Part shown: positions 1-62,073 of the stretch, in pieces | How the letters are laid out: the number at the start of each line of letters is the position of its first letter | Numbering within the stretch: the first letter of the stretch is position 1 | Virus record (IMG/VR): IMGVR_UViG_3300050821_003229 | Location: 1 to 62,073 of that record | DNA length: 62,073 nt | DNA from: a virus | Direction: 5' to 3' (one strand) | Notes under the pieces: generated by a model | Databases searched by the model: none | Seen by the model: the letters and a program-made list of their open reading frames with translations, nothing else | Told to the model about the DNA's origin: nothing | Program-made: the position numbers and the translations under genes

Positions 1-44
1 GAGAGTCGAGCGGTTACGGCGGGGGCGCCGACGAAAAGCGTTGA
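1..44 (+). CDS. C-terminal end of the junction-spanning gene
   Basis: In frame 3 the first bases encode the last 13 residues (ending GGGADEKR) and the TGA at 42-44 of the gene that is complete at 61635-61955. It is present here only because of the terminal overlap. The C/A difference at base 29 is silent (GCC versus GCA, Ala). Confidence 0.85.
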   Translation, partial: ESSGYGGGADEKR

Positions 45-162
45 GTGGTTCAAACCACCGCTCCTCGGGAACTCCGAGAGCTCGCCTACAGCGAACTGTA
101 TGCGAGCGTAGACCCGCAGCACGCGCCGCATCTGAGAGGGCTACCCGCTGGCCATTAAAGTG
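1..162. repeat. left copy of 162-bp terminal direct repeat
   Basis: Bases 1-162 match 61912-62073 over the full length with two differences: C at 29 versus A, and T at 87 versus G. This is the overlap expected when a circular or circularly permuted genome is assembled as a linear contig. A physical terminal repeat is the alternative. The two mismatches suggest population variation or base-call error at the contig ends. Confidence 0.95.
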
Positions 163-661
163 GACCATGATAGTAACTCGGCGATTATTGACTTGCTCTA
201 GGGGTGTTGCCCAGCGACAATTATCAGGAGAATAAGGGCCGTTGTTGTCGATTCGGTCGATGGACTTCCCCAGCGGGGCGCGGCCCATATCAGCAAAAAA
301 TGCAGCAAAGTCATTTCGCCAACGATCACAAACCACGACACCCCGGCCGCCATAATATTGAAACCCGGGACTGTTGGGGTTGTAACACCGCCCATTCATT
401 GACTTCCAAGTCTGATATTCCCGTGTGCGTGGAGATGATTGGCGATGTGTCGAGCGCGGAGCGTTTCTTATCCCATCGCCGCGAGTACAACCACACCCCC
501 TACTTATGCCCCTTACCAAAGATCCGCGCTTTACCGGACGCTCCGTACCACAGCTACAACGGCAAACATACCATCCTTGCCTGTCTGAATCTCGATGTGA
601 AAAGTGAAGCACAGTCCACAACCCGAAGCACCGGCCTTCTTGCAATGGACGTAGAATACCC
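45..661. other. gene-poor stretch with a run of hairpins
   Basis: No convincing gene is seen in these 617 bases, where all plus frames are broken by stops. Bases 48-145 can form four consecutive hairpins: GTGGT/ACCAC, CTCGG/CCGAG, GCTCGC/GCGAGC with an inner ACAG-CGAA-CTGT, and GTAG-CCC/GGG-CTAC. None is followed by a T-run, so they may be a processed 3' UTR, a structured RNA or a packaging/end region rather than a simple terminator. A 65-codon open frame on the minus strand (198-395) looks weak. Confidence 0.5.
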
Positions 662-754
662 ATGTCTCATTGTCGCAGCTTATACGTCAATAGGCAAGAT
701 GGGCGACGTATTTGGACAGATCAGAAAGGCAACGTCGTAAGAGAAGCGAAATAA
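662..754 (+). CDS. short protein sharing a C-terminal motif with the junction gene
   Basis: A 30-residue frame from ATG 662 ends ...RRIWTDQKGNVVREAK. The junction gene at 61635-61955 carries SRIWTDQQGNVVRRE, so this looks like a duplicated or eroded C-terminal relative. Its stop overlaps the next start (TAATG at 752-756), which supports translation. No function is recognised. Confidence 0.45.
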   Translation: MSHCRSLYVNRQDGRRIWTDQKGNVVREAK

Positions 755-933
755 TGCTCTCGACAGTAGCGCAAGGTCAGAAGGGCCACCTGATTGCCAG
801 CGGCAAAGAGTTTATCATCGTGCGGAGCGGTAGCGGCACCACCTCCATTATCCGATATCGAAACGAGACGACGGAATACGAAATACAAGACGCGGTGCTC
901 AGGGAAGCGTCTGAGGACGGATGGAAAGCATGA
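754..933 (+). CDS. small hypothetical protein (59 aa)
   Basis: Starts at ATG 754 by stop-start overlap with the preceding frame and ends at 933, overlapping the holin-like gene. The product is predicted to be small, soluble and beta-rich, with no membrane segment and no recognised family. Its place directly before a holin-like gene suggests the lysis block, but the role is unknown. Confidence 0.6.
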   Translation: MLSTVAQGQKGHLIASGKEFIIVRSGSGTTSIIRYRNETTEYEIQDAVLREASEDGWKA

Positions 934-1292
934 GTGAAGCTACCCTAGATGCTGTCCCTACGATAGCGATTACGCCCGCCGCTCCTGTCGCTGGCCTCGA
1001 CCCTGCGATAATCAAGCTAATGCTTCAGGCCATGCAGGCTGACGACAGGATGCGTGCGTTCCTCGCATTCACCCTAATCTCAATGGTCTCAGCCTTTCTG
1101 GCGGCAAGCTATTTCTTATCACCAAAGTTGCCGGGTGACACTGAAGGAATGATTATTGGCGGTATGTTAACTTGGGTTGGCACTCTGTTAAATTATTACT
1201 GGGGCACATCGTCAGGCTCGAAGATGAAGGGTATGATGATGCAGGTGTTGTCATCGCTCGCGCCACCCAGTAGCGACGGAGACGCAAAATAA
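930..1292 (+). CDS. holin-like two-TM membrane protein (120 aa)
   Basis: Two hydrophobic segments lie at about residues 43-64 and 73-90. They are followed by the tail NYYWGTSSGSKMK and a Met-rich C-terminus, a layout common in small phage holins that form inner-membrane holes at lysis. The start at 930 overlaps the previous stop (ATGA) and has GGAAAG upstream; ATG 921 is an in-frame alternative. The two small lipoproteins downstream fit a lysis cassette. Function is inferred from topology and position. Confidence 0.65.
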   Translation: MSEATLDAVPTIAITPAAPVAGLDPAIIKLMLQAMQADDRMRAFLAFTLISMVSAFLAASYFLSPKLPGDTEGMIIGGMLTWVGTLLNYYWGTSSGSKMKGMMMQVLSSLAPPSSDGDAK

Positions 1293-1301
1293 GGAGAATT
1301 A

Positions 1302-1733
1302 ATGAAGAGAACTAAAACACTTCAGGTGCTCGGAATCGGCGCGGGGCTACTAGCCTGCGTACTGGCGGGCTGCGCCACGCAGTCGGGTGGCCAAACGGAC
1401 CCTATCTTGAGCAAGCTTGTCCCCGGAACTCTCGCGGACAATCCGACTATTCTCGCGATGTATGCTACGCAAGCTTGCAACGCGGCAGCGGCCAAGGAAT
1501 ACAACCTGAATATGGTGATCTGCGGGAACCCCACGGCATTCGTAGCCCAATTGCCGGGTAACCCGTTCGTGACGCCTGCTCAGATTGCTACGGCTATCGG
1601 CGCGGCATGTACCGTGAATGGGTACACCACCAACCTGCCAGCGACCGTAACGGTGGGGAATTGCCCGATAGTGCAGCCTGCGTCATCGATCCCGTCGATG
1701 AGGATGGGTTCTGGTCCATGCGTGCGGCCCTAA
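1302..1733 (+). CDS. phage lipoprotein (143 aa)
   Basis: A classic signal sequence ends in the lipobox LAGC at about residues 21-24, so the mature protein should start with a lipidated Cys and sit in the envelope. The mature part is Ala/Thr/Pro-rich with several further cysteines. AAGGAGAATTA precedes the ATG. Position after the holin-like gene suggests a lysis or superinfection role; an outer-membrane spanin would usually be smaller. No family is recognised. Confidence 0.7.
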   Translation: MKRTKTLQVLGIGAGLLACVLAGCATQSGGQTDPILSKLVPGTLADNPTILAMYATQACNAAAAKEYNLNMVICGNPTAFVAQLPGNPFVTPAQIATAIGAACTVNGYTTNLPATVTVGNCPIVQPASSIPSMRMGSGPCVRP

Positions 1734-1837
1734 TATTTCTGATCCTGCTCGCTGGGTGCGGCGCGTTTCCGTGGATTTGCCCACCTGGTCAGCACCAAGG
1801 AGACTGGGGCAAGTGCACGCAGGATGCGAGTCGATGA
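1718..1837 (+). CDS. tiny lipoprotein, o-spanin-like (39 aa)
   Basis: Overlaps the end of the preceding lipoprotein gene by 16 bases. The frame encodes a short hydrophobic leader ending in the lipobox LLAGC (residues 10-14), then about 25 mature residues with two more cysteines. Size and lipobox resemble outer-membrane spanin subunits. A partner inner-membrane spanin could be the TM plus coiled-coil protein at 61100-61570. Inference only; too short for sequence-level identification. Confidence 0.55.
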   Translation: MRAALIFLILLAGCGAFPWICPPGQHQGDWGKCTQDASR

Positions 1838-1971
1838 AGACTGACCTACCACTATGGAGACCTGAAGTCTGGCTTATCGGTGCTCCGATGGTGGTCGGGT
1901 TGGTCGTGGCCGGGTTGATTCTAGGGGTGGGACTAATTGGGGTTTGCCTAATTCCACCGTGGAGTCGATAA
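1834..1971 (+). CDS. single-TM small membrane protein (45 aa)
   Basis: The start overlaps the previous stop (ATGA at 1834-1837). About 28 hydrophobic residues rich in Val, Leu and Gly form one membrane span near the C-terminus, preceded by a Trp/Pro-containing N-terminus. Likely part of the lysis block. The stop overlaps a possible start of the next gene (TAATG). Confidence 0.55.
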   Translation: MKTDLPLWRPEVWLIGAPMVVGLVVAGLILGVGLIGVCLIPPWSR

Positions 1972-2030
1972 TGGAACATGAGTTTTTAAGAAAGATTTTA
2001 AGGGCCATTGAGGCCCAAGGAGAGAAAATC

Positions 2031-2285
2031 ATGAGTGCACTTACCGACCTTCAAACCGCAGTGACCGACATTCAGGGCGACCTCGCCACTCTTACCACTG
2101 AGGTAGGGACCGTGCTTACGACCCTTCAGGGGCTTCAGAACGGCACCGTCAATGCCGATGACCCGGCAGTCGAGGCAGCGGCCACAGCGCTAGGGACGGT
2201 TCACACGGGCCTTATGGCAATTAATAGCCAGTTGGCCGCAGCAGTAGCGCCCCCAGCCCCCCCGGCGCCGCCTGCCAACCCGTAA
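2031..2285 (+). CDS. small coiled-coil protein with Pro-rich tail (84 aa)
   Basis: ATG 2031 has a strong AAGGAGAG eight bases upstream and is taken as the start. An in-frame ATG at 1971, fused to the previous stop, would add 20 residues. Residues 1-40 have heptad-like spacing with many Leu, Thr and Val, and the end is Ala/Pro-rich (APPAPPAPPANP). Such small coiled-coil proteins are often structural or lysis accessories; no family is recognised. Confidence 0.6.
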   Translation: MSALTDLQTAVTDIQGDLATLTTEVGTVLTTLQGLQNGTVNADDPAVEAAATALGTVHTGLMAINSQLAAAVAPPAPPAPPANP

Positions 2286-2291
2286 CCTTCC

Positions 2292-2363
2292 CCAGTGAAG
2301 GGCCGTCGAGAGCTTGGGACGCCAAGCCCTTGCTCTCATACGGCTAAGGCGGCCCTTCACTGG
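2292..2363. terminator. large inverted repeat between convergent operons
   Basis: A perfect 13-bp stem (CCAGTGAAGGGCC at 2292-2304 with its complement at 2351-2363) encloses GAGAGC/GCTCTC and CTTGG/CCAAG helices. It sits exactly between the last rightward and last leftward genes, as a bidirectional terminator would. No T-run follows on either strand (an A-run lies at 2370-2375), so termination would not be classically intrinsic. Confidence 0.55.
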
Positions 2364-2366
2364 ACC

Positions 2367-2606
2367 CTAAAAAATATCGTCGTCGTCTACTGGTCCGTAG
2401 TGCCGCTGTTGCATGGGGTGTGCGGATTTCGGTTTGGCTTGGCCGGTATAGAACGGCCCTTTGTTGCCCTGCTTCTTCCAGATCCCAATCTCCCATTCTT
2501 CGCCAGTAGGCATGAGTATCGTGCCCTTCAGTACGGGCTCGCGGTCGCTCTTGCGGCGGTCGTTGGGAAAGAGAATTAGATCTCCTGGTTTACGGTCGTA
2601 CGGCAT
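2367..2606 (-). CDS. conserved small phage protein, DUF736-like (79 aa)
   Basis: The sequence shows the pattern of a widespread small phage/plasmid protein: FPNDRRKSD near residue 13, then KGTI...GEEWEIGIWKK and a GQAKPK end. The family is short, beta-rich and of unknown function. It is the last gene of the leftward operon and ends just before the large inverted repeat. Confidence 0.6.
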   Translation of the reverse strand: MPYDRKPGDLILFPNDRRKSDREPVLKGTILMPTGEEWEIGIWKKQGNKGPFYTGQAKPKSAHPMQQRHYGPVDDDDIF

Positions 2607-2610
2607 TGCT

Positions 2611-3036
2611 TTAACTCCATTTCTTCAAACTCAGGATGTAGGCATCGGTGGCGGCGAAGATGGCCTCGGTGGGGGTTGAGAAGGCGTTTAGCGATACGAA
2701 CGATCCTTCGTCGGTGTCATTAAATAGTCGAATGTTCCACAATGTCTTCCCGCCCCCTTTGTAGCTGCCTAAGCTAACACCCCAATTCTGCTCGGCTAGC
2801 TTCTCCAGGCAGCGAATCGCATGGACCTCGGTGAGCGGAGGTATGGGAATGTGATGAGACCCGAGAGCTTCGTATTCATGGGCAGTATAATCGAATCCGC
2901 ATTCTGCACAGTAGGAATGGCAAATTCTGACATCATTTCGAGTAGGTGGGTAATGCAGTTTACCTGCTGGGCAACAAACTCCCGGCGACCACGTTCCGAG
3001 CCATTGGTGAATTCGGGCGGTTGTTTCGTCATTCAT
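2611..3036 (-). CDS. hypothetical protein, possible phage ABA-sandwich type (141 aa)
   Basis: The N-terminal half has a Cys/His cluster (CC, CHSYCAEC) that could bind zinc. The C-terminal half ends in a helix starting FAATDAYILSLKKW, reminiscent of the short phage 'ABA sandwich' proteins that typically start with an hxxW helix. The assignment is tentative. It overlaps its upstream neighbour by a few bases, so it is translationally coupled. Confidence 0.5.
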   Translation of the reverse strand: MNDETTARIHQWLGTWSPGVCCPAGKLHYPPTRNDVRICHSYCAECGFDYTAHEYEALGSHHIPIPPLTEVHAIRCLEKLAEQNWGVSLGSYKGGGKTLWNIRLFNDTDEGSFVSLNAFSTPTEAIFAATDAYILSLKKWS

Positions 3037-3247
3037 TGCTGAGACTCATCATAAAGCCTATTTGGTAGCCATCCCTCAACATGCAGGTATAATCCCAGTC
3101 TCCGCCAACTGTCCTCACATAGGCGCAAGCGTTCTCTTTCAAATCAACTTGAGAAACGATATCGGGGCTCGTCGCGCGTCCTAGCCAGAACGCGGCTACA
3201 TAGCTAGCGAGTAACGCGGCCATTCCTGCGTGAATCAACCACCTCAT
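3029..3247 (-). CDS. single-TM protein (72 aa)
   Basis: An N-terminal hydrophobic segment (residues 3-24) acts as a signal anchor, followed by a soluble part with two cysteines. The start at 3247 has GGAGAA close upstream and overlaps the stop of the HTH gene. Function unknown. Confidence 0.55.
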   Translation of the reverse strand: MRWLIHAGMAALLASYVAAFWLGRATSPDIVSQVDLKENACAYVRTVGGDWDYTCMLRDGYQIGFMMSLSNE

Positions 3248-3417
3248 GGCTTCTCCTGGCCCCGTATCCACTCCTCGATGATGGCGCGAGAGAACCGCAG
3301 GTCGCTACCTAAGTACCAGTGGGGGATCCGCTTGGCCTTTACCAAGCGATACACCGTGCTTGGGTTGCAACGGAGATAGGCCGCGACTTCCTTCAGGACC
3401 ATTATAGGTTCGTTCAT
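3244..3417 (-). CDS. excisionase/MerR-type helix-turn-helix protein (57 aa)
   Basis: The whole protein is one winged-HTH module of the excisionase/HTH_17 type: LKEVAAYLRCNPSTVYRLVK, then KRIPHWYLGSDLRF and IIEEWIRG. Such proteins bind DNA as Xis factors or small regulators. The start at 3417 is chosen for the AGGAGAA before it. No integrase is present, so a regulatory role is more likely than excision. Confidence 0.75.
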   Translation of the reverse strand: MNEPIMVLKEVAAYLRCNPSTVYRLVKAKRIPHWYLGSDLRFSRAIIEEWIRGQEKP

Positions 3418-3480
3418 TTCTTCTCCTCCGACCGGACTGTCCATTTCTGCGCGTGATGAGTATGCGCGCCCCACTCGGCT

Positions 3481-3945
3481 TTATGGCGTTGGTGTGGGGG
3501 CGGAGTTTGGGTAGACCCACCCGCTACCGCTGGTCGAGTAGTAGGTACCCGTCACGGGGGTGGCCATGTAGTAGCTATTTGGCTGGGTCTCAATAGACTC
3601 GCAGCTATCATCCTTGACTACGATTTTGGCGAGCACCTTTGGGTCTGTTATGGTCGGTGCTGCGCATTGTTTCTCAGCGATCTGCATGTAGTCGCAGCTT
3701 TTCTTTGTCGTGCACGCCATATGCAAGCAGCCACCATCCGCAGTGTGGCAGCTAAATGTGCCCGAGAAGCCATCATTATCCTTCGCCCATTCACGGTCTA
3801 TTTGCTGTACGCTGGCGTCATGCGCCCAATGGTCTTGTTCAGATGGCGGCGCCAGCCCCTGGCAGCCCGAAAATCCCAGCCCAGCGACCACAATCGCCGC
3901 TCCTACTGGAACTCCTAGAAAGAACCGCTGTTTCGCTATTTTCAT
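3481..3945 (-). CDS. Cys-rich putative lipoprotein or exported protein (154 aa)
   Basis: The N-terminus is a signal sequence ending GLGFSGC, a plausible lipobox although Phe/Ser replace the usual Leu/Ala. The mature part has eight further cysteines, which fits export, and the C-terminus is Thr/Pro-rich. The start at 3945 follows AAGGAG; ATG 3972 with a GGGGGCGAG site is an alternative adding nine residues. Role unknown. Confidence 0.6.
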   Translation of the reverse strand: MKIAKQRFFLGVPVGAAIVVAGLGFSGCQGLAPPSEQDHWAHDASVQQIDREWAKDNDGFSGTFSCHTADGGCLHMACTTKKSCDYMQIAEKQCAAPTITDPKVLAKIVVKDDSCESIETQPNSYYMATPVTGTYYSTSGSGWVYPNSAPTPTP

Positions 3946-3968
3946 CCCTCTCTTCTCCTTAGCTTTTT

Positions 3969-4181
3969 TCATCTCGCCCCCCGCCATAGCCGGATTTCCC
4001 GAGCCTTCTCATGCCCGCGTAGGTGCCGCGTCCAGCTCCGCAGCCCGACGTGAGCCTCACACATGTTGCAGTAGATCGTTGGCGGTAGGTCGCGCCTGTC
4101 GGTACCGAAGACTTCATAGATAACCGCCGCTATCGCAATACCGATGGTGATTCCGATTGAGACGTATTCGCCGGGCGTCAA
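3969..4181 (-). CDS. membrane-anchored single zinc-finger protein (70 aa)
   Basis: Starts at TTG 4181 behind AAAGGAG. One hydrophobic span (about residues 7-26) is followed by a C-x2-C...H-x3-H pattern (CNMCEAH...RHLRGH) and a basic tail. A membrane-tethered C2H2-like finger is unusual in a phage. It could tether DNA or a host protein at the membrane (inference). Confidence 0.55.
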   Translation of the reverse strand: MTPGEYVSIGITIGIAIAAVIYEVFGTDRRDLPPTIYCNMCEAHVGLRSWTRHLRGHEKAREIRLWRGAR

Positions 4182-4194
4182 AATATTATCTCCT

Positions 4195-4395
4195 TTAGAG
4201 ACTTCTTGGGGCGTGACTGAAATTCACAGATAAGGCTCCTACGAGACTTAAGAACCCTAGCCAAATACTGAGTACTGCGTAAATTCCCCCAACCACGACA
4301 TACCAACTAGGAGCCCCATGGGGGAGCGCAGCTAACACGCAGCCCCCGCCGAACATCACAACAGCCGAGCCCAAGGTCCATAGTGTGTGCATCAT
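4195..4395 (-). CDS. two-TM small membrane protein (66 aa)
   Basis: Two hydrophobic spans, about residues 5-25 and 31-53, with almost no soluble part. It overlaps the stop of the upstream gene (ATGA). Typical of small early phage membrane proteins; not identifiable. Confidence 0.5.
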   Translation of the reverse strand: MMHTLWTLGSAVVMFGGGCVLAALPHGAPSWYVVVGGIYAVLSIWLGFLSLVGALSVNFSHAPRSL

Positions 4396-4568
4396 TCTGA
4401 CTTCTGATCTTCGTCTAGTTGATACAGCCGCTCAATCTCAGCCACCGATTCACGGACACGGAAAGCGTAGCAGCCATACTCGACCTTCGTGCCTTTCCAG
4501 GTGTCCTTGGCCCAATCATAATCGGTTAAAGAAAGTGACCGGCCTGATCTATAAAGTGTGAGTATCAT
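4392..4568 (-). CDS. hypothetical protein (58 aa)
   Basis: The start at 4568 is preceded by AAGGAGACAAA. Small acidic protein with no Cys cluster or membrane span. Overlaps both neighbours by four bases, so it belongs to a tightly coupled operon. Confidence 0.5.
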   Translation of the reverse strand: MILTLYRSGRSLSLTDYDWAKDTWKGTKVEYGCYAFRVRESVAEIERLYQLDEDQKSE

Positions 4569-4750
4569 TTTGTCTCCTTCGCCCATTGCAGCAGTTCGGG
4601 GGTGGGTGGGGTGAGAAATGTCGCAGTCTCCATTCTTATCATCGCGCCCTCGCGCGCAGTAAACAGATAGCCATCGCTTGCGTGCACGCATTCGAGGTCA
4701 TCTAGCACTCGCGTTCCTTCGCCGTTAGCTTTGATTAGTTCAAGGCGCAT
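4565..4750 (-). CDS. hypothetical protein (61 aa)
   Basis: The start at 4750 is preceded by AAAGGAGACGAAGTG. The product is a small, probably beta-rich domain with no recognised motif, coupled to both neighbours by start/stop overlap. Confidence 0.5.
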   Translation of the reverse strand: MRLELIKANGEGTRVLDDLECVHASDGYLFTAREGAMIRMETATFLTPPTPELLQWAKETK

Positions 4751-5148
4751 CACTTCGTCTCCTTTGCGAGATATTCGCGTAGTACAACCGGGTCGGCTAG
4801 CGTCTCCAGCGCCGCGCTGCGCATCAGGTCGTACTCGTCCGGGTCGCATGCGATTTGCCAAACCGACTCAATAGTGTAAACCCTGCGGGCTTTCAGCGAG
4901 ATTGCAACCTTACCGTCCGTGTCGATGACCAGCTCCTCGCAGATCGCCCAGGCGTAGGGGTATTTGGTCTCCACTATTTCGATGACCTTGAAATAGGTGT
5001 CCCACTGCGGCGGGAAGTGCTCCACGAAGGTCTTATCCTTCAATGCACGGATGGCGGGCAGGCGCTCCTGGAAGCCCGCAGCCACGAGTTCTTCTTCCTG
5101 CCGCTGTAGGGCGCGTATCTGGGCGCGGATGGTCTTGAGGTCTGTCAT
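4750..5148 (-). CDS. hypothetical protein (132 aa)
   Basis: The first 20 residues are helical and Gln/Arg/Glu-rich, suggesting a short coiled coil. The remainder is mixed alpha/beta with no recognised motif. Its start overlaps the stop of the upstream gene. Confidence 0.55.
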   Translation of the reverse strand: MTDLKTIRAQIRALQRQEEELVAAGFQERLPAIRALKDKTFVEHFPPQWDTYFKVIEIVETKYPYAWAICEELVIDTDGKVAISLKARRVYTIESVWQIACDPDEYDLMRSAALETLADPVVLREYLAKETK

Positions 5149-5501
5149 GGCTTTTCACCGCGCGATGAAAATTGTTGGTCGTAAAGGTTTGCCAACATCT
5201 TGACAACTGTCCCGCCAATATCTCCGGGCCGGTTGGAGTCTCCATAAGATTCTTTGCACAAATCGGGTCTTCCCATCGCCCAAATCGCGCCAGTTATCAA
5301 CCTCGCGTCCTTTAGACCATATCGCTCTAGTGATGGCCTCCCGCCTAGGCTCCACTCATAGCCAAGCTTCCGAACCGTTTCGAGCGCTCGCGTCCAGTTC
5401 TCCGGCTGGGTCATATCTGGCGCGGGTAGCTCGCCCCGACGGGTGGTTAACATCCCCGGCTTCCAACCAACGAACGTTGCGGCCTTTTCGTTCTCTGTCA
5501 T
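5145..5501 (-). CDS. hypothetical protein ending in the dispersed palindrome (118 aa)
   Basis: The start at 5501 (MTENEKAATF) is chosen because upstream residues are not protein-like. The core contains GWKPGM and a helical part with no known family. The last residues, FSSRGEKP, are encoded by a one-mismatch copy of the genome's 16-bp palindrome, so that element forms the C-terminus. Confidence 0.55.
   Translation of the reverse strand: MTENEKAATFVGWKPGMLTTRRGELPAPDMTQPENWTRALETVRKLGYEWSLGGRPSLERYGLKDARLITGAIWAMGRPDLCKESYGDSNRPGDIGGTVVKMLANLYDQQFSSRGEKP
5152..5171. repeat. dispersed palindrome copy 1 (one mismatch)
   Basis: Core 5154-5169 reads TTCACCGCGCGATGAA; the flanks extend the symmetry to 20 bp. 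Encodes SRGE at a protein C-terminus. Confidence 0.8.
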
Positions 5502-5503
5502 GG

Positions 5504-5701
5504 TTATCGCCCCATGTGCATACAGGGACACAGGCAATGCTCCCCCGTACAATCGTAACAATGGGCCTTGCGGCACTCTTCGCTGAGATAGTAGGGGTCC
5601 GGCTCGTCTTCCTGGGTGAAGTAAGAATCGGTCCCAAGGCCGCTGAGGCTCCCTGTGGGGCTTAGGCTTGCGTCTCCATACATCTCGAAATAACGGCTCA
5701 T
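5504..5701 (-). CDS. Cys-rich small protein (65 aa)
   Basis: The C-terminal third carries C...CYDC...CLCPC with His, a likely metal-binding knot. The N-terminal part is acidic and Ser/Gly/Tyr-rich. AAAGGAGAAG precedes the start. Function unknown. Confidence 0.55.
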   Translation of the reverse strand: MSRYFEMYGDASLSPTGSLSGLGTDSYFTQEDEPDPYYLSEECRKAHCYDCTGEHCLCPCMHMGR

Positions 5702-5715
5702 GACATCTTCTCCTT

Positions 5716-5991
5716 TTAGCGACCTCGCGTGATTCCGGGTTGCTTCATGCGCTCCGGGTAAGCGCGGGCGAACTCCTCGAATGCCTCAATCGCGTCATCA
5801 ATTCCGCCAATATGGAAGTCGTTGCACTGATCCTGGATAGAGATTTGCCGGTAGGCGCGGAGTCCCTTGAGGGCCAGCCAATCGCGCCCCCGTATGAGGA
5901 ACGTTGGCTCGTCGTGCGGGATCTTCTCGCCGTTCGAGGTCTTGATAATTTCGTCGCCGTCGATACTGAATTTACCATCTAGCCTTCGCAT
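5716..5991 (-). CDS. conserved hypothetical phage protein (91 aa)
   Basis: Contains the pattern DEPTFLIRGRDWLAL...CNDFHIGGIDDAIEAFEEFARAYPERMKQPG, resembling a small protein family I associate with many phages and with no assigned function. Overlaps the annealing-type gene by one base. Confidence 0.6.
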   Translation of the reverse strand: MRRLDGKFSIDGDEIIKTSNGEKIPHDEPTFLIRGRDWLALKGLRAYRQISIQDQCNDFHIGGIDDAIEAFEEFARAYPERMKQPGITRGR

Positions 5992-6899
5992 TAGTCTCCT
6001 CCTCGCTGTCCATCTATTCGGCTACGTTCCTCTTCCTGCGTTTCGAAATCGATGTTGTCTCCTTGTGAGTATTCTTCATTGGCGGGTGGCGGATCAGTTG
6101 GCTCTAGTTCCGGTGTAACGCCCAAGCTGCCCTTCGCCGCATTGATCAAGTTCCACCATTGCGCGAGCTGGAAAGCCTGCACGTCCGGCCACGCCTTGAC
6201 CGGCCACTCCGTCTCTTTCGTTTCGAGAAAGCGGTCCTTAAACCAGTCTTTGGCACCAGCCGCGCCCCACAGACGTACCCCTTCTGCCCAGATTCGCGCG
6301 ATGTCCCCTTGGTCAGCCTTATTGGGGCTTTCACCGCGCGGTGAAAATGGCTTCGCACCAATCCAAACATCGCCGCTGGTGTTGGGCGGCCTCCGTGCCG
6401 CCCCCGCCCCCGCCCCCGCATCCGGCGTCATCTTGAGCCTTCCACGGCTCACATCCCCACGCTTATTCTCAATCTCATCTTTAGTCGCAATGCCGCGCTT
6501 AATCTTCATGCCGATGGCGGCTAGCGCACGCCCCCACGCCGAGGTCTCACAGTTCTCGAACTCGCTTCCGCGGGTGTAGGGCGTGTCGCCGGGAAGCTGC
6601 ATCGTCGAAGTTCCGATACCAGGCTTCGGATCGTCCGGCGTGCGATAGGCGTATGCCTGCATCACCACGTAGCCGCGCAACTTGGTCTCAGCAGGGTACT
6701 TGAGGTCGCCCTTTTTAACCGGCTCGCCCTTTTCGTTCTTGCCGTCCTCTTCCCAGTATTCCGGGTCGAAGTAGACCGGCTCGATTTTCGAGTCCACAAT
6801 CTGGCATTGCAACGAGCCATCGGGGAACTTCTCCTTGAACTCCGCAATCCGTTCGTGAACCTCAACGTAATCGTCCAAACTTCGCTTATCAAAGGCCAT
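5991..6899 (-). CDS. putative ssDNA-annealing or recombination protein (302 aa)
   Basis: The start at 6899 has CAGGAGATGTAGCA upstream. The N-terminal 160 residues include FENCETSAWGRALAAIG (about residues 127-143), a signature seen in phage proteins of the single-strand annealing/ssDNA-metabolism class. The C-terminal half is Pro/Asp-rich and acidic, as in ssDNA-interacting proteins. A perfect palindrome copy encodes FSPRGE in the linker. RusA lies in the opposite operon. The family call is tentative. Confidence 0.45.
   Translation of the reverse strand: MAFDKRSLDDYVEVHERIAEFKEKFPDGSLQCQIVDSKIEPVYFDPEYWEEDGKNEKGEPVKKGDLKYPAETKLRGYVVMQAYAYRTPDDPKPGIGTSTMQLPGDTPYTRGSEFENCETSAWGRALAAIGMKIKRGIATKDEIENKRGDVSRGRLKMTPDAGAGAGAARRPPNTSGDVWIGAKPFSPRGESPNKADQGDIARIWAEGVRLWGAAGAKDWFKDRFLETKETEWPVKAWPDVQAFQLAQWWNLINAAKGSLGVTPELEPTDPPPANEEYSQGDNIDFETQEEERSRIDGQRGGD
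6329..6346. repeat. dispersed palindrome copy 2 (perfect, 18 bp)
   Basis: TTTCACCGCGCGGTGAAA, perfectly symmetric, inside the annealing-type gene where it encodes SPRGE on the minus strand. Confidence 0.9.
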
Positions 6900-6978
6900 T
6901 GCTACATCTCCTGATGCTTGGCGCAGCGGGCCGTGTTGCCAACGGCGGCCGCCATACATGGAAAGTTAGAGTTAGACT

Positions 6979-7221
6979 TTAGTAGAATGGAAAGCCCGCA
7001 TCGGGCGGCTCAGCAGGAATATGGGAATGAGGACCGGCCTGCTCACAAGCAAGACATCTCAGAGCAGGCTCCAGCGGCAGGAGCTTTTCCACGCACTGGC
7101 GCAGGGATTCGCTATCTGTCGCTACATAGAGAGCCTGCTCGACAAAATCCGCGCCCCATCCCGCGATGATGTAAGCGGAGCGGTCGTCCGCTAGTCGAAT
7201 GTTGAGATGCTTAATTGCCAT
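6979..7221 (-). CDS. hypothetical protein (80 aa)
   Basis: The start at 7221 is preceded by GGAGAACTGAT. The N-terminal half looks like a small alpha/beta domain (MAIKHLNIRL). The C-terminus has a CLAC pair plus His residues that could bind metal. No family recognised. Confidence 0.5.
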   Translation of the reverse strand: MAIKHLNIRLADDRSAYIIAGWGADFVEQALYVATDSESLRQCVEKLLPLEPALRCLACEQAGPHSHIPAEPPDAGFPFY

Positions 7222-7222
7222 A

Positions 7223-7414
7223 TCAGTTCTCCAGCTTAACCGGGATATTAAGCCCACACCCCGCGCACTTGATCGGCCGCTTGAACACACTCTCCGCAGA
7301 GATCGGGATGTGCCAGCTCGTTTGCTCGGAAGGATAGCCCATATAGATATCCGTCCAGCAGTTGATGCAGAACGACTTGTCGTGAAGGATGTAGTAGCCT
7401 ATCTCTGGTTCCAT
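7223..7414 (-). CDS. zinc-ribbon small protein (63 aa)
   Basis: Two Cys pairs, CINC (residues 16-19) and CAGC (50-53), form a probable zinc ribbon covering the whole protein. Likely a nucleic-acid or protein-binding adaptor in the early operon. Confidence 0.55.
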   Translation of the reverse strand: MEPEIGYYILHDKSFCINCWTDIYMGYPSEQTSWHIPISAESVFKRPIKCAGCGLNIPVKLEN

Positions 7415-7428
7415 CGGCGTTCCCTCTG

Positions 7429-7653
7429 CTATTCGTTATTCTTGTAGGCACGCATGATTTCTTCCCACTTGCCGGGTAAGTAGGCTTCAAGGGCGTCTGC
7501 CACAATCTCGCCCTTGCTCTTGCCCACAGCCGCGGCAACGAGCCCTAACTTCTTGTCTAGAGCTACTAGGCGCGGCGGCTTATCTACGGTCATAGTCATG
7601 CCGCCAGAGTTTATGGTTCGATAGTTGCTGCTGCCAGGGTTCTTATGTGCCAC
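7429..7653 (-). CDS. ribbon-helix-helix-like regulator B (74 aa)
   Basis: Starts at GTG 7653 behind GGGAGAA. The segment LDKKLGLVAAAVGKSKGEIVADALEAYL matches the two helices of RHH (CopG/Arc-type) DNA-binding proteins, preceded by a possible strand. It lies directly downstream of a second RHH gene and near an array of AAGTGCY repeats, so an autoregulatory or early-operon repressor role is plausible. Confidence 0.55.
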   Translation of the reverse strand: MAHKNPGSSNYRTINSGGMTMTVDKPPRLVALDKKLGLVAAAVGKSKGEIVADALEAYLPGKWEEIMRAYKNNE

Positions 7654-7657
7654 GGAT

Positions 7658-7846
7658 TTATTCTCCCTTTGCCGCACTGGGCGGCGGTTCGTTCTTTGGT
7701 TTGGGCAGCTCGCAGTATTCTGCAATAATGCGCTCCACGAATTCACTGCGCGATAAACCAGTGTGCCGGTTGTACGAGTTGAGCCGCTTGAAGACCGGCG
7801 CAGGCAAGTACGTCACGACCCGTAGTTTGTTGACTCGTTCCTTCAT
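7658..7846 (-). CDS. ribbon-helix-helix regulator A (62 aa)
   Basis: LRVVTYLPAPVFKRLNSY then TGLSRSEFVERIIAEYCE is a clear RHH fold: a beta strand that enters the major groove, then two helices. The start at 7846 follows GGGAG. It is the first gene of the leftward operon, next to the AAGTGCY repeats, and probably controls the divergent promoters. Confidence 0.7.
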   Translation of the reverse strand: MKERVNKLRVVTYLPAPVFKRLNSYNRHTGLSRSEFVERIIAEYCELPKPKNEPPPSAAKGE

Positions 7847-7871
7847 GGCTCCCAACAGTGCCACAAATTAA

Positions 7872-7908
7872 AAGTGCTTGTCAAGTGCCTTCGTGCTGAA
7901 TAAGTGCT
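7872..7908. promoter_or_regulatory. probable RHH operator: AAGTGCY repeats in helical phase
   Basis: AAGTGCT (7872), AAGTGCC (7883), TCGTGCT (7891) and AAGTGCT (7902) form two pairs, each with an 11-bp spacing, about one helical turn. RHH proteins typically bind short tandem repeats cooperatively. The array lies between the RHH genes and the rightward promoter. Confidence 0.6.
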
Positions 7909-7909
7909 A

Positions 7910-7938
7910 TTGACAGGAAATTTATCTTTTGTCATAGT
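7910..7938 (+). promoter_or_regulatory. sigma70-type promoter of the replication operon
   Basis: TTGACA (7910-7915), a 17-bp spacer, then CATAGT (7933-7938). Transcription would begin near 7945, giving a 5' leader of about 15 bases before the GTG at 7960. The AAGTGCY operator abuts the -35 box, so a bound repressor would block polymerase. Confidence 0.7.
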
Positions 7939-7959
7939 CGGTTGGCGCGGAGGGAGTAA

Positions 7960-8433
7960 GTGAAGAAATCGGGATTGCGGCCATGGCCGGACGAATTGCA
8001 ATTAACGGACGATATGAAAGCCTTCGCCTATATCCAGGGGATCGAGCCAGTCGCGGAGTTCGAGGCGTGGCACGATAGCTGCCTGGCGAATGGCTACCAA
8101 TATAAAGATTGGTCAGCGGCTTGGCGCACGCGAGTACGGAATGCGGTTAAGTTCGCTCCGGTTCATCGCGCGGTGAACGATCCGCGACCCATAGACGGCG
8201 GCTTAGCGCGGGGCAGTGGAGCCCTCAAGCAAATCAAGCAATGGGAAAAAGAGGCGCGAGGGGCGGTTAATGGACCTGTCAACGGTAATATTGGTGGCGT
8301 CGGGCGCGTTTCTAATCGAAATGATCATCGGGGTATCGATAGCAATCCCGCGTCTCTAACCCCCGAGCAACTTACAGCCAACAAGGCGCTGCTGCGGGGG
8401 ATGGCGAGTGGAATAGGACGGGCGATTAAATGA
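7960..8433 (+). CDS. DnaT-like replication/helicase-loading protein (157 aa)
   Basis: Residues 8-65 (WPDELQLTDDMKAFAY...WHDSCLANGYQYKDWSAAWRTRVRNAVK) match the DnaT C-terminal-like domain used by phage replisome organisers to bring host DnaB helicase to the origin. The rest is low-complexity Gly/Asn/Arg. The start is GTG with GGAGG six bases upstream. A one-mismatch palindrome copy encodes VHRAVN at the end of the domain. First gene of the rightward early operon. Confidence 0.65.
   Translation: MKKSGLRPWPDELQLTDDMKAFAYIQGIEPVAEFEAWHDSCLANGYQYKDWSAAWRTRVRNAVKFAPVHRAVNDPRPIDGGLARGSGALKQIKQWEKEARGAVNGPVNGNIGGVGRVSNRNDHRGIDSNPASLTPEQLTANKALLRGMASGIGRAIK
8161..8178. repeat. dispersed palindrome copy 3 (one mismatch)
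   Basis: Core 8162-8177 TTCATCGCGCGGTGAA, with symmetric G/C flanks. Encodes HRAV in the DnaT-like protein. Confidence 0.8.
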
Positions 8434-8621
8434 GCATGCGGCTAGAAGATCATCTATGGCGTCTTGGTAATTTCACGGCTGGAGCGTTTACCGAGAAACT
8501 ACTTCATCACGACTCATGGCCGGATAGCCTGTTAACTGCGGCCTCTTTTTTCTTGTTGGTGGCAACGCTCCATGTTGTACTTGAGCGCATGACACAAAAT
8601 CGGGCCGCTAGATCTAGATAA
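8430..8621 (+). CDS. single-TM small protein (63 aa)
   Basis: ATGA overlap with the DnaT-like gene. One hydrophobic segment (about residues 33-52) and a basic C-terminus. Function unknown. Confidence 0.5.
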   Translation: MSMRLEDHLWRLGNFTAGAFTEKLLHHDSWPDSLLTAASFFLLVATLHVVLERMTQNRAARSR

Positions 8622-8629
8622 TTAAGATC

Positions 8630-8695
8630 ATGAGTTTAAGAGAAGAAAGAATAGAACCTGATTCCGAGCCCCGGAAAGAGATTAAGAAGCCGTGA
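8630..8695 (+). CDS. possible 21-aa leader-type peptide
   Basis: ATG 8630 to TGA 8695 encodes a highly charged peptide (MSLREERIEP...). No strong ribosome site. It is placed just before a 300-base gene-free structured stretch, so it may be a leader peptide or chance. Confidence 0.25.
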   Translation: MSLREERIEPDSEPRKEIKKP

Positions 8696-8990
8696 CAAAA
8701 GGTCCAAGACAAAGCTTTGCCGCCAAGGCTCAGAATGTGTCTTGTGGTTCTTATTCTATTCAGGTGGCTGGAAGTTCGATTCAGCTAGCTAGGAATCGAT
8801 TCCTCGCCCCTCCCGTTCTTAGGCAGAGAGTTGGCCCGACGGGTCGTGAGAAAGAGCCTAGACGCAGAAACGCCCCGAGTCAAGGACCCAGGGCGCTGCT
8901 GCACTCTCTATTCAACAAGAACTGTGTCTCGGGGAGGAGACGATTTGAGAATGGCACCTGTTAGAGAGCTAGTCAAGAGGGAGAGGAGAG
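8696..8990. other. structured gene-free region, possible ncRNA
   Basis: No convincing gene; the open frame through it lacks a credible start. Helices can be drawn: AAGACA/TGTCTT around an AGCTTTG/CAAGGCT hairpin, CGATTC/GAATCG, and a long-range CCCCGAG/CTCGGGG. A tRNA B-box-like GTTCGATTC lies near 8774, but no cloverleaf closes around it. Could be a phage non-coding RNA or the replication origin region. Confidence 0.4.
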
Positions 8991-8997
8991 AAACGCA

Positions 8998-9066
8998 ATG
9001 ACCCCATTACTTGAGTGTGCGCTGATGTTCGCCATCGTGGCGGCCGTGATGATGGTGCTGCCATGA
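8998..9066 (+). CDS. tiny membrane peptide (22 aa)
   Basis: AGAGGAGAG precedes ATG 8998. The product is a single hydrophobic segment (MTPLLECALMFAIVAAVMMV + LP) and its stop overlaps the next start (ATGA). The signals for translation are strong despite the size. Confidence 0.55.
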   Translation: MTPLLECALMFAIVAAVMMVLP

Positions 9067-9233
9067 AAACCATCTACCGAGTGAAGTATAACGAGACCGA
9101 GCATCGACTCGACTTAGTAGACCCGGAAACCGGCTTGGTGCCCAAGGGGTGGCTGCCGTTCGGGACGGAGCCGCGCGCGCTCGCGCCAAGGGAAGGCCCA
9201 GGGATCCGCGTCAAGGAGGAGAAGCATGAATAA
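9063..9233 (+). CDS. hypothetical protein (56 aa)
   Basis: Coupled to the tiny membrane peptide by ATGA. Charged, soluble, with no recognised motif. The AAGGAGGAG site of the next gene lies within its 3' end. Confidence 0.5.
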   Translation: MKTIYRVKYNETEHRLDLVDPETGLVPKGWLPFGTEPRALAPREGPGIRVKEEKHE

Positions 9234-9321
9234 CTGGGCTAAACTGAAATGGTTCGGGCTGGGCGGAATGGCCGCATCGATTTTAATAGCTGCACTGACG
9301 TTTATCCTAAGCCGCCCATAG
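9226..9321 (+). CDS. tiny single-TM protein (31 aa)
   Basis: ATG 9226 is preceded by AAGGAGGAGAAGC, one of the best ribosome sites in the window. The product has a basic N-terminus followed by one hydrophobic span. Overlaps the previous gene by eight bases. Confidence 0.55.
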   Translation: MNNWAKLKWFGLGGMAASILIAALTFILSRP

Positions 9322-9334
9322 CGGAGGAGAAGCA

Positions 9335-9430
9335 ATGAGTTCCGGCGAGTTGATGTATCTCATGTACCACCTCGACGTTATTATCGTCGAGCTAGGCGCG
9401 ATTCTAGCGTGGCTTTGGAGGAAGCAATGA
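9335..9430 (+). CDS. tiny single-TM protein (31 aa)
   Basis: ATG 9335 follows GGAGGAGAAGCA. Residues 12-28 are hydrophobic with an acidic residue in the middle; the basic end (RKQ) would stay in the cytoplasm. Coupled to the next gene (ATGA overlap). Confidence 0.55.
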   Translation: MSSGELMYLMYHLDVIIVELGAILAWLWRKQ

Positions 9431-9627
9431 ACGATTACAAGGTGCTGGTCGAGCAAGCGCGGTTGCATGTGGCGGAGCGCCCTTGGAGATACGAGAACGC
9501 GCAAACGTCTGCATTGTGCACTGCCATCGAAACCCTCCAACGGGAGCGGGATGAGGCGCGAATAGCCCTTGCGGCGGAGCAGCACAGGCGCTTAGAGGAC
9601 ACTCTAGGGATGGTGGCTAGAAAATGA
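9427..9627 (+). CDS. coiled-coil protein, tandem paralogue 1 (66 aa)
   Basis: Begins MNDYKVLVEQAR and contains AIETLQRERDEAR. The following gene begins MSDYKELVDRAR and contains AIETLQRERDEAL. A block of about 36 bases is nearly identical in both, so they arose by tandem duplication. Helical, probably coiled coil; function unknown. Confidence 0.6.
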   Translation: MNDYKVLVEQARLHVAERPWRYENAQTSALCTAIETLQRERDEARIALAAEQHRRLEDTLGMVARK

Positions 9628-10043
9628 GCGATTACAAAGAGCTGGTCGACCGGGCGCGGGCCGGATTGAAGGCCCCATCGGTCGGGATGTGGGGGCGACT
9701 AGTCATTAAGCAAATGATCAGCGCCATCGAAACCCTCCAACGGGAACGGGATGAGGCGCTGGAAATAACGGATCGTGGAAGCTGGGTGGAGCTGAAGGCT
9801 AAGCTCGCCCAGGAGGCTGCTGAAGTCCAGAGCTTAAATGGAGAGGTTTGCGAGCTTCTTGAAGAACGGGAGGCGGGAGTGGCGCGGGTGGCGAGTCTTG
9901 AGGCCGCGCTAGACCATGTACTCTGGGCGCTCGAAGATCGGATTCTAAACTGCAAAGCGTGTATGGCGGCGCAACAAATTCTAAACGGCGACGATATAGA
10001 GATGCCTGTTCCTGCCCTTCCGGTCGAGTCTGAGCCACGATGA
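9624..10043 (+). CDS. coiled-coil protein, tandem paralogue 2 (139 aa)
   Basis: Paralogue of the preceding gene with a longer helical C-terminal half (residues 50-105 rich in Glu, Ala, Leu and Val), then a CKAC pair and an acidic Pro-rich tail. Overlaps both neighbours by four bases. Confidence 0.6.
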   Translation: MSDYKELVDRARAGLKAPSVGMWGRLVIKQMISAIETLQRERDEALEITDRGSWVELKAKLAQEAAEVQSLNGEVCELLEEREAGVARVASLEAALDHVLWALEDRILNCKACMAAQQILNGDDIEMPVPALPVESEPR

Positions 10044-10384
10044 AGCCAAAGACGGGCCAGACTATGGGTCGTGGGAAATCCGGCGTTCCTCGCGCGGTGA
10101 AAAAGCACAAGCTCAGCATCGAGTATATCTCGGATGATAGCGGCGACGTGCTGCGGTATTACTCCAAGGGCCACCATGATTTCGATGCGTTTAAGCAGGC
10201 CGTGGCGCGCGACCAGGGATGCAAGCCTGATGAGATTTGCGAGCCCCAACACGATTGGTGGCGCTGGAATCTTTACGAATGCGGGGTAAGTGCCAAGGAA
10301 TCGGGCTATTGCGGCTGGCAGACCCAAGGAACGCCCGGTAAGCGCGGTTCGTTCCCGGTGACGGTAAGTGAGGGCCTAACATGA
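10040..10384 (+). CDS. hypothetical protein (114 aa)
   Basis: Basic N-terminus containing a two-mismatch palindrome copy (VPRAVKK), then an alpha/beta core with Trp-rich QHDWWRWNLYECG and a second CGW. No known family. Confidence 0.5.
   Translation: MKPKTGQTMGRGKSGVPRAVKKHKLSIEYISDDSGDVLRYYSKGHHDFDAFKQAVARDQGCKPDEICEPQHDWWRWNLYECGVSAKESGYCGWQTQGTPGKRGSFPVTVSEGLT
10086..10101. repeat. dispersed palindrome copy 4 (two mismatches)
   Basis: TTCCTCGCGCGGTGAA; encodes PRAVK in the 114-aa protein. The most diverged copy. Confidence 0.55.
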
Positions 10385-10569
10385 CTATTGATAAATTAAG
10401 AAAAGCGATTGCGTTGGCCCAGACCTTCCAGAAGGCGGGGGCTGCTGCGATTGAGCGAATCCTGACAAAGAGCCCGGTATCGTTGACGTGTGGCTCCAAG
10501 GAGACGGCGGCGGCCCGCCGCGCCTCGATGGACTTGACGCGAGCCTTAGCGGATCTACGAAAGTCATGA
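10381..10569 (+). CDS. hypothetical helical protein (62 aa)
   Basis: All-helical, Ala/Arg/Lys-rich. Coupled by ATGA overlaps to the neighbours on both sides, the downstream one being the RusA gene. Confidence 0.5.
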   Translation: MTIDKLRKAIALAQTFQKAGAAAIERILTKSPVSLTCGSKETAAARRASMDLTRALADLRKS

Positions 10570-10976
10570 TTGAGTTTGAAGTACCGGGCGCGCCGGAGAC
10601 ATGGAAGCGGACCACAAGCTTTCGCGGACGGCGACTAACCCCGAAGAAGGTCCGCGACTACGAGAAGGCCATCGCTTTGATGTTTATGGCGGCGAAAGGC
10701 CGTCGGTGCGAGAGCGGAAGTATCGGCGTTGAAATATACGCTGCCCTGCCCATACCAGCCTCATGGTCGCGCCAAAAACAGCGACAGGCAGCAGTGGGCG
10801 ACCTCCGACCGTGGGGGGGTAACAGCGGCGATTTGGACAATTACGCCAAGATCGTTATGGACGGCTTAAATGGAGTTGCCTTCCACGATGATTCGCAGGT
10901 AGTGAGCCTCCACGCTGAGAAGTGGTACAGCGTAAATCCGTGCTTACGGGTGAAACTATGGGAGATAGGGACATGA
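10566..10976 (+). CDS. rusA: RusA-family Holliday junction resolvase (136 aa)
   Basis: Residues 1-15 (MIEFEVPGAPETWKR) and the catalytic block GDLDNYAKIVMDGLNGVAFHDDSQV (about residues 94-118) are hallmark RusA features; the aspartates bind Mg2+. The enzyme cuts four-way junctions made during phage recombination and replication before packaging. The start at 10566 is set by ATGA overlap and length normal for the family. Confidence 0.92.
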   Translation: MIEFEVPGAPETWKRTTSFRGRRLTPKKVRDYEKAIALMFMAAKGRRCESGSIGVEIYAALPIPASWSRQKQRQAAVGDLRPWGGNSGDLDNYAKIVMDGLNGVAFHDDSQVVSLHAEKWYSVNPCLRVKLWEIGT

Positions 10977-11419
10977 CAGTTTTAGAACGGGCGGCAGAGA
11001 TTGACGAACTAAAAGCAGCGGAGCGTGAAATTGCGGACTGTTTGATTGAGATCCGCAATCGGCTGTCCGATGCGTCAAGGGCGTTGATGGTGGAATTGAA
11101 TGCTACGGGATATCAAAGGGCGGCGCAGGCGATAACTCCGAACGAAAGACGCGGCCGAAAACCCGTGGATTTGGGTCGCGAACAACGAATCGATTCCGTG
11201 GTGTGGCGTTGTTACGAGGCTTTAAGGACAGAGGTGCTAGACGTGGCCCAACTGGCGGGACGCGCTCGATGCTCGACAGCCATGATCTACGTTAGTTGCA
11301 GCCAGCTTCAGAATGCCGGATTGGTGCGGAAAATCGCCGATCCCATCAAGAAATTTGGTGGCGGCAAGCACGTCGTTTACAAGCGTATCGAAGGTGAAAA
11401 TGGACATATCCAACAGTAG
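10973..11419 (+). CDS. putative winged-helix DNA-binding protein (148 aa)
   Basis: N-terminal half is a long amphipathic helix (coiled-coil type). The C-terminal half (EVLDVAQLAGRARCSTAMIYVSCSQLQNAGLVRKI) looks like a winged-helix module, with a basic end. ATGA overlap with RusA. Possibly a regulator or replication accessory; not identified. Confidence 0.5.
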   Translation: MTVLERAAEIDELKAAEREIADCLIEIRNRLSDASRALMVELNATGYQRAAQAITPNERRGRKPVDLGREQRIDSVVWRCYEALRTEVLDVAQLAGRARCSTAMIYVSCSQLQNAGLVRKIADPIKKFGGGKHVVYKRIEGENGHIQQ

Positions 11420-12056
11420 CGAGCTAGAGCCAATCGACGACGGGGCGGAGTACCCAGCCGTCTCGCAAGACATCTTCGAAGTGCCCGCGACTATGAGCTT
11501 CGTTGAGTGGACGGGGAGGCTGATGATAGCGGGCGCGTCGATGGTAAGGGGCGGCTGGATGATGTCGGTGGTGTTGAATCGGCCCCACGCGGACACGGAG
11601 CAGGGCATCCAGGCCATCGCAGAGATGCAGAGGCAGTTCGGCCTAAACCTCTCGGATGGCACATTAAACAACCTCAAGACGCTTGGCAAATACTTCCCCC
11701 CAGGGAAGAGGAATTTGGCGCTAAGTCCGCGCCACCACACGCTGCTGGTGCCGCTGATGCGCGACGATCCCGAAGAGTGCAAGAAAGTTATGGACCGCGC
11801 CGCGCAAGAGGGATGGTACACACGGACGTTGGAGAACTACCTCAAGGAGCGCAAGGGAGAGAAAAGTGAACAGCCTTCCGATGCGAGCGGTAGCGGCCTC
11901 CTTAGCCTTTATTACGAAATGAAGGATGCATGGGTGCGATTTGCGCGGTCATTCGACAATGGCGGCGACCTAACCGAACAATACAATCGCGCACGTCAAG
12001 TTAAAGCGATCCTTGAAGAATTCATAGAGGCAGCAGATGCCGCGCTCGCTGGCTGA
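11400..12056 (+). CDS. ParB-like/DUF3102-type DNA-binding protein (218 aa)
   Basis: The middle shows a pattern of phage and plasmid ParB-related proteins: LSDGTLNNLKTLGKYFPPGKRN, LSPRHHTLLVPLMRDDPEECKKVMDRAAQEGW, TRTLENYLKERKG. In that family it forms an HTH plus a helical hairpin. The C-terminus is helical. The role could be origin binding or regulation. Overlaps both neighbours by 20 bases. Confidence 0.5.
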   Translation: MDISNSSELEPIDDGAEYPAVSQDIFEVPATMSFVEWTGRLMIAGASMVRGGWMMSVVLNRPHADTEQGIQAIAEMQRQFGLNLSDGTLNNLKTLGKYFPPGKRNLALSPRHHTLLVPLMRDDPEECKKVMDRAAQEGWYTRTLENYLKERKGEKSEQPSDASGSGLLSLYYEMKDAWVRFARSFDNGGDLTEQYNRARQVKAILEEFIEAADAALAG

Positions 12057-12426
12057 GATAGAGGCTTTTCTTTATGCGCAAGCCGACCGGCTTTACGCAG
12101 AGCGGACGCCTGAGGAGCGCATCATGTGCGAGCGGTTGGGTGCGGGTCATTTTACGGGCGATTGGCGCTGTCAATATCCGATGATTTTGTTGGGAGTGCG
12201 CGGGAAAGTGCATGGAGTGGTGTTTGATTTCTATCATCCGCAAGCCAAGTTAGCGCTCGAACTAGATGGGAAGCACCACAAGAAGGGGCCTGACGCTAGG
12301 AGGGACCGCGCCGCGCTATTCAACGGTATTAAGACCCTAAGACATCAAAATACAAGCATTCACAACGACCTCGCCTCAGTACTTGCTGAGATAACCGAAA
12401 CTGTGAAGGAGCGACTTAATGCCTAG
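12037..12426 (+). CDS. Vsr/DUF559-type PD-(D/E)XK endonuclease (129 aa)
   Basis: VVFDFYHPQAKLALELDGKHH (about residues 61-81) gives the core acids of the Vsr/DUF559 nuclease fold, followed by DARRDRAALFNGIKTLRHQN and a final helix. This resembles very-short-patch-type or branched-DNA nickases. Placed among recombination genes; probably processes phage or host DNA. Confidence 0.7.
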   Translation: MPRSLAEIEAFLYAQADRLYAERTPEERIMCERLGAGHFTGDWRCQYPMILLGVRGKVHGVVFDFYHPQAKLALELDGKHHKKGPDARRDRAALFNGIKTLRHQNTSIHNDLASVLAEITETVKERLNA

Positions 12427-12574
12427 CCAATTTTTGACCAATGGCGAGAAAATCTACAACTTATGGCGATTCTCAGACGACCCGCTCTGGTTCGATTTGA
12501 GCCTCACCCAACAGGAGAAATGGGGATACTTAGCGTTGCAGCTTTTCGAGAAAAAGAGGCAGAACGATGACTAA
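12419..12574 (+). CDS. hypothetical protein (51 aa)
   Basis: ATG 12419 overlaps the nuclease stop and the frame overlaps the next gene by eight bases. Aromatic-rich (YNLWRFSDDPLWFDL). No family seen. Confidence 0.5.
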   Translation: MPSQFLTNGEKIYNLWRFSDDPLWFDLSLTQQEKWGYLALQLFEKKRQNDD

Positions 12575-12863
12575 GCTAGTGCCGATTGAGCAATGGAAGC
12601 CGCAACATAAGGCTCATTTGTTATTTGAGCTGAAGTGTGGGCGCTGCGGTCAGCGCGCTGACTTGGTACCGCTGGAATTGAGCGAGGACATCAAGAAGCT
12701 GGCCAGGTGCAAAGACTGCCTGTCGCTGGAAGCTCGCGAGCAGGAACGCAACTTGAGCGCGCAAGCCAGAGTCTTCAAGAAGGCGCAAGTTCCACTCTTA
12801 ACAGACATAAAGCCGCTAAAGCGCAAAGCCTGGAAAGCGAAGCTGAGGAGCGAGGCCAATTAA
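12567..12863 (+). CDS. zinc-ribbon protein (98 aa)
   Basis: CGRC at residues 26-29 and CKDC at 51-54 form a four-Cys zinc ribbon, followed by a long basic helix rich in Lys and Arg. Probably binds nucleic acid. Last gene before the tRNA-bearing intergenic stretch. Confidence 0.55.
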   Translation: MTKLVPIEQWKPQHKAHLLFELKCGRCGQRADLVPLELSEDIKKLARCKDCLSLEAREQERNLSAQARVFKKAQVPLLTDIKPLKRKAWKAKLRSEAN

Positions 12864-12924
12864 ACCGGAAGTATGTACTGTACAGGTTGCCCCATGACGC
12901 GCTCATCGCTTATAGTTCTGAAAG

Positions 12925-13027
12925 TCGGGATGGCGGGCTCTGCCCCCGCACGAACCGTTCTCCCTAAGAGCAAGGGCGGTTCACCGGATTCCAAGTCCGG
13001 CGCGTCTACTGATTTCGCCACATCCCG
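12925..13027 (-). tRNA. leucine-scaffold (class II) tRNA with UGG (Pro) anticodon
   Basis: The minus strand folds into a full cloverleaf with every stem paired. Acceptor is CGGGATG/CATCCCG, then U8 G9. The D-arm GCGAAATCAGTAGACGC is nearly identical to bacterial tRNA-Leu. The anticodon arm is CCGGA-CTTGGAA-TCCGG, so positions 34-36 read UGG. A 34-nt variable arm contains GAACCG/CGGTTC and CCCT/AGGG helices, and the T-stem is GCGGG/CCCGC. The discriminator is A, as in tRNA-Leu; no CCA is encoded. Oddities: T-loop GGCAGAG instead of TTCRANY, A in place of G18, and a variable arm far longer than normal. It lies antisense to the surrounding operon. Confidence 0.75.
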
Positions 13028-13044
13028 TCTGTGTCGTGTGTGTT

Positions 13045-13099
13045 TGCCCGCTACGGGCTGGGGTTACCGCCCCAGCCTCGTAGCCCAACTCAACGGGCA
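13045..13099. other. long near-perfect hairpin beside the tRNA
   Basis: GCTACGGGCTGGGG (13050-13063) pairs with its complement at 13070-13084 with one bulged T around a TTACCG loop. TGCCCG and CGGGCA at the outer edges can add a further helix. It lies upstream of the tRNA on the tRNA's own strand. No T-run follows, so it may be an RNA processing element or a structured leader. Confidence 0.5.
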
Positions 13100-13214
13100 C
13101 TATCACGAGCGCGCTGCAAGCCGGATTCACTTCAAGGCAGCGGCCCTACCTCTTAGGCGGCGGCATTGTTCTTATCTCCATCAGCGGCATTACCATCCCC
13201 GGACTGGGCGGCTA

Positions 13215-13289
13215 ATGCCCGGTCCGAAGCCCTATATTAAACAACCTAAAGACAAACAGAAGCGCCAGTGGCGCACGAGAGGAAAATGA
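13215..13289 (+). CDS. possible 24-aa basic peptide
   Basis: ATG 13215 to TGA 13289 encodes a very basic peptide (MPGPKPYIKQPKDKQKRQWR...). Its stop overlaps the next start (ATGA), which suggests coupling. The ribosome site is weak. Confidence 0.35.
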   Translation: MPGPKPYIKQPKDKQKRQWRTRGK

Positions 13290-13753
13290 CGCTACAGCAA
13301 CGGGCGATTGCCCTAGACGCGGCGCGCGTGGTTGGTGCCACGATGGACCGGCTGAAGAGCAAAGAGCGGACACAGCGGATTGCGACCCAGCGCCAGGAGT
13401 GGGTTTGGCTGATGCGGCGCGCAACAGGGATGAGTTATCCACAGATCGGGAAAGAAGTGGGGCGCGACCACTCGACGATTATTCACAGTTATAACCTAGT
13501 AGAGCAGCATTACAACAACGGAGCGCACGACCGCCTAGAGCGAGCCTTAGTGGAAGTTACCCCGCGCGTGCTTGATCCGCTGGGCGCGGAGTTTTGTAAC
13601 TTCGACCCGCTGCCGGTGAAAAGACGAACTCCTCCGCAAACCGAACTAGGCAAGTTGGTTTATGGTTTCGAGATCCAGCGAGAAGAATGTCAACGGCGAC
13701 TTGAAGCATTGAATATCGCCATAAACCGGCTGGGGGGAGCCGATGCGACGTGA
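13286..13753 (+). CDS. DnaA domain IV-like DNA-binding protein (155 aa)
   Basis: EWVWLMRRATGMSYPQIGKEVGRDHSTIIHSYNLVEQ (about residues 34-70) carries the DnaA box-binding signature, with an IG...GRDHSTIIH core. There is no AAA+ ATPase domain. A stand-alone DnaA-C module could occupy DnaA boxes at the phage origin or compete with host DnaA. The start at 13286 is chosen for AGAGGAAA before it. With the DnaT-like protein it suggests the phage recruits the host replisome. Confidence 0.75.
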   Translation: MTLQQRAIALDAARVVGATMDRLKSKERTQRIATQRQEWVWLMRRATGMSYPQIGKEVGRDHSTIIHSYNLVEQHYNNGAHDRLERALVEVTPRVLDPLGAEFCNFDPLPVKRRTPPQTELGKLVYGFEIQREECQRRLEALNIAINRLGGADAT

Positions 13754-14133
13754 AGTCGACGGACTACTTCGCGGAGATTCCTGATCCAATCCATCCATCG
13801 CAGCACTGGGATCGGTATCCTGAATCGACGTGGCAGCGCCGTTTAGCCTATGCGGTGCTGCTCAACGGTGTCGCCGTCAGTCAGGGCGTTTTCGCTGAGC
13901 GGGAATTGACGCGGAGCCAGCGCAAGAGGGCCGTCAGCGATGCCCGCCAATGGCTGCGAAGCTCGTTCAGCGGGCCTTTTTCACGAAACTGGTGCTGCGA
14001 TATCCTTGGTATCGACCCAGAGGCTCTAGGGGCGGGTGTGCGCAAATTCGACGGGCAGATAAACTTGAAGGTGCTGACGAACAGGGAGAGCATCAAACAC
14101 GCTCGCCCGTCAGCATATCGGGTTAGGGCTTGA
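13750..14133 (+). CDS. conserved phage protein of unknown function (127 aa)
   Basis: The C-terminal region DARQWLRSS...PFSRNWCCDILGIDPEALGAGVRK matches a small conserved module I associate with many phages and prophages. GTG start overlaps the DnaA-like gene stop. The N-terminus (WQRRLAYAVLLNGVAVSQG) is helical. It converges with the next leftward operon and overlaps its last gene by 11 bases. Confidence 0.6.
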   Translation: MKSTDYFAEIPDPIHPSQHWDRYPESTWQRRLAYAVLLNGVAVSQGVFAERELTRSQRKRAVSDARQWLRSSFSGPFSRNWCCDILGIDPEALGAGVRKFDGQINLKVLTNRESIKHARPSAYRVRA

Positions 14134-14398
14134 GCTTGGCCAAGGCTTCGAGAACGATTTTCTCTATTTCATCTAAAGCATGTTCGTAGTCATCTTCAGG
14201 CGTATTTACATTAGATAGAATTTTGGAAGTTCGCTCCAGCGCTTCGATTGCGATAGCGAGCTGGCCGCGCAAATGCGGCGCAGCGAGAAACTCCAAGTCA
14301 TGGGATGCGATTTCTGCTAGTAGGCTCGGCACGGCATTGACCATCTTCGCGAACACGTTGGACACGAAACAGAATGCCGCCTCAGCGAGTCGCGCCAT
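14123..14398 (-). CDS. helical protein, probable 5' frameshift (91 aa)
   Basis: From ATG 14398 the product is all helical (amphipathic, ending IEKIVLEALAKLKP). No ribosome site precedes this ATG. A better protein-like start, MNEPLTAEQKAEW, begins at ATG 14433 in another frame and runs into this one, so the true gene is likely 14123-14433 with a one-base indel near 14398. Last gene of its leftward operon. Confidence 0.5.
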   Translation of the reverse strand: MARLAEAAFCFVSNVFAKMVNAVPSLLAEIASHDLEFLAAPHLRGQLAIAIEALERTSKILSNVNTPEDDYEHALDEIEKIVLEALAKLKP

Positions 14399-14439
14399 TC
14401 GGCTTTTTGTTCTGCGGTTAGTGGTTCATTCATGGCTTA

Positions 14440-14650
14440 TTGAGTCCTCGAAATTAGAGAATGTGCGGGTCAGGTCCGGTCAAAGCCGGGAAGCGAGTAA
14501 CCGAACCTGACCTCAGCCGCGAAGGTGAGGTGGTCGAAGAAGAGGGTTGTCCCCGTGGCCTAGCTCAGAGAATTTCCGAGCAAGCACGCCCTACGGCGTC
14601 GGTTCGGCTCACAGGGATGATTGTACAGTCATAATTCCTCACTTGAGCAT
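14440..14650. other. structured gene-free region with tRNA-like A and B boxes
   Basis: GTCAGGTCCGGT (14467-14478) pairs with ACCGAACCTGAC, followed by a CCTCA/TGAGG hairpin. Bases 14550-14617 resemble a tRNA: TCCCCGT/ACAGGGA ends with one mismatch, TAGCTCAG as A-box, a GCTC/GAGC D-type stem, ACGCC/GGCGT hairpin, and CGGTTCGGCTC as B-box. No T-arm closes, so it is not called as a tRNA. Possibly a degenerate tRNA or tRNA-like RNA. Confidence 0.45.
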
Positions 14651-14655
14651 GGCAG

Positions 14656-14850
14656 TCAAGTACGCTTTGCCCACCCGTAGCACATATCGCTCTCTGGCTT
14701 GGATGGTGGCGCGGAGTGGTGCTGAGGGCCATAGATGCGCCTCTTGCGGTCTAGCCAAGCCGCGATACCCAGCCAGAACAGTGTCCCGCCGCAAAAGCCG
14801 ATAAACAGGCCGACGAACGCATATGCTAAACAGTCGAATCCTAAGTTCAT
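14656..14850 (-). CDS. small membrane protein (64 aa)
   Basis: ATG 14850 is preceded by AAGGAGCAATC. One long hydrophobic segment (residues 6-31) with Gly-rich turns may be a helical hairpin; basic and Pro-rich tail. Unknown role. Confidence 0.5.
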   Translation of the reverse strand: MNLGFDCLAYAFVGLFIGFCGGTLFWLGIAAWLDRKRRIYGPQHHSAPPSKPESDMCYGWAKRT

Positions 14851-15059
14851 GATTGCTCCTTCATCATTTGGTGCCGCGATAATGGTACGCAATTAATCCG
14901 ATCAACTAATTCATAAAGGCATGTAATCTCGTAAACCAATGAGCTAGCTCCGTAAGGCTCTGACTGTCGCCATTCGTGATGCTTGAGATATTCGTCACGT
15001 ATGGACTCTAAAAGACCTATAGCCTCGTTGAGCTTTTTAAGGACGTGAGAACGTTTCAC
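14847..15059 (-). CDS. hypothetical protein (70 aa)
   Basis: GTG 15059 is preferred because upstream residues belong to another gene's frame and GGTGGA lies upstream. Helical protein (KKLNEAIGLLESIRDEYLK). ATGA-coupled to both neighbours. Confidence 0.5.
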   Translation of the reverse strand: MKRSHVLKKLNEAIGLLESIRDEYLKHHEWRQSEPYGASSLVYEITCLYELVDRINCVPLSRHQMMKEQS

Positions 15060-15229
15060 TGCAGATCCACCTTCACTTGCAAAACCCCCCTCGACTTGAG
15101 CCAGAGTACGGGTTGTATTGCGGCCGTATCCTTGGACCATGGCGTTGGTTCTTCGTGGCCATCGGGGTACAGGGCGACCCAGGAGTCCGCACCGCGGCGA
15201 ATAACGACTGATTCGGGGTTCATAATCAT
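15056..15229 (-). CDS. hypothetical protein (57 aa)
   Basis: ATG 15229 (MIMNPESVVIRRGADSW) to TGA 15056, overlapping neighbours on both sides by four bases. A compact beta-type domain is likely. No family recognised. Confidence 0.5.
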   Translation of the reverse strand: MIMNPESVVIRRGADSWVALYPDGHEEPTPWSKDTAAIQPVLWLKSRGVLQVKVDLQ

Positions 15230-15453
15230 TCACTCCATTCGTAGCATTCAGCGAACGGGAGGTTCTCAACGCGCGGAACACCAAGCTTTATCGAATCACC
15301 CAACACGCCATCGCTGTCTAGGATTAGACCGTACTTGCGAATAGCTGCCCTTTCGGCAAGTTTGCGCGCCTGCTCTTCAGTTTTAGCGACTACAACTAAC
15401 CAAGAAGAGCCATAGGAAACTTCATAAGGCTCGTTCCAGATATAAACCTTCAT
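15226..15453 (-). CDS. hypothetical protein (75 aa)
   Basis: Small alpha/beta protein (MKVYIWNEPYEVSYGSSWLV, then EEQARKLAERAAIRKYG), possibly a ferredoxin-like fold. Overlaps both neighbours. Confidence 0.5.
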   Translation of the reverse strand: MKVYIWNEPYEVSYGSSWLVVVAKTEEQARKLAERAAIRKYGLILDSDGVLGDSIKLGVPRVENLPFAECYEWSE

Positions 15454-15650
15454 GATGGTTGCTCCTCGTCGATTGTGGAAGCGTGATCCTTGGCCTCAAT
15501 TTCGACCAAAATTGATACCTGGGCGATTCCTGATAGTGCCTCCGATGTGAAAGCATCGGAAAAGAAGGGCTTTTTAGGGCGTTTTTTCTTGAGTTTTTCT
15601 AAGATTATCTCTAACACGTGCACGGCCAGCCGATATTGAGCTTCACTCAT
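15450..15650 (-). CDS. hypothetical helical protein (66 aa)
   Basis: ATG 15650 has GAGG eight bases upstream and overlaps the previous stop. A Lys-rich stretch (EKLKKKRPKKPF) suggests nucleic-acid contact. ATG 15656 is an alternative start. Confidence 0.5.
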   Translation of the reverse strand: MSEAQYRLAVHVLEIILEKLKKKRPKKPFFSDAFTSEALSGIAQVSILVEIEAKDHASTIDEEQPS

Positions 15651-15787
15651 AACCATTGCCTCACGATAGCCCAAGTACGGGCAGGAAAATGCCGGGCGAT
15701 CTGGTAGGCCTGGTCGAAGGTTTCGAAGGTATGAGGCCAGCGCCGGTAGCCGCCCGCGTGAAAATAGGTGATTATGTAGCGTTCCAT
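15647..15787 (-). CDS. hypothetical protein (46 aa)
   Basis: ATG 15787 to TGA 15647. Aromatic and His/Arg-rich (MERYIITYFHAGGYRRWPH). Both ends overlap neighbouring genes (TAATG and ATGA). Confidence 0.5.
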   Translation of the reverse strand: MERYIITYFHAGGYRRWPHTFETFDQAYQIARHFPARTWAIVRQWL

Positions 15788-15909
15788 TAGTTTTCACCGC
15801 GCGGTGAAACTTGAGCTTCGACATAGGCAGCAGCCGCCAATAGGACGAGTAGGGGTAGCGCTGCGCCGACAGCGATGATCATAGCTAGCCTTTTCATTAC
15901 GATGCTCAT
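15787..15909 (-). CDS. tiny signal-anchor protein ending in the palindrome (40 aa)
   Basis: ATG 15909 follows GGGAGCAATC. A basic start and 20 hydrophobic residues form a signal anchor. The last residues, VSPRGEN, are encoded by a perfect palindrome copy, so removing the element would remove the C-terminus. Confidence 0.5.
   Translation of the reverse strand: MSIVMKRLAMIIAVGAALPLLVLLAAAAYVEAQVSPRGEN
15792..15809. repeat. dispersed palindrome copy 5 (perfect, 18 bp)
   Basis: TTTCACCGCGCGGTGAAA at the 3' end of the 40-aa gene, read as SPRGE. Confidence 0.9.
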
Positions 15910-16058
15910 GATTGCTCCCATTGGGTAATAGTCCAAGCGCTAAGACCACGCGCGGTTAGCCGTAGGCCGCATTTAAACGCGCCCTCAAGGGTTTTAAACT
16001 TACGGCTGTACTTATACCAACGGCCGCCCGACCAGCGATAATTCACTGAATAGCTCAT
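15906..16058 (-). CDS. hypothetical protein (50 aa)
   Basis: ATG 16058 is preceded by GGGAGGAGAAAACATC, a strong ribosome site. Basic, aromatic protein (YRWSGGRWYKYSRKF). Unknown function. Confidence 0.55.
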   Translation of the reverse strand: MSYSVNYRWSGGRWYKYSRKFKTLEGAFKCGLRLTARGLSAWTITQWEQS

Positions 16059-16092
16059 GATGTTTTCTCCTCCCGTGTTAAGTGGTGCTGGG

Positions 16093-16377
16093 CTAAATGC
16101 TCACGGCCGCCCGTTTTCGACCATCGTGCGTGAAGCATCCACAATCGCCCCCCGTGCAGGTGCAAGGCGTAATAGTGCAAATAGGTGAGAGCGATTCGAG
16201 CGTCCAGCTACCGGAGCAGTCCCGCATCTGGTCGCGCGGCGTTCCTATCGGACAGTCCCAGGTATGCTGCATTGGTGGCTGTACGCTAGGCTTGAGAAAC
16301 AATCTCCAGCCGCAGCCATTGCAAAACCAGACGTGCGGACCCTCTTCCTCAATTGCGCTATCGACAATCCATCGCAT
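16093..16377 (-). CDS. Cys-rich zinc-binding protein (94 aa)
   Basis: CNGC (residues 19-22) with later CP and a C-terminal CTCTGGDCGC cluster suggests two metal sites. AAAGGAGAATTTTAC precedes the start. Unknown function. Confidence 0.5.
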   Translation of the reverse strand: MRWIVDSAIEEEGPHVWFCNGCGWRLFLKPSVQPPMQHTWDCPIGTPRDQMRDCSGSWTLESLSPICTITPCTCTGGDCGCFTHDGRKRAAVSI

Positions 16378-16426
16378 GTAAAATTCTCCTTTAGGTGGCG
16401 CTGGCCTTCCTTGGCTACCAGCACCT

Positions 16427-16465
16427 GTCGCCTACTCGACCAAGGCGAGCTAGGGGTTAGGCGAC
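16427..16465 (-). terminator. hairpin directly after a leftward gene
   Basis: GTCGCCT and AGGCGAC form a perfect 7-bp stem around a 25-base loop, starting three bases after the stop of the 189-aa gene. No T-run. Could cause partial termination or protect the message 3' end. Confidence 0.3.
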
Positions 16466-16467
16466 CG

Positions 16468-17037
16468 TTAAGCTTCCGGTTTGTGCATGACGGCGAGAAA
16501 CCCAATTTCATAATCGACGTTCCGCAAGCTCGCCGGTAGACCCTTCGATGGCACGCAAATCCCGTTTCTTTCCCAAGAGTCGTACTTGCCGCTAGGGACG
16601 CTGATAACGAGCACTGCGCCACGCGGGTCGCCCCCGAAATGAGGCGTGAAACAAGGACCGTCTTCTCTAATCTTGTACTTGGCGAGCAGCGCGGTTAGCT
16701 CGCGTTCGATACGCGCGGTCTGGCGGTCAATTCGCGGTATGTCTTGATGACAAATAACGTCGCTGGTTTTTGTGGCGGCTGAGATCCCGCAGTATTTACA
16801 GCGCTGACCGTCTTCCGTCAGTGAATGCTCGAAATTACCGTCGCAGCAACAAAGCTCTTCCTTGCGCACGCCTGGGCATTGCACGCGGTCACGGTCAGCG
16901 GCTTCGCTGGAGCAGGAAAGCTCCGCATTACGTTGCAGTGTATTTGCCCGCGCCAGGATTGTGCGAATTGTCGTGATTGGCAAGCCTTCCTGAGTCATAG
17001 TGGCGATGAATTGTTCGCGTTCTTGAGAGTAGTTCAT
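16468..17037 (-). CDS. protein with central zinc-ribbon (189 aa)
   Basis: ATG 17037 is preceded by AGGGAGAATCG. The N-terminal helix is followed by many cysteines (CPGVRKEELCCC..., CKYCG), consistent with a zinc ribbon. The C-terminal domain includes CFTPHFGGDPRGAVLVISVPSGK, an alpha/beta segment. No family recognised. Confidence 0.5.
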   Translation of the reverse strand: MNYSQEREQFIATMTQEGLPITTIRTILARANTLQRNAELSCSSEAADRDRVQCPGVRKEELCCCDGNFEHSLTEDGQRCKYCGISAATKTSDVICHQDIPRIDRQTARIERELTALLAKYKIREDGPCFTPHFGGDPRGAVLVISVPSGKYDSWERNGICVPSKGLPASLRNVDYEIGFLAVMHKPEA

Positions 17038-17086
17038 GGTTCGATTCTCCCTAGATTGAATCGGGTTACAGAGTGGTGGTGCGAGG

Positions 17087-17315
17087 TTAGGCCAGCTCAA
17101 CGCCCCAAACTTCGTTTTCGATCAGCGTCAGCATTCGGCGGGCATTCTGTCCTAATATTTTGTCGAATGACGCGCGAACATACTCGCGGCGTTCTTTTTC
17201 GAATTGTTCAGGCCGATGATCGCGCATGGCAGCGATAACAGTGCGCGCCCGTGGAAAGCCTGCCTCTTCTTCCTTCAGCGTGTTGTATAGGCCGATGCTC
17301 CAAGAAAGTGCCCAT
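17087..17315 (-). CDS. hypothetical protein with likely frameshift near its start
   Basis: A protein-like frame (LYNTLKEEEAGFPRARTVIAAMRDHRP..., ending EVWGVELA) stops at 17087. ATG 17315, behind GGGGAGATTAAGATA, is one base out of that frame, and the coding frame itself has a stop just before it. Either one base is wrong near 17305-17315 or a shorter protein starts at ATG 17227 (46 aa). Confidence 0.4.
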
Positions 17316-17347
17316 TATCTTAATCTCCCCTAAGCTATTGACCGCTG

Positions 17348-17518
17348 TTAGCGGCTACCAAGCTGCCGCAATTCTTGGCTAATCTCAAAGATTCGATTCT
17401 GTGTACGATCCCATTGCGGATCGTCGGCAGGAATCCACTTAGCGGCGCGTCTTAAATTAAGCCGATTGCGTTTCAAGAAGTCGATCCGGGTTTGCACTGC
17501 GTCGGTGGCCATCGTCAT
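17348..17518 (-). CDS. hypothetical protein (56 aa)
   Basis: ATG 17518 follows GGGGAGAA. Two helices with a basic first half (IDFLKRNRLNLRRAAKW) suggest a small DNA- or RNA-binding protein. No family recognised. Confidence 0.5.
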   Translation of the reverse strand: MTMATDAVQTRIDFLKRNRLNLRRAAKWIPADDPQWDRTQNRIFEISQELRQLGSR

Positions 17519-17541
17519 TTCTCCCCTAGTTATTGGCGCTG

Positions 17542-17736
17542 CTAGGCTTCGATCCGTTCGGTTGACTCGCCACCATTGCCGACATGCTCGCGCTTGATCT
17601 TGCCGTTATGGAGCAGAATGATTCCCGCCGATTTGTGCGTCTTGAGATAGCGGTCAAACTTGCACGATGCCTGCATGTAGTTATTGCCTTCGTAAACCGA
17701 CCCGACGCCACCTACGATTACTCTAAAGATTGCCAT
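17542..17736 (-). CDS. hypothetical protein (64 aa)
   Basis: ATG 17736 follows GGGGAGAATAAG. Small beta-rich domain (MAIFRVIVGGVGSVYEG) with basic and His residues. The 143 bases upstream (17737-17879) hold no gene but two short hairpins (ACCCGC/GCGGGT and GGCG/CGCC). Confidence 0.5.
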   Translation of the reverse strand: MAIFRVIVGGVGSVYEGNNYMQASCKFDRYLKTHKSAGIILLHNGKIKREHVGNGGESTERIEA

Positions 17737-17871
17737 CTTATTCTCCCCTGCTTGGTTATTGACGGCACTATCGCCGCTATCAGACATTCCACGCATCGGC
17801 TCACTAACGGCCGATGATTCGTCAACGTCTGCATAAGACCCGCTAGGGACGCGGGTTTCGGCGATTAACGC

Positions 17872-17887
17872 CTCGTCAGTTATGCTT
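17872..17887. repeat. 16-bp repeat at a gene end (copy 1)
   Basis: CTCGTCAGTTATGCTT recurs at 18098-18113. Both copies cover the stop codons of neighbouring leftward genes, so the two genes may share a duplicated or recombined 3' end. Confidence 0.5.
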
Positions 17888-18071
17888 TGAATAGATCGGC
17901 GATAGCGGATTCTTCCTTGATAAGCCGCGCCAGTACTGGGTCAATTGGCTTGTGCTCCACGATGACTTGTGACTGATCCGTGATGACGTGTTGGAATTTT
18001 CCGCAGTTGCAAACCATCACGGAAGCATTAGGACGCCGCGCTATGAAGCGATGGGTGTGTTTCGTTGCCAT
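17880..18071 (-). CDS. hypothetical His-rich small protein (63 aa)
   Basis: Basic N-terminus MATKHTHRFIARRP, a CNCGKF segment and an amphipathic C-terminal helix. The CxC-His arrangement may bind metal. Its stop lies in the 16-bp repeat. Confidence 0.5.
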   Translation of the reverse strand: MATKHTHRFIARRPNASVMVCNCGKFQHVITDQSQVIVEHKPIDPVLARLIKEESAIADLFKA

Positions 18072-18097
18072 GTTCTTTACTCCTCGCCTAATAAAGG

Positions 18098-18113
18098 CTC
18101 GTCAGTTATGCTT
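18098..18113. repeat. 16-bp repeat at a gene end (copy 2)
   Basis: Same 16 bases as at 17872-17887, again across a stop codon. Confidence 0.5.
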
Positions 18114-18435
18114 CGATTTCGCAGCCTTCGTCGTCGTAGTCTTGCTCGATTTCTTCCGCTAGTTCCGCTGGTCCGTTGACTTGATGGAGCGAAATCGCTG
18201 CGACGATATTGCGATGGTCTGTGAGGTACTGCGCGCCTTCGATAGTCCAGTTGCCGTTCGAGTAGACGTACAGATAGATTTCGCAATCTTCCATAATATC
18301 GTCAGCATTTTCGCCGTCTTTTGCGGCTGCGAGATCCATCCGAGTATCGAAACAACCACGATAAGCGGCATTCAGGCTCGTCCACGATTCGCGTGCCACT
18401 TGAGCTGAGAATTCTGCGACTTGTTCGTCTGTCAT
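18106..18435 (-). CDS. acidic hypothetical protein (109 aa)
   Basis: ATG 18435 has GGAGG eight bases upstream. Strongly acidic (ends EEIEQDYDDEGCEIEA), with a beta hairpin IYLYVYSNGNWTIEG in the middle. Small acidic early proteins can mimic DNA or inhibit host enzymes; this is only a possibility. Confidence 0.5.
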   Translation of the reverse strand: MTDEQVAEFSAQVARESWTSLNAAYRGCFDTRMDLAAAKDGENADDIMEDCEIYLYVYSNGNWTIEGAQYLTDHRNIVAAISLHQVNGPAELAEEIEQDYDDEGCEIEA

Positions 18436-18468
18436 GTTCGTAACCTCCATGTCGCCAATGTACTGCTA

Positions 18469-18699
18469 TCACGATATCTTGTCAATAGGTGTATCTGATA
18501 ATTCTTCTAAATGGTTGGATTGTGCTTGATTTGCTTGAGTTTTATTTTTCACCGCGCGGTGAAGAAGTGAGCGGATATACCCGGTGACAACGGCAGCCGC
18601 GCTAGTGTCATTCTCAACGCACCAGTGTTTGAACGCCCTAGCCTCATCCGCTGAGAGACCAGTGCGCACATTCTTATAAGCCTGTGATTGTGTAACCAT
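18469..18699 (-). CDS. RHH-like regulator, leaderless (76 aa)
   Basis: LSADEARAFKHWCVENDTSAAAVVTGYIRSLL resembles the two-helix part of an RHH-type DNA-binding protein. A perfect palindrome copy encodes LHRAVK after it. No ribosome site precedes ATG 18699. The ATG falls where transcription should start from the TTGACG-17-TACCAT promoter, so the message appears leaderless, as for lambda cI. It heads the leftward 14-18.7 kb operon. Confidence 0.5.
   Translation of the reverse strand: MVTQSQAYKNVRTGLSADEARAFKHWCVENDTSAAAVVTGYIRSLLHRAVKNKTQANQAQSNHLEELSDTPIDKIS
18548..18563. repeat. dispersed palindrome copy 6 (perfect)
   Basis: TTCACCGCGCGGTGAA, inside the leaderless RHH-like gene, read as HRAVK on the minus strand. 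Confidence 0.9.
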
Positions 18700-18705
18700 G
18701 TCCGC

Positions 18706-18734
18706 ATGGTAGACTAGTTGCGCACGCGCGTCAA
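18706..18734 (-). promoter_or_regulatory. leftward promoter of the 14-18.7 kb operon
   Basis: On the minus strand: TTGACG (18734-18729), 17-bp spacer, TACCAT (18711-18706), then six bases to the ATG at 18699. The spacer contains the GC-rich half palindrome GCGCACGCGCG, a candidate operator shared with the divergent rightward genes, which start at 18755. Confidence 0.6.
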
Positions 18735-18754
18735 TCGCGCTACCCTCTAAAGGC

Positions 18755-18919
18755 GTGGCAACGAACTACACGAGCAACCTAGAATCGCTGCTTATTGAGC
18801 GATACACGAGCATGATATTGGCAATGTTTAATATTGGTGGTGCTCACGAAACAGTGCTGGGCTGGCGTGCTTGGGCCTATTACCAGACGCTAGGCTTACA
18901 GCACGGGATTTACTGGTAG
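18755..18919 (+). CDS. hypothetical protein (54 aa)
   Basis: GTG 18755 with a weak AAAGG. Helical, with an aromatic C-terminus (WRAWAYYQTLGLQHGIYW). First gene of the rightward block. No family recognised. Confidence 0.45.
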   Translation: MATNYTSNLESLLIERYTSMILAMFNIGGAHETVLGWRAWAYYQTLGLQHGIYW

Positions 18920-18920
18920 G

Positions 18921-19097
18921 ATGCATATAGATTATGTCAACCGCCACACGTACAACCAAGCAACGGCCACCTGCGCCCGTTGTAAGCGTCCATTCCAGCG
19001 TCCTAAGCTAAGCCAGCGCACCCGTTGCCCCCGCTGCGCCCAACGTGAATACGAGGATATGGAGCTGACCAGGAGGGTGCTCAAGAGCAAGCCATGA
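18921..19097 (+). CDS. zinc-ribbon protein (58 aa)
   Basis: CARC (residues 18-21) and CPRC (36-39) form a compact four-Cys zinc ribbon with many Arg and Lys. A nucleic-acid-binding role is likely. ATGA overlap with the next gene. Confidence 0.55.
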   Translation: MHIDYVNRHTYNQATATCARCKRPFQRPKLSQRTRCPRCAQREYEDMELTRRVLKSKP

Positions 19098-19249
19098 CCG
19101 ACGAACAACTAGCCGAGAAGCTAATACGCATGGCCTGGGCGCTAGAGCATTTTGATGATGATTTATGCGCAGTCCTACGTGAGGCTGCCCGCCGCATCGC
19201 GCCTCAACCCTCGCCTGCGCCCTACGAGCTTCCATGGAAGCCGCTATGA
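19094..19249 (+). CDS. hypothetical helical protein (51 aa)
   Basis: Begins MTDEQLAEKLIRMAWALEHFDDD. Helical with a Pro-rich tail. ATGA overlaps on both sides. Confidence 0.5.
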   Translation: MTDEQLAEKLIRMAWALEHFDDDLCAVLREAARRIAPQPSPAPYELPWKPL

Positions 19250-19392
19250 AAGGCCAAATGCCAGCCTGCGCCCAATGCGGCAGCCGCCCAGGGAGTTTAC
19301 AAAGGTCACGCGGCAAGCTGTTATGTAGGGAGTGTCACCCGCGCACGCGGTATCATCGCAAGCCCCTAAAGACGCCAGCAAAGGTAAGATGA
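19246..19392 (+). CDS. zinc-ribbon protein (48 aa)
   Basis: CAQC (residues 8-11) and CREC (28-31) with a very basic remainder. Second such mini zinc ribbon in this block. Overlaps the regulator gene. Confidence 0.5.
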   Translation: MKGQMPACAQCGSRPGSLQRSRGKLLCRECHPRTRYHRKPLKTPAKVR

Positions 19393-19901
19393 TGAAGCTG
19401 ATAGAAGACGTAGCTACGGGTAAGCGTCCTAACCCACTTTTGTCGGAAATTCTTGAATGGGAACCAATCCCAGAAGAGAAGTTAGTATATCTCAGAGAAC
19501 GGCTTCGTGACCGGCTATACACAACCATCATGAAGGCTTTTTTACGAAGGGTTGAGCTGAAAAAGGACTTCAAACAATCCGACCTTGCTATCCGTATTCA
19601 CAGGACCCAAGCGCAGATCGCCCGCTGGTTTAGTGGTGCAAGCAATTTAACGATTGACTCAATTAGCGACCTGTTGGCTGGCGTGGCCATGGATATCGAT
19701 GATTTTCCAATTACGCCTATTGAAAAGACGGTCCAAGTAGAATCGCCCTCTACAGGAACAAGGGTTGAGCTGAAAAAAGAACCCCAACTCCCCCATCTTC
19801 CATTGAATCCACTAGAGAGTTCTCCCAACCATCGGACTACGACGCCAAGTCTACGCAACACGCGCCCGCAATCGCTTCTGGGCTACACTAGGCTATCCTA
19901 A
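19389..19901 (+). CDS. XRE-type helix-turn-helix regulator (170 aa)
   Basis: FKQSDLAIRIHRTQAQIARWFSGASNLTIDSISDLLAGVAMDID (about residues 61-104) is a Cro/CI-family HTH. The first 60 residues are an extra helical domain. After about residue 125 the frame becomes low-complexity and unlike protein, and a better frame starts at about 19831 (see next entry). It sits just before the late promoter array and is the best candidate to bind it. Confidence 0.65.
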   Translation: MMKLIEDVATGKRPNPLLSEILEWEPIPEEKLVYLRERLRDRLYTTIMKAFLRRVELKKDFKQSDLAIRIHRTQAQIARWFSGASNLTIDSISDLLAGVAMDIDDFPITPIEKTVQVESPSTGTRVELKKEPQLPHLPLNPLESSPNHRTTTPSLRNTRPQSLLGYTRLS

Positions 19902-20052
19902 CCTCGTCAAAGCACGTCAGCAACGTGCGGCTAACTGGCTCAAGTGCCAGCCGTTCTGGACTGAGGAGATGCTCGACTATGGCGAGAGTGAAGCACCTGA
20001 GCACCTGCCTGTGCCCGGAGAAGGTACCCCTTCGAAGGGCGGGGGACCCTGA
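19831..20052 (+). CDS. frame without start codon, probable continuation of the XRE gene
   Basis: From about 19831 a different frame reads like protein (VYATRARNRFWATLGYP..., ANWLKCQPFWTEEMLDYG) to TGA 20052, but it has no ATG, GTG or TTG near its start. A one-base frameshift, real or sequencing-derived, would fuse it to the XRE protein. ATG 19967 would give only a short tail peptide. Confidence 0.35.
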   Translation: MGLRRQVYATRARNRFWATLGYPNLVKARQQRAANWLKCQPFWTEEMLDYGESEAPEHLPVPGEGTPSKGGGP

Positions 20053-20114
20053 CGGTGGGGTGGTTGTACCCCCTGTCGAGAGCGGGACTACGGTGGCGTA
20101 TTGTCTCTCAGGCC

Positions 20115-20184
20115 CACTAGGGGGTAGTGGCCACTACAGGGTAGTTGACACAACTAGGGGGTAGTGCTTTACTAGGGGGTAGTG
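20115..20184. promoter_or_regulatory. four-copy ACTAGGGGGTAGTG operator array
   Basis: CACTAGGGGGTAGTG (20115-20129), CACTACAGGGTAGTT (20132-20146), AACTAGGGGGTAGTG (20152-20166) and TACTAGGGGGTAGTG (20170-20184), spaced 17, 20 and 18 bases apart. Each unit is an interrupted palindrome (ACTA...TAGT around a G-run). Copies 2 to 4 cover the -35, spacer and -10/start of a promoter, so binding would control the late operon. Confidence 0.75.
20145..20173 (+). promoter_or_regulatory. sigma70-type late-operon promoter
   Basis: TTGACA (20145-20150), exactly 17 bases, TTTACT (20168-20173). Transcription would start near 20180, almost at the GTG of the next gene. No other strong promoter was noticed before the terminase genes, so this probably drives the 42-kb rightward block. 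Confidence 0.65.
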
Positions 20185-20547
20185 AAAGTGACTTGCCCAT
20201 CCTGTTCTTCCACATTTGAACCTGTCGAGTTTAGGGAGATGGGTGCGCGGCGATGGCTGGGAAAGACGAAAGAGGAGAAGTTGGCGCATGCCCGAAAAAT
20301 GCTCGCCGGAAAGAATCGCGGCGGTGCTTCAGCATCGGAAGCGGTTGGCGGAATCGTTCAGCGGAATGGACAGTCTGCAATTCCGGTCGTGTATAGCGAT
20401 GTGGCTGGCCGACCTCTACGACTTGGTGGTGGATCACGACCAGCAGTTGGAGAGCCTGGACCTGCCACTGTGCTGAAGTACGAATGCCCCCGTCATCGGA
20501 AATACGATCTCGGCTGCGAATTCTGTAGAATGGCGAGGGGGGAATGA
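20182..20547 (+). CDS. zinc-binding small protein, composite frame (up to 121 aa)
   Basis: The frame starts at GTG 20182 inside the last operator copy; its G-run can act as ribosome site. The first 50 residues (CPSCSSTFEP..., KTKEEKLAHARKML) and the last 25 (YECPRHRKYDLGCEFC) are protein-like. The middle has poor third-position GC and another frame is better there. Probably two small genes (20182 to about 20330, and GTG 20470-20547) flanking the nested gene, or a frameshifted one. Confidence 0.4.
   Translation: MKVTCPSCSSTFEPVEFREMGARRWLGKTKEEKLAHARKMLAGKNRGGASASEAVGGIVQRNGQSAIPVVYSDVAGRPLRLGGGSRPAVGEPGPATVLKYECPRHRKYDLGCEFCRMARGE
20288..20476 (+). CDS. hypothetical helical protein, nested frame (62 aa)
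   Basis: ATG 20288 (MPEKCSPERIAAVLQHRKRL) to TGA 20476. Its third codon positions are mostly G/C, unlike the overlapping frame, and GAGGAG lies 11 bases upstream. Amphipathic helices (MWLADLYDLVVDHDQQLESL). It is the better coding candidate in this interval. Confidence 0.5.
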   Translation: MPEKCSPERIAAVLQHRKRLAESFSGMDSLQFRSCIAMWLADLYDLVVDHDQQLESLDLPLC

Positions 20548-20720
20548 CGAAATTTACCTGCCGATGGATTGGTCATCGATGGGCGCATCCGATTGAAGAA
20601 TGGGACGAGCTATACTTATTTGGCAGCCCCCTGAAAACTGGCCACTGCCTCCGTTGCGGCTTTGAGTGGAGCGAACTAATGTTAGTGGCACGTCGCCGGT
20701 ACGATAACAGAGATGCCTGA
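20544..20720 (+). CDS. DUF1660-like zinc protein (58 aa)
   Basis: CRWIGHRW near the start and HCLRCGFEW later match the C-x3-G-H-x-W ... C-x2-C layout of the small prophage family DUF1660. Presumed zinc binding, function unknown. ATGA and short overlaps with both neighbours. Confidence 0.55.
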   Translation: MTKFTCRWIGHRWAHPIEEWDELYLFGSPLKTGHCLRCGFEWSELMLVARRRYDNRDA

Positions 20721-21246
20721 CGAAGAAATCCCGCCACGCCCAGAGGAGAAGAAGCAGGCTCCCAGGGCCTCCAAGGAGGCGGCGCAGGAAGCCTATGCCG
20801 AGATGGCGCAGGAAGAGCGCAAGCACCTCCGGCTGCCCGTCAGGGCTATGTTCAAGAAGGCGGCCCAGCTAAGGGCGGACGCGCAGCGGCCGGAAATCAA
20901 CCCCCTGCTGTTCTATAACCTCATGGTGGACATGTACAAGGAATCCCGTATGTGTCTCAACCGGACCAAGCTGACGCAGACCATCGGGAAGATCTACAAC
21001 CCCCAGAAGAAGCGCTGGGAGACCACCTTCACCGTAGACGATAAGCTGGTAATGGAGGCCATTAAGTGCACATCACAAATCATCAAGGACTTGGAGGAGA
21101 TGCGGCAGGGGATGGCGGCCGAAGACACCGGTATTCCGCGCTGGGCAATCGAGAAGATCGAGCAGGGCCTCAAGAACCACCCCGAGGCCCGTCTGGCCCT
21201 GCTTGAGAGCCTGGCGGCAGGACAAGAAAAGGACGCCGTACGATGA
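20713..21246 (+). CDS. probable terminase small subunit (177 aa)
   Basis: An all-helical, charged protein of typical small-terminase size: acidic/Pro-rich N-terminus, a helical core (NPLLFYNLMVDMYKESRMCLNRTKLTQTIGKIYN) and a C-terminal oligomer-type helix. It lies four small genes before the large terminase. Small terminases recognise the packaging site; sequences are very diverse, so the call rests on size, fold and position. Confidence 0.4.
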   Translation: MPDEEIPPRPEEKKQAPRASKEAAQEAYAEMAQEERKHLRLPVRAMFKKAAQLRADAQRPEINPLLFYNLMVDMYKESRMCLNRTKLTQTIGKIYNPQKKRWETTFTVDDKLVMEAIKCTSQIIKDLEEMRQGMAAEDTGIPRWAIEKIEQGLKNHPEARLALLESLAAGQEKDAVR

Positions 21247-21548
21247 TGCGACGACGACGCTCCCATGTCTTTAAGCCGCGCGGATGCCTCCTGTGTCAGA
21301 AGCCACTCAATACCCGCGAAGAAATAACGTTCGTTTTACCGAATGACTACACGGGGTTCTGTTCGGGATGTGCTGAGCGATGGCGCATCGATTGGGAGCC
21401 GAACGTCTATTTCCAAGGATTCGCCAACAGGCATGGCGACGCCCTGAGCTTCAATGGCCGGTCGTGGGAATTCAAGCCAGCAAAATGGCGCTTCAAGGAA
21501 GCCCTCACCGCGCTGGTGTTCGCTCGGATAAGGAGCAAAGCCGCATGA
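21243..21548 (+). CDS. zinc-binding protein (101 aa)
   Basis: CLLC (residues 15-18) and CSGC (40-43) form a zinc site, followed by a Trp-rich alpha/beta part (FNGRSWEFKPAKW). ATGA overlaps. Unknown function. Confidence 0.5.
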   Translation: MMRRRRSHVFKPRGCLLCQKPLNTREEITFVLPNDYTGFCSGCAERWRIDWEPNVYFQGFANRHGDALSFNGRSWEFKPAKWRFKEALTALVFARIRSKAA

Positions 21549-21949
21549 TAATTCAGTGGGATGTACTACCTCATGAAGAACAGCGTTATGAAACTTGCGG
21601 GGATTGGTTTTTCACCGGCGATGTGTTGCGCGTAGTGGTCTCCAGGCTCTCCGACCCCCGCTATGAAAAGCTAATCGCTATCCATGAAACCATCGAAGCC
21701 ATGATCTGCCAGCAGATGGGTATCGACGAGACGGATGTAACAGCGTTTGATGTTGCCTACGAGGAGTGCCGCAATCTCAAAATCTCCGCTCCCTGTGGCT
21801 GCTGGATAAGCCCCCACTCTGAGCCGGGGGATGATTTACACGCCCCCTACCATAAGGCTCACGTAGCTGCGACCCGCTGCGAGCGTGAGGTGGGGATAGC
21901 GTGGGGCGTCAATATGCGCCAGTACGAGAATGAGGTAGAGAGTCTATGA
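21545..21949 (+). CDS. conserved phage HExxE protein, putative metallopeptidase-like (134 aa)
   Basis: The pattern LPHEEQRYETCGDWFF..., IAIHETIEAMIC (about residues 52-63), then ID..DVTAFDVAYE and EPGDDLHAPYHKAH belongs to a conserved protein I associate with many phages, of unknown function. HExxE with later His and Glu looks zincin-like, but peptidase activity is inference. Coupled to neighbours by ATGA. Confidence 0.55.
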   Translation: MIIQWDVLPHEEQRYETCGDWFFTGDVLRVVVSRLSDPRYEKLIAIHETIEAMICQQMGIDETDVTAFDVAYEECRNLKISAPCGCWISPHSEPGDDLHAPYHKAHVAATRCEREVGIAWGVNMRQYENEVESL

Positions 21950-22266
21950 CTTCCCTCCAGCCGCGCGTGGTTATCAATCTCGAATGCTCAAGCTGCGCCG
22001 AAATTGGCGAGGATGTCGACCTGCATGAGGCCAAGGCCGCTGGCTGGGCATTCGACGGTCCCCTGATTGACGATGCTGAGAAAGTCATTCTGGTAGGCTA
22101 TTCATGGGCGATGTGCCCGCACTGCACCGGCCTGGACCGCGCCATCACAGCGCGGGGCAAAATGCGCGCGATTTACAGAGATAAAACGGTGCGCAAGGTA
22201 ATGGATAAGCTAGAGGCTCACTTAGCTCAGTTCCGCGAAGCGGGCGACTGGGGGGAGGAAGATTGA
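21946..22266 (+). CDS. zinc-ribbon protein (106 aa)
   Basis: CSSC (residues 14-17) and CPHC (57-60) bracket a beta-type domain, followed by a long C-terminal helix. Typical of small phage zinc-ribbon proteins near the terminase; function unknown. Confidence 0.5.
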   Translation: MTSLQPRVVINLECSSCAEIGEDVDLHEAKAAGWAFDGPLIDDAEKVILVGYSWAMCPHCTGLDRAITARGKMRAIYRDKTVRKVMDKLEAHLAQFREAGDWGEED

Positions 22267-22301
22267 GCCGAGCCAGCCTTGACGAGATGGAGAGTTTATG
22301 A
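22263..22301 (+). CDS. 12-codon duplicate of the terminase start
   Basis: TTG 22263 reads (M)SRASLDEMESL and stops at 22301, overlapping both neighbours. The large terminase begins MSRASLDDLR. Seven codons match with mostly silent changes (AGC-CTT versus AGT-CTA), so the terminase 5' end has been duplicated 319 bases upstream, with one small gene lying between. Confidence 0.45.
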   Translation: MSRASLDEMESL

Positions 22302-22582
22302 CCTTTAAGCGACAATTGGCGAAGTGGGTCGAATTCCGTCAACAGAATAGCTACTCGAAGCCGGGCCAGTCGGAGATGTTGCGTGCTCGTCAAGATCGTC
22401 GGCGTATTTGTCGGTTATGCGCGAATGCTTCGCGAAGTCCTGAAATTCGAGGTCTGCCGCGCTGGGCAAAAACTCGGACGCGGCTAGCTCCGACCATGCG
22501 CATGGTGTGGCGTGAAGCTGCATCGCGGAAGAACCCCACCAGCAAAGCGCGACACTATGTCCCGATGGTGGTCCCCGTCTGA
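22298..22582 (+). CDS. uncertain insert protein between duplicated terminase starts (up to 94 aa)
   Basis: ATG 22298 follows GGAGAG. The first 30 residues are protein-like, then coding character shifts: a 34-aa frame from GTG 22383 (ending VCRAGQKLGRG, stop 22487) looks better in the middle. A CRLC pair is present. Possibly a decayed or frameshifted mobile gene; its stop overlaps the terminase start. Confidence 0.35.
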   Translation: MTFKRQLAKWVEFRQQNSYSKPGQSEMLRARQDRRRICRLCANASRSPEIRGLPRWAKTRTRLAPTMRMVWREAASRKNPTSKARHYVPMVVPV

Positions 22583-24219
22583 TGAGCCGAGCCAGTCTAG
22601 ACGACCTTCGCGCGGCCCTTCAACGGAGCGAAGCGTGCGCTTCCCACCCGCCACTGGCGCGGTCTCAAACCCCCGATGAGGCTGCCCAGTGGTGGGAAAG
22701 GGTCCGGCACTGCTCAGAGGGCATGCGTCGGGAGCACCTCCGCTGGCTGGGTCGCAACGACCTCTGGTTCCTGCTGGTCTACCTGCTCAACCGCAGACAC
22801 TTCATGGCCGACGAGCGCAAGACCAAATGGACCTTCGAACGTTGCCGCGAAGTCCAGGCCGACCCGAATAACCACCTCGATATCTGGCACCGGGAAGCCT
22901 ACAAGTCAGAAATCATCACCTTCGGCCTAACCATACAGGATATTCTCAATGACCCGGAACTCACGTTCGGCTTCTTCTCCCACACCCGCCCAATGGCCAA
23001 AGATTTTCTCGTACTCATTAAACGAGAATTCGAGGGCAACGACCTCCTCAAAGAAATCTTCGACGACATTCTCTGGCAAGACCCCAAGCTGGAGTGTCGA
23101 GCTGCGTCCGTCTCGTGGTCAGAAAATGATGGTATTACTGTCAAGCGACGGGGTAATCCGAAAGAGGCTACAATTGAAGCCTGGGGACTCGTTGACGGCC
23201 AGCCCACTGGAAAACGGTATAAACGTCTCGTTTATGACGATGTTGTCTCGCGTGACTCCATCTCCGAAGTAATGATCCATCAGACCAGCGAGCAATTCGA
23301 CAACTCGCTGCTCCTAACCGCCTCCGACCCCCCGATCTTCCGTTACATCGCTACCTTCCAGGAGATTGGCGATACCACCCAGCAGCTCATCGACCGCCAT
23401 GTGGGCGAGCTGCGGATGCGCAAGCCGCTTGATGGAGAGGGTAAGCCCGCCTGTCTGAGTGATGAGAAGTTTGCGTGGTTCAAGCATAACCTGAGCCCCA
23501 AAGTCTTCGCTCTCCAAATTCTCCTAGACCCGAAGCAATCTATCGATGCCAGCGAGATGGGCTTCAGCACCGAATGGCTGGAGTACTGGGACGAGGAGCC
23601 TACCCGTGCGGGCACCAACGTCTACATCGTGGTCGACCCCGCCGGTGAGGCGCGGACGATCAATAGCAATAGTCGTTTCGCTATGTGGGTGGTCGGCCTC
23701 CGTGCCGATAAGCGCATCTATGTGCTTGACGCCGCCTGCGACAAGTACGACCTCGCGGAACGCTGGCAAGTCCTACTAAAGGCGGTCGCCAAGTGGGAGC
23801 CGCTGAAGGTCGGCTACGAGAAGTACGGGATGCAGAGCGACATCGAATACTTCCGCATCGAAATGCGCAAGACCAACGAGTCATTCCCCTTGGTAGAGCT
23901 TGGCGGTCTAAAAGATAAGGACAGCCGGATCGACCTACTCAAGCCGCCCTTCAAGGAAAAGCGCATCTTATTTCCGAGCAAGGGCATTCGCAAGAAACTG
24001 AAGGATGGAACTGAGGTGGATTTGATCCGGCAATTCATTGACCGGGAGTACAGCTTATTTCCGTACACCAAGTCCAAGGATATGCTGGATGCCCTCGCCC
24101 GTCTCTTCGATCCCGGTTTCAATGTGACATACCCAAGGCGTTACGGCAGCAACAGCGGTGAATACGGGTCCGCCGATGGCTCAATCGACGGTGGTATGGG
24201 TGGGTGGATGAGTGGGTGA
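22582..24219 (+). CDS. terL: terminase large subunit (545 aa)
   Basis: Packaging motor with an N-terminal ATPase and C-terminal nuclease. Walker A is degenerate (HREAYKSE, residues 103-110) with Lys-Ser kept, Walker B is RLVYDD (215-220). The RNase H-type nuclease shows IVVDPAGE (Asp352), GYEKYG (Glu412) and SKDMLDALARL (Asp500/503). Length is normal. The start at 22582 overlaps the preceding stop. The motor docks on the portal encoded at 32.3 kb. Confidence 0.92.
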   Translation: MSRASLDDLRAALQRSEACASHPPLARSQTPDEAAQWWERVRHCSEGMRREHLRWLGRNDLWFLLVYLLNRRHFMADERKTKWTFERCREVQADPNNHLDIWHREAYKSEIITFGLTIQDILNDPELTFGFFSHTRPMAKDFLVLIKREFEGNDLLKEIFDDILWQDPKLECRAASVSWSENDGITVKRRGNPKEATIEAWGLVDGQPTGKRYKRLVYDDVVSRDSISEVMIHQTSEQFDNSLLLTASDPPIFRYIATFQEIGDTTQQLIDRHVGELRMRKPLDGEGKPACLSDEKFAWFKHNLSPKVFALQILLDPKQSIDASEMGFSTEWLEYWDEEPTRAGTNVYIVVDPAGEARTINSNSRFAMWVVGLRADKRIYVLDAACDKYDLAERWQVLLKAVAKWEPLKVGYEKYGMQSDIEYFRIEMRKTNESFPLVELGGLKDKDSRIDLLKPPFKEKRILFPSKGIRKKLKDGTEVDLIRQFIDREYSLFPYTKSKDMLDALARLFDPGFNVTYPRRYGSNSGEYGSADGSIDGGMGGWMSG

Positions 24220-24484
24220 TCATAGAGCGACAGTCAAGATTAGTTTTGATTTCCACGGCAAAGTCTATGAGATGGATTCGTGGATTAACTGGACGGACTA
24301 CGGCAGCGAATGTTCGGGAGTGGACCAGCGGGTTATCGATTTTTTCCGCGAGGCGGCTGCCGATGGATTGGCTCGCTATAACCTAGAGGTGCTAGATTAT
24401 TGGGCTGAGCAGGCCAAGAAAAGACAGGAAACGTCGGAACGCGCAGAATTGGTGCGGCTAAAGGGAAAGTACCCCGATGGCTAA
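24212..24484 (+). CDS. hypothetical protein (90 aa)
   Basis: GTG 24212 overlaps the terminase end. A beta-type N-terminus (VKISFDFHGKVYEMDSW) and a long helix (VIDFFREAAADGLARYNLEVLDYWAEQ). No recognised family. Confidence 0.5.
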   Translation: MGDHRATVKISFDFHGKVYEMDSWINWTDYGSECSGVDQRVIDFFREAAADGLARYNLEVLDYWAEQAKKRQETSERAELVRLKGKYPDG

Positions 24485-24692
24485 GCGTCGCACGCCCCAT
24501 TGCGCCTCTGCGTGGCATTTTCAGCGCTGTCTCTGCAAGCACGAGCGTCAGAGCCACCAGAGCGAAGACGGAGTGTGCATGGTACGGCCGCCAAAGTGCG
24601 ACTGCCGGAAGTTCGACCTAGCCCCCGGCTACCCAGTGTTTGAGAGCGAAGAAGCAATGAAAGCGTGGGCGAATGCCCAAGGGAGAGTGTGA
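24477..24692 (+). CDS. zinc-knuckle small protein (71 aa)
   Basis: CLCKHERQSH...GVCM...KCDCRKF gives a C-x-C-x2-H ... C ... C-x-C arrangement seen in many small phage zinc proteins. Presumably structural zinc binding; role unknown. Confidence 0.55.
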   Translation: MAKRRTPHCASAWHFQRCLCKHERQSHQSEDGVCMVRPPKCDCRKFDLAPGYPVFESEEAMKAWANAQGRV

Positions 24693-24853
24693 TGGACGAC
24701 TCGAAATGGATTGATGAAGAGCGGGACGCCCATACGGTGATATGGTCTTGGCCCAGGACCAAGATGATCTACATCAAGAAAAGGGTTTTCAACCCGCAGG
24801 ATTACGGGGTGGTCGTGATTGACACATTCAAGGATGCGGAGAAAATCGATTGA
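24692..24853 (+). CDS. hypothetical protein (53 aa)
   Basis: ATG 24692, one-base overlap with the previous gene (TGATG). Acidic N-terminus and a basic/aromatic middle (WSWPRTKMIYIKKR). No family. Confidence 0.5.
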   Translation: MDDSKWIDEERDAHTVIWSWPRTKMIYIKKRVFNPQDYGVVVIDTFKDAEKID

Positions 24854-25497
24854 GGGACGAACTTAAACTTTGCCAATGCGGGCAGCGTCACAAGTGGGGC
24901 ATCATCCGCTACTCCGAAGATAACGTGCCACTATACGGAGCATACCCCGCTGAGAATGGTTGTAGAGACTTCCGCGCCGTTGAGGAGGGCAACGAAAACC
25001 TGCCCGCGATGACTGCGAAGGATACCGAAGAGTTGTGGGCGGCGACGAACTTCCTCAACGCCCAAGTACCGACTGCAACCCGGATAGCCATTAACCAGAT
25101 TATGCAAATCGGTAAGGGTGGAGACGGGTTCTTTGCCAAGCTGTTCGGCGTAGGCAAGGGGAGCTTGATGGAGAAGCAATGGCCTGAATTTATGGGCCTG
25201 GTGCTTTCCCAACTCACCGACGTACGCGGCGCGATGATCCGCGAAGACTCCAAGTTTGCGCACTTAATCGCCCATACCGACGAAATCGTGGAATCGATGC
25301 GCGGGGTGGTGCAGCTCTCGGAACGGCTTGAGACCTTGGCGCAGATGCAGAGTCGCATTATGGATCAATTGGAAAGTATCGAAGCGCGACTTTCACCGCG
25401 CGGTGAAGCGGATAATGCCGAAAAAGCGCGAGTGTTTAGCCAAATCACCAAGCCACTATGGGACGAGCCGATTCTGACCGATGCCGATGAATCTTGA
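24850..25497 (+). CDS. coiled-coil protein with N-terminal zinc site (215 aa)
   Basis: TTG 24850 overlaps the previous stop. CQCGQRH near the start may bind zinc. Residues 90-180 are helical (ESMRGVVQLSERLETLAQMQSRIMDQLESIEARL), a probable coiled coil. A perfect palindrome copy encodes LSPRGE. Located between the terminase and the ejection-type proteins; role unknown. Confidence 0.5.
   Translation: MRDELKLCQCGQRHKWGIIRYSEDNVPLYGAYPAENGCRDFRAVEEGNENLPAMTAKDTEELWAATNFLNAQVPTATRIAINQIMQIGKGGDGFFAKLFGVGKGSLMEKQWPEFMGLVLSQLTDVRGAMIREDSKFAHLIAHTDEIVESMRGVVQLSERLETLAQMQSRIMDQLESIEARLSPRGEADNAEKARVFSQITKPLWDEPILTDADES
25392..25407. repeat. dispersed palindrome copy 7 (perfect)
   Basis: TTCACCGCGCGGTGAA, read as SPRGE in the 215-aa protein. 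Confidence 0.9.
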
Positions 25498-26056
25498 AAT
25501 CTTTGAGCCCAAGCCGGAAGAACTCCATGAGTTTTGGCCGTTCATTAGGCGTGGCCTTGAGGTAATTAAGAAGCGTATTCAACCTAATTGGATACCGGAA
25601 GACGTTTATTCGATGCTCCGCGCCAATATGGCGACCTGCACAATTGCCGCTCGGACTCCCGGTTATGGTGAGTCGGGCCTGCCGTGGCAACCTCGCCGTC
25701 TCCTTGGCTTCGGCATCTACTCCAAACAGTTCCGTCCCTTCTCCTTTGAGCCCGAAGGTTTCATTTGGGCTGCATGGAACCTTCCGATGAATGAATGGCT
25801 GCCCGAGGACGATATGCCCGCCACGGTAGCCGCTACGCGACGCCATGTTGGCATTCAAATACAAACGGCGTATGGTACAAACAAGATAACGTGGGCCACA
25901 CGCTACTCAAGGGCCAAGGCATTCTTAGCTAAATTTGGGTGGCGACCAGCCTACGTGACGTTTCAGGTAACCGTAGACGAATATATCAACCCCACGCCAA
26001 CGGATGTCACAAAGTTAAAGCGTATGTTTAAGTTATTCGGAGCGGACAGTGAATAA
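25481..26056 (+). CDS. putative GNAT-fold acetyltransferase-like protein (191 aa)
   Basis: LHEFWPFIRRGLEVIKKRIQPNWIPEDVYSML resembles the N-terminal helices, LLGFGIY a central strand, and TRYSRAKAFLAKFGWRPAYVTF the C-terminal strand-helix-strand of GNAT-like proteins. Several podoviruses encode such a protein beside head genes. The acetyl-CoA loop is not obvious, so activity is uncertain. Confidence 0.4.
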   Translation: MPMNLEIFEPKPEELHEFWPFIRRGLEVIKKRIQPNWIPEDVYSMLRANMATCTIAARTPGYGESGLPWQPRRLLGFGIYSKQFRPFSFEPEGFIWAAWNLPMNEWLPEDDMPATVAATRRHVGIQIQTAYGTNKITWATRYSRAKAFLAKFGWRPAYVTFQVTVDEYINPTPTDVTKLKRMFKLFGADSE

Positions 26057-26735
26057 GCAGCAACAGCAACCAGTTACGCCTCCGACGCCGGGTCTCCAGT
26101 ACACTCCGAATCAGCAAGTTGCTCCGCTCACGCCTCAGCAGACCCAGGCCATGCAGATGGTCAGCAATCAGGCGGGGCCGACTCAGAACTTTCTCAACAA
26201 CACCATCGGCACGCAAGACTACATTACCAGCGGCGGTCTGCTCAACCCGAGCAACCCATACCTCTCGCAATACTTTAATACCTTAGCTCAGCCCTTAACG
26301 GAGCAATTCGCCCAAACGACCGCACCCAACATCCTCGCAAACGCGGCTCAGACCGGAACCATCGGAAGCGCCGGTGAGAATCAGGCGTTCGGTAACGCGG
26401 AGACCGCCTTGGCTCAAGGGCTGGGCAATCTTGGCGCGGGTCTCGGATATTCCGGTTATAACACCGGTGTCAATGCGACGGAGACCGCAGCGGCCAATGC
26501 CCCCAGTCTCGCGAGCGGGGCCTTTGTACCAGCACAGCAGCTTGCAGAAAGCGGGCAGATTGGTCAGCAGCAGGCGCAGAACGTTCTCAATACCGGCTAT
26601 AACAACCTTTACGCCTCGGGCGAAAGTCCATTCCAGCTACTTAATCAGCTAGGACAAGGCTTGGGGTTGGCCTCGGGTGGCACTGGCCACGGCGGGTCGG
26701 TTACAACTAATCCATATAGCGGCGCAGGTAAATAA
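26049..26735 (+). CDS. virion/ejection-type protein, Gln-Asn-rich (228 aa)
   Basis: GTG start overlapping the previous gene. Low-complexity Gln/Asn/Gly/Ala sequence with NPSNPYLSQYFNTLAQPLTEQF, a pattern seen in podoviral internal or tail-adaptor proteins. Probably enters the virion and helps DNA ejection (inference from composition and position). Confidence 0.45.
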   Translation: MNKQQQQPVTPPTPGLQYTPNQQVAPLTPQQTQAMQMVSNQAGPTQNFLNNTIGTQDYITSGGLLNPSNPYLSQYFNTLAQPLTEQFAQTTAPNILANAAQTGTIGSAGENQAFGNAETALAQGLGNLGAGLGYSGYNTGVNATETAAANAPSLASGAFVPAQQLAESGQIGQQQAQNVLNTGYNNLYASGESPFQLLNQLGQGLGLASGGTGHGGSVTTNPYSGAGK

Positions 26736-26736
26736 C

Positions 26737-27171
26737 ATGGGCACGGGCGGCGGCGGTCAGCAATCCTCAACCACGCAGCAGAGTTCTCATCTCCCTGCCT
26801 GGGAAGTCCCAGCGGCAAAGGACTACTTGTCCTCACTCTTCGGATTGGTGTTCCCCGACTCAACCATGCCCAGTCAGAACCTCCCAAAGGGCTGGAATGT
26901 CGGAGGTAGCGGCGTCACTGATTCAACTGCCGGAACGACGGCTGGTGGTGGGGGCGGGCCGACACCAAATCTCCCGCCCCAGGGCGGTACTTTCGCGGGC
27001 GGGCAGCCGGTGCTCAACCAGTCAGTGGCGAGTAACTTTCTCGATCCAATGATTTCGGGGAGTCCTTACCTGCAAAACCTCTATGGAGCCAATCCAGCGG
27101 GAGTGCAGGGGGCGATGAGTCCGGCCGCCGCCAATCAGTTGCAAATGTTGTATTCGATGGGGGTGGGCTAA
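26737..27171 (+). CDS. virion/ejection-type protein, Gly-rich (144 aa)
   Basis: ATG 26737 follows the previous stop after one base. Gly/Ser/Gln-rich with short hydrophobic patches (YLSSLFGLVFPD). One of four consecutive low-complexity proteins before the large internal protein. Confidence 0.45.
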   Translation: MGTGGGGQQSSTTQQSSHLPAWEVPAAKDYLSSLFGLVFPDSTMPSQNLPKGWNVGGSGVTDSTAGTTAGGGGGPTPNLPPQGGTFAGGQPVLNQSVASNFLDPMISGSPYLQNLYGANPAGVQGAMSPAAANQLQMLYSMGVG

Positions 27172-27734
27172 TGGGCACCGATGTAATGAACTACGTCACT
27201 GGTGGCCTACAGACCGCCGCTGGCGGCCTTGCGACCGTGCTCGGCCAGCCTGAGCTAGGCATTCCGCTCACAGCTCAGGGCGCATCGCAGCTTGCTAACG
27301 CTGGGAATAAGGGCACGCCGGGAACTGGATTTGCCCAGCCGGGACAGAGCGGAACGCCGACTACGGCGCAAATGGCCCCAAGCCTCCCTTCGTGGATCAA
27401 CCCCAGTCAAATTATCGGCGCGGGTACAAGTCAAGCCCAGCCGCAGGCCGCCCAACAGGACGGATTTCAGCAGGCGTTGGGATTGGCGAACTCGCTGGCC
27501 CCGGCCGCACAAATGGGAATGAATCAAGGGATGATTCCGGGCGGTCAGCAACCACAGCAGCAGCCTCAGCAGGTCCCGCCTCCGCAAATGCCGCCTCCGC
27601 GCCCCGCTCAGCCACAACAGCCGCAACAGCAAGGCGCGCCGTTTGGTGCTCCGAATGCGCCTGTCGGGACGGCGGGGGGCCAGCAGAAACCGCCGTTCTC
27701 TCCTCAAGTTCTCGCGATGATGGGGCTCGCCTAA
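27171..27734 (+). CDS. virion/ejection-type protein, Gln-Pro-rich (187 aa)
   Basis: TAATG coupling. N-terminal amphipathic segment (VMNYVTGGLQTAAGGLATVLG) and a C-terminal Gln/Pro tract (QPQQQPQQVPPPQMPPP). Likely a disordered virion protein. Confidence 0.45.
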   Translation: MGTDVMNYVTGGLQTAAGGLATVLGQPELGIPLTAQGASQLANAGNKGTPGTGFAQPGQSGTPTTAQMAPSLPSWINPSQIIGAGTSQAQPQAAQQDGFQQALGLANSLAPAAQMGMNQGMIPGGQQPQQQPQQVPPPQMPPPRPAQPQQPQQQGAPFGAPNAPVGTAGGQQKPPFSPQVLAMMGLA

Positions 27735-27735
27735 T

Positions 27736-28827
27736 ATGGCCGACCCGACACAAGTAGATCCGACTCAGCAACAGACCCCCGCTCAGCAGCAGCCCCCCGC
27801 CCCGCAACCGTCCGCTCCTTCGGGGGCGGGCGGCCTTCTCGGTTCGCTGGCGGGGTTTCTGAATCATCCTGTGACACAGGCAGCAGCAGCAGCATACTTT
27901 GGTGCGCTCTCCGGCCCGCACCACGAGAGCATGACAGCTCGAATCGGCCAAGGTGGGCTGGAGGGACTTCAGACTTATCAGCGGGCGCAATTATTGAAGG
28001 CGCAGTTACCGTTGCTTCAGGCGAAAATTGGCCAGACGCTATCGACCACAGCAGCTAATAACGCTCGCGCGGCAGAACTACCTTCTCTAACAGCTTATAA
28101 CCAGGCGCGCACACAGCAGCTCGTTGGCGACCCCCAAGACAACGCCAAGAACGCGCAAGACCTGCTCAATATGTCCGAAGGCGGCACACCGGAACAGCAG
28201 GCAGTCGCCAAAACGCTTCACGATTCTGTCGCCAGCGGTCGCATGAAGATGGTCGATGCGGTGAAGCTCTACGATCAGGGCAACGTGGACCAAGCGCGCA
28301 TCGCATCCGCGAACGCTGAGGCGGAAGCAGCGAAGGCACGAACCCAACTAGTTCCCTACGAAAAGGCGAAGGACGTAGCACAGACCGGAGAAGCCGGAGC
28401 TGCTGCGCAGCGGGACGTAGCGGAAGCTCAAAACGTTGGAGCACTAAAGCCCGGACGCCAGAAAATCTATAACATCGCTAACCCGACTCAAACGAAAGTA
28501 GTGCAAGTTAGCGGTCCTGATTGGTCACCGCCGGAGGGCTGGGCGATACCGGGGGATGCCGCACCCAAGGTGGCAGATCTTAATGCGAAGTTAAATACAG
28601 ACCTAAATACCTTCTCGGGTCGCAATCCGGTCCATCTCTACACAAACACCGATGATTGGGTTAGGGACGCCGCAAACTACGCAGTTCAGCAAGGGGCAGA
28701 CCCAGCCAAGGCGCAAGCAGCGGCATCCGCACTAGCACGGCAGGCTCCAGCGACACCACCGATCCCTCCTAATTCCAAACCCGTGCACGATGCAACAGGA
28801 AAACTAATCGGGTTTACGCACGATTAG
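27736..28827 (+). CDS. virion/ejection-type protein, helical (363 aa)
   Basis: Pro/Gln-rich N-terminus, a small hydrophobic patch (FLNHPVTQAAAAAYFGAL), then about 200 residues of Ala/Gln/Lys helices typical of podoviral ejection proteins, and a compact C-terminal domain. Function inferred from composition and place in the late operon. Confidence 0.45.
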   Translation: MADPTQVDPTQQQTPAQQQPPAPQPSAPSGAGGLLGSLAGFLNHPVTQAAAAAYFGALSGPHHESMTARIGQGGLEGLQTYQRAQLLKAQLPLLQAKIGQTLSTTAANNARAAELPSLTAYNQARTQQLVGDPQDNAKNAQDLLNMSEGGTPEQQAVAKTLHDSVASGRMKMVDAVKLYDQGNVDQARIASANAEAEAAKARTQLVPYEKAKDVAQTGEAGAAAQRDVAEAQNVGALKPGRQKIYNIANPTQTKVVQVSGPDWSPPEGWAIPGDAAPKVADLNAKLNTDLNTFSGRNPVHLYTNTDDWVRDAANYAVQQGADPAKAQAAASALARQAPATPPIPPNSKPVHDATGKLIGFTHD

Positions 28828-28828
28828 C

Positions 28829-31672
28829 ATGGCAGGCGGACTTATAGATTTCACGGGCAAGGCGCTCCCGCCAGGGGCGACCGTAGGTGCGCCTGCCCCT
28901 GCCAGTGCAGCCCCCGCCCCCGACAAATCTGGGTTGATAGATTTCACGGGCAAATCTCTGCCGCCTGGGGCGACCGTAGGTGGTCCGCTGGGTGGTCCAA
29001 ATGCAGAGATGTGGGCGGCCCCTAGTCCCAGCGTCCGGGCGGCTGAGAATATTGGCACGATGGGCCTGATGGGGGCGGGCGGATTGCTCGGTGGTCCCGT
29101 GGGTGCAAGTCTCGGTGGAACTGTCGGAGATATTGCCTCTGAAGTCGGGAACTATGCGGCCTATGGCGGCCAGAAGCCGGTAATTAATCCGAGTACTGTC
29201 CAAAAAGACCTGCTTCAGAACATGGGCGGCGTTGCGGTAGGTGAAGTTGCTGGCCCGGTAGTGTCTAAGGGCCTAGCCAATATGGGTGGCGACATTATCG
29301 GTAAGCGCGCCCTTGGCCAAGCAGCCCAAGAGACTGCCGAAGAAGCCGGACAGGTTGGTCAGAAGGCTTACGAGAAGCAGGCAGGGGCGAACCTCAAGGA
29401 ACGCACCGATACCTCAATAGCGGCCGGTGAGACACTGGGTAAGGCGCAGGATTCTCTAGCCTCGACTCGGGCGAATGCGGAGCAAGGAGCGAACGAGAAA
29501 ATCGGTGGCCTCAAAGATAAGGTAGCGCAGGAGCTTCAGCCAGAAGCCCGCCAAGCTGCGATTCAAGATTCGCTGGGACGCTCGCCGGAACAGACACAGA
29601 AATCAATGCGCGGGACGATGGAAACCACGCCAGAAGGCGTGAGTGTCCCCGGCCCCGGTATGACGAATCGCCAAACCGACTTCTGGAACTCGGTTTACCA
29701 GCCGATCCACAAAATGTCGGATGCGCTCGGGTCTCAGTACGACAAGCTTTTTGAGGGCGTGGCGGATCAGCCTGCGAACACTACGGCAATAGCAAGGGCG
29801 GTTGAAGAAGAGGGCGCATATTCTGCGACTCATGGGGTAAGTTACTCGCCCGCAGTTCAGAAACTGCTCTCTCGCGCGGATGCAATGGGTGGCAAGGCTC
29901 CCGAAGTAAGCTTCACCGGGTCGGCGGGGGCGGAACGGTTTGGGTCATTCCAACTTACTAACGAACAAATCGCTCAAATGAACGCCCAGGCGGGAAAGGG
30001 TGGGTCTCTAGCTGGCGAACCAGCGACGACGATTAATCAACTTCGCGGTCTCCGCTCCGACGCCTCAGCGCTTGTTTCTAGCTCTGCCAATGGCCGCGAT
30101 AAGGCGGCCGCTCAGAACATCGTCGATGCGGCGGATGACGCGCTTGAGCAGTCGAACGTGCTCAGCCCCAAGGGTCAGGCTCAGCTCAAGGGGTTGAACG
30201 GCAAATGGCGCAGTTACAAAACGACTTTTGACCGTTCGCTGCTTCGTAAGATTGGCTCGACTAACGAACCGGTGGACGCAGCATCCGAAATTTTCGATGA
30301 CCCAAAGCGCTTCTCACTGCTAACGGCGAACGCGGACAAGGATCAACTTTCGACACTACGCCGGACCTATGCAGATTGGGTTAATACGGCAGGCGACAAG
30401 GTAATCAAGGATACGCATGCACCGGATTTGCAGAAGCTATTCCCTGGAACGCCGCTCGCCAACCCGAAGTCGTGGATTTACCTAGACAAGAGCCTGACGA
30501 AGTTCGAGGATGTGATTCGCAGCAACCCGCAGGTTCAGCAAAAAGCATTGCGGATCTATCAAGAACAGCTTCGTAACATTCGTTCGAACGCCGCGCAGTC
30601 GGTAGTGGACGATGCGACCAAATATCTGCCGAAGTTAGGCAATACCGGCCAGCGCATCATTGCTCAAATGAAGGCCGCCAAGACGCCCGAAGAGGCGGCA
30701 GATATCGCGGCTAAGGGTATCGAGGGCATGACACCCCAGCAGTTGGGGCAAGAAACGATGCCTGTGCAGAAAAGCCCTGAGGCAGCGCAACGCGAAGCGA
30801 TCATAGGAACTCAGTCGCCCAAGGCAGCGCAGCGCGGAATGATTCCACCGACCACACCTGATGAGGCGGCGATTCAAGCGATTCAGACCGGCCAGAAGCC
30901 AAAATCGGGCGGTGGTGGCATTATGAGTAGGATCGCCCGTAACTATCCGCTCTATGTGTTGGTCAGCGCCGCGTACTTGGCGGAGAACAAAAGCCCCTCA
31001 CCCTATATGGGTGGCATGGCCATCGGCGGGTTACTGATGGCTGGGAGTGAGGGGATTCGTGGATCTGTCTACAAGTATCTTGCGGATCACCCCGAGAGCG
31101 CCGCGCGAATGTGGCAAGCGGTGACGAATCCTGGGACCGATAGCAACTTTAAGTATTTGATGAACATGGCGGCTAAGGCGAGTATTGCGAAAGGGATGGC
31201 GGGCGGGGCGAAGATGGCCACTGGTCAGCCGTTTGAGCCGCCCGAAGACAATAAAGTTGGCCCAGCAGTCAAGGCGACTGAGAAGTCCCGCGCTGAGGCA
31301 ATCGCGCCCGTACCCAGTGCCAGCAAACGAGCAGCAGAGCTGAGCAAGGATATTCACCGCGCGGTGAAACCGGCGGACGTACAGAACGACCTCAGCCGGG
31401 GCCGTCTCTCAATGGACGAGGTAAAAAAGACTCTCCAGCACGCGGGCAAGGGAACCAGCGCCATGCTTGACGGGATACCCATTACCGAAGCCTTTGACGC
31501 CGTGGAAATGGGGACGCCGGAAGAAAAGCAGACGTTGGTTCCGCTACTCCAGCAACGAATGCGCGCTGAGATGGCCAAACAGAACGGCAACCGCACCATG
31601 CAGGCGAAGCTCGCGATGCGCATGAAGGCACTGACACAGGGAATGAACGCTCCGGCAGAAGCCAATGGGTGA
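28829..31672 (+). CDS. large internal virion (ejection) protein (947 aa)
   Basis: Size and helical Ala/Gln/Glu-rich make-up fit the large ejection protein of podoviruses. Two N-terminal repeats, GLIDFTGKALPPGATVG and GLIDFTGKSLPPGATVG (about residues 4-20 and 34-51), look like docking peptides. A hydrophobic stretch near residue 705 (YPLYVLVSAAYL...GGMAIGGLLMAG) could enter the host membrane. A perfect palindrome copy encodes IHRAVK near residue 844. No transglycosylase motif is seen. Confidence 0.55.
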   Translation: MAGGLIDFTGKALPPGATVGAPAPASAAPAPDKSGLIDFTGKSLPPGATVGGPLGGPNAEMWAAPSPSVRAAENIGTMGLMGAGGLLGGPVGASLGGTVGDIASEVGNYAAYGGQKPVINPSTVQKDLLQNMGGVAVGEVAGPVVSKGLANMGGDIIGKRALGQAAQETAEEAGQVGQKAYEKQAGANLKERTDTSIAAGETLGKAQDSLASTRANAEQGANEKIGGLKDKVAQELQPEARQAAIQDSLGRSPEQTQKSMRGTMETTPEGVSVPGPGMTNRQTDFWNSVYQPIHKMSDALGSQYDKLFEGVADQPANTTAIARAVEEEGAYSATHGVSYSPAVQKLLSRADAMGGKAPEVSFTGSAGAERFGSFQLTNEQIAQMNAQAGKGGSLAGEPATTINQLRGLRSDASALVSSSANGRDKAAAQNIVDAADDALEQSNVLSPKGQAQLKGLNGKWRSYKTTFDRSLLRKIGSTNEPVDAASEIFDDPKRFSLLTANADKDQLSTLRRTYADWVNTAGDKVIKDTHAPDLQKLFPGTPLANPKSWIYLDKSLTKFEDVIRSNPQVQQKALRIYQEQLRNIRSNAAQSVVDDATKYLPKLGNTGQRIIAQMKAAKTPEEAADIAAKGIEGMTPQQLGQETMPVQKSPEAAQREAIIGTQSPKAAQRGMIPPTTPDEAAIQAIQTGQKPKSGGGGIMSRIARNYPLYVLVSAAYLAENKSPSPYMGGMAIGGLLMAGSEGIRGSVYKYLADHPESAARMWQAVTNPGTDSNFKYLMNMAAKASIAKGMAGGAKMATGQPFEPPEDNKVGPAVKATEKSRAEAIAPVPSASKRAAELSKDIHRAVKPADVQNDLSRGRLSMDEVKKTLQHAGKGTSAMLDGIPITEAFDAVEMGTPEEKQTLVPLLQQRMRAEMAKQNGNRTMQAKLAMRMKALTQGMNAPAEANG
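31353..31368. repeat. dispersed palindrome copy 8 (perfect)
   Basis: TTCACCGCGCGGTGAA, read as HRAVK in the large internal virion protein. Confidence 0.9.
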
Positions 31673-32327
31673 TAACGCTACATGTATTTGCGGGGCGAGC
31701 TTTAGGCCACGTATTCGGAACGGTGTGGCCGTAACCAAGTATTGCTCGCCGCCCTGTTCCTATACTGGTCGTACCAAAAAAGTGTCGCGACCATGCTTTC
31801 GCTGTGGTGTGCAAGTAACCCGTTCCCGGTCAAACATAATGGGCGAACGGATATATTGTTCAAAGAAATGCCGTCGTAACATGGTGGAACGTCCCTGCAC
31901 TGGTTGCGGTAAGCTAGTTTTAAGAAAAGCTCATGTAGTACGAGTGCTCCGCAGATCCTTTTGTTCGCGACCGTGTATGTGGCGATTTAAGATCGGTGCA
32001 GAGCACGCATGTTTCGTTCATGGCCTATCTCGTACTAAGGAATATGGGCGGGCACGCGAAGCAAAGCGCCGTGCTTGGAAACGCGGGAATGGGGGTGCGT
32101 TTACCGCCGATCAGATATTGGACTTATTTGAGCATCAACACCACCAATGTTATTGGTGTCGCGAGATCCTGAAGAACGATTATCAAATAGACCACCGCGT
32201 TCCACTAAGCAGGGGCGGAAGGAGCGACATTCAGAATATTGTGCTGGCGTGTCGTCGATGCAATCGCCTGAAGAGCGATAAATTACCCGAAGACTTTGCT
32301 AGGGAAATTGGCCTATTGGTGGCATAG
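31665..32327 (+). CDS. HNH homing-type endonuclease with three zinc modules (220 aa)
   Basis: Three tandem C-x-C/C-x2-C...C-x3-C modules (residues 8-33, 45-71 and 79-105) precede an HNH domain with CYWC, QIDHRVPLSRGGRSDIQN and CRRCNRLKSDK. Typical of phage HNH homing endonucleases. It begins MGDNAT, the same six residues as the portal that follows, so its insertion carried or created a copy of the portal start. It looks somewhat richer in A/T-ended codons than its neighbours (not counted). Confidence 0.85.
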   Translation: MGDNATCICGASFRPRIRNGVAVTKYCSPPCSYTGRTKKVSRPCFRCGVQVTRSRSNIMGERIYCSKKCRRNMVERPCTGCGKLVLRKAHVVRVLRRSFCSRPCMWRFKIGAEHACFVHGLSRTKEYGRAREAKRRAWKRGNGGAFTADQILDLFEHQHHQCYWCREILKNDYQIDHRVPLSRGGRSDIQNIVLACRRCNRLKSDKLPEDFAREIGLLVA

Positions 32328-34442
32328 ATGGGCGATAATGCGACATCTGTAGATTTGTATTCCAGAGTGTTTGGCTCGGGGGGTGATGGTCAAGGATTCA
32401 TTACTGACCAAGTAACTTTATTAAATGACAGCCCCGAGGCAGAGAAGCGCGCCCAAGAGGTGATGAAGAATGTCGCCAAGGAGGAAGGGCCGCGCAATGC
32501 TTGGGCGGGTCCGGCGCGTGAGGATGCAAAGTATTACGACGGTCATCAGTGGGACGACGTTGACCGGATGGCGATGGAGCAGAAGAAACGCCCCGCCATC
32601 ACCTTTAACGAAATCAAACCCACGATTAAGGCGGTCTCTGGCCTTGAGCGTCTAAACCGCACCGATGTTCGTGTAGTAGCCCGCGCCTACGATTCCGATG
32701 AGCAGATTGAGGCGATGGGCGACCTCGCCAGCGAAGCCCTCGCCACGAGCGACGACCTCTGCAATGGGGCGGAGGAAATGTCCCGTGTCGCGAAGCGTGC
32801 GCTGATCACTGGGATGGGCTGGGCTGAAGTCAAGATGGACTATACGGCCGACATAAACGGCCGGGTTATGTATGAGCGTCTTGATGAGTTCCAGATGGGC
32901 TGGGACTCGGACAACCAGCAGAAAGAAAACCTTGAAGACACTAACTACCGCTTCCGTAAGAAGCCCATCAGCCGCAAGGAATTCGAGAAGCGGTGGCGCG
33001 ACAAGTGCGATGCGATTGATTCCACCACGCCAGAAATGCCCTTCGGCGGTACTAACAAGTACGAGCTGGTCACGCCTTATTACTCAAAGGCGAACGAGGA
33101 CGCCAATCCGCAGGTGGGCGCGGGCACCAAAAAGGGCCTCGTTATCATTCAGTATCAGAAGCGTGATTACCGGCCGATCTATCGCTTCGTAGATGACACT
33201 TCGGGTGAGATGACGACGCTTGACGAAGGTAAGTGGAAGACTCTAAAAGAACGCAATGCGATACTCGGCACCCCACCCCCCGCTGCCGTCAAACAGATGC
33301 AGCCGATATACACGGAGGGGCTTTACTGCCGGGGTGTTGAGCTTGAGGAGCCGGTTGAACTACCCTGCGGTTTCTCCCTGCTTTGTCTAACGCTGGAGTG
33401 GGACGACGAGAAAAAGCGCTGGACGGGCCTTGTCCGAGACATGATTGACCCGCAGAAAACGATGAACAAGTCGCTTTCTTCTGCGCTCGCGTTCCACATT
33501 TCCAATGCCAAGGGCGGGGTTATCTTCAAGCCGAAGGCTTTTGATGATCCGGTGTTGGCACAGACTAAATGGGCACAGCCGGATGCCTGGATTCCTGCAT
33601 CGGATGACGCCGACCTTGAAGCAGATATCCTTCAGCGCAAGCCCTCAACCATGCCGCCTGAGCTTCCGATGTTCTATTCGGAAGCCAAGAAAGCGATGGG
33701 TTCGACCAGCGGTGTTACCCCCGAAATGGTGGGGACTGCGACGGGTCAGACACCTTCGAACACGGCTGATAATCGGATTCAGGGGTCGCTGATCGTACTT
33801 GGAGACTTTTTCGACAACCTCAACCGCCATCGTCGTGAGCGTGCGATAGTGCAGCTTGAGTTTATTCGCGAGTACTGGTCACAGGGACAGCTAATCCAGG
33901 TGGGCGGCGACATGGCGTCGCAGTCCATTCCATTGTTCAAGGAAAGCCTGCCGGATCAGCGCGCCTATTCGCTGGTGCTGGACGACTCCATTCGTCACAA
34001 CCCGAACCTTAAGGCCCAAATTTGGGACAAGATGATGCAGTCGGGTATAATTGGCGTACTAGCCAAGAGCGGGTTTGGGCAAGTGCTGCTGGCGTTGCTC
34101 AAATACTCGCCGTTCCCGTCTGTGGTGGTAAATACGATTCAGAAAGCGGTAGCGGCCAATCCGCCCCAGCCGAAACAAGGGAAGGGCAAGCAAGATCCTC
34201 CAGAGCTGATACAGGCGAATGTCGGGCTCAAGAGCGCACAGGCCCGTAAGGCCATTTCTCAGGCGCGAGAAATCGATATGCGCACTGGTCTCGCGGCTCC
34301 GCAGTTTATCGTGGACGCGGCCGCGCAAGGACATCAGGCACAGCAGGACAAGATACAAACGCAGAACAAACACAAGATTGATATGGCCTCAGCCTTAGCG
34401 AAGGGCATGGGTGTCGCAGGTGGGTTTGGAGGTCCGGCGTGA
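32328..34442 (+). CDS. P22-type portal protein (704 aa)
   Basis: Length and sequence pattern (AREDAKYYDGHQW, QKKRPAITFNEIKPTIKAVSGLER, AYDSDEQIEAMGDL, GMGWAEVKMDYT) match P22-like portals. The portal forms the dodecameric ring at the head vertex through which terminase packs DNA and to which the tail binds. It starts directly after the HNH gene with ATGGGCGATAATGCGACA, a synonymous variant of the HNH start. C-terminal Ala/Gln helices resemble the P22 portal barrel. Confidence 0.9.
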   Translation: MGDNATSVDLYSRVFGSGGDGQGFITDQVTLLNDSPEAEKRAQEVMKNVAKEEGPRNAWAGPAREDAKYYDGHQWDDVDRMAMEQKKRPAITFNEIKPTIKAVSGLERLNRTDVRVVARAYDSDEQIEAMGDLASEALATSDDLCNGAEEMSRVAKRALITGMGWAEVKMDYTADINGRVMYERLDEFQMGWDSDNQQKENLEDTNYRFRKKPISRKEFEKRWRDKCDAIDSTTPEMPFGGTNKYELVTPYYSKANEDANPQVGAGTKKGLVIIQYQKRDYRPIYRFVDDTSGEMTTLDEGKWKTLKERNAILGTPPPAAVKQMQPIYTEGLYCRGVELEEPVELPCGFSLLCLTLEWDDEKKRWTGLVRDMIDPQKTMNKSLSSALAFHISNAKGGVIFKPKAFDDPVLAQTKWAQPDAWIPASDDADLEADILQRKPSTMPPELPMFYSEAKKAMGSTSGVTPEMVGTATGQTPSNTADNRIQGSLIVLGDFFDNLNRHRRERAIVQLEFIREYWSQGQLIQVGGDMASQSIPLFKESLPDQRAYSLVLDDSIRHNPNLKAQIWDKMMQSGIIGVLAKSGFGQVLLALLKYSPFPSVVVNTIQKAVAANPPQPKQGKGKQDPPELIQANVGLKSAQARKAISQAREIDMRTGLAAPQFIVDAAAQGHQAQQDKIQTQNKHKIDMASALAKGMGVAGGFGGPA

Positions 34443-34642
34443 ACGATCCGAAAGTAGTAGTGCAATACTTTATTGAACGGATTCAAGAAATGGCGGAACA
34501 ATTGGACCCCGAGCAAATGCCGTATGACTTTCATCTGCTCTGCCAAGCACACGATATAATGACGGCGCTACTTCATCGAAATACCGTACCCACGATTGCC
34601 AAAACCCGATGCCTAGACGGTGGGTTTGGGAAACCGGTATGA
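34439..34642 (+). CDS. hypothetical helical protein (67 aa)
   Basis: GTG start overlapping the portal stop. Helical N-terminus (VVVQYFIERIQEMAEQL), no motif. Small late gene of unknown role. Confidence 0.5.
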   Translation: MNDPKVVVQYFIERIQEMAEQLDPEQMPYDFHLLCQAHDIMTALLHRNTVPTIAKTRCLDGGFGKPV

Positions 34643-34860
34643 GAAAGTTCATTCTATTGCCAGCAATGGACGCATATCGATTCCACGTCGTTGACCCCGA
34701 AACGGTCTCACTAATCGAGAATATGGAACGTCGTCCCGACCTACCGCAGCCGACATCGCAGCTTGCCCTGATGGTTGGAGGTGAACTCCTATATATCATG
34801 TCGCCGCTGGGGGGAGATGAGATTCTCAAGAGGTTGAACGATGTCTCGGAAAGTTTGTAA
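34639..34860 (+). CDS. hypothetical protein (73 aa)
   Basis: ATGA overlap. Alpha/beta with hydrophobic core (LALMVGGELLYIMSPLGG). No family recognised. Overlaps the next gene by 20 bases. Confidence 0.5.
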   Translation: MRKFILLPAMDAYRFHVVDPETVSLIENMERRPDLPQPTSQLALMVGGELLYIMSPLGGDEILKRLNDVSESL

Positions 34861-35413
34861 GTGTGGGTGTGGCGCGAAGCCGAATCGAGGCAAGGACTTT
34901 CTGCCCTATCACCATCTCCGGCTCCGCAAGAAAATGGCTCTTGGCGAACTTAAAGAAGCGCTGACAAAGCCCGTTGAGACGGGCGCTCTCGAAACCAATC
35001 TGCCCGCTGCCATCGAAGCTGAGAAATTTTTAACTCAGCACGAGAGCGCCCTTTTCGATGGGCCGTCCGCTGTTATTGGTGCAGTAGAGCTTAATCCTTT
35101 TCCTAATCCGGTTTTTAAGTTGGTTGAAGATGGACCGCCCGCGTATCCTGCCGCAATCGACCGCCGCCTCTGGCGCTTAGCTGAGGACCGCCCGAACACC
35201 CCACCGACTAATCCGTGGATTGAAACCAAGTGCGGCAACTGCCTAGAGCGGATGTGGGCACGCGACCCGGAGGCGACGTGGGAACGCGGAGGGCTATGCC
35301 AGGAATGCCTCTACTATATCGTTTCGGAGCAAACCCAAGCGCGAGTTAATGCGCAGAACCGCACTGCCCCGACACGGCGCGGATACGATCCCTTTAGCGG
35401 AATGCCAAAATGA
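34841..35413 (+). CDS. double zinc-site protein (190 aa)
   Basis: An N-terminal CKCGCGAKPNRGKDFLPYHH module resembles small C-x-C-x-C...H zinc motifs common in phages. A second site is CGNC...CQEC near residues 129-150. The middle is Pro-rich. Presumed nucleic-acid or virion-associated role. Confidence 0.5.
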   Translation: MSRKVCKCGCGAKPNRGKDFLPYHHLRLRKKMALGELKEALTKPVETGALETNLPAAIEAEKFLTQHESALFDGPSAVIGAVELNPFPNPVFKLVEDGPPAYPAAIDRRLWRLAEDRPNTPPTNPWIETKCGNCLERMWARDPEATWERGGLCQECLYYIVSEQTQARVNAQNRTAPTRRGYDPFSGMPK

Positions 35414-36006
35414 AAATCAACGAAACGAAAGCTATCAAGCTCGCACCTAAGCGCCGCCGCAAGCGCAGGACATCCATCGATGCACAGATAATGGCCCGCG
35501 CCCGCGAAATTCAAGCATCGGGAATGGCGGCGGCAATGAATGCTGCTATCGGGCAGTTGGTGCTGGAGAAACTAACTGATATACAATCGCTCTTGGGGGC
35601 GACAGGCTACCAAGTAAGTGCTGGCCCTCCCCTGCCCGGTATAGCACGTACAGCGACTGCTCCGCCCCCGCTACAACAGCCAAAAGTCGAACATCCCTGT
35701 ACGCAATGCGGAAGAGAGGGCGTCTATAGGACGCGCCCTAACAAATTCAACCCGCAAGGAAGCTGGTACTGCGCGGCCCACCAGGGGCTGGGCGGACGCT
35801 CCGATCTTGAAGATCACGTAGACGCCACCTCTGGCTTGATTCAGGGGCCGCCGCTAAAGAACGTTAAGCCGCCACCCGTAATAACGGTTATGCAACCGCC
35901 GCCGCCGCCGGAAGCCCATGCGCCAGCAGCCCCAACACTCCAGCAAGCAGCGGAAGATGATGTACTGAAGCAGGCAATGGGCCTCGCGGAGATAGCCGAC
36001 ACATGA
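35410..36006 (+). CDS. basic and Pro-rich zinc protein (198 aa)
   Basis: Strongly basic start (APKRRRKRR), helical part, a zinc site CTQCGREG...WYCAAHQG (residues 97-125), and a Pro-rich tail. Possibly DNA-binding. ATGA overlaps on both sides. Confidence 0.5.
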   Translation: MKINETKAIKLAPKRRRKRRTSIDAQIMARAREIQASGMAAAMNAAIGQLVLEKLTDIQSLLGATGYQVSAGPPLPGIARTATAPPPLQQPKVEHPCTQCGREGVYRTRPNKFNPQGSWYCAAHQGLGGRSDLEDHVDATSGLIQGPPLKNVKPPPVITVMQPPPPPEAHAPAAPTLQQAAEDDVLKQAMGLAEIADT

Positions 36007-36479
36007 GCGATAGATCGAATCTCAATTTCGTTGCGAAGTGGGACATCCAGGCCTTTAAGGCCAAGTGCGCCGACCAGCGGAAAATTGCGCTAGAGTGGCC
36101 CGCTTTCGACCGGCGCATGGGTGCTTGTGAGGAGTTTCACTGGACGATGGGGCCTTGGTCACTCACATTCTGTCTGGAAATCTGGCGCGATAAGCCAACG
36201 TGGCATGGAAGCGCCGCCGTAGTCGAGGAGATTGGTTACGAGACCGTCACGGGCAATCTCGGAATGAAGTACGAAGTACCCAAAGATGCACTGCTTTCAA
36301 CATCAAGTTGGACGAACGTGCACAAGGAGCAGGCCCGCTTCGTACTTGCGGAAGTTTTTGGCGACATCCTGAGGCCCGGAGATAAATTTCAACCCGCAAA
36401 CGAGGTGCTAGGCTTATGGGCCATGCACCATCTAGTTCCTTATCAAGGAGAACCCGTATGGAAGAGCAAACTCCACTGA
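36003..36479 (+). CDS. hypothetical protein (158 aa)
   Basis: Trp-rich alpha/beta protein (FHWTMGPWSLTFCLEIWRDKPTW) with a helical C-terminal part. Conserved domain not recognised. Overlaps the next gene by 22 bases. Confidence 0.45.
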   Translation: MSDRSNLNFVAKWDIQAFKAKCADQRKIALEWPAFDRRMGACEEFHWTMGPWSLTFCLEIWRDKPTWHGSAAVVEEIGYETVTGNLGMKYEVPKDALLSTSSWTNVHKEQARFVLAEVFGDILRPGDKFQPANEVLGLWAMHHLVPYQGEPVWKSKLH

Positions 36480-36901
36480 AGCCTGAAGTTCAGACTCCCG
36501 ATCCCATTGTAGAAATGAAGGCGCAGTATGACCGCCTTGCGCAAGAAATGCAGGGTAAGATAAACATCCTCCAAGGGAAGCTTCAGTGGGAAGTTAATGC
36601 GCACAAGGAAGCTGCGGAGAGGCTGGCTGGCTACGATGGGGCGAAGGCTCAGTACGAGAAGAACCTAGCTGCTGCCGCCGCCAAGCTTGACGTGCTTCAG
36701 TCTGACTACGACGAACTTAAGGCCAAGTACGACAATATGGTCAAGCAGCTTCCTCCGGGCAAGAAAGTCTCTGTGTATGTAGCCAAGGAGGGGGATAACA
36801 AGTGTCCACCCGTAGCTCCAGCGAAAGGACAGGAATGCCCAGTTTGTCACTGGATCTATGGAGAGAGCAGGGAGCCCCATAGCGTAGCCTTCTCAAAATG
36901 A
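36458..36901 (+). CDS. coiled-coil protein with C-terminal zinc site (147 aa)
   Basis: ATG 36458 follows AAGGAGAACCCGT. Residues 20-105 form a long coiled coil, followed by KCPPVAP...CPVCH, a zinc-binding end. It immediately precedes, and overlaps, the ATP-grasp gene, so it could be a carrier or partner of that enzyme (inference). Confidence 0.5.
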   Translation: MEEQTPLKPEVQTPDPIVEMKAQYDRLAQEMQGKINILQGKLQWEVNAHKEAAERLAGYDGAKAQYEKNLAAAAAKLDVLQSDYDELKAKYDNMVKQLPPGKKVSVYVAKEGDNKCPPVAPAKGQECPVCHWIYGESREPHSVAFSK

Positions 36902-38175
36902 TCGATCTGTCGAACAAGGTCTGTCTTTTTTTCGACCCTTCGGCGGGGTTCACTCATATGGCCGAGGCTGTGGTGGGCGAGTTCGCTGAGGTGGTCTACT
37001 TTTCGCCGTTCGAGCAGGCATTCCCCTCATCGAAGGACTATCTGCCTGGTACTAATTTGGACGGTATTCGGAGGGCCTGGGACTTTTGGGATGAGGTCGA
37101 TAGCGCGGATTTGGTCGTGTTCCCGGATGTTGGCAACGCGGGTCTCCAAGAGTACCTACGCCGCCAAGGAATGCCGGTATTTGGCTCAGCAGGAGCAGAA
37201 AAGCTCGAACGAGACCGCTGGTATCTCAAATCAGTGTGCAAGAAGTACGGAATTGACTCAGCCGAAGCGACGCCAATAACCGGAATTGATAATTTGCGAG
37301 CATTCTTATCCGAGCAGGACGACGTTCATGTCAAGTGTAGTTATTTTCGAGGGGACGGCGAAACCTTCCACCACACTAATCAGAATGAAACCCGCCGTCG
37401 CTTGGATGAGATTGCGCTCAAGATGGAACCTTACGGAGCTTCTGCGCAGTTTGTGGTCGAAAAGCCTATCGATACTAAGCCGTGCGTGGAGGTCGGTGCG
37501 GACGTACCCTGGACCGCTAGGGGCATCTTCCCGCGTGTCATTCTCTGGGGTTTCGAGGCCAAAGATGCGGGGTACGCTGGTTGTATTGGCCGATTACCGG
37601 ATCGATTGCAAGAAACGCTATCTAAGCTCACGCCGGTGCTGGAACAATTCAACTATCGTGGTGCCCTTTCGACCGAGACCCGCGAAACCCCTGACGGAAG
37701 CTTTTTTTTAGACATGACAGCGCGATTCCCTAACCCGCCCTCAGCCTTGATGCGCTTCATGATAAGCAACTGGGCAGAAGGAATGTGGGAGGCAGCACAT
37801 GGACGAGTGGTTGAACCGGACTATAACGCTCCCGTTGGAGTACAGATTATTTGTAAGTCCGAATATGGCGCGGACAATCCCCTTGCTGTTGAAATCGACC
37901 GACTGGATCGAACGGTCCTCTACGGACACTGCCAGTACGGCGACCAGCACTATGCAGTCTCGCCTTCGGAAATTGCAGAATGTGGGGCTGCTGTTGGACT
38001 CGGAACCACGCTCTCCCAAGCGATGGAGGAAGCGGTCGAGGTAATGGAAGGTATCAAGGGGCGCGAAGTTAAGTACGATGCGGGCGCTCTAGAAGAGCTA
38101 ACAGAAGCAATCGAAACGGCCGAGAAGTTAGGGATTAACTGGAATCGGCCCATATTAGATACGGAGGCGGCATAA
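36898..38175 (+). CDS. ATP-grasp ligase-like enzyme (425 aa)
   Basis: Shows the ATP-grasp layout of PurD/D-Ala ligase-like enzymes: PVFGSAGAEKLERDRWYLKSVCKKYG (residues 93-118) leading into the ATP-binding domain, FVVEKPI...CVEVGADV (185-203), and the metal-binding strand FFLDMTARFPNP (269-280), where the usual Glu-x-Asn is Asp-x-Thr. Such enzymes join a carboxylate to an amine using ATP. Placed between head genes and the scaffold, it may modify a virion or host peptide. Substrate unknown. Confidence 0.65.
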   Translation: MIDLSNKVCLFFDPSAGFTHMAEAVVGEFAEVVYFSPFEQAFPSSKDYLPGTNLDGIRRAWDFWDEVDSADLVVFPDVGNAGLQEYLRRQGMPVFGSAGAEKLERDRWYLKSVCKKYGIDSAEATPITGIDNLRAFLSEQDDVHVKCSYFRGDGETFHHTNQNETRRRLDEIALKMEPYGASAQFVVEKPIDTKPCVEVGADVPWTARGIFPRVILWGFEAKDAGYAGCIGRLPDRLQETLSKLTPVLEQFNYRGALSTETRETPDGSFFLDMTARFPNPPSALMRFMISNWAEGMWEAAHGRVVEPDYNAPVGVQIICKSEYGADNPLAVEIDRLDRTVLYGHCQYGDQHYAVSPSEIAECGAAVGLGTTLSQAMEEAVEVMEGIKGREVKYDAGALEELTEAIETAEKLGINWNRPILDTEAA

Positions 38176-39282
38176 ATGCCAGCACCTAAACTCAAGATTT
38201 TCAATGATAGTGAGATGCTAACCGACGAGGCGGCATTGGCGGAAGAAACTACTCAGCCGGTCGTCACCGAAGAAGCGCAACAGCAGCAAACTCAGGCTGA
38301 GATTGACGCCGCTAAGGTAGATCAACAGCAGCCTCCGGTGGCTACCGACGAAGATGCCGCCCCTAAGAAAGGTCCAGTAGAACGCGCTGTTTACGAAAAC
38401 GTCCAAGTTGCGCTTAAGGCTGAGCGTGAACAGCGTAAGGCGCTAGAAAAGCAAGCGCAAGAGGACCGTGAGTTTCGAGTTCGGGCGGAAGAGCGTACCA
38501 AGTTTGTCGAGGAAGCGGCAACTCGCATCAGGCAGACTGCCGAGCAACAGAAAAAAGCAGCGGAACGGCCCGATCCCGACATCGACCCCGATGGTGCAGA
38601 CAGGTACGACACCAAGCAGGCGCTGGCGCAAGAGCGAGCGGCCCGTGAGGCCATGGAGCAGCGGTTTAATCAGTTCAGCCAGACTTATCAGCAGACCGAA
38701 GAACAAAAGCAAATGTCGGATTGGGTCCAGCACACCGCGAATGGCTATGCGCAAACGGACCCAGAGTATTTCGATATCGCTAAAAAGTTCGCGTCTGGGC
38801 GGATCGGGTTTTGGCAGCATGCTGGACCGCTAGCCCCACCCCAAGCCTGCCACGATATGATAGAAGCGGAGAGCAAGTTGTTGGCGGCGTGGTCGAGGCA
38901 GTATGGAGGCAACTTCGCTGCGACTTTGGCCAAATTTGGCCGCGAGGGTTTCGTCGCAAGAGAAGCCCCGCCGCAGCAGCAGCAGAACGGCAACGGGCAA
39001 ATTCCCCGCGCGGTGAACGGCAACGGCGCAGCCGCGCAGCAGCGTCTCGACCAAGTAGCAGCAGGCCAGCGGCTACAGGGTATCAGCGCGATACCGGGAG
39101 CAGGGCAGGAAGGGGCGGGTAGGTACGCCAACTATAGTCAAGCTGACCTCGCCAATATGCCAGAGGGAGAGTGGGCCAGAGTAAAAAGCGACCCGCGCGC
39201 CGCGATGGAACTGGCGGTTGCGTTAGGTAAGGCGGAAGGTGTAAGCACGGAAGAAGCCTATAAAATCCTGAAGGCTGGATAG
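38176..39282 (+). CDS. probable scaffold protein (368 aa)
   Basis: Acidic Gln/Glu-rich N-terminus, a long central coiled coil (about residues 60-180) and a Gln/Asn-rich C-terminal linker ending in a small helical domain, the classical make-up of podoviral scaffolds that direct coat assembly and then leave. Lies upstream of the coat gene, with a small gene and an HNH gene between. A one-mismatch palindrome copy encodes IPRAVN. Confidence 0.65.
   Translation: MPAPKLKIFNDSEMLTDEAALAEETTQPVVTEEAQQQQTQAEIDAAKVDQQQPPVATDEDAAPKKGPVERAVYENVQVALKAEREQRKALEKQAQEDREFRVRAEERTKFVEEAATRIRQTAEQQKKAAERPDPDIDPDGADRYDTKQALAQERAAREAMEQRFNQFSQTYQQTEEQKQMSDWVQHTANGYAQTDPEYFDIAKKFASGRIGFWQHAGPLAPPQACHDMIEAESKLLAAWSRQYGGNFAATLAKFGREGFVAREAPPQQQQNGNGQIPRAVNGNGAAAQQRLDQVAAGQRLQGISAIPGAGQEGAGRYANYSQADLANMPEGEWARVKSDPRAAMELAVALGKAEGVSTEEAYKILKAG
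39002..39017. repeat. dispersed palindrome copy 9 (one mismatch)
   Basis: TTCCCCGCGCGGTGAA, read as PRAVN in the scaffold-like protein. Confidence 0.8.
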
Positions 39283-39292
39283 GAGAACGACA

Positions 39293-39496
39293 GTGCCAAG
39301 TGTGAGCGAAAAGCAACGTAAATTCTTTGGGGCAGAACTCGGTCGCAAGCAGGCTGGTGAATCCACTGATACGGGGATGTCTGAGAAAAGCTTAGCGGAT
39401 TTTGCGAAGAAACCGGTTGAGCCGAAGCGCGGTGCGCACTCCGACAAGAAGCATCAGCACGATACGGGTAGACACAAACGGCCCAGGGGTGGTTGA
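39293..39496 (+). CDS. small conserved phage protein, DUF3008-like (67 aa)
   Basis: GTG 39293 behind GGAGAACGACA. MPSVSEKQRKFFGAELGRKQAG...TGMSEKSLADFAKKP resembles a short basic phage family with a conserved SEKQRKFF...DFAKKP pattern, often found near head genes. Function unknown. Confidence 0.6.
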   Translation: MPSVSEKQRKFFGAELGRKQAGESTDTGMSEKSLADFAKKPVEPKRGAHSDKKHQHDTGRHKRPRGG

Positions 39497-39687
39497 CAGC
39501 AACTTAAGTTTCTGGTTTAGATTATCTATCGCCTCAAAGGCTCGGGCGTAGAATAAAGAGCTTGTCGCCCCCGCAGCGACGTAAAATACCAGCGGAGTCA
39601 CCGCAATGACTTTAACCTTGCGGACTCGCCTCAGCCCCTGGAGCGTTATCCAGAGCGCAAAGAAATTTGTGACTCGGAGACGCGCCA
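39497..39687. other. gap between late genes, possible minus-strand frame
   Basis: No plus-strand gene. The minus strand has an open frame (39392-39718) with a hydrophobic segment (VIAVTPLVFYVAAGATSSLFY), but it overlaps the 67-aa gene and lacks a clear start site, so it is only noted. The gap may be part of the HNH element's insertion. Confidence 0.35.
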
Positions 39688-40161
39688 GTGAGCGCTCGAA
39701 AGCCCGGAAAGACACCAAAGACCGACGATCAACGGCTCCAAAGCTGGTTGGAGTGGTACGACCGCAACCAGCAGAAGTCGGAATATCGGCGTCAGCGGTA
39801 TCTAGCCCTAACTGAACAACAGCGCGAAGAGATCCGCGAATACAAGCGCCAGCAGTTTAAGCAACGCATGGCGGAGGGCTGGAATCGGCCCTATGCCAAG
39901 AATCGCACAGACCATATGGTTTGGCGCGAATTGATCATCTCTTTTCTCATTGAGCGCGATGGGAATCTTTGTGGCATCTGCGGCAAAGAGGTCGCGATGG
40001 GTGAGGACGGGATTGACCACATCATCCCGCGCAATATGGGCGGCCCTAATACCGCCCAGAACGTCCGGTTGGCTCATCGGGTATGTAATAACCGTAGGCC
40101 CAAAAAGCCGAAAGATTTGCGATTAGCAATGGAGCAAGTGGAGCAATTAAAGCTCCACTAA
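39688..40161 (+). CDS. HNH endonuclease upstream of the coat gene (157 aa)
   Basis: LCGICGKEVAMGEDGIDHIIPRNMGGPNTAQNVRLAHRVCNN (about residues 91-132) is a complete HNH motif with zinc Cys. The N-terminal 70 residues are Arg/Gln-rich helices, likely DNA-binding. GTG start behind GGAGACGCGCCA. A second free-standing HNH gene beside an essential gene, as typical for homing elements. Confidence 0.85.
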   Translation: MSARKPGKTPKTDDQRLQSWLEWYDRNQQKSEYRRQRYLALTEQQREEIREYKRQQFKQRMAEGWNRPYAKNRTDHMVWRELIISFLIERDGNLCGICGKEVAMGEDGIDHIIPRNMGGPNTAQNVRLAHRVCNNRRPKKPKDLRLAMEQVEQLKLH

Positions 40162-40178
40162 GCGACGGAGAGACAACC

Positions 40179-41267
40179 TTGGCGGATTGGGTTTACCAAC
40201 ACACAGACGCACTAACTAACTCGCGTTGGGCAAAGCTCATGCTTTCCCAGTTCATGATTGACGTTCTGTTCTTCCGCTTTGCCTCAATGGACGAAACGTC
40301 GATGATCATGATTCTGGACGACCTCCAGAAGCACGCGGGCGACAACGTAACCTTTGGCATCAGCGAATTGCTTCAGGCTCCTGGTGTACTCGACCTGAAT
40401 ACGCTGACGGGCAATGAAGAGACGCCGATTACTTATGGCGACTCGTTGTTCATCCACGAGTTGGCGCACGCAATTCTGCTGGTCGGGCCGATTTCAGACC
40501 AGCGCATCCTGTTCGACCGGCGTAAGACTGGACGTAACCGGCTCTCTGACTGGTACGCAGCCCGCACAGATCATAGCGGCGCTAACCAGCTCGCGGGTTA
40601 CACCCCGCAGACCGACACCCGGTTCACGGGCCTGCAGGCCACGATTGCAACGACCCGGCAGATTCTACCTCCCGGCGTCGCGGACGCGGCCAACCTGACC
40701 TCAGCCAACACCTTTCAGATCACCTACATTGACAATGCGGAGCTGTTGGCCAAGTCGCTAACCTCGGGCATTCGTCCGTTGAAGGTGGGCGGCCGGTCCT
40801 TCTATGTGCTCATGATGCACACCAGCCAAGCGACGGACATGCGGACCAACACCTCCGTTGGCCAGTGGCTAGACATCCAGAAAGCGGCAATGACTGGTGG
40901 CGATGTCGGTGACAACCCGATTTTCTGGGAATCGCTCGGTATGTACCACCGCACCCTGATTCATGAGAACTCGCGCGTAACCAACGCGGTAGCAAACGCC
41001 GGGACGGCGGTAGCGAATACCAAGCGCGCATTGTTCGCAGGGGCGCAGGCGGCAGTGCTGGCCTTCGGACGCAGCCAGAACGACAGCCAGAAGTTCCGGT
41101 GGTTGGAAGAGCTGCGGGACTTCGGACGCCAGATCGGTATCGGCGTGAGCGCGATTTGGGGCTTGGTCAAGGTCCAGTTTAATAGCTCAGATTTCGGTGT
41201 ATCGGTAATCGACACTTACGGAATTGACATCGACACGCTGGGCAATTCGGCAACCAACGCACAGTAA
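40179..41267 (+). CDS. major capsid protein, N4 gp56/DUF4043 type (362 aa)
   Basis: Starts at TTG 40179 behind GGAGAG. The sequence matches the N4 gp56-like coat family: WAKLMLSQFMIDVLFFRFASMDETS near the start, RKTGRNRLSDWYAARTDHSGANQLAGYTPQTDTRFTGLQA, and a C-terminal FGRSQNDSQKFRWLEELRDFGRQIGIGVSAIWG. It forms the HK97-fold head shell. A gp56-type coat combined with a P22-type portal is a mosaic. Confidence 0.88.
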   Translation: MADWVYQHTDALTNSRWAKLMLSQFMIDVLFFRFASMDETSMIMILDDLQKHAGDNVTFGISELLQAPGVLDLNTLTGNEETPITYGDSLFIHELAHAILLVGPISDQRILFDRRKTGRNRLSDWYAARTDHSGANQLAGYTPQTDTRFTGLQATIATTRQILPPGVADAANLTSANTFQITYIDNAELLAKSLTSGIRPLKVGGRSFYVLMMHTSQATDMRTNTSVGQWLDIQKAAMTGGDVGDNPIFWESLGMYHRTLIHENSRVTNAVANAGTAVANTKRALFAGAQAAVLAFGRSQNDSQKFRWLEELRDFGRQIGIGVSAIWGLVKVQFNSSDFGVSVIDTYGIDIDTLGNSATNAQ

Positions 41268-41270
41268 CCT

Positions 41271-41993
41271 ATGGACGGACGACGGAAAATCGCGATTGGC
41301 TACCCCCATAATGGGGGCGTTCGTGAATGCTTTATGAGTTCGCTGATGAACTTCCGCGAATTCGATTTAGCGCACGAATGTATCATGGGCGCGCGGATTC
41401 CTGAGCGCGGTCTATATATCGCTGGCGTGCGCAATAAGATTGTCAGCAGCTTTCTCACTACCCCGTTCGACTGGCTGATGATGATCGACACGGACCAGCA
41501 GTTTGCCCCGGAAGATCCGTACTACCTCCTGAATGCAGCCGAAGAAATCGATGCGAAGGTAATCTCAGCGCTCTATTTCGGCATTCTGGATGGGCAAATC
41601 GCGCCGATGTGGTGGTCGAAAAGCTCCAAAGGCGACCCGTGCACGGTGCCCAACATCACCCCCGGCACGCAGGAAATCCTGGGCTTTGGCTGCGGCATGT
41701 GTCTCATCCATCGGTCGGTATTCGAGGAGATGGAGAAGCGCTACCAGGACGACCCGTGGAAGTGGTTCAACCACGACATCACGACGTTCAACGGGCACTC
41801 AGAGCGATTTGGTGAAGACTTGGGATTCTGTGACCGCGTAACGAAGATGGGCGTGAAAATGTACGGCGATAGCCGCGTGGTTATCGGGCACGACAAGTCT
41901 CAAATTATCGACTTAGAAACGTTCTTAAAGGTTGCGCAACAGCGCAAAGACGATGAACCCGTAAGAGAACGGATCATCGATACGAGGGTTTAA
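41271..41993 (+). CDS. GT-A glycosyltransferase-like protein (240 aa)
   Basis: RNKIVSSFLTTPFDWLMMIDTDQQF (residues 54-78) holds the DxD-type metal/nucleotide-sugar motif (DTD 73-75) of GT-A glycosyltransferases. GFGCGMCLIHRSVFEEM, FNGHSERFGEDLGFCDRV and VIGH follow in family order. Directly after the coat gene, so virion glycosylation is plausible; host-surface modification is the alternative. Confidence 0.75.
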   Translation: MDGRRKIAIGYPHNGGVRECFMSSLMNFREFDLAHECIMGARIPERGLYIAGVRNKIVSSFLTTPFDWLMMIDTDQQFAPEDPYYLLNAAEEIDAKVISALYFGILDGQIAPMWWSKSSKGDPCTVPNITPGTQEILGFGCGMCLIHRSVFEEMEKRYQDDPWKWFNHDITTFNGHSERFGEDLGFCDRVTKMGVKMYGDSRVVIGHDKSQIIDLETFLKVAQQRKDDEPVRERIIDTRV

Positions 41994-42511
41994 TGGCAAT
42001 TTACAACAGCTCGTCAATCACCCGCGATGGCGGGCCGCGCGGCCCCGGTGTCTATCCGGTTAAGGTGTCCGGTGTGATCAGCTTGGCCTCGAACACCACG
42101 CTATCATCTGCCACCACGGATACGCTGCCGATTTGTTTGATTCCTTATGGAGTCTTCATATCCGACATCAAAATCGGATTTCCGGCAATCGGCACGCAGG
42201 CGTCGCTGGGACTGAAACTGGTGGATACGCTGGCCTCGCCGACGACCTACATTTCAGTCATTACTCAGGGTCAGGCGGGTGGCGTCGTTGGTTTTGGGTC
42301 GGCGGCAGCGGCTGATCTCGTTAACATGGGATCGATGTACGGTACGACTTCGCGAGCCATTGGGGCCACTGGCGATAAGGTGCTGGTTTGGACTGCGGGC
42401 GTGCAGTTGCAGCTTGCGGTCATCACCACATCGACGGCCAGCTCCGGGGCTAGCGCAACGAACATCACGTACATGATTGAATTCTCCCCGAACTACGATA
42501 TGGGCGTCTGA
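41993..42511 (+). CDS. probable head decoration protein (172 aa)
   Basis: Beta-rich Ser/Thr/Gly/Ala protein (VKVSGVISLASNTTLSSATTDTLPICLIPYGVF) without cysteine clusters or signal peptide, two genes after the coat. TAATG coupling to the glycosyltransferase. Decoration is inferred from composition and place. Confidence 0.45.
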   Translation: MAIYNSSSITRDGGPRGPGVYPVKVSGVISLASNTTLSSATTDTLPICLIPYGVFISDIKIGFPAIGTQASLGLKLVDTLASPTTYISVITQGQAGGVVGFGSAAAADLVNMGSMYGTTSRAIGATGDKVLVWTAGVQLQLAVITTSTASSGASATNITYMIEFSPNYDMGV

Positions 42512-42771
42512 TGAAGCCTCTAAAGGAACTTAACGACCTGATGGACCGGCCGAGCACGATGAATGGGCCGGGACTCAAGGACACCCGTGAAGAGCGGCTA
42601 ACGGAGCTGAACGATAACCAAGTCGTAATGGCCTACAAGGTTCCGTGGGCACCAGATGGCTTTCATTTAGACGACGCTACGCCGGACGTAGAGGATTCAG
42701 TCTGGGGTGTACAGGACGGGCAGCGAGCAATCCGACAACTCAAGACTATCAAGGAGATTAAACGTGGCTAA
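42511..42771 (+). CDS. hypothetical protein (86 aa)
   Basis: Charged, with PWAPDGFHLDDATPDVEDSVWGVQDGQRA in the middle. One-base overlap with the previous gene. Unknown small late protein. Confidence 0.5.
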   Translation: MKPLKELNDLMDRPSTMNGPGLKDTREERLTELNDNQVVMAYKVPWAPDGFHLDDATPDVEDSVWGVQDGQRAIRQLKTIKEIKRG

Positions 42772-43012
42772 GACGAGTGGAGTAATCCATCCCGATCCTT
42801 TCAATGAGGTCGACAACAAAGATCCCAACAAGCCCGATTCGATGGGCGATGACCTCTATTACAACGGATGGGACGAGATCATGAAGATGCACCTGCAAGA
42901 GACCGGTGACATGGTTTCGACCCCCAACAGCGACTCCGGCAAAGACATGATGGGGCACGAAGCCCCCGGCGAGCCCAGCGCCATCAAGAGCATGGGTGGA
43001 GGCAAGAAGTAA
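42764..43012 (+). CDS. hypothetical acidic protein (82 aa)
   Basis: GTG 42764 with AAGGAGATTAAAC upstream. Hydrophilic, Asp/Asn/Gly/Lys-rich, probably disordered. TAATG coupling to the first signal-peptide gene. Confidence 0.5.
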   Translation: MAKTSGVIHPDPFNEVDNKDPNKPDSMGDDLYYNGWDEIMKMHLQETGDMVSTPNSDSGKDMMGHEAPGEPSAIKSMGGGKK

Positions 43013-43434
43013 TGAAACGGACACTAATCGCCCTTGCTGCCCTGTCGCTGTGCATGGTCGGTCGCGCCCACGCACAGACCAGTCTGGCGGACCCGTGCAC
43101 GCAGTACGCTTCGCTGTCGGTAACGAAGTCAATCAACAGCGCCACCACGACTGCGCTGGTGGTTCCGCCGACAACGGGTAGCGTTACTGTTTGTAAGTTT
43201 CTGATTGAGCATCCGGGCGGCACAGGTACCATGGCATTGGAATACGGGTCAGGGACGGCCTGCGCCACCGGTGCGACGCTCCTGAAAGCAGCCTTTGCCT
43301 ACAACACCACGGCGGGCACGCCGACGGTGGAAGCCCAGACGCTAACGATGCCCGTTCCGATGAGCAACGGTGTGTGTGCGCTGAGCACCGGGACCATTGT
43401 GCAGACCGTAACTGTGAATTACGTCGTACACTGA
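43012..43434 (+). CDS. secreted beta protein 1 of tail block (140 aa)
   Basis: Residues 1-22 are a textbook Sec signal peptide (basic MKRTL, hydrophobic core, AHA-Q cleavage). The mature part is Thr/Ala/Gly beta sequence with four cysteines. First of nine late products with such a leader; lies between head and neck genes. Could be an exported decoration- or adhesin-like protein. No family recognised. Confidence 0.6.
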   Translation: MKRTLIALAALSLCMVGRAHAQTSLADPCTQYASLSVTKSINSATTTALVVPPTTGSVTVCKFLIEHPGGTGTMALEYGSGTACATGATLLKAAFAYNTTAGTPTVEAQTLTMPVPMSNGVCALSTGTIVQTVTVNYVVH

Positions 43435-43445
43435 GTTGACGATGA

Positions 43446-44372
43446 ATGGCCGAATCGTACCTTGCTGGACAGCTCGATACCCGGTCATTCGGGACGCAAC
43501 AGGCGAGACTCCTGGATGATCTAAATCGCCCAGATTTCGGCAACATCGTCATCAACTACCTACAGGACGCCATGCGCTACTTTCAGCGCAAGGCGTTCTT
43601 TTTTAACAACACAGATAATACTGCTCAGCCTACGTGGGCCGCGAACACGTTCTACCCCCAAGGCTCGACCATCACGGCTTCGACGGGTGGTACGACCTAT
43701 ACCTTCATTGCTCTCCAAAATGGCGTGGGTCAGAGCGGGGGTTCGCCTCCGGTTTGGCCCGCGACCGTCTTCACGATTCCCGAGGATGTGACCCCGACCC
43801 CCTACCCGCCTCCGGCAATCGGGACAGCGGGAACGGTGGTCGATAACACGGTTTTCTGGGCCAATGCGGCCGTGTGGACACAGGGCATTTGGACGCAGCT
43901 CGCGACGGTCTACAACATCAATCAGTACTTGCCGCCGATTGACTATGTGGCACCGACACTGGTTGAGGTTACGTGGTCGCAGAACATCCGCGAGCAGATG
44001 CAGAAGATTTCTTATGAGGAACTACGCTCCTACGACGTAATCCGACCTTCCCCGCCAAATTCCTACCCGACCATGTGGGCGTGGTACCAGGAGCAGATTT
44101 ACCTCTGGCCATACCCCAACGGCTTCTACTCTCTTACGTTGTCCTATCGTGCATCCCCGCCGCTGGTGCAGGGGGCGGACGATACAAACTTCTGGACAAC
44201 CAAAGCGGAGCGTCTGATTCGGAAGTACGCACAGGCAAGTATCGAGCGCGAGGTACTTAAGGACCAGGAAGCGGCGACAGCTTCGATGGGTGCGGTAGCT
44301 GAGGAATTGAGCGTACTCAAGAGCCAAGCAATTGCGCAGGAAATGTACGCAATTACCCCGAGTAGCTGGTGA
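43446..44372 (+). CDS. head-tail adaptor/neck protein (308 aa)
   Basis: Starts in the cytoplasmic style (MAESYLAGQLDTRSF). NIVINYLQDAMRYFQRKAFFF near the start and LSYRASPPLVQGADDTNFWTTKAERLIRKYAQASIEREVLKD near the end match podoviral adaptor proteins that sit under the portal. An inserted beta segment (residues 55-130) is unusual. Confidence 0.65.
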   Translation: MAESYLAGQLDTRSFGTQQARLLDDLNRPDFGNIVINYLQDAMRYFQRKAFFFNNTDNTAQPTWAANTFYPQGSTITASTGGTTYTFIALQNGVGQSGGSPPVWPATVFTIPEDVTPTPYPPPAIGTAGTVVDNTVFWANAAVWTQGIWTQLATVYNINQYLPPIDYVAPTLVEVTWSQNIREQMQKISYEELRSYDVIRPSPPNSYPTMWAWYQEQIYLWPYPNGFYSLTLSYRASPPLVQGADDTNFWTTKAERLIRKYAQASIEREVLKDQEAATASMGAVAEELSVLKSQAIAQEMYAITPSSW

Positions 44373-45808
44373 TGCCTAATTACCAGCGATATAAGTCCCC
44401 GCAAGAGCTTCAGATATATGACTTTGCGCCGGACCTTGCCTTTGACATGTCGCAGCAGCAGGGCGGCGTGATTTTGGTCGATATGGATCAGGCACAGCCG
44501 ACGGTTAAGGGCTACCAGACGCTTAATTCCGCGCAGCCCTACGTCGCCACTCCCTTGCCCGAGCTTCCGTTGGGGGCAACGCTGGACTATTTCAGCACGA
44601 GGGAAACGCAGGTATTTGCGGGCGGAGCGATGCACCTCTGGCGGGCTTTCGGAAACACCTGGGTTCAAGCGGATCTGCTGGGCGCGGGTTCATTTGGTGC
44701 GGCGGCGCGTTGGCGATTCGCTCAGTTCAATGATGATGTGCTGGCCTTCAATGCCAGCGTTGGACCTCCGCAGGTAGCAACCGGAGCGCTGGGAATCTTC
44801 GCACCGTTGGGCGGAGCGCCACCACAGCATGTAACGACTGGACTCGCGGTCAATGGGCAGGTGTTGGCGTTCTCGGGCACCAACTGGTACGCGAGCGCGC
44901 TAGGGACCGACAATAACTGGACCCCTGACATTCAGACTCAAGCTGGGGCAGGAACGCTGTATGATTTCCCAGGCGATATCGTGGCCTGCGCCCCCATCTA
45001 TCGTAACGTCGTGGTTTTTAAGCAAGGAGCGGCTTGGATTGGTAGCTACGTCGGCGGTGAGGCGGTCTGGAGCTTTCAGCTCATCTCCGATCTGACTGGG
45101 ACGTGGTGTCAAGAGTCCGTGATTGTGCTTCCCGACTGCGTTGCTTTCGTTGGAATAGACGACTTTTATACGACCTCCGGGTACGCCCCGCAACGCATCC
45201 CAAATAATGTCAAGGAATGGTTTTTCGACCAAGCGGACCCTAATAACTTCCAAAACATGCTCAGCCGGTACGACCCGAACCACGCTGTAGCGTATTGGTA
45301 CTTCGTCTCTAAAGCCCCCGCCGTAGCGAATACGCCAGACCGCTACGTGGGATACAACACGCGGACAGGGCGATGGGCGGCAGGCTATCTCGTAACGCCC
45401 TATGTTCCTGCACCAAACTTTCAGGGCGGAGTGTTAACAGGCCTTTATTTCGACCAAAGCAACGTGCTCCAGACTTGGACTGGTATGCCGGGCGTCTCGA
45501 CCTATACCACAGGGTTTTTTGGCACGCCGGGGGTTTTCTCACAGATCATGCGAGCAAAGCCGGTTTATTACGTAGCTCCGCAATATGCGACGGTACAGCC
45601 CTATCACGTAACCAACTTAGGTGGTCCTGTCGTCACGGGTCCGTCTTCGGTGCTCGGCAGCGATGGTTGGTATTACTTCCGGCAGTACGACCGCTGGCAT
45701 CAGTTCAAGATTAATATGGTGGGGCCGGGAGTGATTGAGCCTAACGTCCAGACTGGAGCGGAAATTAGCGCGCTTGATCTAGGCTACCGCGCAGGAGGGT
45801 TGCGCTGA
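44372..45808 (+). CDS. gp10-like DNA stabilisation/head-closure protein (478 aa)
   Basis: Repeating beta blades (VFAGGAMHLWRAFGNTW, VLAFNASVGPPQ, DFPGDIVACAPIYRNVVVFK) and length suggest the beta-propeller family of P22 gp10, which closes the portal channel. Follows the adaptor gene with TGATG overlap, the same order as in P22. No signal peptide. Confidence 0.65.
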   Translation: MPNYQRYKSPQELQIYDFAPDLAFDMSQQQGGVILVDMDQAQPTVKGYQTLNSAQPYVATPLPELPLGATLDYFSTRETQVFAGGAMHLWRAFGNTWVQADLLGAGSFGAAARWRFAQFNDDVLAFNASVGPPQVATGALGIFAPLGGAPPQHVTTGLAVNGQVLAFSGTNWYASALGTDNNWTPDIQTQAGAGTLYDFPGDIVACAPIYRNVVVFKQGAAWIGSYVGGEAVWSFQLISDLTGTWCQESVIVLPDCVAFVGIDDFYTTSGYAPQRIPNNVKEWFFDQADPNNFQNMLSRYDPNHAVAYWYFVSKAPAVANTPDRYVGYNTRTGRWAAGYLVTPYVPAPNFQGGVLTGLYFDQSNVLQTWTGMPGVSTYTTGFFGTPGVFSQIMRAKPVYYVAPQYATVQPYHVTNLGGPVVTGPSSVLGSDGWYYFRQYDRWHQFKINMVGPGVIEPNVQTGAEISALDLGYRAGGLR

Positions 45809-46224
45809 TGATTGCGCCGTTCGATCCTCCGCCGCCGGGGCCGATGAATTTTCAGCGGTTTCAAGACTTGCGGTCTTTTCTGATTACTTGGGTAGTTAAT
45901 AAGTGGATGCAGTACGTCACCAGATACGTGCAGGACTTTCTGCTGCCAGTTTTGAATACCCAGCTATTTAATTATGGGCCTGATATTGCGAGCGCGGCAT
46001 CGATTACCCCCTCAGCAGCGGTTCATCGAATTACGGGCACGGCGGCGATTGCGACGATTAACGCCCCGGTAAATTTCGCAGGGGCCTTCGACGCGATTGC
46101 GGTCGATGGATTCACGACGGTAACCACCGGCAACATCCTGCTTGCGGTGGCCGTGCCAGCCAACCACATGGCACACCTCGCCTATCATCCCGTTATCGCA
46201 AAGTGGGGCATCATTACGTCATGA
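45808..46224 (+). CDS. tail/neck accessory protein (138 aa)
   Basis: Pro-rich start, a helix (LRSFLITWVVNKWMQYVTRYVQDFLLPVLN) and a beta C-terminal half (ITGTAAIATINAPVNFAGAFDAIAVDGF) that looks like a small tail-fibre base domain. Coupled to both neighbours. Possibly links the tailspike to the neck. Confidence 0.45.
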   Translation: MIAPFDPPPPGPMNFQRFQDLRSFLITWVVNKWMQYVTRYVQDFLLPVLNTQLFNYGPDIASAASITPSAAVHRITGTAAIATINAPVNFAGAFDAIAVDGFTTVTTGNILLAVAVPANHMAHLAYHPVIAKWGIITS

Positions 46225-49205
46225 AGAAGTTTATTGCCCTATTGCTTCTGCTGATCATTTTCACCGCGCGGGGAATTGCGCAGGCCGCCGCGCCGACGAC
46301 TTCGGTTATCTCTGGCGTGCTCTACAACGTAGACGGAAGCACCTGCAACAACTGCACGATAACCTTCAACTCGATGGTTGTGCAGACCATCAACAGTGTG
46401 TCGGTTCAGCCTCTAATCCGCTCGACCAAGACCGACGCCAGCGGCAACGTCGCGCCGATCTCCCTGACGCAGGGACTAGCGGTCCAGATAGTGGTTACCG
46501 AGAACGGCATCACCTTCCCCGGAACTCAAGGGATAGTGCCGTTCCTGCCTACTTCGGACATCAGCAATCTTTTCCAAGGGTTCATTTCTGAGCCGCTGAA
46601 CATCCTAGCGAGCCTATATCCTCCAACTGGCCCGCTAGACATGAACAATCAGAAAATCACGGATTTGGCGTGCCCCAGCACAAATAATGACGCGCTCTCG
46701 TGGGGTTGCAACGCGACGGTCAATAATCTCACCGTGACCGGAACCATCAACGTCAATCCCAATACCTCTGGCCTAAACGTCAATGGACGCTTTAGCGTTA
46801 CGGCGCTCACCGACCCAAGTGCGCCGTCCTCGGTAACCGCCCACGGGACCACCGGGGCGACCAGCTACACCTATTATATCGTCTGCCACGACAGCAACGG
46901 CGGGACCACGCTAGTCTCGCCGGGGACGACCGTAGCTAACGGCAATGCGGTCCTCTCGTCGGTTAATTACAACTTGGTTGCTTGGACCTTCCCCACCTTC
47001 GCTACAACCTGCGATGTTCTGCGTGGAGCGACGGCCCAGACCGCCCAATCGATAATTGGTGGCTTGGCGGTCCCATACTCAGCTTCTGCGTCCATCCACG
47101 ACACGAATAATTCGACCTCCACCTACACCATTCCAACCCGCAATACCACGGGCGATGGCAGCTTTGCAGGAAACCTGACGGCGCAGGCCATCACCGGCAC
47201 GTCGGTAACTGGTACGACAGGCAATTTCACCACGTCGCTGACGACTCCGGCAGTGCTGGCAGGAAGCTTGGACAGCGCGGTCTATGTGATGGAAACGGGC
47301 GGGGCCGTCGGTAATGCGCGGGTCGCGAATGTCAGCTACGGCGGGATTACGACAGCAAACGGGTCACATACCCTGACCTGCGCGAATTGTACGTTCCTGT
47401 CAACGGACGTGGGCCAGACGGCAATGGTGCCCGGCTCCGGCGCTCCGGGATTGTTAATGGGCTACGGAGTGACCGCGGGCACGATTAATCTTGCCTCGGG
47501 CGCGGCCTCAGCGACCTTCAGCTATACGCCCACGGGAAACTGCACGGCACATTACAAGAGCGCAACGACGTGGTACACCCAGACGCTCACACTGACAGCG
47601 GCGACCTGCGCGGGAACGCTTAGCAATACGCCGGTCGTGGCTGACAGTCTCATAATTTCCACCCCCGAAGGGGCAGACGCCGTGGACATGGGACCGGCAA
47701 CTTGGATCGGGACGGTGACCGGCTATACCGATGTGCATAACATCACCCTCAGCACGGCCGCTGGATCGACCAACGACAACACCAACGCGGATGGTGTGGT
47801 CTATCTCGGCACCGACGATACGGCGGCTATCAACAACGCTTATGCGGTAGCGCTGACCAACCAGCAAACCTGCAACGTGGAAAGCTTCGATATTAACAGC
47901 GCGGATTGCAACGCCCATCTCATCTTCGACCCAGGACATTCCTATATGACCACTGGGCCGCTGAACTTTAACACCACAAATCTGACCAACGCGATTATTG
48001 ACGGCTATGGGTCGATGCTTTACAGCGCGCAATGTGGTGTAGCGCTGAATCTGCAAAATGCGACACTCGCGGGCCTCAGCGCGCGGACGCAACTGAACGG
48101 CATGAAGGTATTTGGCGCTCTCTGTCAGGGCAGCGAGGGAGTTAACGCGAAATTCGCATGGTGGCCGCGAGTTAGGGACTCAACCTTTATCAATTTTATG
48201 ATGGGGGCTGAGGTTGGTACTAATTCTGGTTCGGGCAGCACGAACGACCTGACGAATTTTGAAAATGTTCTATTCCAATACAACGGTATCGGTGCGCTAT
48301 TCCACGGTTGCGATACTTGCGGGATAGAAGATAGCTACGTGAGCGGCTTTCACGACCGGGGTATAGTTGCTGGCGACTCAACCGGCTCGACCGTCGCCGT
48401 GACGACCAATCTCCAAATCGACCACGTGGAATCGAATGGCGGATTCCCGTCTAGTTCGGTTTGTTATGACATTGGCGGAAATGCGCAGAACCCGTCGCTG
48501 GTCAAATCGTATTGCGAAACCGCCCCAGCGAGCGATGCGAGCGTCGTGCGCTTAGGTGGGGTTGGGCATATTTCGGGAAGCACCTTCGCGCCGACGGTAA
48601 TGAACAATACGTTCTCAATGGGCGACCCCTCGTCGCTGCAACCCGCAATTACGATGGGGCCGGGTAATGTCAAGGCTTTGACGGCCATGTCCAATACTTT
48701 CACCGGCTGGAATGTTGGTTTCTTTTGCGGCAGCAGTACCACTAATTCATTTTTTGGCCCGGAGTTCTTCAACAGCGTAACGACGGACTACTCAAGCTGT
48801 AATGGCATCGTGATACAGGGCGATCTTCTCCAGGAAGCTACGTCGGCTACCGCGGCCGTGCCGGTAACGGCAATAGAAGCCATGAGTCCCGGCGACTTGG
48901 CTATGGCCGCGACTAATGGCGGCCATATCTCCACTCTGCTCGGAACGGGCGTGTCCCCTACGGTGACTACCTGTACCGCGGTCGTTGGTGCGGGCTCCAC
49001 AGATAACGCGGGCACGGCAACGACTTCGGGCGGGACGACCTGCGTGGTGACCTTCGGGACGGCGTTCCTGGACCGTCCCGTCTGCCTAGTTACTAACTTG
49101 ACTCACCCCAACCCGGTAATTCCAACCTACACGGCTGGAACCAGCTTCAGCATAACCCTCAGCAATGCTAATGATAGCTTTAACTGGCTGTGTGCAGGTA
49201 AATAG
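46221..49205 (+). CDS. signal-peptide-bearing beta-helix tailspike (994 aa)
   Basis: Residues 1-22 form a signal peptide (MKKFIALLLLLIIFTARGIAQA). A carboxypeptidase-regulatory-like beta domain follows (TTSVISGVLYNVDGSTCNNC). From about residue 530 a pectate-lyase-type beta-helix starts with GTDDTAAINNA and continues with GIEDSYVSGF-type rungs. Typical tailspikes degrade surface polysaccharide, but they lack export signals. Many cysteines support an oxidising compartment. A palindrome copy encodes FTARG in the leader. Confidence 0.65.
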   Translation: MKKFIALLLLLIIFTARGIAQAAAPTTSVISGVLYNVDGSTCNNCTITFNSMVVQTINSVSVQPLIRSTKTDASGNVAPISLTQGLAVQIVVTENGITFPGTQGIVPFLPTSDISNLFQGFISEPLNILASLYPPTGPLDMNNQKITDLACPSTNNDALSWGCNATVNNLTVTGTINVNPNTSGLNVNGRFSVTALTDPSAPSSVTAHGTTGATSYTYYIVCHDSNGGTTLVSPGTTVANGNAVLSSVNYNLVAWTFPTFATTCDVLRGATAQTAQSIIGGLAVPYSASASIHDTNNSTSTYTIPTRNTTGDGSFAGNLTAQAITGTSVTGTTGNFTTSLTTPAVLAGSLDSAVYVMETGGAVGNARVANVSYGGITTANGSHTLTCANCTFLSTDVGQTAMVPGSGAPGLLMGYGVTAGTINLASGAASATFSYTPTGNCTAHYKSATTWYTQTLTLTAATCAGTLSNTPVVADSLIISTPEGADAVDMGPATWIGTVTGYTDVHNITLSTAAGSTNDNTNADGVVYLGTDDTAAINNAYAVALTNQQTCNVESFDINSADCNAHLIFDPGHSYMTTGPLNFNTTNLTNAIIDGYGSMLYSAQCGVALNLQNATLAGLSARTQLNGMKVFGALCQGSEGVNAKFAWWPRVRDSTFINFMMGAEVGTNSGSGSTNDLTNFENVLFQYNGIGALFHGCDTCGIEDSYVSGFHDRGIVAGDSTGSTVAVTTNLQIDHVESNGGFPSSSVCYDIGGNAQNPSLVKSYCETAPASDASVVRLGGVGHISGSTFAPTVMNNTFSMGDPSSLQPAITMGPGNVKALTAMSNTFTGWNVGFFCGSSTTNSFFGPEFFNSVTTDYSSCNGIVIQGDLLQEATSATAAVPVTAIEAMSPGDLAMAATNGGHISTLLGTGVSPTVTTCTAVVGAGSTDNAGTATTSGGTTCVVTFGTAFLDRPVCLVTNLTHPNPVIPTYTAGTSFSITLSNANDSFNWLCAGK
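46260..46275. repeat. dispersed palindrome copy 10 (one mismatch that removes a stop)
   Basis: TTCACCGCGCGGGGAA, read as FTARG in a signal peptide. In this frame the perfect element would read TTC ACC GCG CGG TGA; the T-to-G change turns the stop into GGA. Confidence 0.8.
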
Positions 49206-49652
49206 ATGAAACGATTAACACTCATGGCTGTCGCCCTGCTGTTCTTCGCAACGGGCGTATCGTTTGCGCAGTCGCAGCCCATTCCGATGCAGGGATGTAA
49301 GCTAGCTGGGTCGTGCGCCTTTGGCGGTTCGCAGATATCGACCGTAACCGTTACGTGGGGAGCTGCTGCCACATCTCGCTTCCTGATGATATTCGATACC
49401 ACGGCCGGAGCTGCCCCCAGCAATGGCGCATCGCCGCCGCTCTGCGCAGCTAATCCTCAAGCCAATCCGTGTCTTCTCTTTTGCAATGCCGCCATAGATT
49501 CGACGACTGCGCCCGGTTTTATCGGAGAGGACTGGACGACACATCCGGTTCAAGGCCGCCACGGGATTGTAGCTGCTATGTCCACGGGGGCGGATTGTAG
49601 CACCTTCACCCAAGATGGGAATAACGACAGCTTTTTCGCGCAAGTGAAGTAG
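49206..49652 (+). CDS. secreted beta protein 2 of tail block (148 aa)
   Basis: Signal peptide residues 1-22 (MKRLT..., cleavage at SFA-QS). The mature part has seven cysteines and beta sequence (ISTVTVTWGAAATSRFLMIFDTT). Same size class as the product at 43012. No family recognised. Confidence 0.55.
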   Translation: MKRLTLMAVALLFFATGVSFAQSQPIPMQGCKLAGSCAFGGSQISTVTVTWGAAATSRFLMIFDTTAGAAPSNGASPPLCAANPQANPCLLFCNAAIDSTTAPGFIGEDWTTHPVQGRHGIVAAMSTGADCSTFTQDGNNDSFFAQVK

Positions 49653-51518
49653 ATGAAGACCATCCTAAAAATCGTCGCCGTAGCGTGGTTGCTGACCGCC
49701 GCCACTGCCCGCGCCCAGATTACCACACCGGATGTAGGTGGTGGTGGAGGCGGTGGTGGGGGCGGTGGTTCTTACGTTCAGAATCATCCTCTCAGCTCGT
49801 CGCCAAGCTGTACGAACCCCGGCGTTCACGACGACGTTTATAACGGGACGCTGGCGGCCAACGCTTCATATACCCTCGTCGATCCCGCCACTTGTAGCGA
49901 TTATGCGATTATCACGCTAAAGCCATATCAGGCCACCTCCGGTGGTCCTTATAGCGTAAATATTAGTACCGCCGGTGGGGCCATTCAGGTTGCCTCACAG
50001 GGGGGCATCTTCACTGCGGCGGGCAATCCCTGCTATGACATGCCCACCTCAACGAGCAACCCCCAAGGCATAGGGAATTGGCAGTTTGTCGCAATCCCGG
50101 AACTGGATGTTTGGGAAGCCTTCTGCCCCGGCACCATCCCAGCTCAAGCGATCCCATCGGCAAACCAGCTTCCGCCGATGAACGGCAATCTCAATTTCTA
50201 CGGTAATAAGGCCACGGGTATAGGCCCCGCCGACCAGAATGGCGATGCGCTAGCCTACGGACAAACCGGTGCGCAGGTCGCTCAGACGATTCCCGATGTT
50301 GCGTTCGTGAGCGGCGCAATAACCACAGCGGTTACAAGCACAAACACCATAACGGTGACCCGCCCAGCCAGTTTAGTTACCAGCAATATTGCTCTGGTGG
50401 CAGTGTGGGATACCGGAGGTGGCGCCACGCCGAATCCGATTACGTCCACGGGTCAAGCGGTCTTCCAGCCGGTGATGTTCAGTAACGGCCTGGGCTGTCA
50501 AACGGCTACGCAGAATACCGGAGAGACCGTCTGCCTGTTCTATTATGTTATCTCGAACACCAATCCCTCGACCTGGACCTTCCAGACACAGACCACGGCA
50601 GCGACAATTCAGGCGGCAGCGGTCCAATTCAGCGGGACGACCACCAGCTTTGACGGTATCCCGACCGTGCAGATGGGCAACTACAACACGCTCATCTCGA
50701 ACCCGGTATCGCAGCAGTATAACTACGATATTCCGGTCTATTTCGGGGTGCAGGCGAGCGGTTCGGGCGCGGCAACGTTTACGCACGTTCTCGCTGGGGT
50801 AGCCGACCCGACCACGGGCTATTCCTCAGGCACCTCGAATAGTTTGTTCGCTTATGGCCCATTGAGTGGTCCGACCAACACGGAGCTTTCTTCCCCGGCT
50901 GCGACCTTCACTGGAGAGGGCGGTAACGTTGACGACACTATCGTGATGCAGCTCAACCTTGCACCGATAGCCACCCAGGCAGGCGCTGCGATTCCGCACA
51001 ACGGTACGACTTCGTACATGATCTTTACGGGAACGCCGACGACCGTTACCTGTAATACTAATAGAGAAAATGCCTTCTTGGTAAACGCCGGGGTCGTCTA
51101 CACCTGCCATAGCTCCACGTGGGTAAATGAGAAGCCTTATGACATTTCGTTCCCAATTACCGGGGCCGCGTCGGGGTATGCGAATGCGCAGCTCATGTTC
51201 TCCACCACCAGGGCGTTGCACTTCCCGGCCAATTTCGCCTCGACCACCTTCCCCGCGACCAACTCCACTGCGGGTTGCGTGACCGCTCCGGGCGAGACGG
51301 ATACTTGGACGCTCAAAGACCTAACGGCAGCGACCACTATCGGCACGGCAGCTCTGGGTACGACCTGTACTACAACCGGAATAAATACCGGAGTGACCTT
51401 TGCAACGACAGGCGGTGTGCAAATTGACGTGGCGGCCGGGCATTTACTGGAGTTGCTTGCGCCGGGTACGGTTAGCGGTTCTAATCAGAGCATCACTTTC
51501 GCAGCGTTTACTCCATAG
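49653..51518 (+). CDS. secreted fibre-like protein with poly-Gly hinge (621 aa)
   Basis: Signal peptide to ARA-Q (residue 22), then ten glycines in a row (about residues 29-39) as a flexible hinge. Two beta domains follow: residues 200-330 resemble a carbohydrate-binding-like sandwich, and the C-terminal part resembles a fibre tip. Thr/Ala/Gly-rich with paired cysteines. Likely an exported or tail-displayed adhesin. Confidence 0.5.
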   Translation: MKTILKIVAVAWLLTAATARAQITTPDVGGGGGGGGGGGSYVQNHPLSSSPSCTNPGVHDDVYNGTLAANASYTLVDPATCSDYAIITLKPYQATSGGPYSVNISTAGGAIQVASQGGIFTAAGNPCYDMPTSTSNPQGIGNWQFVAIPELDVWEAFCPGTIPAQAIPSANQLPPMNGNLNFYGNKATGIGPADQNGDALAYGQTGAQVAQTIPDVAFVSGAITTAVTSTNTITVTRPASLVTSNIALVAVWDTGGGATPNPITSTGQAVFQPVMFSNGLGCQTATQNTGETVCLFYYVISNTNPSTWTFQTQTTAATIQAAAVQFSGTTTSFDGIPTVQMGNYNTLISNPVSQQYNYDIPVYFGVQASGSGAATFTHVLAGVADPTTGYSSGTSNSLFAYGPLSGPTNTELSSPAATFTGEGGNVDDTIVMQLNLAPIATQAGAAIPHNGTTSYMIFTGTPTTVTCNTNRENAFLVNAGVVYTCHSSTWVNEKPYDISFPITGAASGYANAQLMFSTTRALHFPANFASTTFPATNSTAGCVTAPGETDTWTLKDLTAATTIGTAALGTTCTTTGINTGVTFATTGGVQIDVAAGHLLELLAPGTVSGSNQSITFAAFTP

Positions 51519-51526
51519 GAGGAGCA

Positions 51527-52126
51527 TTGAAACTACACGGCATTTTGGCGGCTATGGTCCCTGTCTCTATGTTGTTGTGCGGCATGGCCTTAGCGGGTGG
51601 TACGCCCATCCAGTTTGCGGGGGCTGGTACGTTTGACCAGGGCGGGTTTGATTTGAGCCCATGTACTGCTTTCGGGCAGCCGCACGCCGCGAGCATCCAA
51701 AAAGTCTCATCGGGTTCGACCTTCGGTATCGTTAAGGCTTACGGGAACCCCATTTTCGGGGTCTTCGGTTCTACGGACCCCTGGGGTTTTGCAATGGCAA
51801 CGACGGTATGGTTGACCAATACGACCGATTCCAAGGTGGGGGTCCGTTTGGTGACGCACCACGGGCCGGGTTGTTCCAACACCTGCCAAGCCAACGGCAA
51901 TTGTACGGATGCCACTTGGACTGGCTGCGTAGACGAAGGAAAGCCGGTAGTGACGGTTCCTGCGAATTCGACTGTTGCGCTGGATGTGGGCAGCTTCGAT
52001 TCGAACATGACCAACGCTCAGTTCGGCAATTCATTCGTCACCGTTGAGCCTACCAATGGTCCGATAGTTTGCGCTGAAACTGATTGGGGTCAGGCAGGCT
52101 ACGACCAAGTACCGGGTAACGAGTAA
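51527..52126 (+). CDS. secreted Cys-rich protein, tandem paralogue 1 (199 aa)
   Basis: TTG 51527 behind AGGAGGAGCA. Signal peptide to about residue 24 (GMALA-GG). The mature part has cysteine motifs CTAFGQP, HHGPGCSNTCQANGNC, TWTGC and a final CAET. Shares a 28-base identical block and overall plan with the next gene. Disulfides imply periplasmic or outside location. Family unknown. Confidence 0.6.
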   Translation: MKLHGILAAMVPVSMLLCGMALAGGTPIQFAGAGTFDQGGFDLSPCTAFGQPHAASIQKVSSGSTFGIVKAYGNPIFGVFGSTDPWGFAMATTVWLTNTTDSKVGVRLVTHHGPGCSNTCQANGNCTDATWTGCVDEGKPVVTVPANSTVALDVGSFDSNMTNAQFGNSFVTVEPTNGPIVCAETDWGQAGYDQVPGNE

Positions 52127-52137
52127 GGAGGGAAGCG

Positions 52138-52785
52138 ATGAAGTTACGACGGGTTTTGGCAATTGTGAGCGCGAGCGCGCTGGCCTTGTGCGGGATGGCA
52201 TATGCTGGCGGTACTCCGGCGGGCTTCACGGGCTACGGGTCATTCGACCGTTACCAGTTCGACATGAGCCCATGTACTGCTTTCGGGCAGCCGGGCGCAA
52301 CGCAGATCAACACGGTTAGCGCGGCCTCGGTGAATGCTGTCGTTGAGGCTTATGGATTCGACCCTTACGACGAGTACAACAGCACCGACCCGTGGGATTT
52401 CACGATGGACGCAACGATTTGGCTAACAGCGGGTGGCTCGCCGGTCACGGTCGAGATTGACACGCACCACGGACCAGCGTGTACCAACACCTGCCTCGGT
52501 AACGGCAACTGCAAGAACGCCACTTGGTCTAATTGTATCAATGAGGTAGACCCTCCCGTGACAATTCCAGCGGGCGCGACTGTGCAACTACAGGCGCATA
52601 CCCTCGATGCGGGTGAGGCGAACTCAGCTTATGTAAACGGGGCCTGGAACGCGGCACCCTATCTTATGGTAGACAACACCTACGGCAATTCGTATGTCAC
52701 GTTCAAGCCGATGGGTGGCTCCGTGACCTGCAATAAGGTCGATTGGACACAAGAAGGGTTCGACGACGTGCCGGGTAATTTCTAG
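52138..52785 (+). CDS. secreted Cys-rich protein, tandem paralogue 2 (215 aa)
   Basis: AAGGAGGGAAGCG precedes the ATG. Signal peptide to AYA-GG, then MSPCTAFGQPG, HHGPACTNTCLGNGNCKNATWSNC and CNKVDW, matching paralogue 1 with identical Cys spacing. Each ends with a V-P-G-N motif. Probably a beta-sandwich surface protein. Confidence 0.6.
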   Translation: MKLRRVLAIVSASALALCGMAYAGGTPAGFTGYGSFDRYQFDMSPCTAFGQPGATQINTVSAASVNAVVEAYGFDPYDEYNSTDPWDFTMDATIWLTAGGSPVTVEIDTHHGPACTNTCLGNGNCKNATWSNCINEVDPPVTIPAGATVQLQAHTLDAGEANSAYVNGAWNAAPYLMVDNTYGNSYVTFKPMGGSVTCNKVDWTQEGFDDVPGNF

Positions 52786-52792
52786 GAGCATT

Positions 52793-54292
52793 TTGCGATT
52801 AATCGCTACCACTCTCGCGGTTCTGATAGCGCTGCTCTGCGTGGCGCAAGTTGCGCGGGCAACGCCAGCGCCAGATAACACCTGCGGGGGTGGCAGTAGC
52901 CCTTGTATCGCAACCGGCACTGGGGCGGCTCCGTTCACCTTCTCAATCACCTCTGGAACTAACTACAAAACTACCGACCAGTGCGTCATTCTCGAAACGA
53001 TAAGCGGCAACGGCTTCGGTAGCGACCCGGCCAGTTGGACCTCGATCCCTAGTTGGCTACAGAATTCAAACGGGCCGCGATTCAATGGGCTTTACCGGCT
53101 TGACATGTCAGGTGCCCCGACCTCTGTAGTGATCACCAGTTCGTCGGGAACACCGAACGTGTTCGCCTATATGCAATGCTTTACTGGTGTGGGCGGCATA
53201 GGGCGCAGTAGCGCGACACATTTTCAAGCGAACGGCACTGCGACGACGTTTCCCTCCGATAGCTTCACGCCGCTTAGCACGAGTGGCTATCTGCTCTTGG
53301 GGTACGCTGGGAACCAAAACTTCACTTACACCGGAACGTCGGTCGGTTCGATTTTAAACCAGTACAATAATACCAATTCCCTGGTTTTTGCCGGAGAAGC
53401 CCCAACCATCAGTTCGCCCACGGGAGCCCAGACCATCAGTTTTGCCTCACGAACCGTTGCCGGGGAGGGTGCGCAGGTCGAACTTGATCCGCCGCTAATT
53501 ACGAACGATGACACTATTACAGTACCCGCACCCGTCAGCACCACGGCGCTTTCGGTACCCATACCAGGATCTGGTTCGCCCGGCTGCAACACTGGCGATT
53601 TAGCGGTCATTAACTGCAACTCTAATGGATCACAACCCTCGTGGCCTCCATTAACCGGCACTTGCAACGGGGGCAATTGGCAGCTCATATCACAAAACAC
53701 TGGTGTATCTCAGGGATATTCAATGTGGTATTGCCCTGCTCTTGCATCCGGTGATCGGGGACAGACGTTAGTTTGTAATGCTACCACGACTCACTTCCTA
53801 ACGGCCCAAGGTGGTTGTTGGACGGGGGCGGCGATTGACTTCTCGGCTGGTTGCGTAAGTGGGCTATGTTTTAAGTCGATTGCAAACACAGCGTCCTCAA
53901 CGTTCTTGTTTCCAGAAATCACTGGCGCCGGAAGTCTAAATACTTCTCAAGACGTAATTACTTTTTGGGACTACGTTAATGGAAATTCGGGAGGTTTCGG
54001 TAGCACTTGGAGTGTAGGTGCGACAATCGGTACGCCGCTGGCGTCCGCTCAAGGTTCTGAGATTCTTGGTGAGGCGACGGCCTCGTCCAACGCTCTGTCT
54101 GCTGGATTTAGCCCAGCGTGGCCGCAGTCTGTCGCGACCCAAGGAGCATCGGTCTCTAATCTTGGGCAAACCCTTGCGTTGCAGCCCGCCAGCGCAGCAT
54201 CCCCGACTCCGACGCCGACGGCAACCGCGACACCGACCGCGACACCCACCGCAACGCCAACGCCGGTACAGTTTGTGATTATAGGGCAATAA
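52793..54292 (+). CDS. secreted beta protein with Thr-Pro tail (499 aa)
   Basis: TTG 52793, signal peptide to VARA-TP. Two similar beta domains, each with Cys and aromatic residues (TSSGTPNVFAYMQCFTGVGG; TTTHFLTAQGGCWTGAAIDF), suggest an internal duplication. The C-terminus is a [15 protein letters not shown] linker ending VQFVIIGQ, as if a further domain had been lost. Role unknown. Confidence 0.5.
   Translation: MRLIATTLAVLIALLCVAQVARATPAPDNTCGGGSSPCIATGTGAAPFTFSITSGTNYKTTDQCVILETISGNGFGSDPASWTSIPSWLQNSNGPRFNGLYRLDMSGAPTSVVITSSSGTPNVFAYMQCFTGVGGIGRSSATHFQANGTATTFPSDSFTPLSTSGYLLLGYAGNQNFTYTGTSVGSILNQYNNTNSLVFAGEAPTISSPTGAQTISFASRTVAGEGAQVELDPPLITNDDTITVPAPVSTTALSVPIPGSGSPGCNTGDLAVINCNSNGSQPSWPPLTGTCNGGNWQLISQNTGVSQGYSMWYCPALASGDRGQTLVCNATTTHFLTAQGGCWTGAAIDFSAGCVSGLCFKSIANTASSTFLFPEITGAGSLNTSQDVITFWDYVNGNSGGFGSTWSVGATIGTPLASAQGSEILGEATASSNALSAGFSPAWPQSVATQGASVSNLGQTLALQPASAASPTPTPTATATPTATPTATPTPVQFVIIGQ
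54200..54270 (+). repeat. Thr-Pro-Ala codon repeat
   Basis: Tandem ACN-CCN-ACN/GCN triplets encode the Pro-Thr linker at the end of the 499-aa protein; two similar tracts occur in the 1772-aa protein. Confidence 0.8.
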
Positions 54293-54293
54293 G

Positions 54294-55754
54294 ATGAAGA
54301 TATTAGCAATGTGCGCAGGGTTGATGGCTTTGGCCTCGGCCGCGTTTGCGGGTTCGCAAGTGAACGATGCCAACGGTATGTATTGGAAAAACCCAAGCGG
54401 GTTTCCTGCGATTGAGACCGCTGCGAACGCACAGAACCCAGCTATCAACGGAGCCTTAATCCAGATGGCCTGGACCACCCTAGAGCCCGCGCGGAACACC
54501 TTTTCGTGGACAACGCTCGATAGCGCGCTCGCCAATTTCATCGCAGCGGGCCGCAAGATAAAGCTCAACGTTTACGCAGGGACTTCGACCCCGCTTTGGC
54601 TCTTTTCCGAGGGGTCGCCGATAATCGGTGATTTCTACCGGGTCTCCTTTGCTAACACGACCACCGGAACCTATAACGGTCTCGGGGCCAAGGCCTGCTC
54701 GAATCAGGATGAGCCGGTGCCCTACGATCCAATCTTCGAGAAGGAATGGGAAAACCTGATAACCAACCTGCAAGCGCATCTGGCGTCTGCGAACGAGCTA
54801 AATTCGGTAACCATACTGCAAGATTCGGCAGTCTCCGAAGCAACCGATGAATTCTTTGTCCCGTACCGGAAACCGGGAGTCACGACTAACTCTCAGAACG
54901 AGTCGCTGCCGCTTTCCGGCGCAGCGATGAACATCAGCAACGCTACCTACCTGACCTTTGCCGTTGGAGCCACCACGGCAGGCGCGGCGGTGGACGGAAG
55001 CGGGAATATCTACAGCTACACGGGGATAACCACGGGTGCTTCGTGCACTGAGGATGGGGTTGGTCCCTGCATGGTGGGCGTGAACAGCACGGGAGCCGGT
55101 ACACTGACCGCCGGTTCGACCCTTACCGAGGAGACTATCCGGGTCGGCACCAGCTCTGGCAACTGCGACCAGACTCACGGGGGAATCTTCTCGAACGTCA
55201 GCGGAAGCAACACTTGCTATTGCAACGTGGATGCTCAGACTGAATGGGCGTCTAACGGCTACTCACGCACGAAGATGGAGAATGCAGTCAAGGCGCTTAC
55301 CATCTACGATGCGGCGGTTTTCCCCAATCAGATAGTGCCCAATCTAGTTGGTGTGCAGGGAGGCCAGTTCCCCGCCATCGACTACAACGGCAACGTCTAT
55401 ACCGACAATAACGCTAAGAACGGAGATGCAACGGTCCACGTAGACCTCTTCGCATGGATGTCTCAGTATTTTGGGCAGCGAGCGGACACTCAGGTCAATT
55501 CTTATAACCAAACCGCAATATCGCTCGTAACCTACTATCAGAGTGTGCCGACCTTCCCGGTCAACGGCGCGTCCTACCAAGCGATAGCGGCTTACAACAA
55601 CACCACCAACTTTGGGACGGCCATGACCTCCTTAAGTACCGGCCAGACCCCGGATTGGTTCGAGGTGTTTGGACCGCAAGATCTCACCGGGAACGCCACG
55701 GACATAGCTTCCGCATATACTGCAATGGGGCTTTTAATTGCGAACCAACGCTAA
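54294..55754 (+). CDS. secreted glycoside-hydrolase-like TIM barrel (486 aa)
   Basis: Signal peptide to [46 protein letters not shown]...PLWLF is the opening beta-alpha unit of clan GH-A barrels (GH5/GH42-like). [15 protein letters not shown] may carry the acid/base Glu. Several Cys pairs. Exported enzyme probably acting on cell-surface glycans; catalytic residues need modelling. Confidence 0.55.
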
Positions 55755-58700
55755 ATATCTCGCTCTGGCTGTACTCCTGCTGGTTGCGTCACAGGCGCAC
55801 GCCTTCTCGATTTCACAGAACGGCACACCCGCGCAGAACAAGTGCACCACTGCGAGCAATAGCTGCGCGGTGACCATCCCATCGAATGCTGGGACCGCCT
55901 ACGGCTCAGACGTGTTCCTTGATTGCAGCGTGTTAGCCGCTGGAATCACTAATTTCACGACCCCGCCACCGCCATCGGCGATGGACAACGATGTATGGCA
56001 CCCTCTCGCCGGTACCAGCCAGAGTACCCACTCTCCGTCGCACCAAATCTTCTGGAAGGTGCTCGAACCCAACGATATCAACGTATCTACGCAGTGCGCC
56101 TACACCGGCACGGCGGCCCAGATTAATGCCGAAGTCTTTTCCACTACCTTTGGAATGCCCTGGGTCGCAGCCACGCAATGGAACGCAACTGGGACCACGA
56201 ACGCCTGCGTAGGGCCAGCCGTTACGCCTGTCACCGCGAATGACTTCCAAGTGTTCCTTTGCGATGCGGCGAACAACTCGACGACCTTCTCATCTCCGAA
56301 TAACACCGGCGGGTTTCCGATGTCCCTGTGGGCCTCAGCGAATGGGTTGGGCCTATCTAGCGGCTTCTTAACGGGCTGGACGAGCGGGACAGGAGGAACC
56401 AATCAGGCGACTGCGAGCGGTGGCGGCGTAGCCAGCGAAGGCACGACCATCGACATAACCCCGCTCAATCTCGATGTAGAGCGCCTGACCGACGATAATA
56501 ATCCGACCACTAGCGCTTCGGCCCTTTACACTGGCCCAACTGGCATTCCCGGATGGCCTTCGGACTATGTTGGGGTGTTTTGCCGTATTCACGCGGACAG
56601 TTTTATCACAGGTTGCTCGGGTACGAACCTAACCTACAACTGGGGGTACTTCGACGCCTGTCAGACGGCGGCGGCCCGAGGCAACAAAGAGTGGACGCTG
56701 GCCCCTTACTTCGCAGGCTGGACCCCAGCCTGTGTTATTGCGAACTACCACATACCACTGGTTACTGGCCTCAACTCAGGTACTTGTTATGGCGCTGGGG
56801 CTACGACCACTGGTAACGCTACTTCGTGTCCGATTGTGTGGGATCCAGGATACTTAAATTACATCAATACAGTAGATCAGGCTATGAAGGTCCGATATGC
56901 GAGCGACCCCAAAGCCTCGATCATGGCAAATGGGTTCACGGCACACTCTGAAGAAACGGGCTTTCTCATCCATGGCGCTGGCGATAGCACTGCTTGGGTA
57001 AATGCTGGATATACCGTCGCGAAGGGAGTTGCGGGATTCGATACCATTGTTCAAAATGCGATAAACACAGGAATGCCGGTTGGAACGCAGTGGGTAATTA
57101 CGTCGTTTCCGACGGGAGACTGGACGCCCTATATTCAAAGTATCTACCAGAGTCCCACCTTTTTTCCTGTATGGATTCAGACCAACTCGCTAGGGAACAA
57201 CGCATACAACCCGACTGGCATCATTCCGCCGTCCTACGCGCTGGTCAGCCCGACCATGCTGGCGAATATCGGGTTTCAGATAGATCTCAGCACGATACCC
57301 CCGCCCGCGCAGCTCGGATACTACCTAAATCAGGCATCAAACGCGGCCATTAATAATTCGCCGGGGAATTTGCGCGTAGCGGAAGTTTATCCAGGAACGA
57401 TAGGCACGGCTACGGCTACGCCTACCATGACGCCGACGCCGACTCCGACTGGCCCGACACCAACGTCCACTCCAACGGCGACGCCTACCCCGACTCCCAC
57501 GTCTACGGTAACGGCTACGCCTACGATAACCGCTACTCCGACGCCCGGAGCCGTTGCAAGCGTGGCTACCACAGCCACGACCGTTCGGCCCTTTGGAGCA
57601 CTCAAGGAAGGCACCGACATTATCGGCGATTACAATCGGTTCGACCCAAGCAATACGGAGCTGCAAAATTGGCTACCAAATCCGGGATTCGAGCCAATGA
57701 CGCTAGGCCACGTAATCGTGGTAGCAAGCCCGACCACAACGACGTTTAAAGACACCAACGATGCTTTTGCCCCTGAGGCGACGAATTATTGGAATGGGCA
57801 GACCGTCTCGATCAGATCCGGGACCGGAGCTGGAACAACCTTCGTAATCTCTGGGTATGCTGCGGGCGGCACCTACACCTGTACCGGAACGTGCCCGACG
57901 CTAGCTGCCGGTCAAATCTTGGCTGAGTACAAGAGCGACCTCACGATGGGCTACAGCCCCTCGGCGAACGATATCCCGGGTGACATCGGGACGAGTGGAG
58001 CAGGAGTCACGATAGTATCGTCTCCCGCCCCCGAGGACGGCCAGACCAGCGTTCAGATGGTGGGCAATAATCAGTACATAACGCTCGGTATGGATGTTCC
58101 TAGCACCCCATGGGGCACCTGCGCGATTACGCCCGCCTTGTTGTGTAACAACCCCGGAGGCAATGACAACGGCGACTGCGGCGGAGTGAATCCAACCTGT
58201 AACGCCTTTCCCTATTATCCGTGGCACCCGGTCGTTGGTTCGATGACAACGAGCTATTGGGCGCGGGCCTGCGGATCCGCGGCTTGCACAACGAATTCCT
58301 TTGGTACTCCAGTGGCGAACGTCACCATAACGAGGGCAGGGGCGGGCGGTTGGACTAAGGCTTTTAATGACACCCTAATTAATGATCACCAATGGCATCA
58401 ATATATCGACAATTGGTCCGCGATTCCTGGTACGAGCGGGGACACCGCAACCACGACGGGTCAGCTAACGTGGACCATCGATATTAGCGGACAGTCTGCG
58501 GCAGACGATAGCTATTGGGACGATGCTTTCGTTGGCCCAAGCAACACGACAGCGGCGGGCGGGTTTAGCACAACTGCGCTGACGACGCTTCAGTCTCTAT
58601 TCGCAGACGACGTAGCCCCTAGCGGGCCTCTCGCCACGACTCGGTATATGGACGCGTCCTCCGGGGCTCCGGGCGGTGGTGGAACAGTCTCCCGGTTGTG

Positions 58701-61056
58701 CCCCGACAGTGTGTTCGAGGGCAACGACTACCAGCGCGGGCCTTGTGGCAGTATGAGCCGTGCGGCGGGGCAAGTAGGGTCGCAATGGAAATTCTCGGTT
58801 AGCGACATGTATGCTCTGGATGCACAAATCGGGGCAATTGCATGGGTTAGTATTGGAGATGTTTTCTACGATACTGACGTGAATCTTTACGGTCAGCATC
58901 TTTGTAATGCGTTTGCGGCGGGTTTACCTGGTGCGGTGGTTGAGCAGAACAACGAAGATTGGATCTCAGGAGCATCGACGGGAGGCGGCTCCGACGGCCT
59001 CAACTACGGCAAGATGTCGTTTAGGAATTTTGGATTGATTCTCGCTCAGATGAACGCGTTATGCCCAGCGGATGTGCCATTGGTGGCGTTCGTCGGTGGT
59101 GGCCAGACTGGCAACAGTGGAGTTATGTCCAACGCCACTTCGCAGTTTCCAACGAACCAAGCGAACAACCCATACGGATCGGCCACTGCCAATTATATCC
59201 AGTGTGGGAATAAGCCCGCCACGGGCCAGACGTTAGCTCAAGATGCTGAGATGGCTTTTTGTTCAGCGGCCAGTCAGTTTTATAATACTTTGGGTAGTCT
59301 CCGGTCGGCTATTCCGTTGTGCACTACGTACCCGATTAGCCCCTCAACATCGGCGTGCTTGAACGGCATTCCTAGTAACGTCACAGGTGGTATTTGTGGC
59401 GGCAACATAACCAATTGTAGCGGTGCACCAACCACGCAACAGTTCATTGCGGCTTATGAAGAAGGTGTCGGTGGGGCTGCGCCGGGTAGCACGGCAACGA
59501 CCTACGAAACAGCCGAGCAGACCGGAACGTACCTTGCTGGTGCGGCAACTGGACTAGAGATGATGCTCGATACTCAGCTCGGAACAACTGGCCCGAATAG
59601 CGGTACGTTGTTGCCAATTGGGATGCACAACCAATATCAGTTTGTTCAGTATAACGGTTCCGTGTCAGGTGCGCCGACGGGCATCCAATGGGGGGCGGTC
59701 AGTGATTTTGACTGTAACTTTGGTCCTGATTGCTCGGTAAATGGCGGACATATCCGGCCTCAAGGAATCGTGCTGCGGCTGCACAATATGGTGGTTCAGC
59801 CGAATTACTACGAAACGATTGTCACCGGTACGGGCGGAACCTTCGTTAACAGCTACAAAGGGACCAATTGGAGCGCAGAGTTTGCCAACGCGAACTCGAC
59901 AGCGGTCCCAATGGTCATTAATTTCCCGGCTGGTACAGTGCCAACAACCGGCGTGGTGCTATCGGGCGCGGCGCTGGACTCGAACAACGAAAACTCCAAC
60001 TCCGTCACCATCCAACCGTTGGCTGTGACAGTATCCGGGCAGAGCGTGAGTTTCATTGCCCCCGCTTACGGGTATGGCGGTTTCCCCGCGGTGCTGGTGC
60101 CGACTCCGACACCAACCGCAACGCCAACTCCGACACCGACGGTTACGGCGACGCCGACGGCAACTCCAACGGCGACTGGACCAACTCCTACGCCGTCGGC
60201 AACGAACACGCCGACGGTTACCCCGACGCCTACGATTACCCCGACGGATACGCCAACCGATACGCCCACCCCCACGGTGACGGTCTCGCCTACCCCCTTG
60301 GCCACGCCGGTACCCTGTAATATTTCGGGCTTTGGGGCTACCTGCAATCAGCAAATCGCAACTTCGGGCTCTACTGGCTCGCTGGTCTTCCCGCCCATCA
60401 TAGTTGCGAAGCCAGGAGATACGCTGGTCGTGCAGCTCGCATGGGGAAACAGCTACACGCCGGTGGTCACATGTTCCGATAATAACGGCAACACCTGGAC
60501 CGGATTTCAGGACAACGGCCTACCCCGAGTCAACACCAGTGGCCTTTGGTACACGACGGGCGGGACTAAGAACCCCAATCAAACAACGACCACCGTCACC
60601 TGTACGTGGACAGGCGGAACGCCCCTTTCGCAATGCGGCAATCTATCGGATTGGACGGGCACGGTTGGGGTCGTTGATGTGGGGCCGGTTGGAACGAACG
60701 GGAGTGGTAGTAGCACGGCCACCTGGGGAGCGCTCACGACGACCAACCCAACCGACATAATCATCGGTTCGGTGGCCAGCGCGGGTACGGATAATCCGGC
60801 CTCCGTTAGTGGCGCGAGCAGTAGCCAAATCGTTACGCCAGTATTAATGGCTAACGGCAGTTGCCCAGGTCCAGCTTATTTCGCCCCTTCTGGCGCGGTA
60901 GTTGATCTGACCGGCACATATCAATTCACCTACCCGCAAGTAGGTGGCGCGGCTAGCTATGATGGCACGGGAATCACCCTGGAGATCCAGCCAGCTCCGA
61001 GCCCAACGCCAACCCCTAATGGGCCGCTATATTCGGTGCCGGTGCACCCCTTCTAG
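55738..61056 (+). CDS. giant secreted double-barrel glycoside-hydrolase-like protein (1772 aa)
   Basis: TTG 55738, signal peptide to QAHA-FS. Residues about 250-550 look like one GH-A-type barrel ([28 protein letters not shown] near 403). A Thr-Pro linker (556-603) and a beta domain follow. A second barrel has [10 protein letters not shown] (NE motif, about 1066-1076) and AAYEEGVGG (about 1239) with a C-terminal beta sandwich. A second Thr-Pro linker (about 1453-1524) leads to a final beta domain. By far the largest gene; overlaps the previous one by 17 bases. Confidence 0.55.
57405..57545 (+). repeat. Thr-Pro linker repeat 1 in the giant protein
   Basis: ACN-CCN-rich tandem triplets (TPTPTPT-type) linking the first barrel to the next domain. 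Confidence 0.8.
60095..60310 (+). repeat. Thr-Pro linker repeat 2 in the giant protein
   Basis: About 70 codons of alternating Thr-Pro/Ala before the last domain, longer than the first linker. Confidence 0.8.
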
Positions 61057-61099
61057 CAGTAAGGAATGTAACTAGCGGTTTAACCAAGGATGGCATACT

Positions 61100-61570
61100 G
61101 TGAACGAATGGAGTCCTCCAATACCGACCACCTTAACCAATGGCCTAGAGCACATCCCGCATACGAAGAAGCCGGGGAGCACGGCCGTGAAGGCGACAAT
61201 GGCTACGGCTGACGGCAACGGGGCTATACTGCTCGACTGGAAGCTGTTTATCGGCGGCATCGTCGCGCTTTTAGCTACGGGGCTGGCCCTGGGTATCGTT
61301 TTCGCTCAACACCTTCCCTTTATGACGACCGACGAGATCAAGCCGATCACCGACAACCTATCGAATCAGATTGCCCAGCAGGGATTAGCGCTAACCCAGC
61401 TCCGTCAGCAGGTTACCGACGACGAAAATAAGTGGTATTCTCTCAGCGAAAAGCTTGACGACCTACGCACCGATACTAAGGCTGGGCAGGCCCAGATTAT
61501 TCAACGCTTAGACGATGAGACCCGGGATCGTGAAACTCAGGAGCAGCAGCAACCACGGCGCGGACGGTGA
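61100..61570 (+). CDS. TM plus coiled-coil protein, possible i-spanin (156 aa)
   Basis: GTG 61100 with AAGGATG upstream; ATG 61198 is an alternative. One membrane segment (about residues 49-72) is followed by about 75 residues of coiled coil (ITDNLSNQIAQQGLALTQLRQQV..., ETRDRETQEQQQ). This topology fits an inner-membrane spanin or a tail-associated membrane protein. Followed by a tiny TM gene and, across the junction, the holin-like gene. Confidence 0.5.
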   Translation: MNEWSPPIPTTLTNGLEHIPHTKKPGSTAVKATMATADGNGAILLDWKLFIGGIVALLATGLALGIVFAQHLPFMTTDEIKPITDNLSNQIAQQGLALTQLRQQVTDDENKWYSLSEKLDDLRTDTKAGQAQIIQRLDDETRDRETQEQQQPRRGR

Positions 61571-61638
61571 TGATCCATTGGGAGTGGCTGGTGCTAGAGT
61601 TCTTTGTGATGTGGTTATGGATAAGATTGGACGTATGA
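61570..61638 (+). CDS. 22-aa membrane peptide
   Basis: ATG 61570 overlaps the previous stop (TGATG) and its own stop overlaps the next start (ATGA). The product MIHWEWLVLEFFVMWLWIRL + DV is one Trp-rich hydrophobic helix. Size, hydrophobicity and double coupling suggest a lysis accessory such as a small holin or holin modulator. Confidence 0.5.
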   Translation: MIHWEWLVLEFFVMWLWIRLDV

Positions 61639-61955
61639 GTGCAACCAAGGAAGAGACACGAAACCCCGATTACAAGGACGGTATCGCACCACCAACGCCG
61701 GTAATTACGCAGCAGCGCGAATGGTTGCACGAACAGAAGAACGGCTGTAACAAAGAAGACCAGCCGCAACGAGTAGAGCCTGGAAAACCTCCGCAGAAAT
61801 GCGATGGTGTGGTTGGTGGAGCTCCGTACATCGAAGGAATCCCCTGCGACAACGAGAGCTGGTCTGGCGGTTCGCGTATATGGACTGATCAGCAGGGTAA
61901 TGTGGTTAGACGAGAGTCGAGCGGTTACGGCGGGGGCGCAGACGAAAAGCGTTGA
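61635..61955 (+). CDS. junction-spanning late protein (106 aa)
   Basis: ATG 61635 (MSATKEETRNPDYKDG) is chosen by ATGA overlap. Hydrophilic, Pro/Gln/Gly-rich, with three cysteines and IWTDQQGNVVRRESSGYGGG at the end. The C-terminus recurs in the short frame at 662-754. It lies in the last 162-base overlap, so it links right and left ends of the map. Confidence 0.55.
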   Translation: MSATKEETRNPDYKDGIAPPTPVITQQREWLHEQKNGCNKEDQPQRVEPGKPPQKCDGVVGGAPYIEGIPCDNESWSGGSRIWTDQQGNVVRRESSGYGGGADEKR

Positions 61956-62073
61956 GTGGTTCAAACCACCGCTCCTCGGGAACTCCGAGAGCTCGCCGAC
62001 AGCGAACTGTATGCGAGCGTAGACCCGCAGCACGCGCCGCATCTGAGAGGGCTACCCGCTGGCCATTAAAGTG
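61912..62073. repeat. right copy of 162-bp terminal direct repeat
   Basis: Matches bases 1-162 with two differences. Includes the 3' end of the junction gene and the first hairpins of the gene-poor stretch. Confidence 0.95.

Follow-up and report, generated by a model that had tools for sequence, protein, structure and literature searches.

A perfectly symmetric 16-bp palindrome, TTCACCGCGCGGTGAA, is present in ten copies with no more than two mismatches in the window, by which we mean the entire stretch of 62,073 bp of viral DNA analyzed here. Because it has an invariant center and is dispersed over both operon directions, we tentatively read it as a possible dispersed recognition site for a dimeric, two-fold-symmetric DNA-binding protein, the reading to which we would give preference on the basis of the sequence. 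No other dispersed 16-mer of the window ranked as high in a de novo repeat search, and no occurrence of the 16-mer was found in the literature searched. All ten copies listed in the initial annotation were recovered by a mismatch search of the window, with the same tally of five perfect copies, four copies with one mismatch, and one with two (Table 1); they are spread over roughly 41 kb, and the segment from 46.3 to 62 kb is indeed free of them. An extra match with three mismatches at 7742, within the body of a ribbon-helix-helix ORF, was left out of the ten-copy count. The statement that such a 16-mer is not expected by chance was borne out, dinucleotide shuffles giving on average 0.40 matches at up to three mismatches versus the 10 copies observed, and a chance origin was thus rejected; likewise, unrelated DNA of similar composition did not contain the motif at such density.

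Table 1. Copies of the palindrome in the window, with the ORF and peptide in which each one lies
Copy	Position	Location and peptide	Context
1 mismatch (TTCACCGCGCGATGAA)	5154..5169	last codons of ORF 5145-5576(-), SSRGEKP-stop	ATG at 5148(-) 5 nt on
perfect	6330..6345	in gene 5991-6959(-), SPRGE	downstream of conserved domain ending near residue 173
1 mismatch	8162..8177	in ORF 7960-8433(+), HRAVN	
2 mismatches	10086..10101	near N terminus of gene 10040-10384(+), PRAVK	immediately ahead of conserved part
perfect	15793..15808	last codons of small ORF 15787-15909(-), VSPRGEN-stop	ATG at 15787(-) 5 nt on
perfect	18548..18563	in short ORF 18469-18699(-), HRAVK	
perfect	25392..25407	C-terminal linker of gene 24850-25497(+), SPRGE	
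perfect	31353..31368	in gene 28829-31672(+), HRAVK	relatives: unrelated sequence, equal length
1 mismatch	39002..39017	Asn/Gly/Gln linker of gene 38176-39282(+), PRAVN	
1 mismatch (GGTGAA to GGGGAA)	46260..46275	near N terminus of gene 46203-49205(+)	frame 0, FTARG

The copies had been described as lying always inside genes, which is correct for nine of the ten as far as predicted genes are concerned, while the copy at 18548 falls only in a short ORF passed over by the gene caller. Moreover, those at 5154 and 15793 form the last codons of a gene, with their GGTGA at the position expected for a Shine-Dalgarno sequence, 5 nt ahead of the next ATG, and several copies in other phages are intergenic. 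In the genes with known relatives (those with the copies at 6330 and 10086), the site falls just beyond the conserved part. The encoded peptides were SPRGE, HRAVK, or similar, as annotated, and all three frames are used (SPRGE; HRAVK/PRAVN; FTARG at 46260). In particular, the consensus read in frame 0 is TTC ACC GCG CGG TGA, which ends in a stop, and the copy at 46260 reads CGG GGA and thereby avoids it. Furthermore, the six substitutions among the window copies affect only the adjacent half-site positions 4 and 5, for which a uniform model gives a P of about 0.002, and neither the outer TTC/GAA nor the central GCGC changes in any of the 18 copies from three phages. Since three frames are used, the frame-0 stop is lost, and the substitutions are confined to two half-site positions, the nucleic acid, and not the peptide, appears to be under selection. 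Selection at the peptide level was rejected, given the three frames in use and the fact that the residues are not kept in relatives; the encoded peptides are not conserved family residues. Such an invariant pattern is that of a symmetric binding site, while in an inert repeat that decays at random the changes would be expected to be scattered.

The window has a terminal repeat of 162 bases, with 99% identity between the two ends, and most likely represents a phage genome in full. Its head genes encode a P22-type portal, a P22-group major head protein, and the large terminase subunit, and a search of INPHARED at megablast level, with the 20- to 44-kb part of the window as the query, returned no DNA relatives. 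The host search conducted with the capsid protein of the window across 400 Chloroflexota genomes gave a single match, with 32% identity. As further features of this genome, we could notice an Rfam match to the DUF3800-IX RNA at 14546-14617 (-), with a score over the gathering threshold, and a tRNA-like Rfam match of 41 bits at 12925-13027 (-), which contains a long extra stretch and was missed by ARAGORN. Thr/Pro-rich codon repeats occur at 54191-54274, 57403-57543, and 60082-60294 (tail-region genes 52793-54292 and 55738-61056).

The exact 16-mer was found in 17 stretches in a scan of IMG/VR, among them a prophage (IMGVR 3300005529_000654, here G003) with three exact copies and no control matches. 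This prophage adjoins a tRNA-Arg and comprises an integrase and a bacterial flank, in which ValS is 59 to 60% identical to the best Chloroflexota matches (Chloroflexota being the sole phylum compared); all of its copies lie within ORFs. Among the GTDB matches listed, four exact copies and one copy with two mismatches were observed in contig C8 of a 2.7-Mb MAG (G024), a 40.8-kb phage contig that has overlapping ends and encodes an integrase, and zero copies occur in the rest of the MAG, outside the phage contig. Most of the G024 copies are in or beside intergenic gaps at gene starts. In L005, a relative with 86% portal identity to G024, the gene junction that holds the two-mismatch copy in G024 is occupied by a perfect copy, with flanks that cannot be aligned. 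G003 and G024 have a few proteins in common with each other, and no convincing protein homology was detected by phmmer between the window and either of them, the best value (1.5e-5) being to a Thr/Pro-rich, low-complexity stretch. The three phages have a similar G+C content (55 to 56%). In bacteria, the exact 16-mer is represented, among the matches listed, mostly by single copies in long open frames, which are consistent with chance.

A different picture emerges if the palindrome is considered at the RNA level, where the mRNA could fold, at gene junctions and linkers, into a hairpin with the stem UUCACC/GGUGAA and the loop GCGC that would serve as the target of an RNA-binding protein or influence translation or mRNA stability. 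The copies of the window and of G003 all lie in ORFs and are thus probably transcribed, and the 3' arm GGUGA is sited like a Shine-Dalgarno sequence at 5154 and 15793. Moreover, the strand-specific C-to-U variants (5154, 8162, 10086, and 14075 in G024) keep sense-strand G-U pairs in four of four cases (p = 1/16). A further argument comes from a related phage, G002 (IMGVR_UViG_3300036832_000931; L222-L224), whose capsid protein is 78% identical to that of the window and which contains 62 hairpin copies of the form GGTTC-NN-GC-(6-16 nt)-GC-N'N'-TGAAAC. The stem of these hairpins covaries (Watson-Crick fraction of 0.976 versus 0.627 in shuffles, with a maximum of 0.734), the copies with a tellable sense are sense biased by 33:3 relative to genes, and eleven hairpins begin no more than 2 nt from the end of a predicted gene. 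Two arrays of them are found, at 2.96 to 3.36 kb and 11.43 to 12.0 kb, and their core resembles the window palindrome minus the A-T pair 4-13, a pair that is also broken in three of the ten window copies. A stricter version of the pattern gave one single match in other IMG/VR contigs, and covarying hairpins of this kind were looked for in the window, where none occurred. The same phage (L222) also contains two type-P5 twister ribozymes, at 4383-4440 and 4725-4782. However, the loop of the window palindrome is invariably GCGC with zero length variation, no A-U/G-C covariation is present among the 18 copies, the pair 4-13 is broken in the three window copies mentioned, and symmetry through the loop is not required by a hairpin; on balance, we regard an mRNA hairpin as rather unlikely. 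As for known RNA families, Rfam at the gathering threshold gave no match at the palindrome sites.

Less probable still are three further explanations, of which a tiny mobile palindrome, inserting at permissive spots of phage genomes, was among the candidates initially put forward. Such an element would account for a word that is common to unrelated phages, has its sites in linkers and gene ends, and is missing from relatives: no palindrome was found in eight relatives of the window (major capsid protein 70 to 87% identical) searched at up to two mismatches (G001 and G002) or up to three (the six others), mostly partial contigs with only G002 near full length. However, clean insertions relative to homologues, as would characterize an RPE-like mobile palindromic element, were not seen, and both alignable sites show replacement instead. 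At 31353, ATTCACCGCGCGGTGAAA of the window corresponds to ATGGGCAAGGGCAAGAAC of G001, the two being unrelated blocks of 18 nt between well-conserved flanks, and at 39002, matching flanks enclose 15 nt in the window and 9 nt in G001, a net difference of 6 nt and not 16. The mobile-element reading is weakened by these two sites and, since no target duplications were seen in the flanks inspected and a 16-bp insertion would shift the reading frame, it seems quite unlikely to us. We consider it very unlikely that the palindrome belongs to the host genome (as a nucleoid, partition, or HIP1-like word) and is carried along by its phages, even though three unrelated phages of similar G+C share it and the ValS of the G003 flank has the resemblance to Chloroflexota, the only phylum compared, reported above. 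In fact, only 2 of the 400 Chloroflexota genomes have an exact copy, one each, so that a Chloroflexota chromosome repeat was rejected, and the order to which the best ValS match belongs has no copies (13 genomes within the 400-genome sample). The high chromosomal copy number of a HIP1-like palindrome is therefore not seen in these genomes or in the G024 MAG, and the suggested host nucleoid signal found no support in this set, which may not include the true host. Scattered inverted repeats, some of them inside or far from promoters, are also known from replicons of about 50 to 60 kb that encode a ParB-family protein, namely, the centromere palindromes of N15 and the KorB operators of RK2. The window is of comparable size and its dispersed palindromes are roughly as many as expected for a phage-plasmid with a dispersed centromere of the N15 kind, but they differ in sequence, a Pfam scan of about 40 window proteins gave no ParA or ParB family match, and G003 and G024 encode integrases; we consider a centromere highly improbable.

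With regard to a dispersed protein site, the closest parallels include two phage repressor systems. Cluster A (L5-like) mycobacteriophages contain many copies of a short word, the stoperators, which are bound by the repressor and at which transcription is stopped (PMC9283540, PMC6550527); each stoperator is asymmetric, and the repressor binds it as a monomer (PMC9283540). The presence of many copies of one short word across a phage genome is common to the window. Stoperators lie mostly in short intergenic gaps and are oriented with transcription, whereas the window word is perfectly symmetric, mostly intragenic, and found in both operon directions. Dispersed copies of one element also characterize the Bacillus phage SPbeta, where SPBRE, a 15-bp motif in promoter regions, is recognized by the prophage-encoded master repressor MrpR (PMC10516654). 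The window resembles this system in the dispersal of a single element, but its copies, as judged from gene prediction, fall within coding sequence or at the junctions between genes, which speaks to some extent against promoter-region sites.

The word can also sit where an operator is expected, as shown by a Phycisphaeraceae MAG (L068), in which an exact and a two-mismatch palindrome (5940-6075), each enclosed by TTTCAC/GTGAAA half-sites, immediately precede the AbiEi/AbiEii operon of a type IV toxin-antitoxin system, as for an autoregulatory operator. A similar layout was observed in L073, upstream of a 367-aa protein without a Pfam match. AbiEi proteins bind inverted repeats within their own promoters (PMC7319586), and the palindrome preceding the AbiE operon in L068 is identical to that of the window; however, the copies of the window phage are not at an abiE promoter, and no AbiEi gene is present among the window proteins scanned. 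The likeness between the phages and AbiE may be a convergence on a common half-site.

Among the candidates of the initial annotation, a dispersed protein site of the stoperator or centromere type fits best, although a cognate protein could not be assigned. The DNA-binding families encoded in the window are HTH_17 (3244-3474), RHH (7429-7864), DnaA_C-like (13268-13753), and weak XRE (19332-19901) proteins; none of the HTH_17, RHH, and weak XRE ORFs is common to G003 or G024, and neither an HTH nor an RHH family was detected in Pfam scans of the nonstructural ORFs of these two phages. As the phages had no detected protein in common, the binder may be encoded by the host, or it may be a small phage protein that diverges rapidly. 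It is possible to hypothesize that some ten dimers would bind over a stretch of roughly 41 kb and function jointly, the sites most likely serving as operators or as roadblocks to transcription, like stoperators or SPBRE, and, less likely, as a scattered partition site. The position of most window copies deep in coding sequence, unlike that of most repressor operators, argues against the operator reading. In an unlikely variant, a host factor would recognize a 16-bp palindrome that had arisen independently, at many places in coding sequence, in unrelated phages of one host group; recognition would be dispersed and in trans, and the phages would adapt to or exploit a host DNA- or RNA-binding protein, perhaps an AbiEi-like one. 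Protein binding, an action on transcription, and a possible host origin of the binder are all three inferred here, the last because no protein common to the phages was detected.

The three genomes supply a precise bait sequence together with testable sites. If the sites are bound, a single dispersed palindrome within coding sequence would be a point of convergence for unrelated phages, stoperator-type control would extend beyond the mycobacteriophages, and a shared binding protein would be implied.

Follow-up and report, generated by a model that had tools for sequence, protein, structure and literature searches.

A class II, leucine-type tRNA gene with a UGG anticodon in a phage contig and its relatives near IS1595-family transposons

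The tRNA gene and its surroundings in the phage contig

The window, by which we mean the whole stretch of DNA analysed, is a 62-kb virus contig (62,073 nucleotides) whose terminase, portal and major head protein match phage families. A custom cloverleaf scanner, used with a score cut-off of at least 19, finds a single tRNA in these 62 kb (Table 1). The program cmscan, an Infernal check that had been proposed together with the original prediction, places the same gene above the gathering threshold of RF00005 (41.2 bits vs 29, E 2.5e-5), and the alignment covers positions 1-71 of the 71 in the model without truncation. ARAGORN, when run on the window, did not detect a tRNA at 13027-12925.

Table 1. 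Position and strand of the tRNA gene, its parts and the neighbouring terminal repeat in the window
Feature	Position	Strand	Basis
Class II tRNA, leucine-type body, anticodon UGG, 103 nt	12925..13027	-	cmscan RF00005 and cloverleaf scan
D-arm GCGAAATCAGTAGACGC, with A14, A15, A18, G19 and A20a	13002..13018	-	sequence, parse
Anticodon loop CTTGGAA; UGG at 12993-12991	12989..12995	-	sequence, cmscan, cloverleaf parse
Variable arm, 34 nt	12950..12983	-	sequence, fold; same architecture in relatives
T-arm; aberrant loop GGCAGAG at 12944-12938	12933..12949	-	sequence, parse
Single IS1595-type terminal repeat CGGAAGTATGTACTGTAC, oriented inward and facing the tRNA	12866..12883	+	17/18 identical to the L249 and L242 ends

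The acceptor (7/7), anticodon (5/5) and T (5/5) stems are completely paired, the acceptor/T-stem split is 7/5, and the D stem is formed by GCG and CGC. The variable arm comprises an outer 6-bp helix (GAACCG/CGGTTC), an inner hairpin (CCCT/AGGG) and a 3' bulge (AGAA), with U48 at its end. The T-loop contains G54, G55, C56, A57 and G58. The discriminator base, A73, is located at 12925, no CCA is encoded, and the first base pair is C1:G72. The minimum free energy fold is the cloverleaf, with an energy z-score of only -1.56; folding energy was discarded as evidence, the z-scores of ten family members being spread from +0.13 to -2.12. The class II, leucine-type body and UGG anticodon of the original prediction are borne out by both cmscan and the cloverleaf parse, and the perfect stems, leucine-type D-arm, A73, CTTGGAA loop and 34-nt variable arm described there are all present. 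That prediction did not give the strand of the gene, which is the minus strand. A similarity search of phage records with the window tRNA matched only its leucine-type 5' half, in 5 records.

The terminal repeat starts 41 nt past the 3' end of the tRNA and was spotted by eye after we had inspected the ends of another element (L127; L numbers are our labels for loci). It is the best terminal-repeat match in the window, with 14.4 bits by a position matrix, and 866 kb of control DNA contains 10 sites of at least 14 bits. When the 503 nt around it were dinucleotide-shuffled, 0 of 400 sequences scored above 14/18. No second end was found in the window, no target duplication is clear at the locus (only 7/8 near-matches), and the window contains no tblastn match to a transposase at E 1e-4 and no winged-helix gene by profile search. 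The locus L242 is arranged in the same way as the window, with an end followed by an opposite-strand tRNA and with no transposase. As for an empty site, L011, the phage with the closest terminase (66%), was compared over approximately 52.6 kb out of the 59 kb in its record and had no match to the window proteins encoded at 3.5-19.9 kb. The window tRNA is likely to be transposon cargo that was left behind, a point that the original prediction lacked, as it did the IS1595-type end.

Several other features of these two loci were recorded. Divergent from the tRNA, a gene at 13268-13753 encodes a small phage protein that has the C-terminal DNA-binding domain of DnaA (PF08299, E 1.2e-16) and for which we found no relatives in viral contigs. 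A DUF3800-IX RNA (RF02968, 48.8 bits vs 36.8) occupies 14546-14617 on the minus strand, at a distance of 1.5 kb from the tRNA. No DUF3800 Pfam match was obtained for ten window ORFs, of which five lie no more than about 2.5 kb from this RNA. Immediately next to the UGG tRNA of L242 (10683-10753, minus strand) lies an RNA resembling the end of tmRNA (27.5 bits, below gathering), with a TGCAAAT T-loop and a TTTGGA stretch.

Relatives of the tRNA and their association with IS1595-family transposons

A pattern that combined a leucine-type D-arm with a downstream UGG anticodon loop matched 9 stretches in viral contigs and 19 in the contigs of 84,980 species genomes, and a wider version matched 26 viral stretches. 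In viral contigs and bacterial genomes together, about 30 distinct leucine-type UGG tRNAs were found. We parsed 28 representatives after discarding intron-bearing look-alikes and broken copies and merging the duplicates of one lineage. Left out of these 28 rows were the broken L004 and L264, the imperfect L262, L006 with a shifted acceptor, L007 with an insertion in the anticodon loop, L257, which is not a tRNA, L096, in which a UGG loop sits in an incomplete cloverleaf, the group-I-intron look-alikes L009, L093, L094, L097, L098, L100, L109 and L271, as well as L130 (anticodon AGG, C33) and the later-found L277. The insertion in L007 (774-882) is a hairpin in the anticodon loop of a leucine-type tRNA. 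The ordinary class I tRNA-Pro(UGG) genes of L133, L188 and L199 were excluded from the counts. A14, A15, G19 and A20a, together with G or A at position 18, were preset by the search patterns and are informative only for members found otherwise, through a transposase or a terminal repeat.

The carriers are Acetobacteraceae, Rhodobacterales, Phenylobacterium, Sphingomonas, Rhodomicrobium, Acidiferrobacterales, Planctomycetota, Chloroflexi, Prevotella, one unplaced MAG and viral contigs; Sphingomonas sp. JC676 (L104) and Rhodomicrobium R_RK_3 (L108) are cultured carriers. Standard pairs account for 471 of the 476 stem pairs in the 28 members, with many pair types per position, and hence the structures are functional rather than copies in decay. 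The way the relatives' stems hold upholds the earlier view of the window gene as intact and not a pseudogene. Variable arms range from 14 to 46 nt and measure at least 28 nt in 17 of the 28. Searches of plasmids with the L108 tRNA and of phages with the L008 tRNA gave no match.

An IS1595 transposase, whole or as a remnant, lies no further than 1.6 kb from the tRNA in 14 of the 30 distinct UGG class II tRNAs, and 3 more adjoin a terminal repeat scoring at least 18 bits; in a control of 80 terminase loci (866 kb), a transposase or strong repeat was present in none. Among the rest, a winged-helix gene was recognized by profile in 4 and by eye only in 4, which leaves 5 of the 30, the window included, with no transposase, strong end or winged-helix gene. 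The neighbouring transposases contain PF12762 and PF12760 (domain search run for those of L101 and L092). Inverted terminal repeats enclose the tRNA and the transposase in the phage contigs L122 and L127 and in the elements L135, L129/L249, L128, L092 and L107, the L129/L249 element being flanked by an 8-bp target duplication. In L123 they enclose the tRNA and a transposase remnant, and in L248 a repeat is found on either side of the tRNA with no transposase.

An anticodon-blind search by transposase similarity, which gave no matches with one protein as query and succeeded with an alignment, yielded 80 viral loci. Five of them carry a leucine-type UGG tRNA, one a tRNA with AGG (L130, C33) and one a tRNA with GGA (L150); in the DNA examined, a leucine-type NGG tRNA is absent from 74 of the 80 and from all 30 alphaproteobacterial transposase loci. 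A scan for the terminal repeat found a UGG tRNA in 7 of 15 stretches, representing 3 lineages (L242, the L243 group and L249), and a scan for a second form of the repeat did so in 2 of 14 (L266 and L277). As two anticodon-blind searches recovered the association, the link between UGG tRNAs and IS1595 elements is independent of the search pattern. In a tree of 92 transposases, all 10 bearers of a UGG tRNA fall into one clade of 18 (support 88), in which the long-branch pair L225/L227 is also placed. The trait requires 6 changes on this tree vs 9.6 for shuffled labels, and none of 500 shuffles was as low. That the tRNA family is cargo of a mobile element is thus well supported.

In six loci (L091, L095, L102, L104 and the phages L277 and L266), homologous winged-helix genes immediately precede the tRNA and share its strand. 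The N-terminal part of the protein is helical and its C-terminal part a winged helix, with a basic linker in between, and the profile search for it covered all reading frames. In L277 an IS end is situated upstream of the winged-helix gene and in L266 a transposase beyond the tRNA, and the chromosomal and transposon settings are therefore those of one module. Homologues also occur at two IS1595 loci that have no tRNA (L217 and L148). The predicted model of the L102 protein contains a winged helix (pLDDT about 93 in the domain); in a structure search it came closest to Fur chains (E 2e-3), and no match had an E-value under 0.001. Unrelated or too distant proteins of like build are encoded upstream in L249, L099, L108 and L270, and one downstream of the tRNA in L002. 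The winged-helix label was given by eye, with no Pfam match, in L099, L108, L249 and L002 (the latter with weak matches only); the L270 protein matched DUF7669 at the cut-off. Vertical inheritance of the winged-helix gene was considered and rejected: the gene is rare, and a search of 149 Sphingomonadaceae and 99 Caulobacteraceae genomes recovered it from a single genome of each family, namely that of the query. In intact modules, the upstream winged-helix gene probably controls expression of the tRNA.

Also of note are further tRNAs and a protein at individual loci. An IS1595 element outside the main clade (L150, 5264-5347, minus strand) has a leucine-like class II tRNA with the serine anticodon GGA, and the second-repeat scan gave a GGA stretch from the same contig (L274). 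The leucine-type class II tRNA of L168 (5621-5702, minus strand) has the loop CTTTAAA, and with its UUA anticodon it would decode UAA, a stop codon. L142, a virus contig that bears IS1595, has at 1988-2080 a class II tRNA whose UAU anticodon recalls the UAU allo-tRNAs. Within the tRNA-bearing transposon of L127, positions 3002-4450 encode a Schlafen AlbA_2/RecG-C-like protein (PF04326, PF13749). The phage of L122 (G008), which carries a UGG element, also has two odd tRNA-like genes on the minus strand of its contig (39278-39380 and 39444-39535; 34.0 and 33.2 bits).

Charging of the tRNA and the meaning of CCN codons

The determinants of E. coli LeuRS are A73, A15-U48, G18G19, A20a, G18:U55, G19-C56 and U54:A58, and the enzyme does not read the anticodon (PMC9976931). 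Those of ProRS include, in the part of the same source used here, G35, G36, A37, A73, G72 and G15-C48. The LeuRS positions are nearly invariant in our family: A73 in 27/28, U48 in 28/28, C56 in 28/28, U54 in 27/28, U55 in 26/28 and A58 in 26/28. The Levitt pair is A15-U48 in 28/28 and G15-C48 in 0/28, where A15 was preset by the pattern in most members and U48 was not, and G72 occurs in 3/28. Because the family keeps the LeuRS set and lacks the ProRS Levitt pair, its likeliest product is a Leu-tRNA that would read proline codons; judging by sequence, members of the family are expected to be charged with leucine and to decode CCN.

The window copy has A73, A15-U48, G19-C56 and A20a of the E. 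coli tRNA-Leu set. At G18:U55 and U54:A58 it has A18, G55, G54 and G58 instead, and the leucine anticodon base A35 is missing, the anticodon being UGG. The residues A18/G55, G54 and G58 and the pair C1:G72 make charging by LeuRS uncertain in this copy, where it could be weak or could have shifted toward ProRS. The earlier proposal of charging by LeuRS therefore stands as far as the determinants kept in the family are concerned and is weakened for the window tRNA itself. A18 and G55 occur together in all three clean cases (the window, L108 and L277), whereas G55 is found in none of the 27 tRNAs with G18 (Fisher 2.2e-4, members counted regardless of kinship), and the imperfect L006 also fits this pairing. 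Such co-occurrence argues for a rebuilt contact, as had been predicted for the elbow, and not for decay.

This bears on the possibility that the window tRNA is a hitch-hiking relic, delivered by a transposon and now without use to the phage, to which we give appreciable weight while holding it to be somewhat improbable. The single IS end with no transposase, the lost T-loop and elbow positions and the visibly broken state of other copies (L004, L264, L262 and L006) are what a relic would look like. However, the window tRNA has standard pairs at all 17 positions of its acceptor, anticodon and T stems, and the recurrence of A18/G55 in L108 and L277 is unlike random decay.

An extra tRNA-Pro, charged with proline on a leucine-type scaffold, is an unlikely explanation. 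It would account for the presence in the window copy of all five of G35, G36, A37, A73 and G72, which are among the E. coli tRNA-Pro determinants in the part of PMC9976931 used here, and for the proline anticodon with a different first base (AGG) retained by L130. The Levitt pair and the scarcity of G72 in the family speak against it, and the window tRNA itself combines A15-U48 with a 34 nt arm where tRNA-Pro has G15-C48 and a short variable loop.

We are equally doubtful of a non-translational RNA, be it a decoy for tRNA nucleases, a ligand of the winged-helix protein or a regulator of transposition. The winged-helix gene adjoining the tRNA in six loci and the long variable arm of many members are consistent with such a role, and transposon-linked allo-tRNAs that fail in E. 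coli translation are described in the part of PMC7609411 drawn on here. Against it, the family retains anticodon residues GG35-36 and the tertiary contacts of functional tRNAs, while its stems covary.

The codons themselves were compared in two sets of genes. The window terminase has CCN at 0 of 32 conserved leucine columns, and both of its CCA codons at conserved columns (137 and 518) are at proline columns (75/78 and 76/79). In the terminase of this phage, CCA stands for proline. Among 94 transposase rows, the 12 that bear a tRNA, two duplicate pairs included, have no CCN at conserved leucine columns. Reassignment of CCA to leucine in phage or transposase genes, a role suggested in the original prediction and one that the anticodon and body combined would permit, is therefore ruled out for the terminase and transposases by the leucine-column and proline-column counts, and we regard it as exceedingly improbable.

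A possible mobile missense module and its relation to known tRNAs

The explanation that we favor, with fair but not high confidence, is that a passenger tRNA of an IS1595 group has been stranded in the phage. A group of IS1595-family transposons would carry the tRNA as a passenger gene; in the phage genome, the transposase and one end would have been lost and the tRNA would have remained. Its body would keep what E. coli LeuRS reads, so that family members would be charged with leucine despite the UGG anticodon and would deliver leucine at proline codons (CCN, chiefly CCA). In intact modules, the upstream winged-helix protein would control expression of the tRNA, and the whole unit would then be a mobile, regulated Pro-to-Leu missense module. 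The computations establish the structure, anticodon and conservation of the tRNA and its linkage to the transposase, the ends and the winged-helix gene; charging by LeuRS, decoding of CCN and regulation are inferred.

The closest parallels known to us differ in several respects. Allo-tRNAs (Mukai et al. 2017, as reviewed in PMC7609411) are bacterial class II tRNAs whose anticodon is at odds with their identity, as are the tRNAs described here. According to the part of PMC7609411 used, allo-tRNAs have 8/4 or 9/3 structures, are mostly serine-type and have diverse anticodons, whereas the present family is 7/5 and leucine-type, has a proline anticodon in nearly all members and is tied to one IS1595 clade. 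The yeast laboratory mistranslator tRNA-Ser(UGG) likewise combines class II structure, a proline anticodon and anticodon-independent charging, and its missense reading is toxic; as portrayed in the portion of PMC6827378 consulted, it is engineered, inserts serine and works in a eukaryote, whereas the present tRNA is natural, mobile and leucine-type. The portion of a review on mistranslating tRNAs that was available (PMC11415595) lists no leucine tRNA with a proline anticodon.

With other IS1595-family elements that have passenger genes, the elements described here share the PF12760 and PF12762 transposase, the inverted ends and the 8-bp duplication (L249). In the open literature searched, with subscription papers mostly outside its scope, we found no tRNA gene as an IS1595 passenger, no transposon-borne tRNA of this kind and no tRNA-Leu(UGG). 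The window gene resembles other phage-encoded tRNA genes in being the lone tRNA gene of its phage. However, in ordinary phage tRNAs the anticodon matches the body, whereas here it is mismatched and the gene is accompanied by an IS end.

Miscoding tRNAs are usually regarded as accidents or laboratory tools. We tentatively suggest that an IS1595 clade and the phages that capture its cargo may possess a tRNA that has a proline anticodon, is charged by LeuRS and is controlled by a winged-helix regulator, and that selection has kept in several bacterial phyla as a deliberate means of mistranslation, such as a toxin, a defence or a stress switch. A transposon group that conserves this chimera of a leucine body and a proline anticodon through wide divergence would make sense-codon mistranslation a mobile trait. 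Furthermore, lists of phage tRNAs may include mobile-element cargo that is unrelated to the codon use of the phage.

Follow-up and report, generated by a model that had tools for sequence, protein, structure and literature searches.

Predicted Sec leaders on tail-region proteins of an uncultured soil podovirus and its relatives, and a virion-anchor-like domain behind the leader of a spike/fibre precursor

The window (the whole stretch of DNA analysed here, 62,073 bases) is an uncultured soil virus record, IMGVR_UViG_3300050821_003229, which is classed as linear. It encodes a large terminase (phrog_38), a portal (phrog_156), a major capsid protein of the phrog_334 type (gene at 40179), an adaptor-like neck protein (gene at 43446) and a nozzle-like tail protein (gene at 44369) and, based on this combination, it is a podovirus. 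The closest capsid proteins among annotated phages, which include Rhizobium, Paracoccus, Burkholderia and Erwinia podoviruses, are about 28-41% identical. Only capsid proteins of up to 45% identity, mostly from Rhizobiales/Alphaproteobacteria, were found in sequenced genomes, and a prophage in a sequenced host was therefore rejected. No tRNA genes were found in the window.

Several other genes of the window can be described. Between the portal and capsid genes lies a gene (36898-38175, + strand) for a 425-aa protein with a weak ATP-grasp likeness (GARS_A, 0.0013), and this arrangement is conserved clade-wide. A glycosyltransferase-like protein (41271-41993, +; phrog_34859, 1.4e-6), which only some of the relatives have, is encoded in the stretch that separates the capsid gene from a small, conserved late gene, and 13268-13753 (+) encodes the DNA-binding C-terminal domain of DnaA on its own (PF08299, 1e-16). 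A weak resemblance to an Rz-like spanin (E 0.011) is seen in the product of 61100-61570, and no endolysin was recognised among the window genes searched.

Nine products encoded between 43012 and 61056 (Table 1) start with a leader whose n-region contains K/R, followed by a hydrophobic stretch devoid of charges and a c-region of the small-x-small type. These leaders were evaluated with our own scorer of n-, h- and c-regions, for which 98 kb of E. coli K-12 served as calibration. There, 11 of 13 known type-I signal peptides score at least 6.9, against none of the 54 cytosolic proteins (maximum 6.1), with polytopic membrane proteins as the false positives. Scores of the nine products range from 7.26 to 8.55, and no further transmembrane-like segment was found in any of them. 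The remaining predicted genes of the window score at most about 6.2, with the exception of two predicted lipoproteins (1302-1733, +, and 3481-3987, -), and a score of 7 is reached by just 3 of 225 unselected window ORFs. A lipoprotein reading of the nine was rejected, since their predicted cleavage sites have no cysteine. Judged by their residue pattern, the leaders are typical Sec/SPase-I type signal peptides (the cleavage itself being predicted), and export through Sec is a well-supported step, which we consider very probable.

Table 1. Late genes and features of the window, with the predicted leader, its score and the number of cysteines in the predicted mature chain.
Feature	Position	Strand	Predicted leader	Score	Mature Cys	Remarks
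140-aa product, predicted exported	43012-43434	+	43012-43074	7.55	4	Precedes neck genes
Adaptor-like neck protein	43446-44372	+	none			phrog_19385/phrog_2941
Nozzle-like tail protein	44369-45808	+	none			phrog_3287
Small nozzle-adjacent protein	45808-46224	+	none			Stop overlaps spike ATG as ATGA
994-aa spike/fibre precursor, putative	46221-49205	+	46221-46286	8.18	24	
Virion-anchor-like beta domain	46299-46592	+				Directly behind leader; AlphaFold2 pLDDT 89, pTM 0.78
148-aa Cys-rich product, predicted exported	49206-49652	+	about 49206-49268	7.28	6	
621-aa product, predicted exported	49653-51518	+	about 49653-49715	7.82	10	
199-aa Cys-rich product, predicted exported	51527-52126	+	51527-51595	7.38	6	
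215-aa Cys-rich paralogue, predicted exported	52138-52785	+	52138-52206	8.03	6	
499-aa product, predicted exported	52793-54292	+	52793-52861	7.93	12	Thr-Pro tail
486-aa GH42-like product, predicted exported	54294-55754	+	about 54294-54350	7.26	6	
1772-aa multidomain product, predicted exported	55738-61056	+	55738-55803	8.55	38	Thr-Pro linkers

All nine leader-bearing ORFs listed in an earlier note on this DNA are present, with the starts given there, and the neck proteins that it had described as leaderless (43446, 44369 and 45808) do not score. The same note had placed the nine in one consecutive block, which was mistaken, since three leaderless genes lie between 43012 and the eight-gene run 46221-61056. 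Within this run, every product encoded 3' of the nozzle-adjacent gene carries a leader (8/8), so that export would apply to any receptor-binding protein that this run contains.

The leader-bearing genes stand in a tight operon with the neck genes, with ATGA coupling. In the mechanical ORF listing, the first gene of the run appears as a 1000-aa ORF from 46203, whose start is likely the ATG at 46221 that overlaps the upstream stop as ATGA. The starts at 49206 and 49653 abut upstream stops, clear Shine-Dalgarno motifs precede those at 51527 and 52138, and TTG serves as the start codon in several cases. Both these TTG codons and the metagenomic assembly could be taken as signs of an artefact (a chimeric contig, wrong starts or chance hydrophobic starts), to which we nevertheless assign next to no probability: leader-bearing genes alternate with neck genes, scores of 7 are as rare among unselected ORFs as given above, and the recurrence of the leaders in more than ten independent contigs, together with the conserved ATGA stop/start junctions, led us to reject a chimera or wrong starts.

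As for the nature of the products, the protein encoded at 46221 has no Pfam match and the 49653 product has no family match in profile searches. The 51527 and 52138 products are paralogues (46% identical, with six mature cysteines common to both), and a scan for their family gave no matches. The 54294 product matches GH42 (Pfam PF02449, 2.2e-5) above the cut-off, but over a short stretch of about 50 residues. The central region of the 55738 product is conserved in two tail regions of relatives (L124 and L125), and the three phages keep a motif, NE[ED]W, which we take to be of the type expected of clan GH-A enzymes; the AlphaFold2 model of this region is unusable (pLDDT 34). Thr-Pro repeat linkers are found in the 52793 and 55738 products (at 54206-54270, 57406-57545 and 60097-60314), and such linkers are common in bacterial extracellular enzymes. 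No match to lysozyme, amidase or peptidase domains was obtained in the nine products. Taken by their sequence features, the GH-like and the small Cys-rich products would fit exported hydrolases or adhesins. Homologues of the 43012 product were found in two relatives (L004_4716, which has a tandem repeat, and L009_103), and the homologue of the 49206 product in L022/L126 is also leader-bearing. Five products (49653, 51527, 52138, 52793 and 54294) have no homologues in the relatives fetched and may, for this reason, be accessory cargo and not virion parts.

Searches with the capsid protein identified 20 relatives (58-87% identity) as well as a large outgroup with less than 46% identity, and additional tail regions (L124-L129, several of which are other parts of the same contigs) were fetched via the nozzle protein. 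Leader-bearing late proteins recur in the window and in L002, L004, L009, L010, L016, L017, L022, L024, L025 and L026, as well as in the additional tail regions L124-L129. In terms of independent contigs, leaders are present on tail-region or structural-module proteins in the window, L002, L004, L009/L124/L125, L016/L017, L022/L126, L021 (L127), L024/L025 and L026/L128. Practically all products of the tail block carry a leader in L126 and L128, and in L124 and L125 all of them do, save one leaderless protein of 118-119 aa. Of 176 outgroup ORFs that lie 3' of the nozzle gene, 3 receive scores typical of leaders (at least one of them being a glycine-rich hydrophobic stretch), and across 51 outgroup loci a leader was found in 2 ORFs located 3' of the capsid gene. 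The phrog_334 podoviruses and prophages (PBC5, BcepIL02, RHph_Y1_10, KLEP18-1 and Rhizobiales prophages) resemble the window in their capsid homologues and in the order of portal, terminase, adaptor and nozzle genes but, unlike in the window, their tail-region genes are almost never leader-bearing. In a maximum-likelihood capsid-protein tree, the whole group lies on a 100/100 branch, and the leaderless L005-L008 form a nested 100/100 branch among the leader-bearing lineages. In the most parsimonious scenario, the trait arose once and was lost once, a picture that tail-module exchange could complicate. The generalization in the earlier note that tail proteins lack such leaders is valid for the outgroup and for the nested L005-L008, so that the contrast lends itself to testing.

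A domain of about 95 residues heads the first gene after the small nozzle-adjacent gene. It lies behind the leader, at the head of a long protein, in the window, L002, L004, L009, L016 and L017; in L022 and L026 the gene with leader and domain is placed a few genes later, and in L005, L006, L007 and L008 the domain stands at a plain N-terminus. Homologues of the 46221 product carry a leader in L002, L004, L009, L016, L017 and L022, and are leaderless in L005-L008. The overlap of the start codon with the upstream stop (ATGA) is alike in the leader-bearing and leaderless versions, which indicates that the leader was gained or lost before the same domain. The two elements are also separable, as seen in L024, where the anchor-domain protein is leaderless and the downstream fibres are leader-bearing. 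A two-sequence scan for the anchor domain returned only contigs already in the set.

The domain has an all-beta fold in the AlphaFold2 model, and its best Foldseek matches among solved structures are virion-docked domains, namely those of the Bxb1 tail tip, the Ur-lambda tail tip, the A-1(L) neck and tail fibre and the XM1 neck; in a viral model library, the matches are tail-fibre N-termini, one of them named as a lambda-like tail fibre N-terminal domain. The Ur-lambda (9e7m_Ta), Bxb1 (9d93) and A-1(L) (8keg/8kec) proteins have the same fold (Foldseek E 7e-4 to 5e-3), and anchored fibres likewise have this domain at the N-terminal end of a long fibre encoded directly after the tail genes, with the difference that here a Sec leader precedes the domain and the sequence identity is only 10-22%. 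Based on this modelled fold, the leader looks as if it directly precedes a virion-anchor domain, which suggests that the 46221 spike, at least, docks on the virion. Among the relatives, PHROG and Pfam S74 matches identify the leaderless tail proteins of L005 and L007 as tail fibres, and the fibre repeats of the leaderless S74 fibre L007_18534 are common to the leader-bearing proteins of L016, L017, L022 and L026, while a tailspike-type beta-helix (PF12708, 1e-10) was found in the leader-bearing L124:4886. No S74 domain was found in the leader-bearing L016 and L022 fibres tested.

The mature leader-bearing chains contain 1.79 cysteines per 100 aa, against 0.52 in the tail proteins of the leaderless subclade; the figure for the leaderless late proteins of the window is 0.44. 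The counts in the nine mature chains are all even, in five of them only through removal of a leader cysteine. In the relatives, even counts occur in about half of the cases, and this parity (9/9 in the window) was therefore given little weight and rejected as a general proof. The cysteine richness claimed in the earlier note is confirmed, with 4-38 cysteines per mature chain.

The comparison of close relatives bears on what the leader is for. In three L126/L127 protein pairs, the leaders are 39, 47 and 59% identical, against 92% over the first 100 mature residues, and dN/dS is 0.24-0.71 in the leader, against 0.06-0.13 in the mature part; both members of each pair are still leader-like. Such drift of the leader, with the mature chain kept, is what a discarded Sec leader would show, and argues against the proposal (also made in the earlier note) of a new virion-sorting peptide recognised in cytoplasmic assembly. 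This proposal could draw on the specificity of the leader for tail-region genes in the clade, but its letters are unconserved, between genes as well as between these relatives, and match the Sec pattern calibrated on E. coli, which makes a sorting role extremely improbable.

For the set as a whole, we favour a reading to which we give a probability slightly below one half (about 0.48), in which fibres and accessory proteins leave the cytoplasm by the Sec route and the spike with the anchor domain docks at lysis. In this mechanism, the fibre/spike and accessory tail-region proteins would be made as Sec precursors and, late in infection, would pass through SecYEG, lose their leaders to signal peptidase I and be oxidized in the periplasm. 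The breach of the inner membrane at lysis would then mix heads and periplasm, whereupon at least the 46221 spike, with the anchor domain at its mature N-terminus, would dock on DNA-filled heads at their nozzle/adaptor. The small Cys-rich products and those with GH likeness would serve as hydrolases or adhesins on the envelope or exopolysaccharide, either virion-bound or free. Export of a set of adhesins, hydrolases and a spike, as suggested in the earlier note, is favoured by the calibrated leaders, their recurrence in the clade, the high cysteine content and the leaderless neck proteins. We are more tentative about the virion being finished outside the cytoplasm, with disulfide-bonded fibres waiting in the periplasm until they dock onto the filled particles.

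As the main alternative, the products might be exported and never enter the virion, their role being that of adhesins and glycan hydrolases, either free or bound to the envelope (in superinfection exclusion, receptor destruction at exit or exopolysaccharide breakdown). The GH42-like and GH-A-like products, the paralogous small Cys-rich products, the leader-bearing cargo genes that L009, L010 and L017 also have upstream of the capsid gene, and the leaderless anchor protein beside leader-bearing fibres in L024 would all agree with this possibility. We consider it rather unlikely, as the 46221 product and its homologues keep an anchor-type domain behind the leader, in the canonical fibre position, and as the window has no leaderless fibre remaining for receptor binding; the same two features, namely the anchor domain kept on the spike and no leaderless fibre downstream of the nozzle gene, favour docking after export. 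Since the record is linear, a leaderless fibre could, however, be missing from the window.

Docking after export also has to be weighed against dual targeting, in which real leaders would often be bypassed, so that a cytoplasmic fraction folds fast and enters virions while the rest is exported. The anchor domain of L005-L008 works without a leader, and trimeric beta-helical phage fibres fold in the cytoplasm in known cases, both of which suit such a scheme. Strong h-regions and a high cysteine content fit efficient export and oxidation, and most of the clade has kept the leader, which leaves dual targeting with a low probability.

Tailed phages, according to the textbook view, assemble wholly in the cytoplasm and, to our knowledge, no standard pathway includes fibre export. 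If this clade routinely exports receptor-binding fibres via Sec, there would be a second assembly compartment, a route to disulfides in fibres, and a pool of free phage adhesins and hydrolases outside the infected cell before lysis; docking after export, if shown, would be a new assembly route. The leader-bearing and leaderless sister lineages, with the same anchor domain, constitute a natural experiment in this respect. Additionally, finding a signal peptide in a virome gene is not sufficient grounds for calling it an auxiliary host gene.

Parts of the proposed route have counterparts in known systems. The mosaic adhesive trimer (MAT) proteins of Bdellovibrio are phage-like trimeric fibres behind signal peptides (PMC10769870), which indicates that such fibres tolerate export, although they differ in being bacterial gene products that the cell displays on its own surface; membership of the MAT superfamily was rejected, given that no sequence match to the PDB chains was found, nor an S74 domain in the leader-bearing L016 and L022 fibres. 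Tailed-phage endolysins, namely Lys44 of phage fOg44 (which has a signal peptide) and the SAR endolysins, are likewise late proteins that use the host Sec system and are kept outside the membrane until lysis (PMC6116005), but these are lysis enzymes, whereas the block described here consists of fibre and accessory proteins in which no lysin domain was found. Filamentous phages send coat proteins through Sec (PMC8310372). The open-licence literature searched yielded no description of tailed phages whose tail fibres bear leaders, an absence that is weak evidence because only open-licence papers were covered.

Some features of individual relatives were also observed. In L016 (651-6200) and L017 (3951-11086), the nozzle gene, the nozzle-adjacent gene and the leader-bearing fibre gene lie upstream of the major capsid gene, and not downstream, meaning that the structural module is rearranged in this sublineage. 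Just upstream of the capsid gene, L010 (9364-9804) and L009 (9363-9803) have a leader-bearing gene for a 146-aa product with 8 cysteines, the two products being 59% identical. Finally, L109, a contig of the leaderless L007, has an ORF of integrase-like appearance (8330-9538, reverse complement), which would suggest a temperate member.
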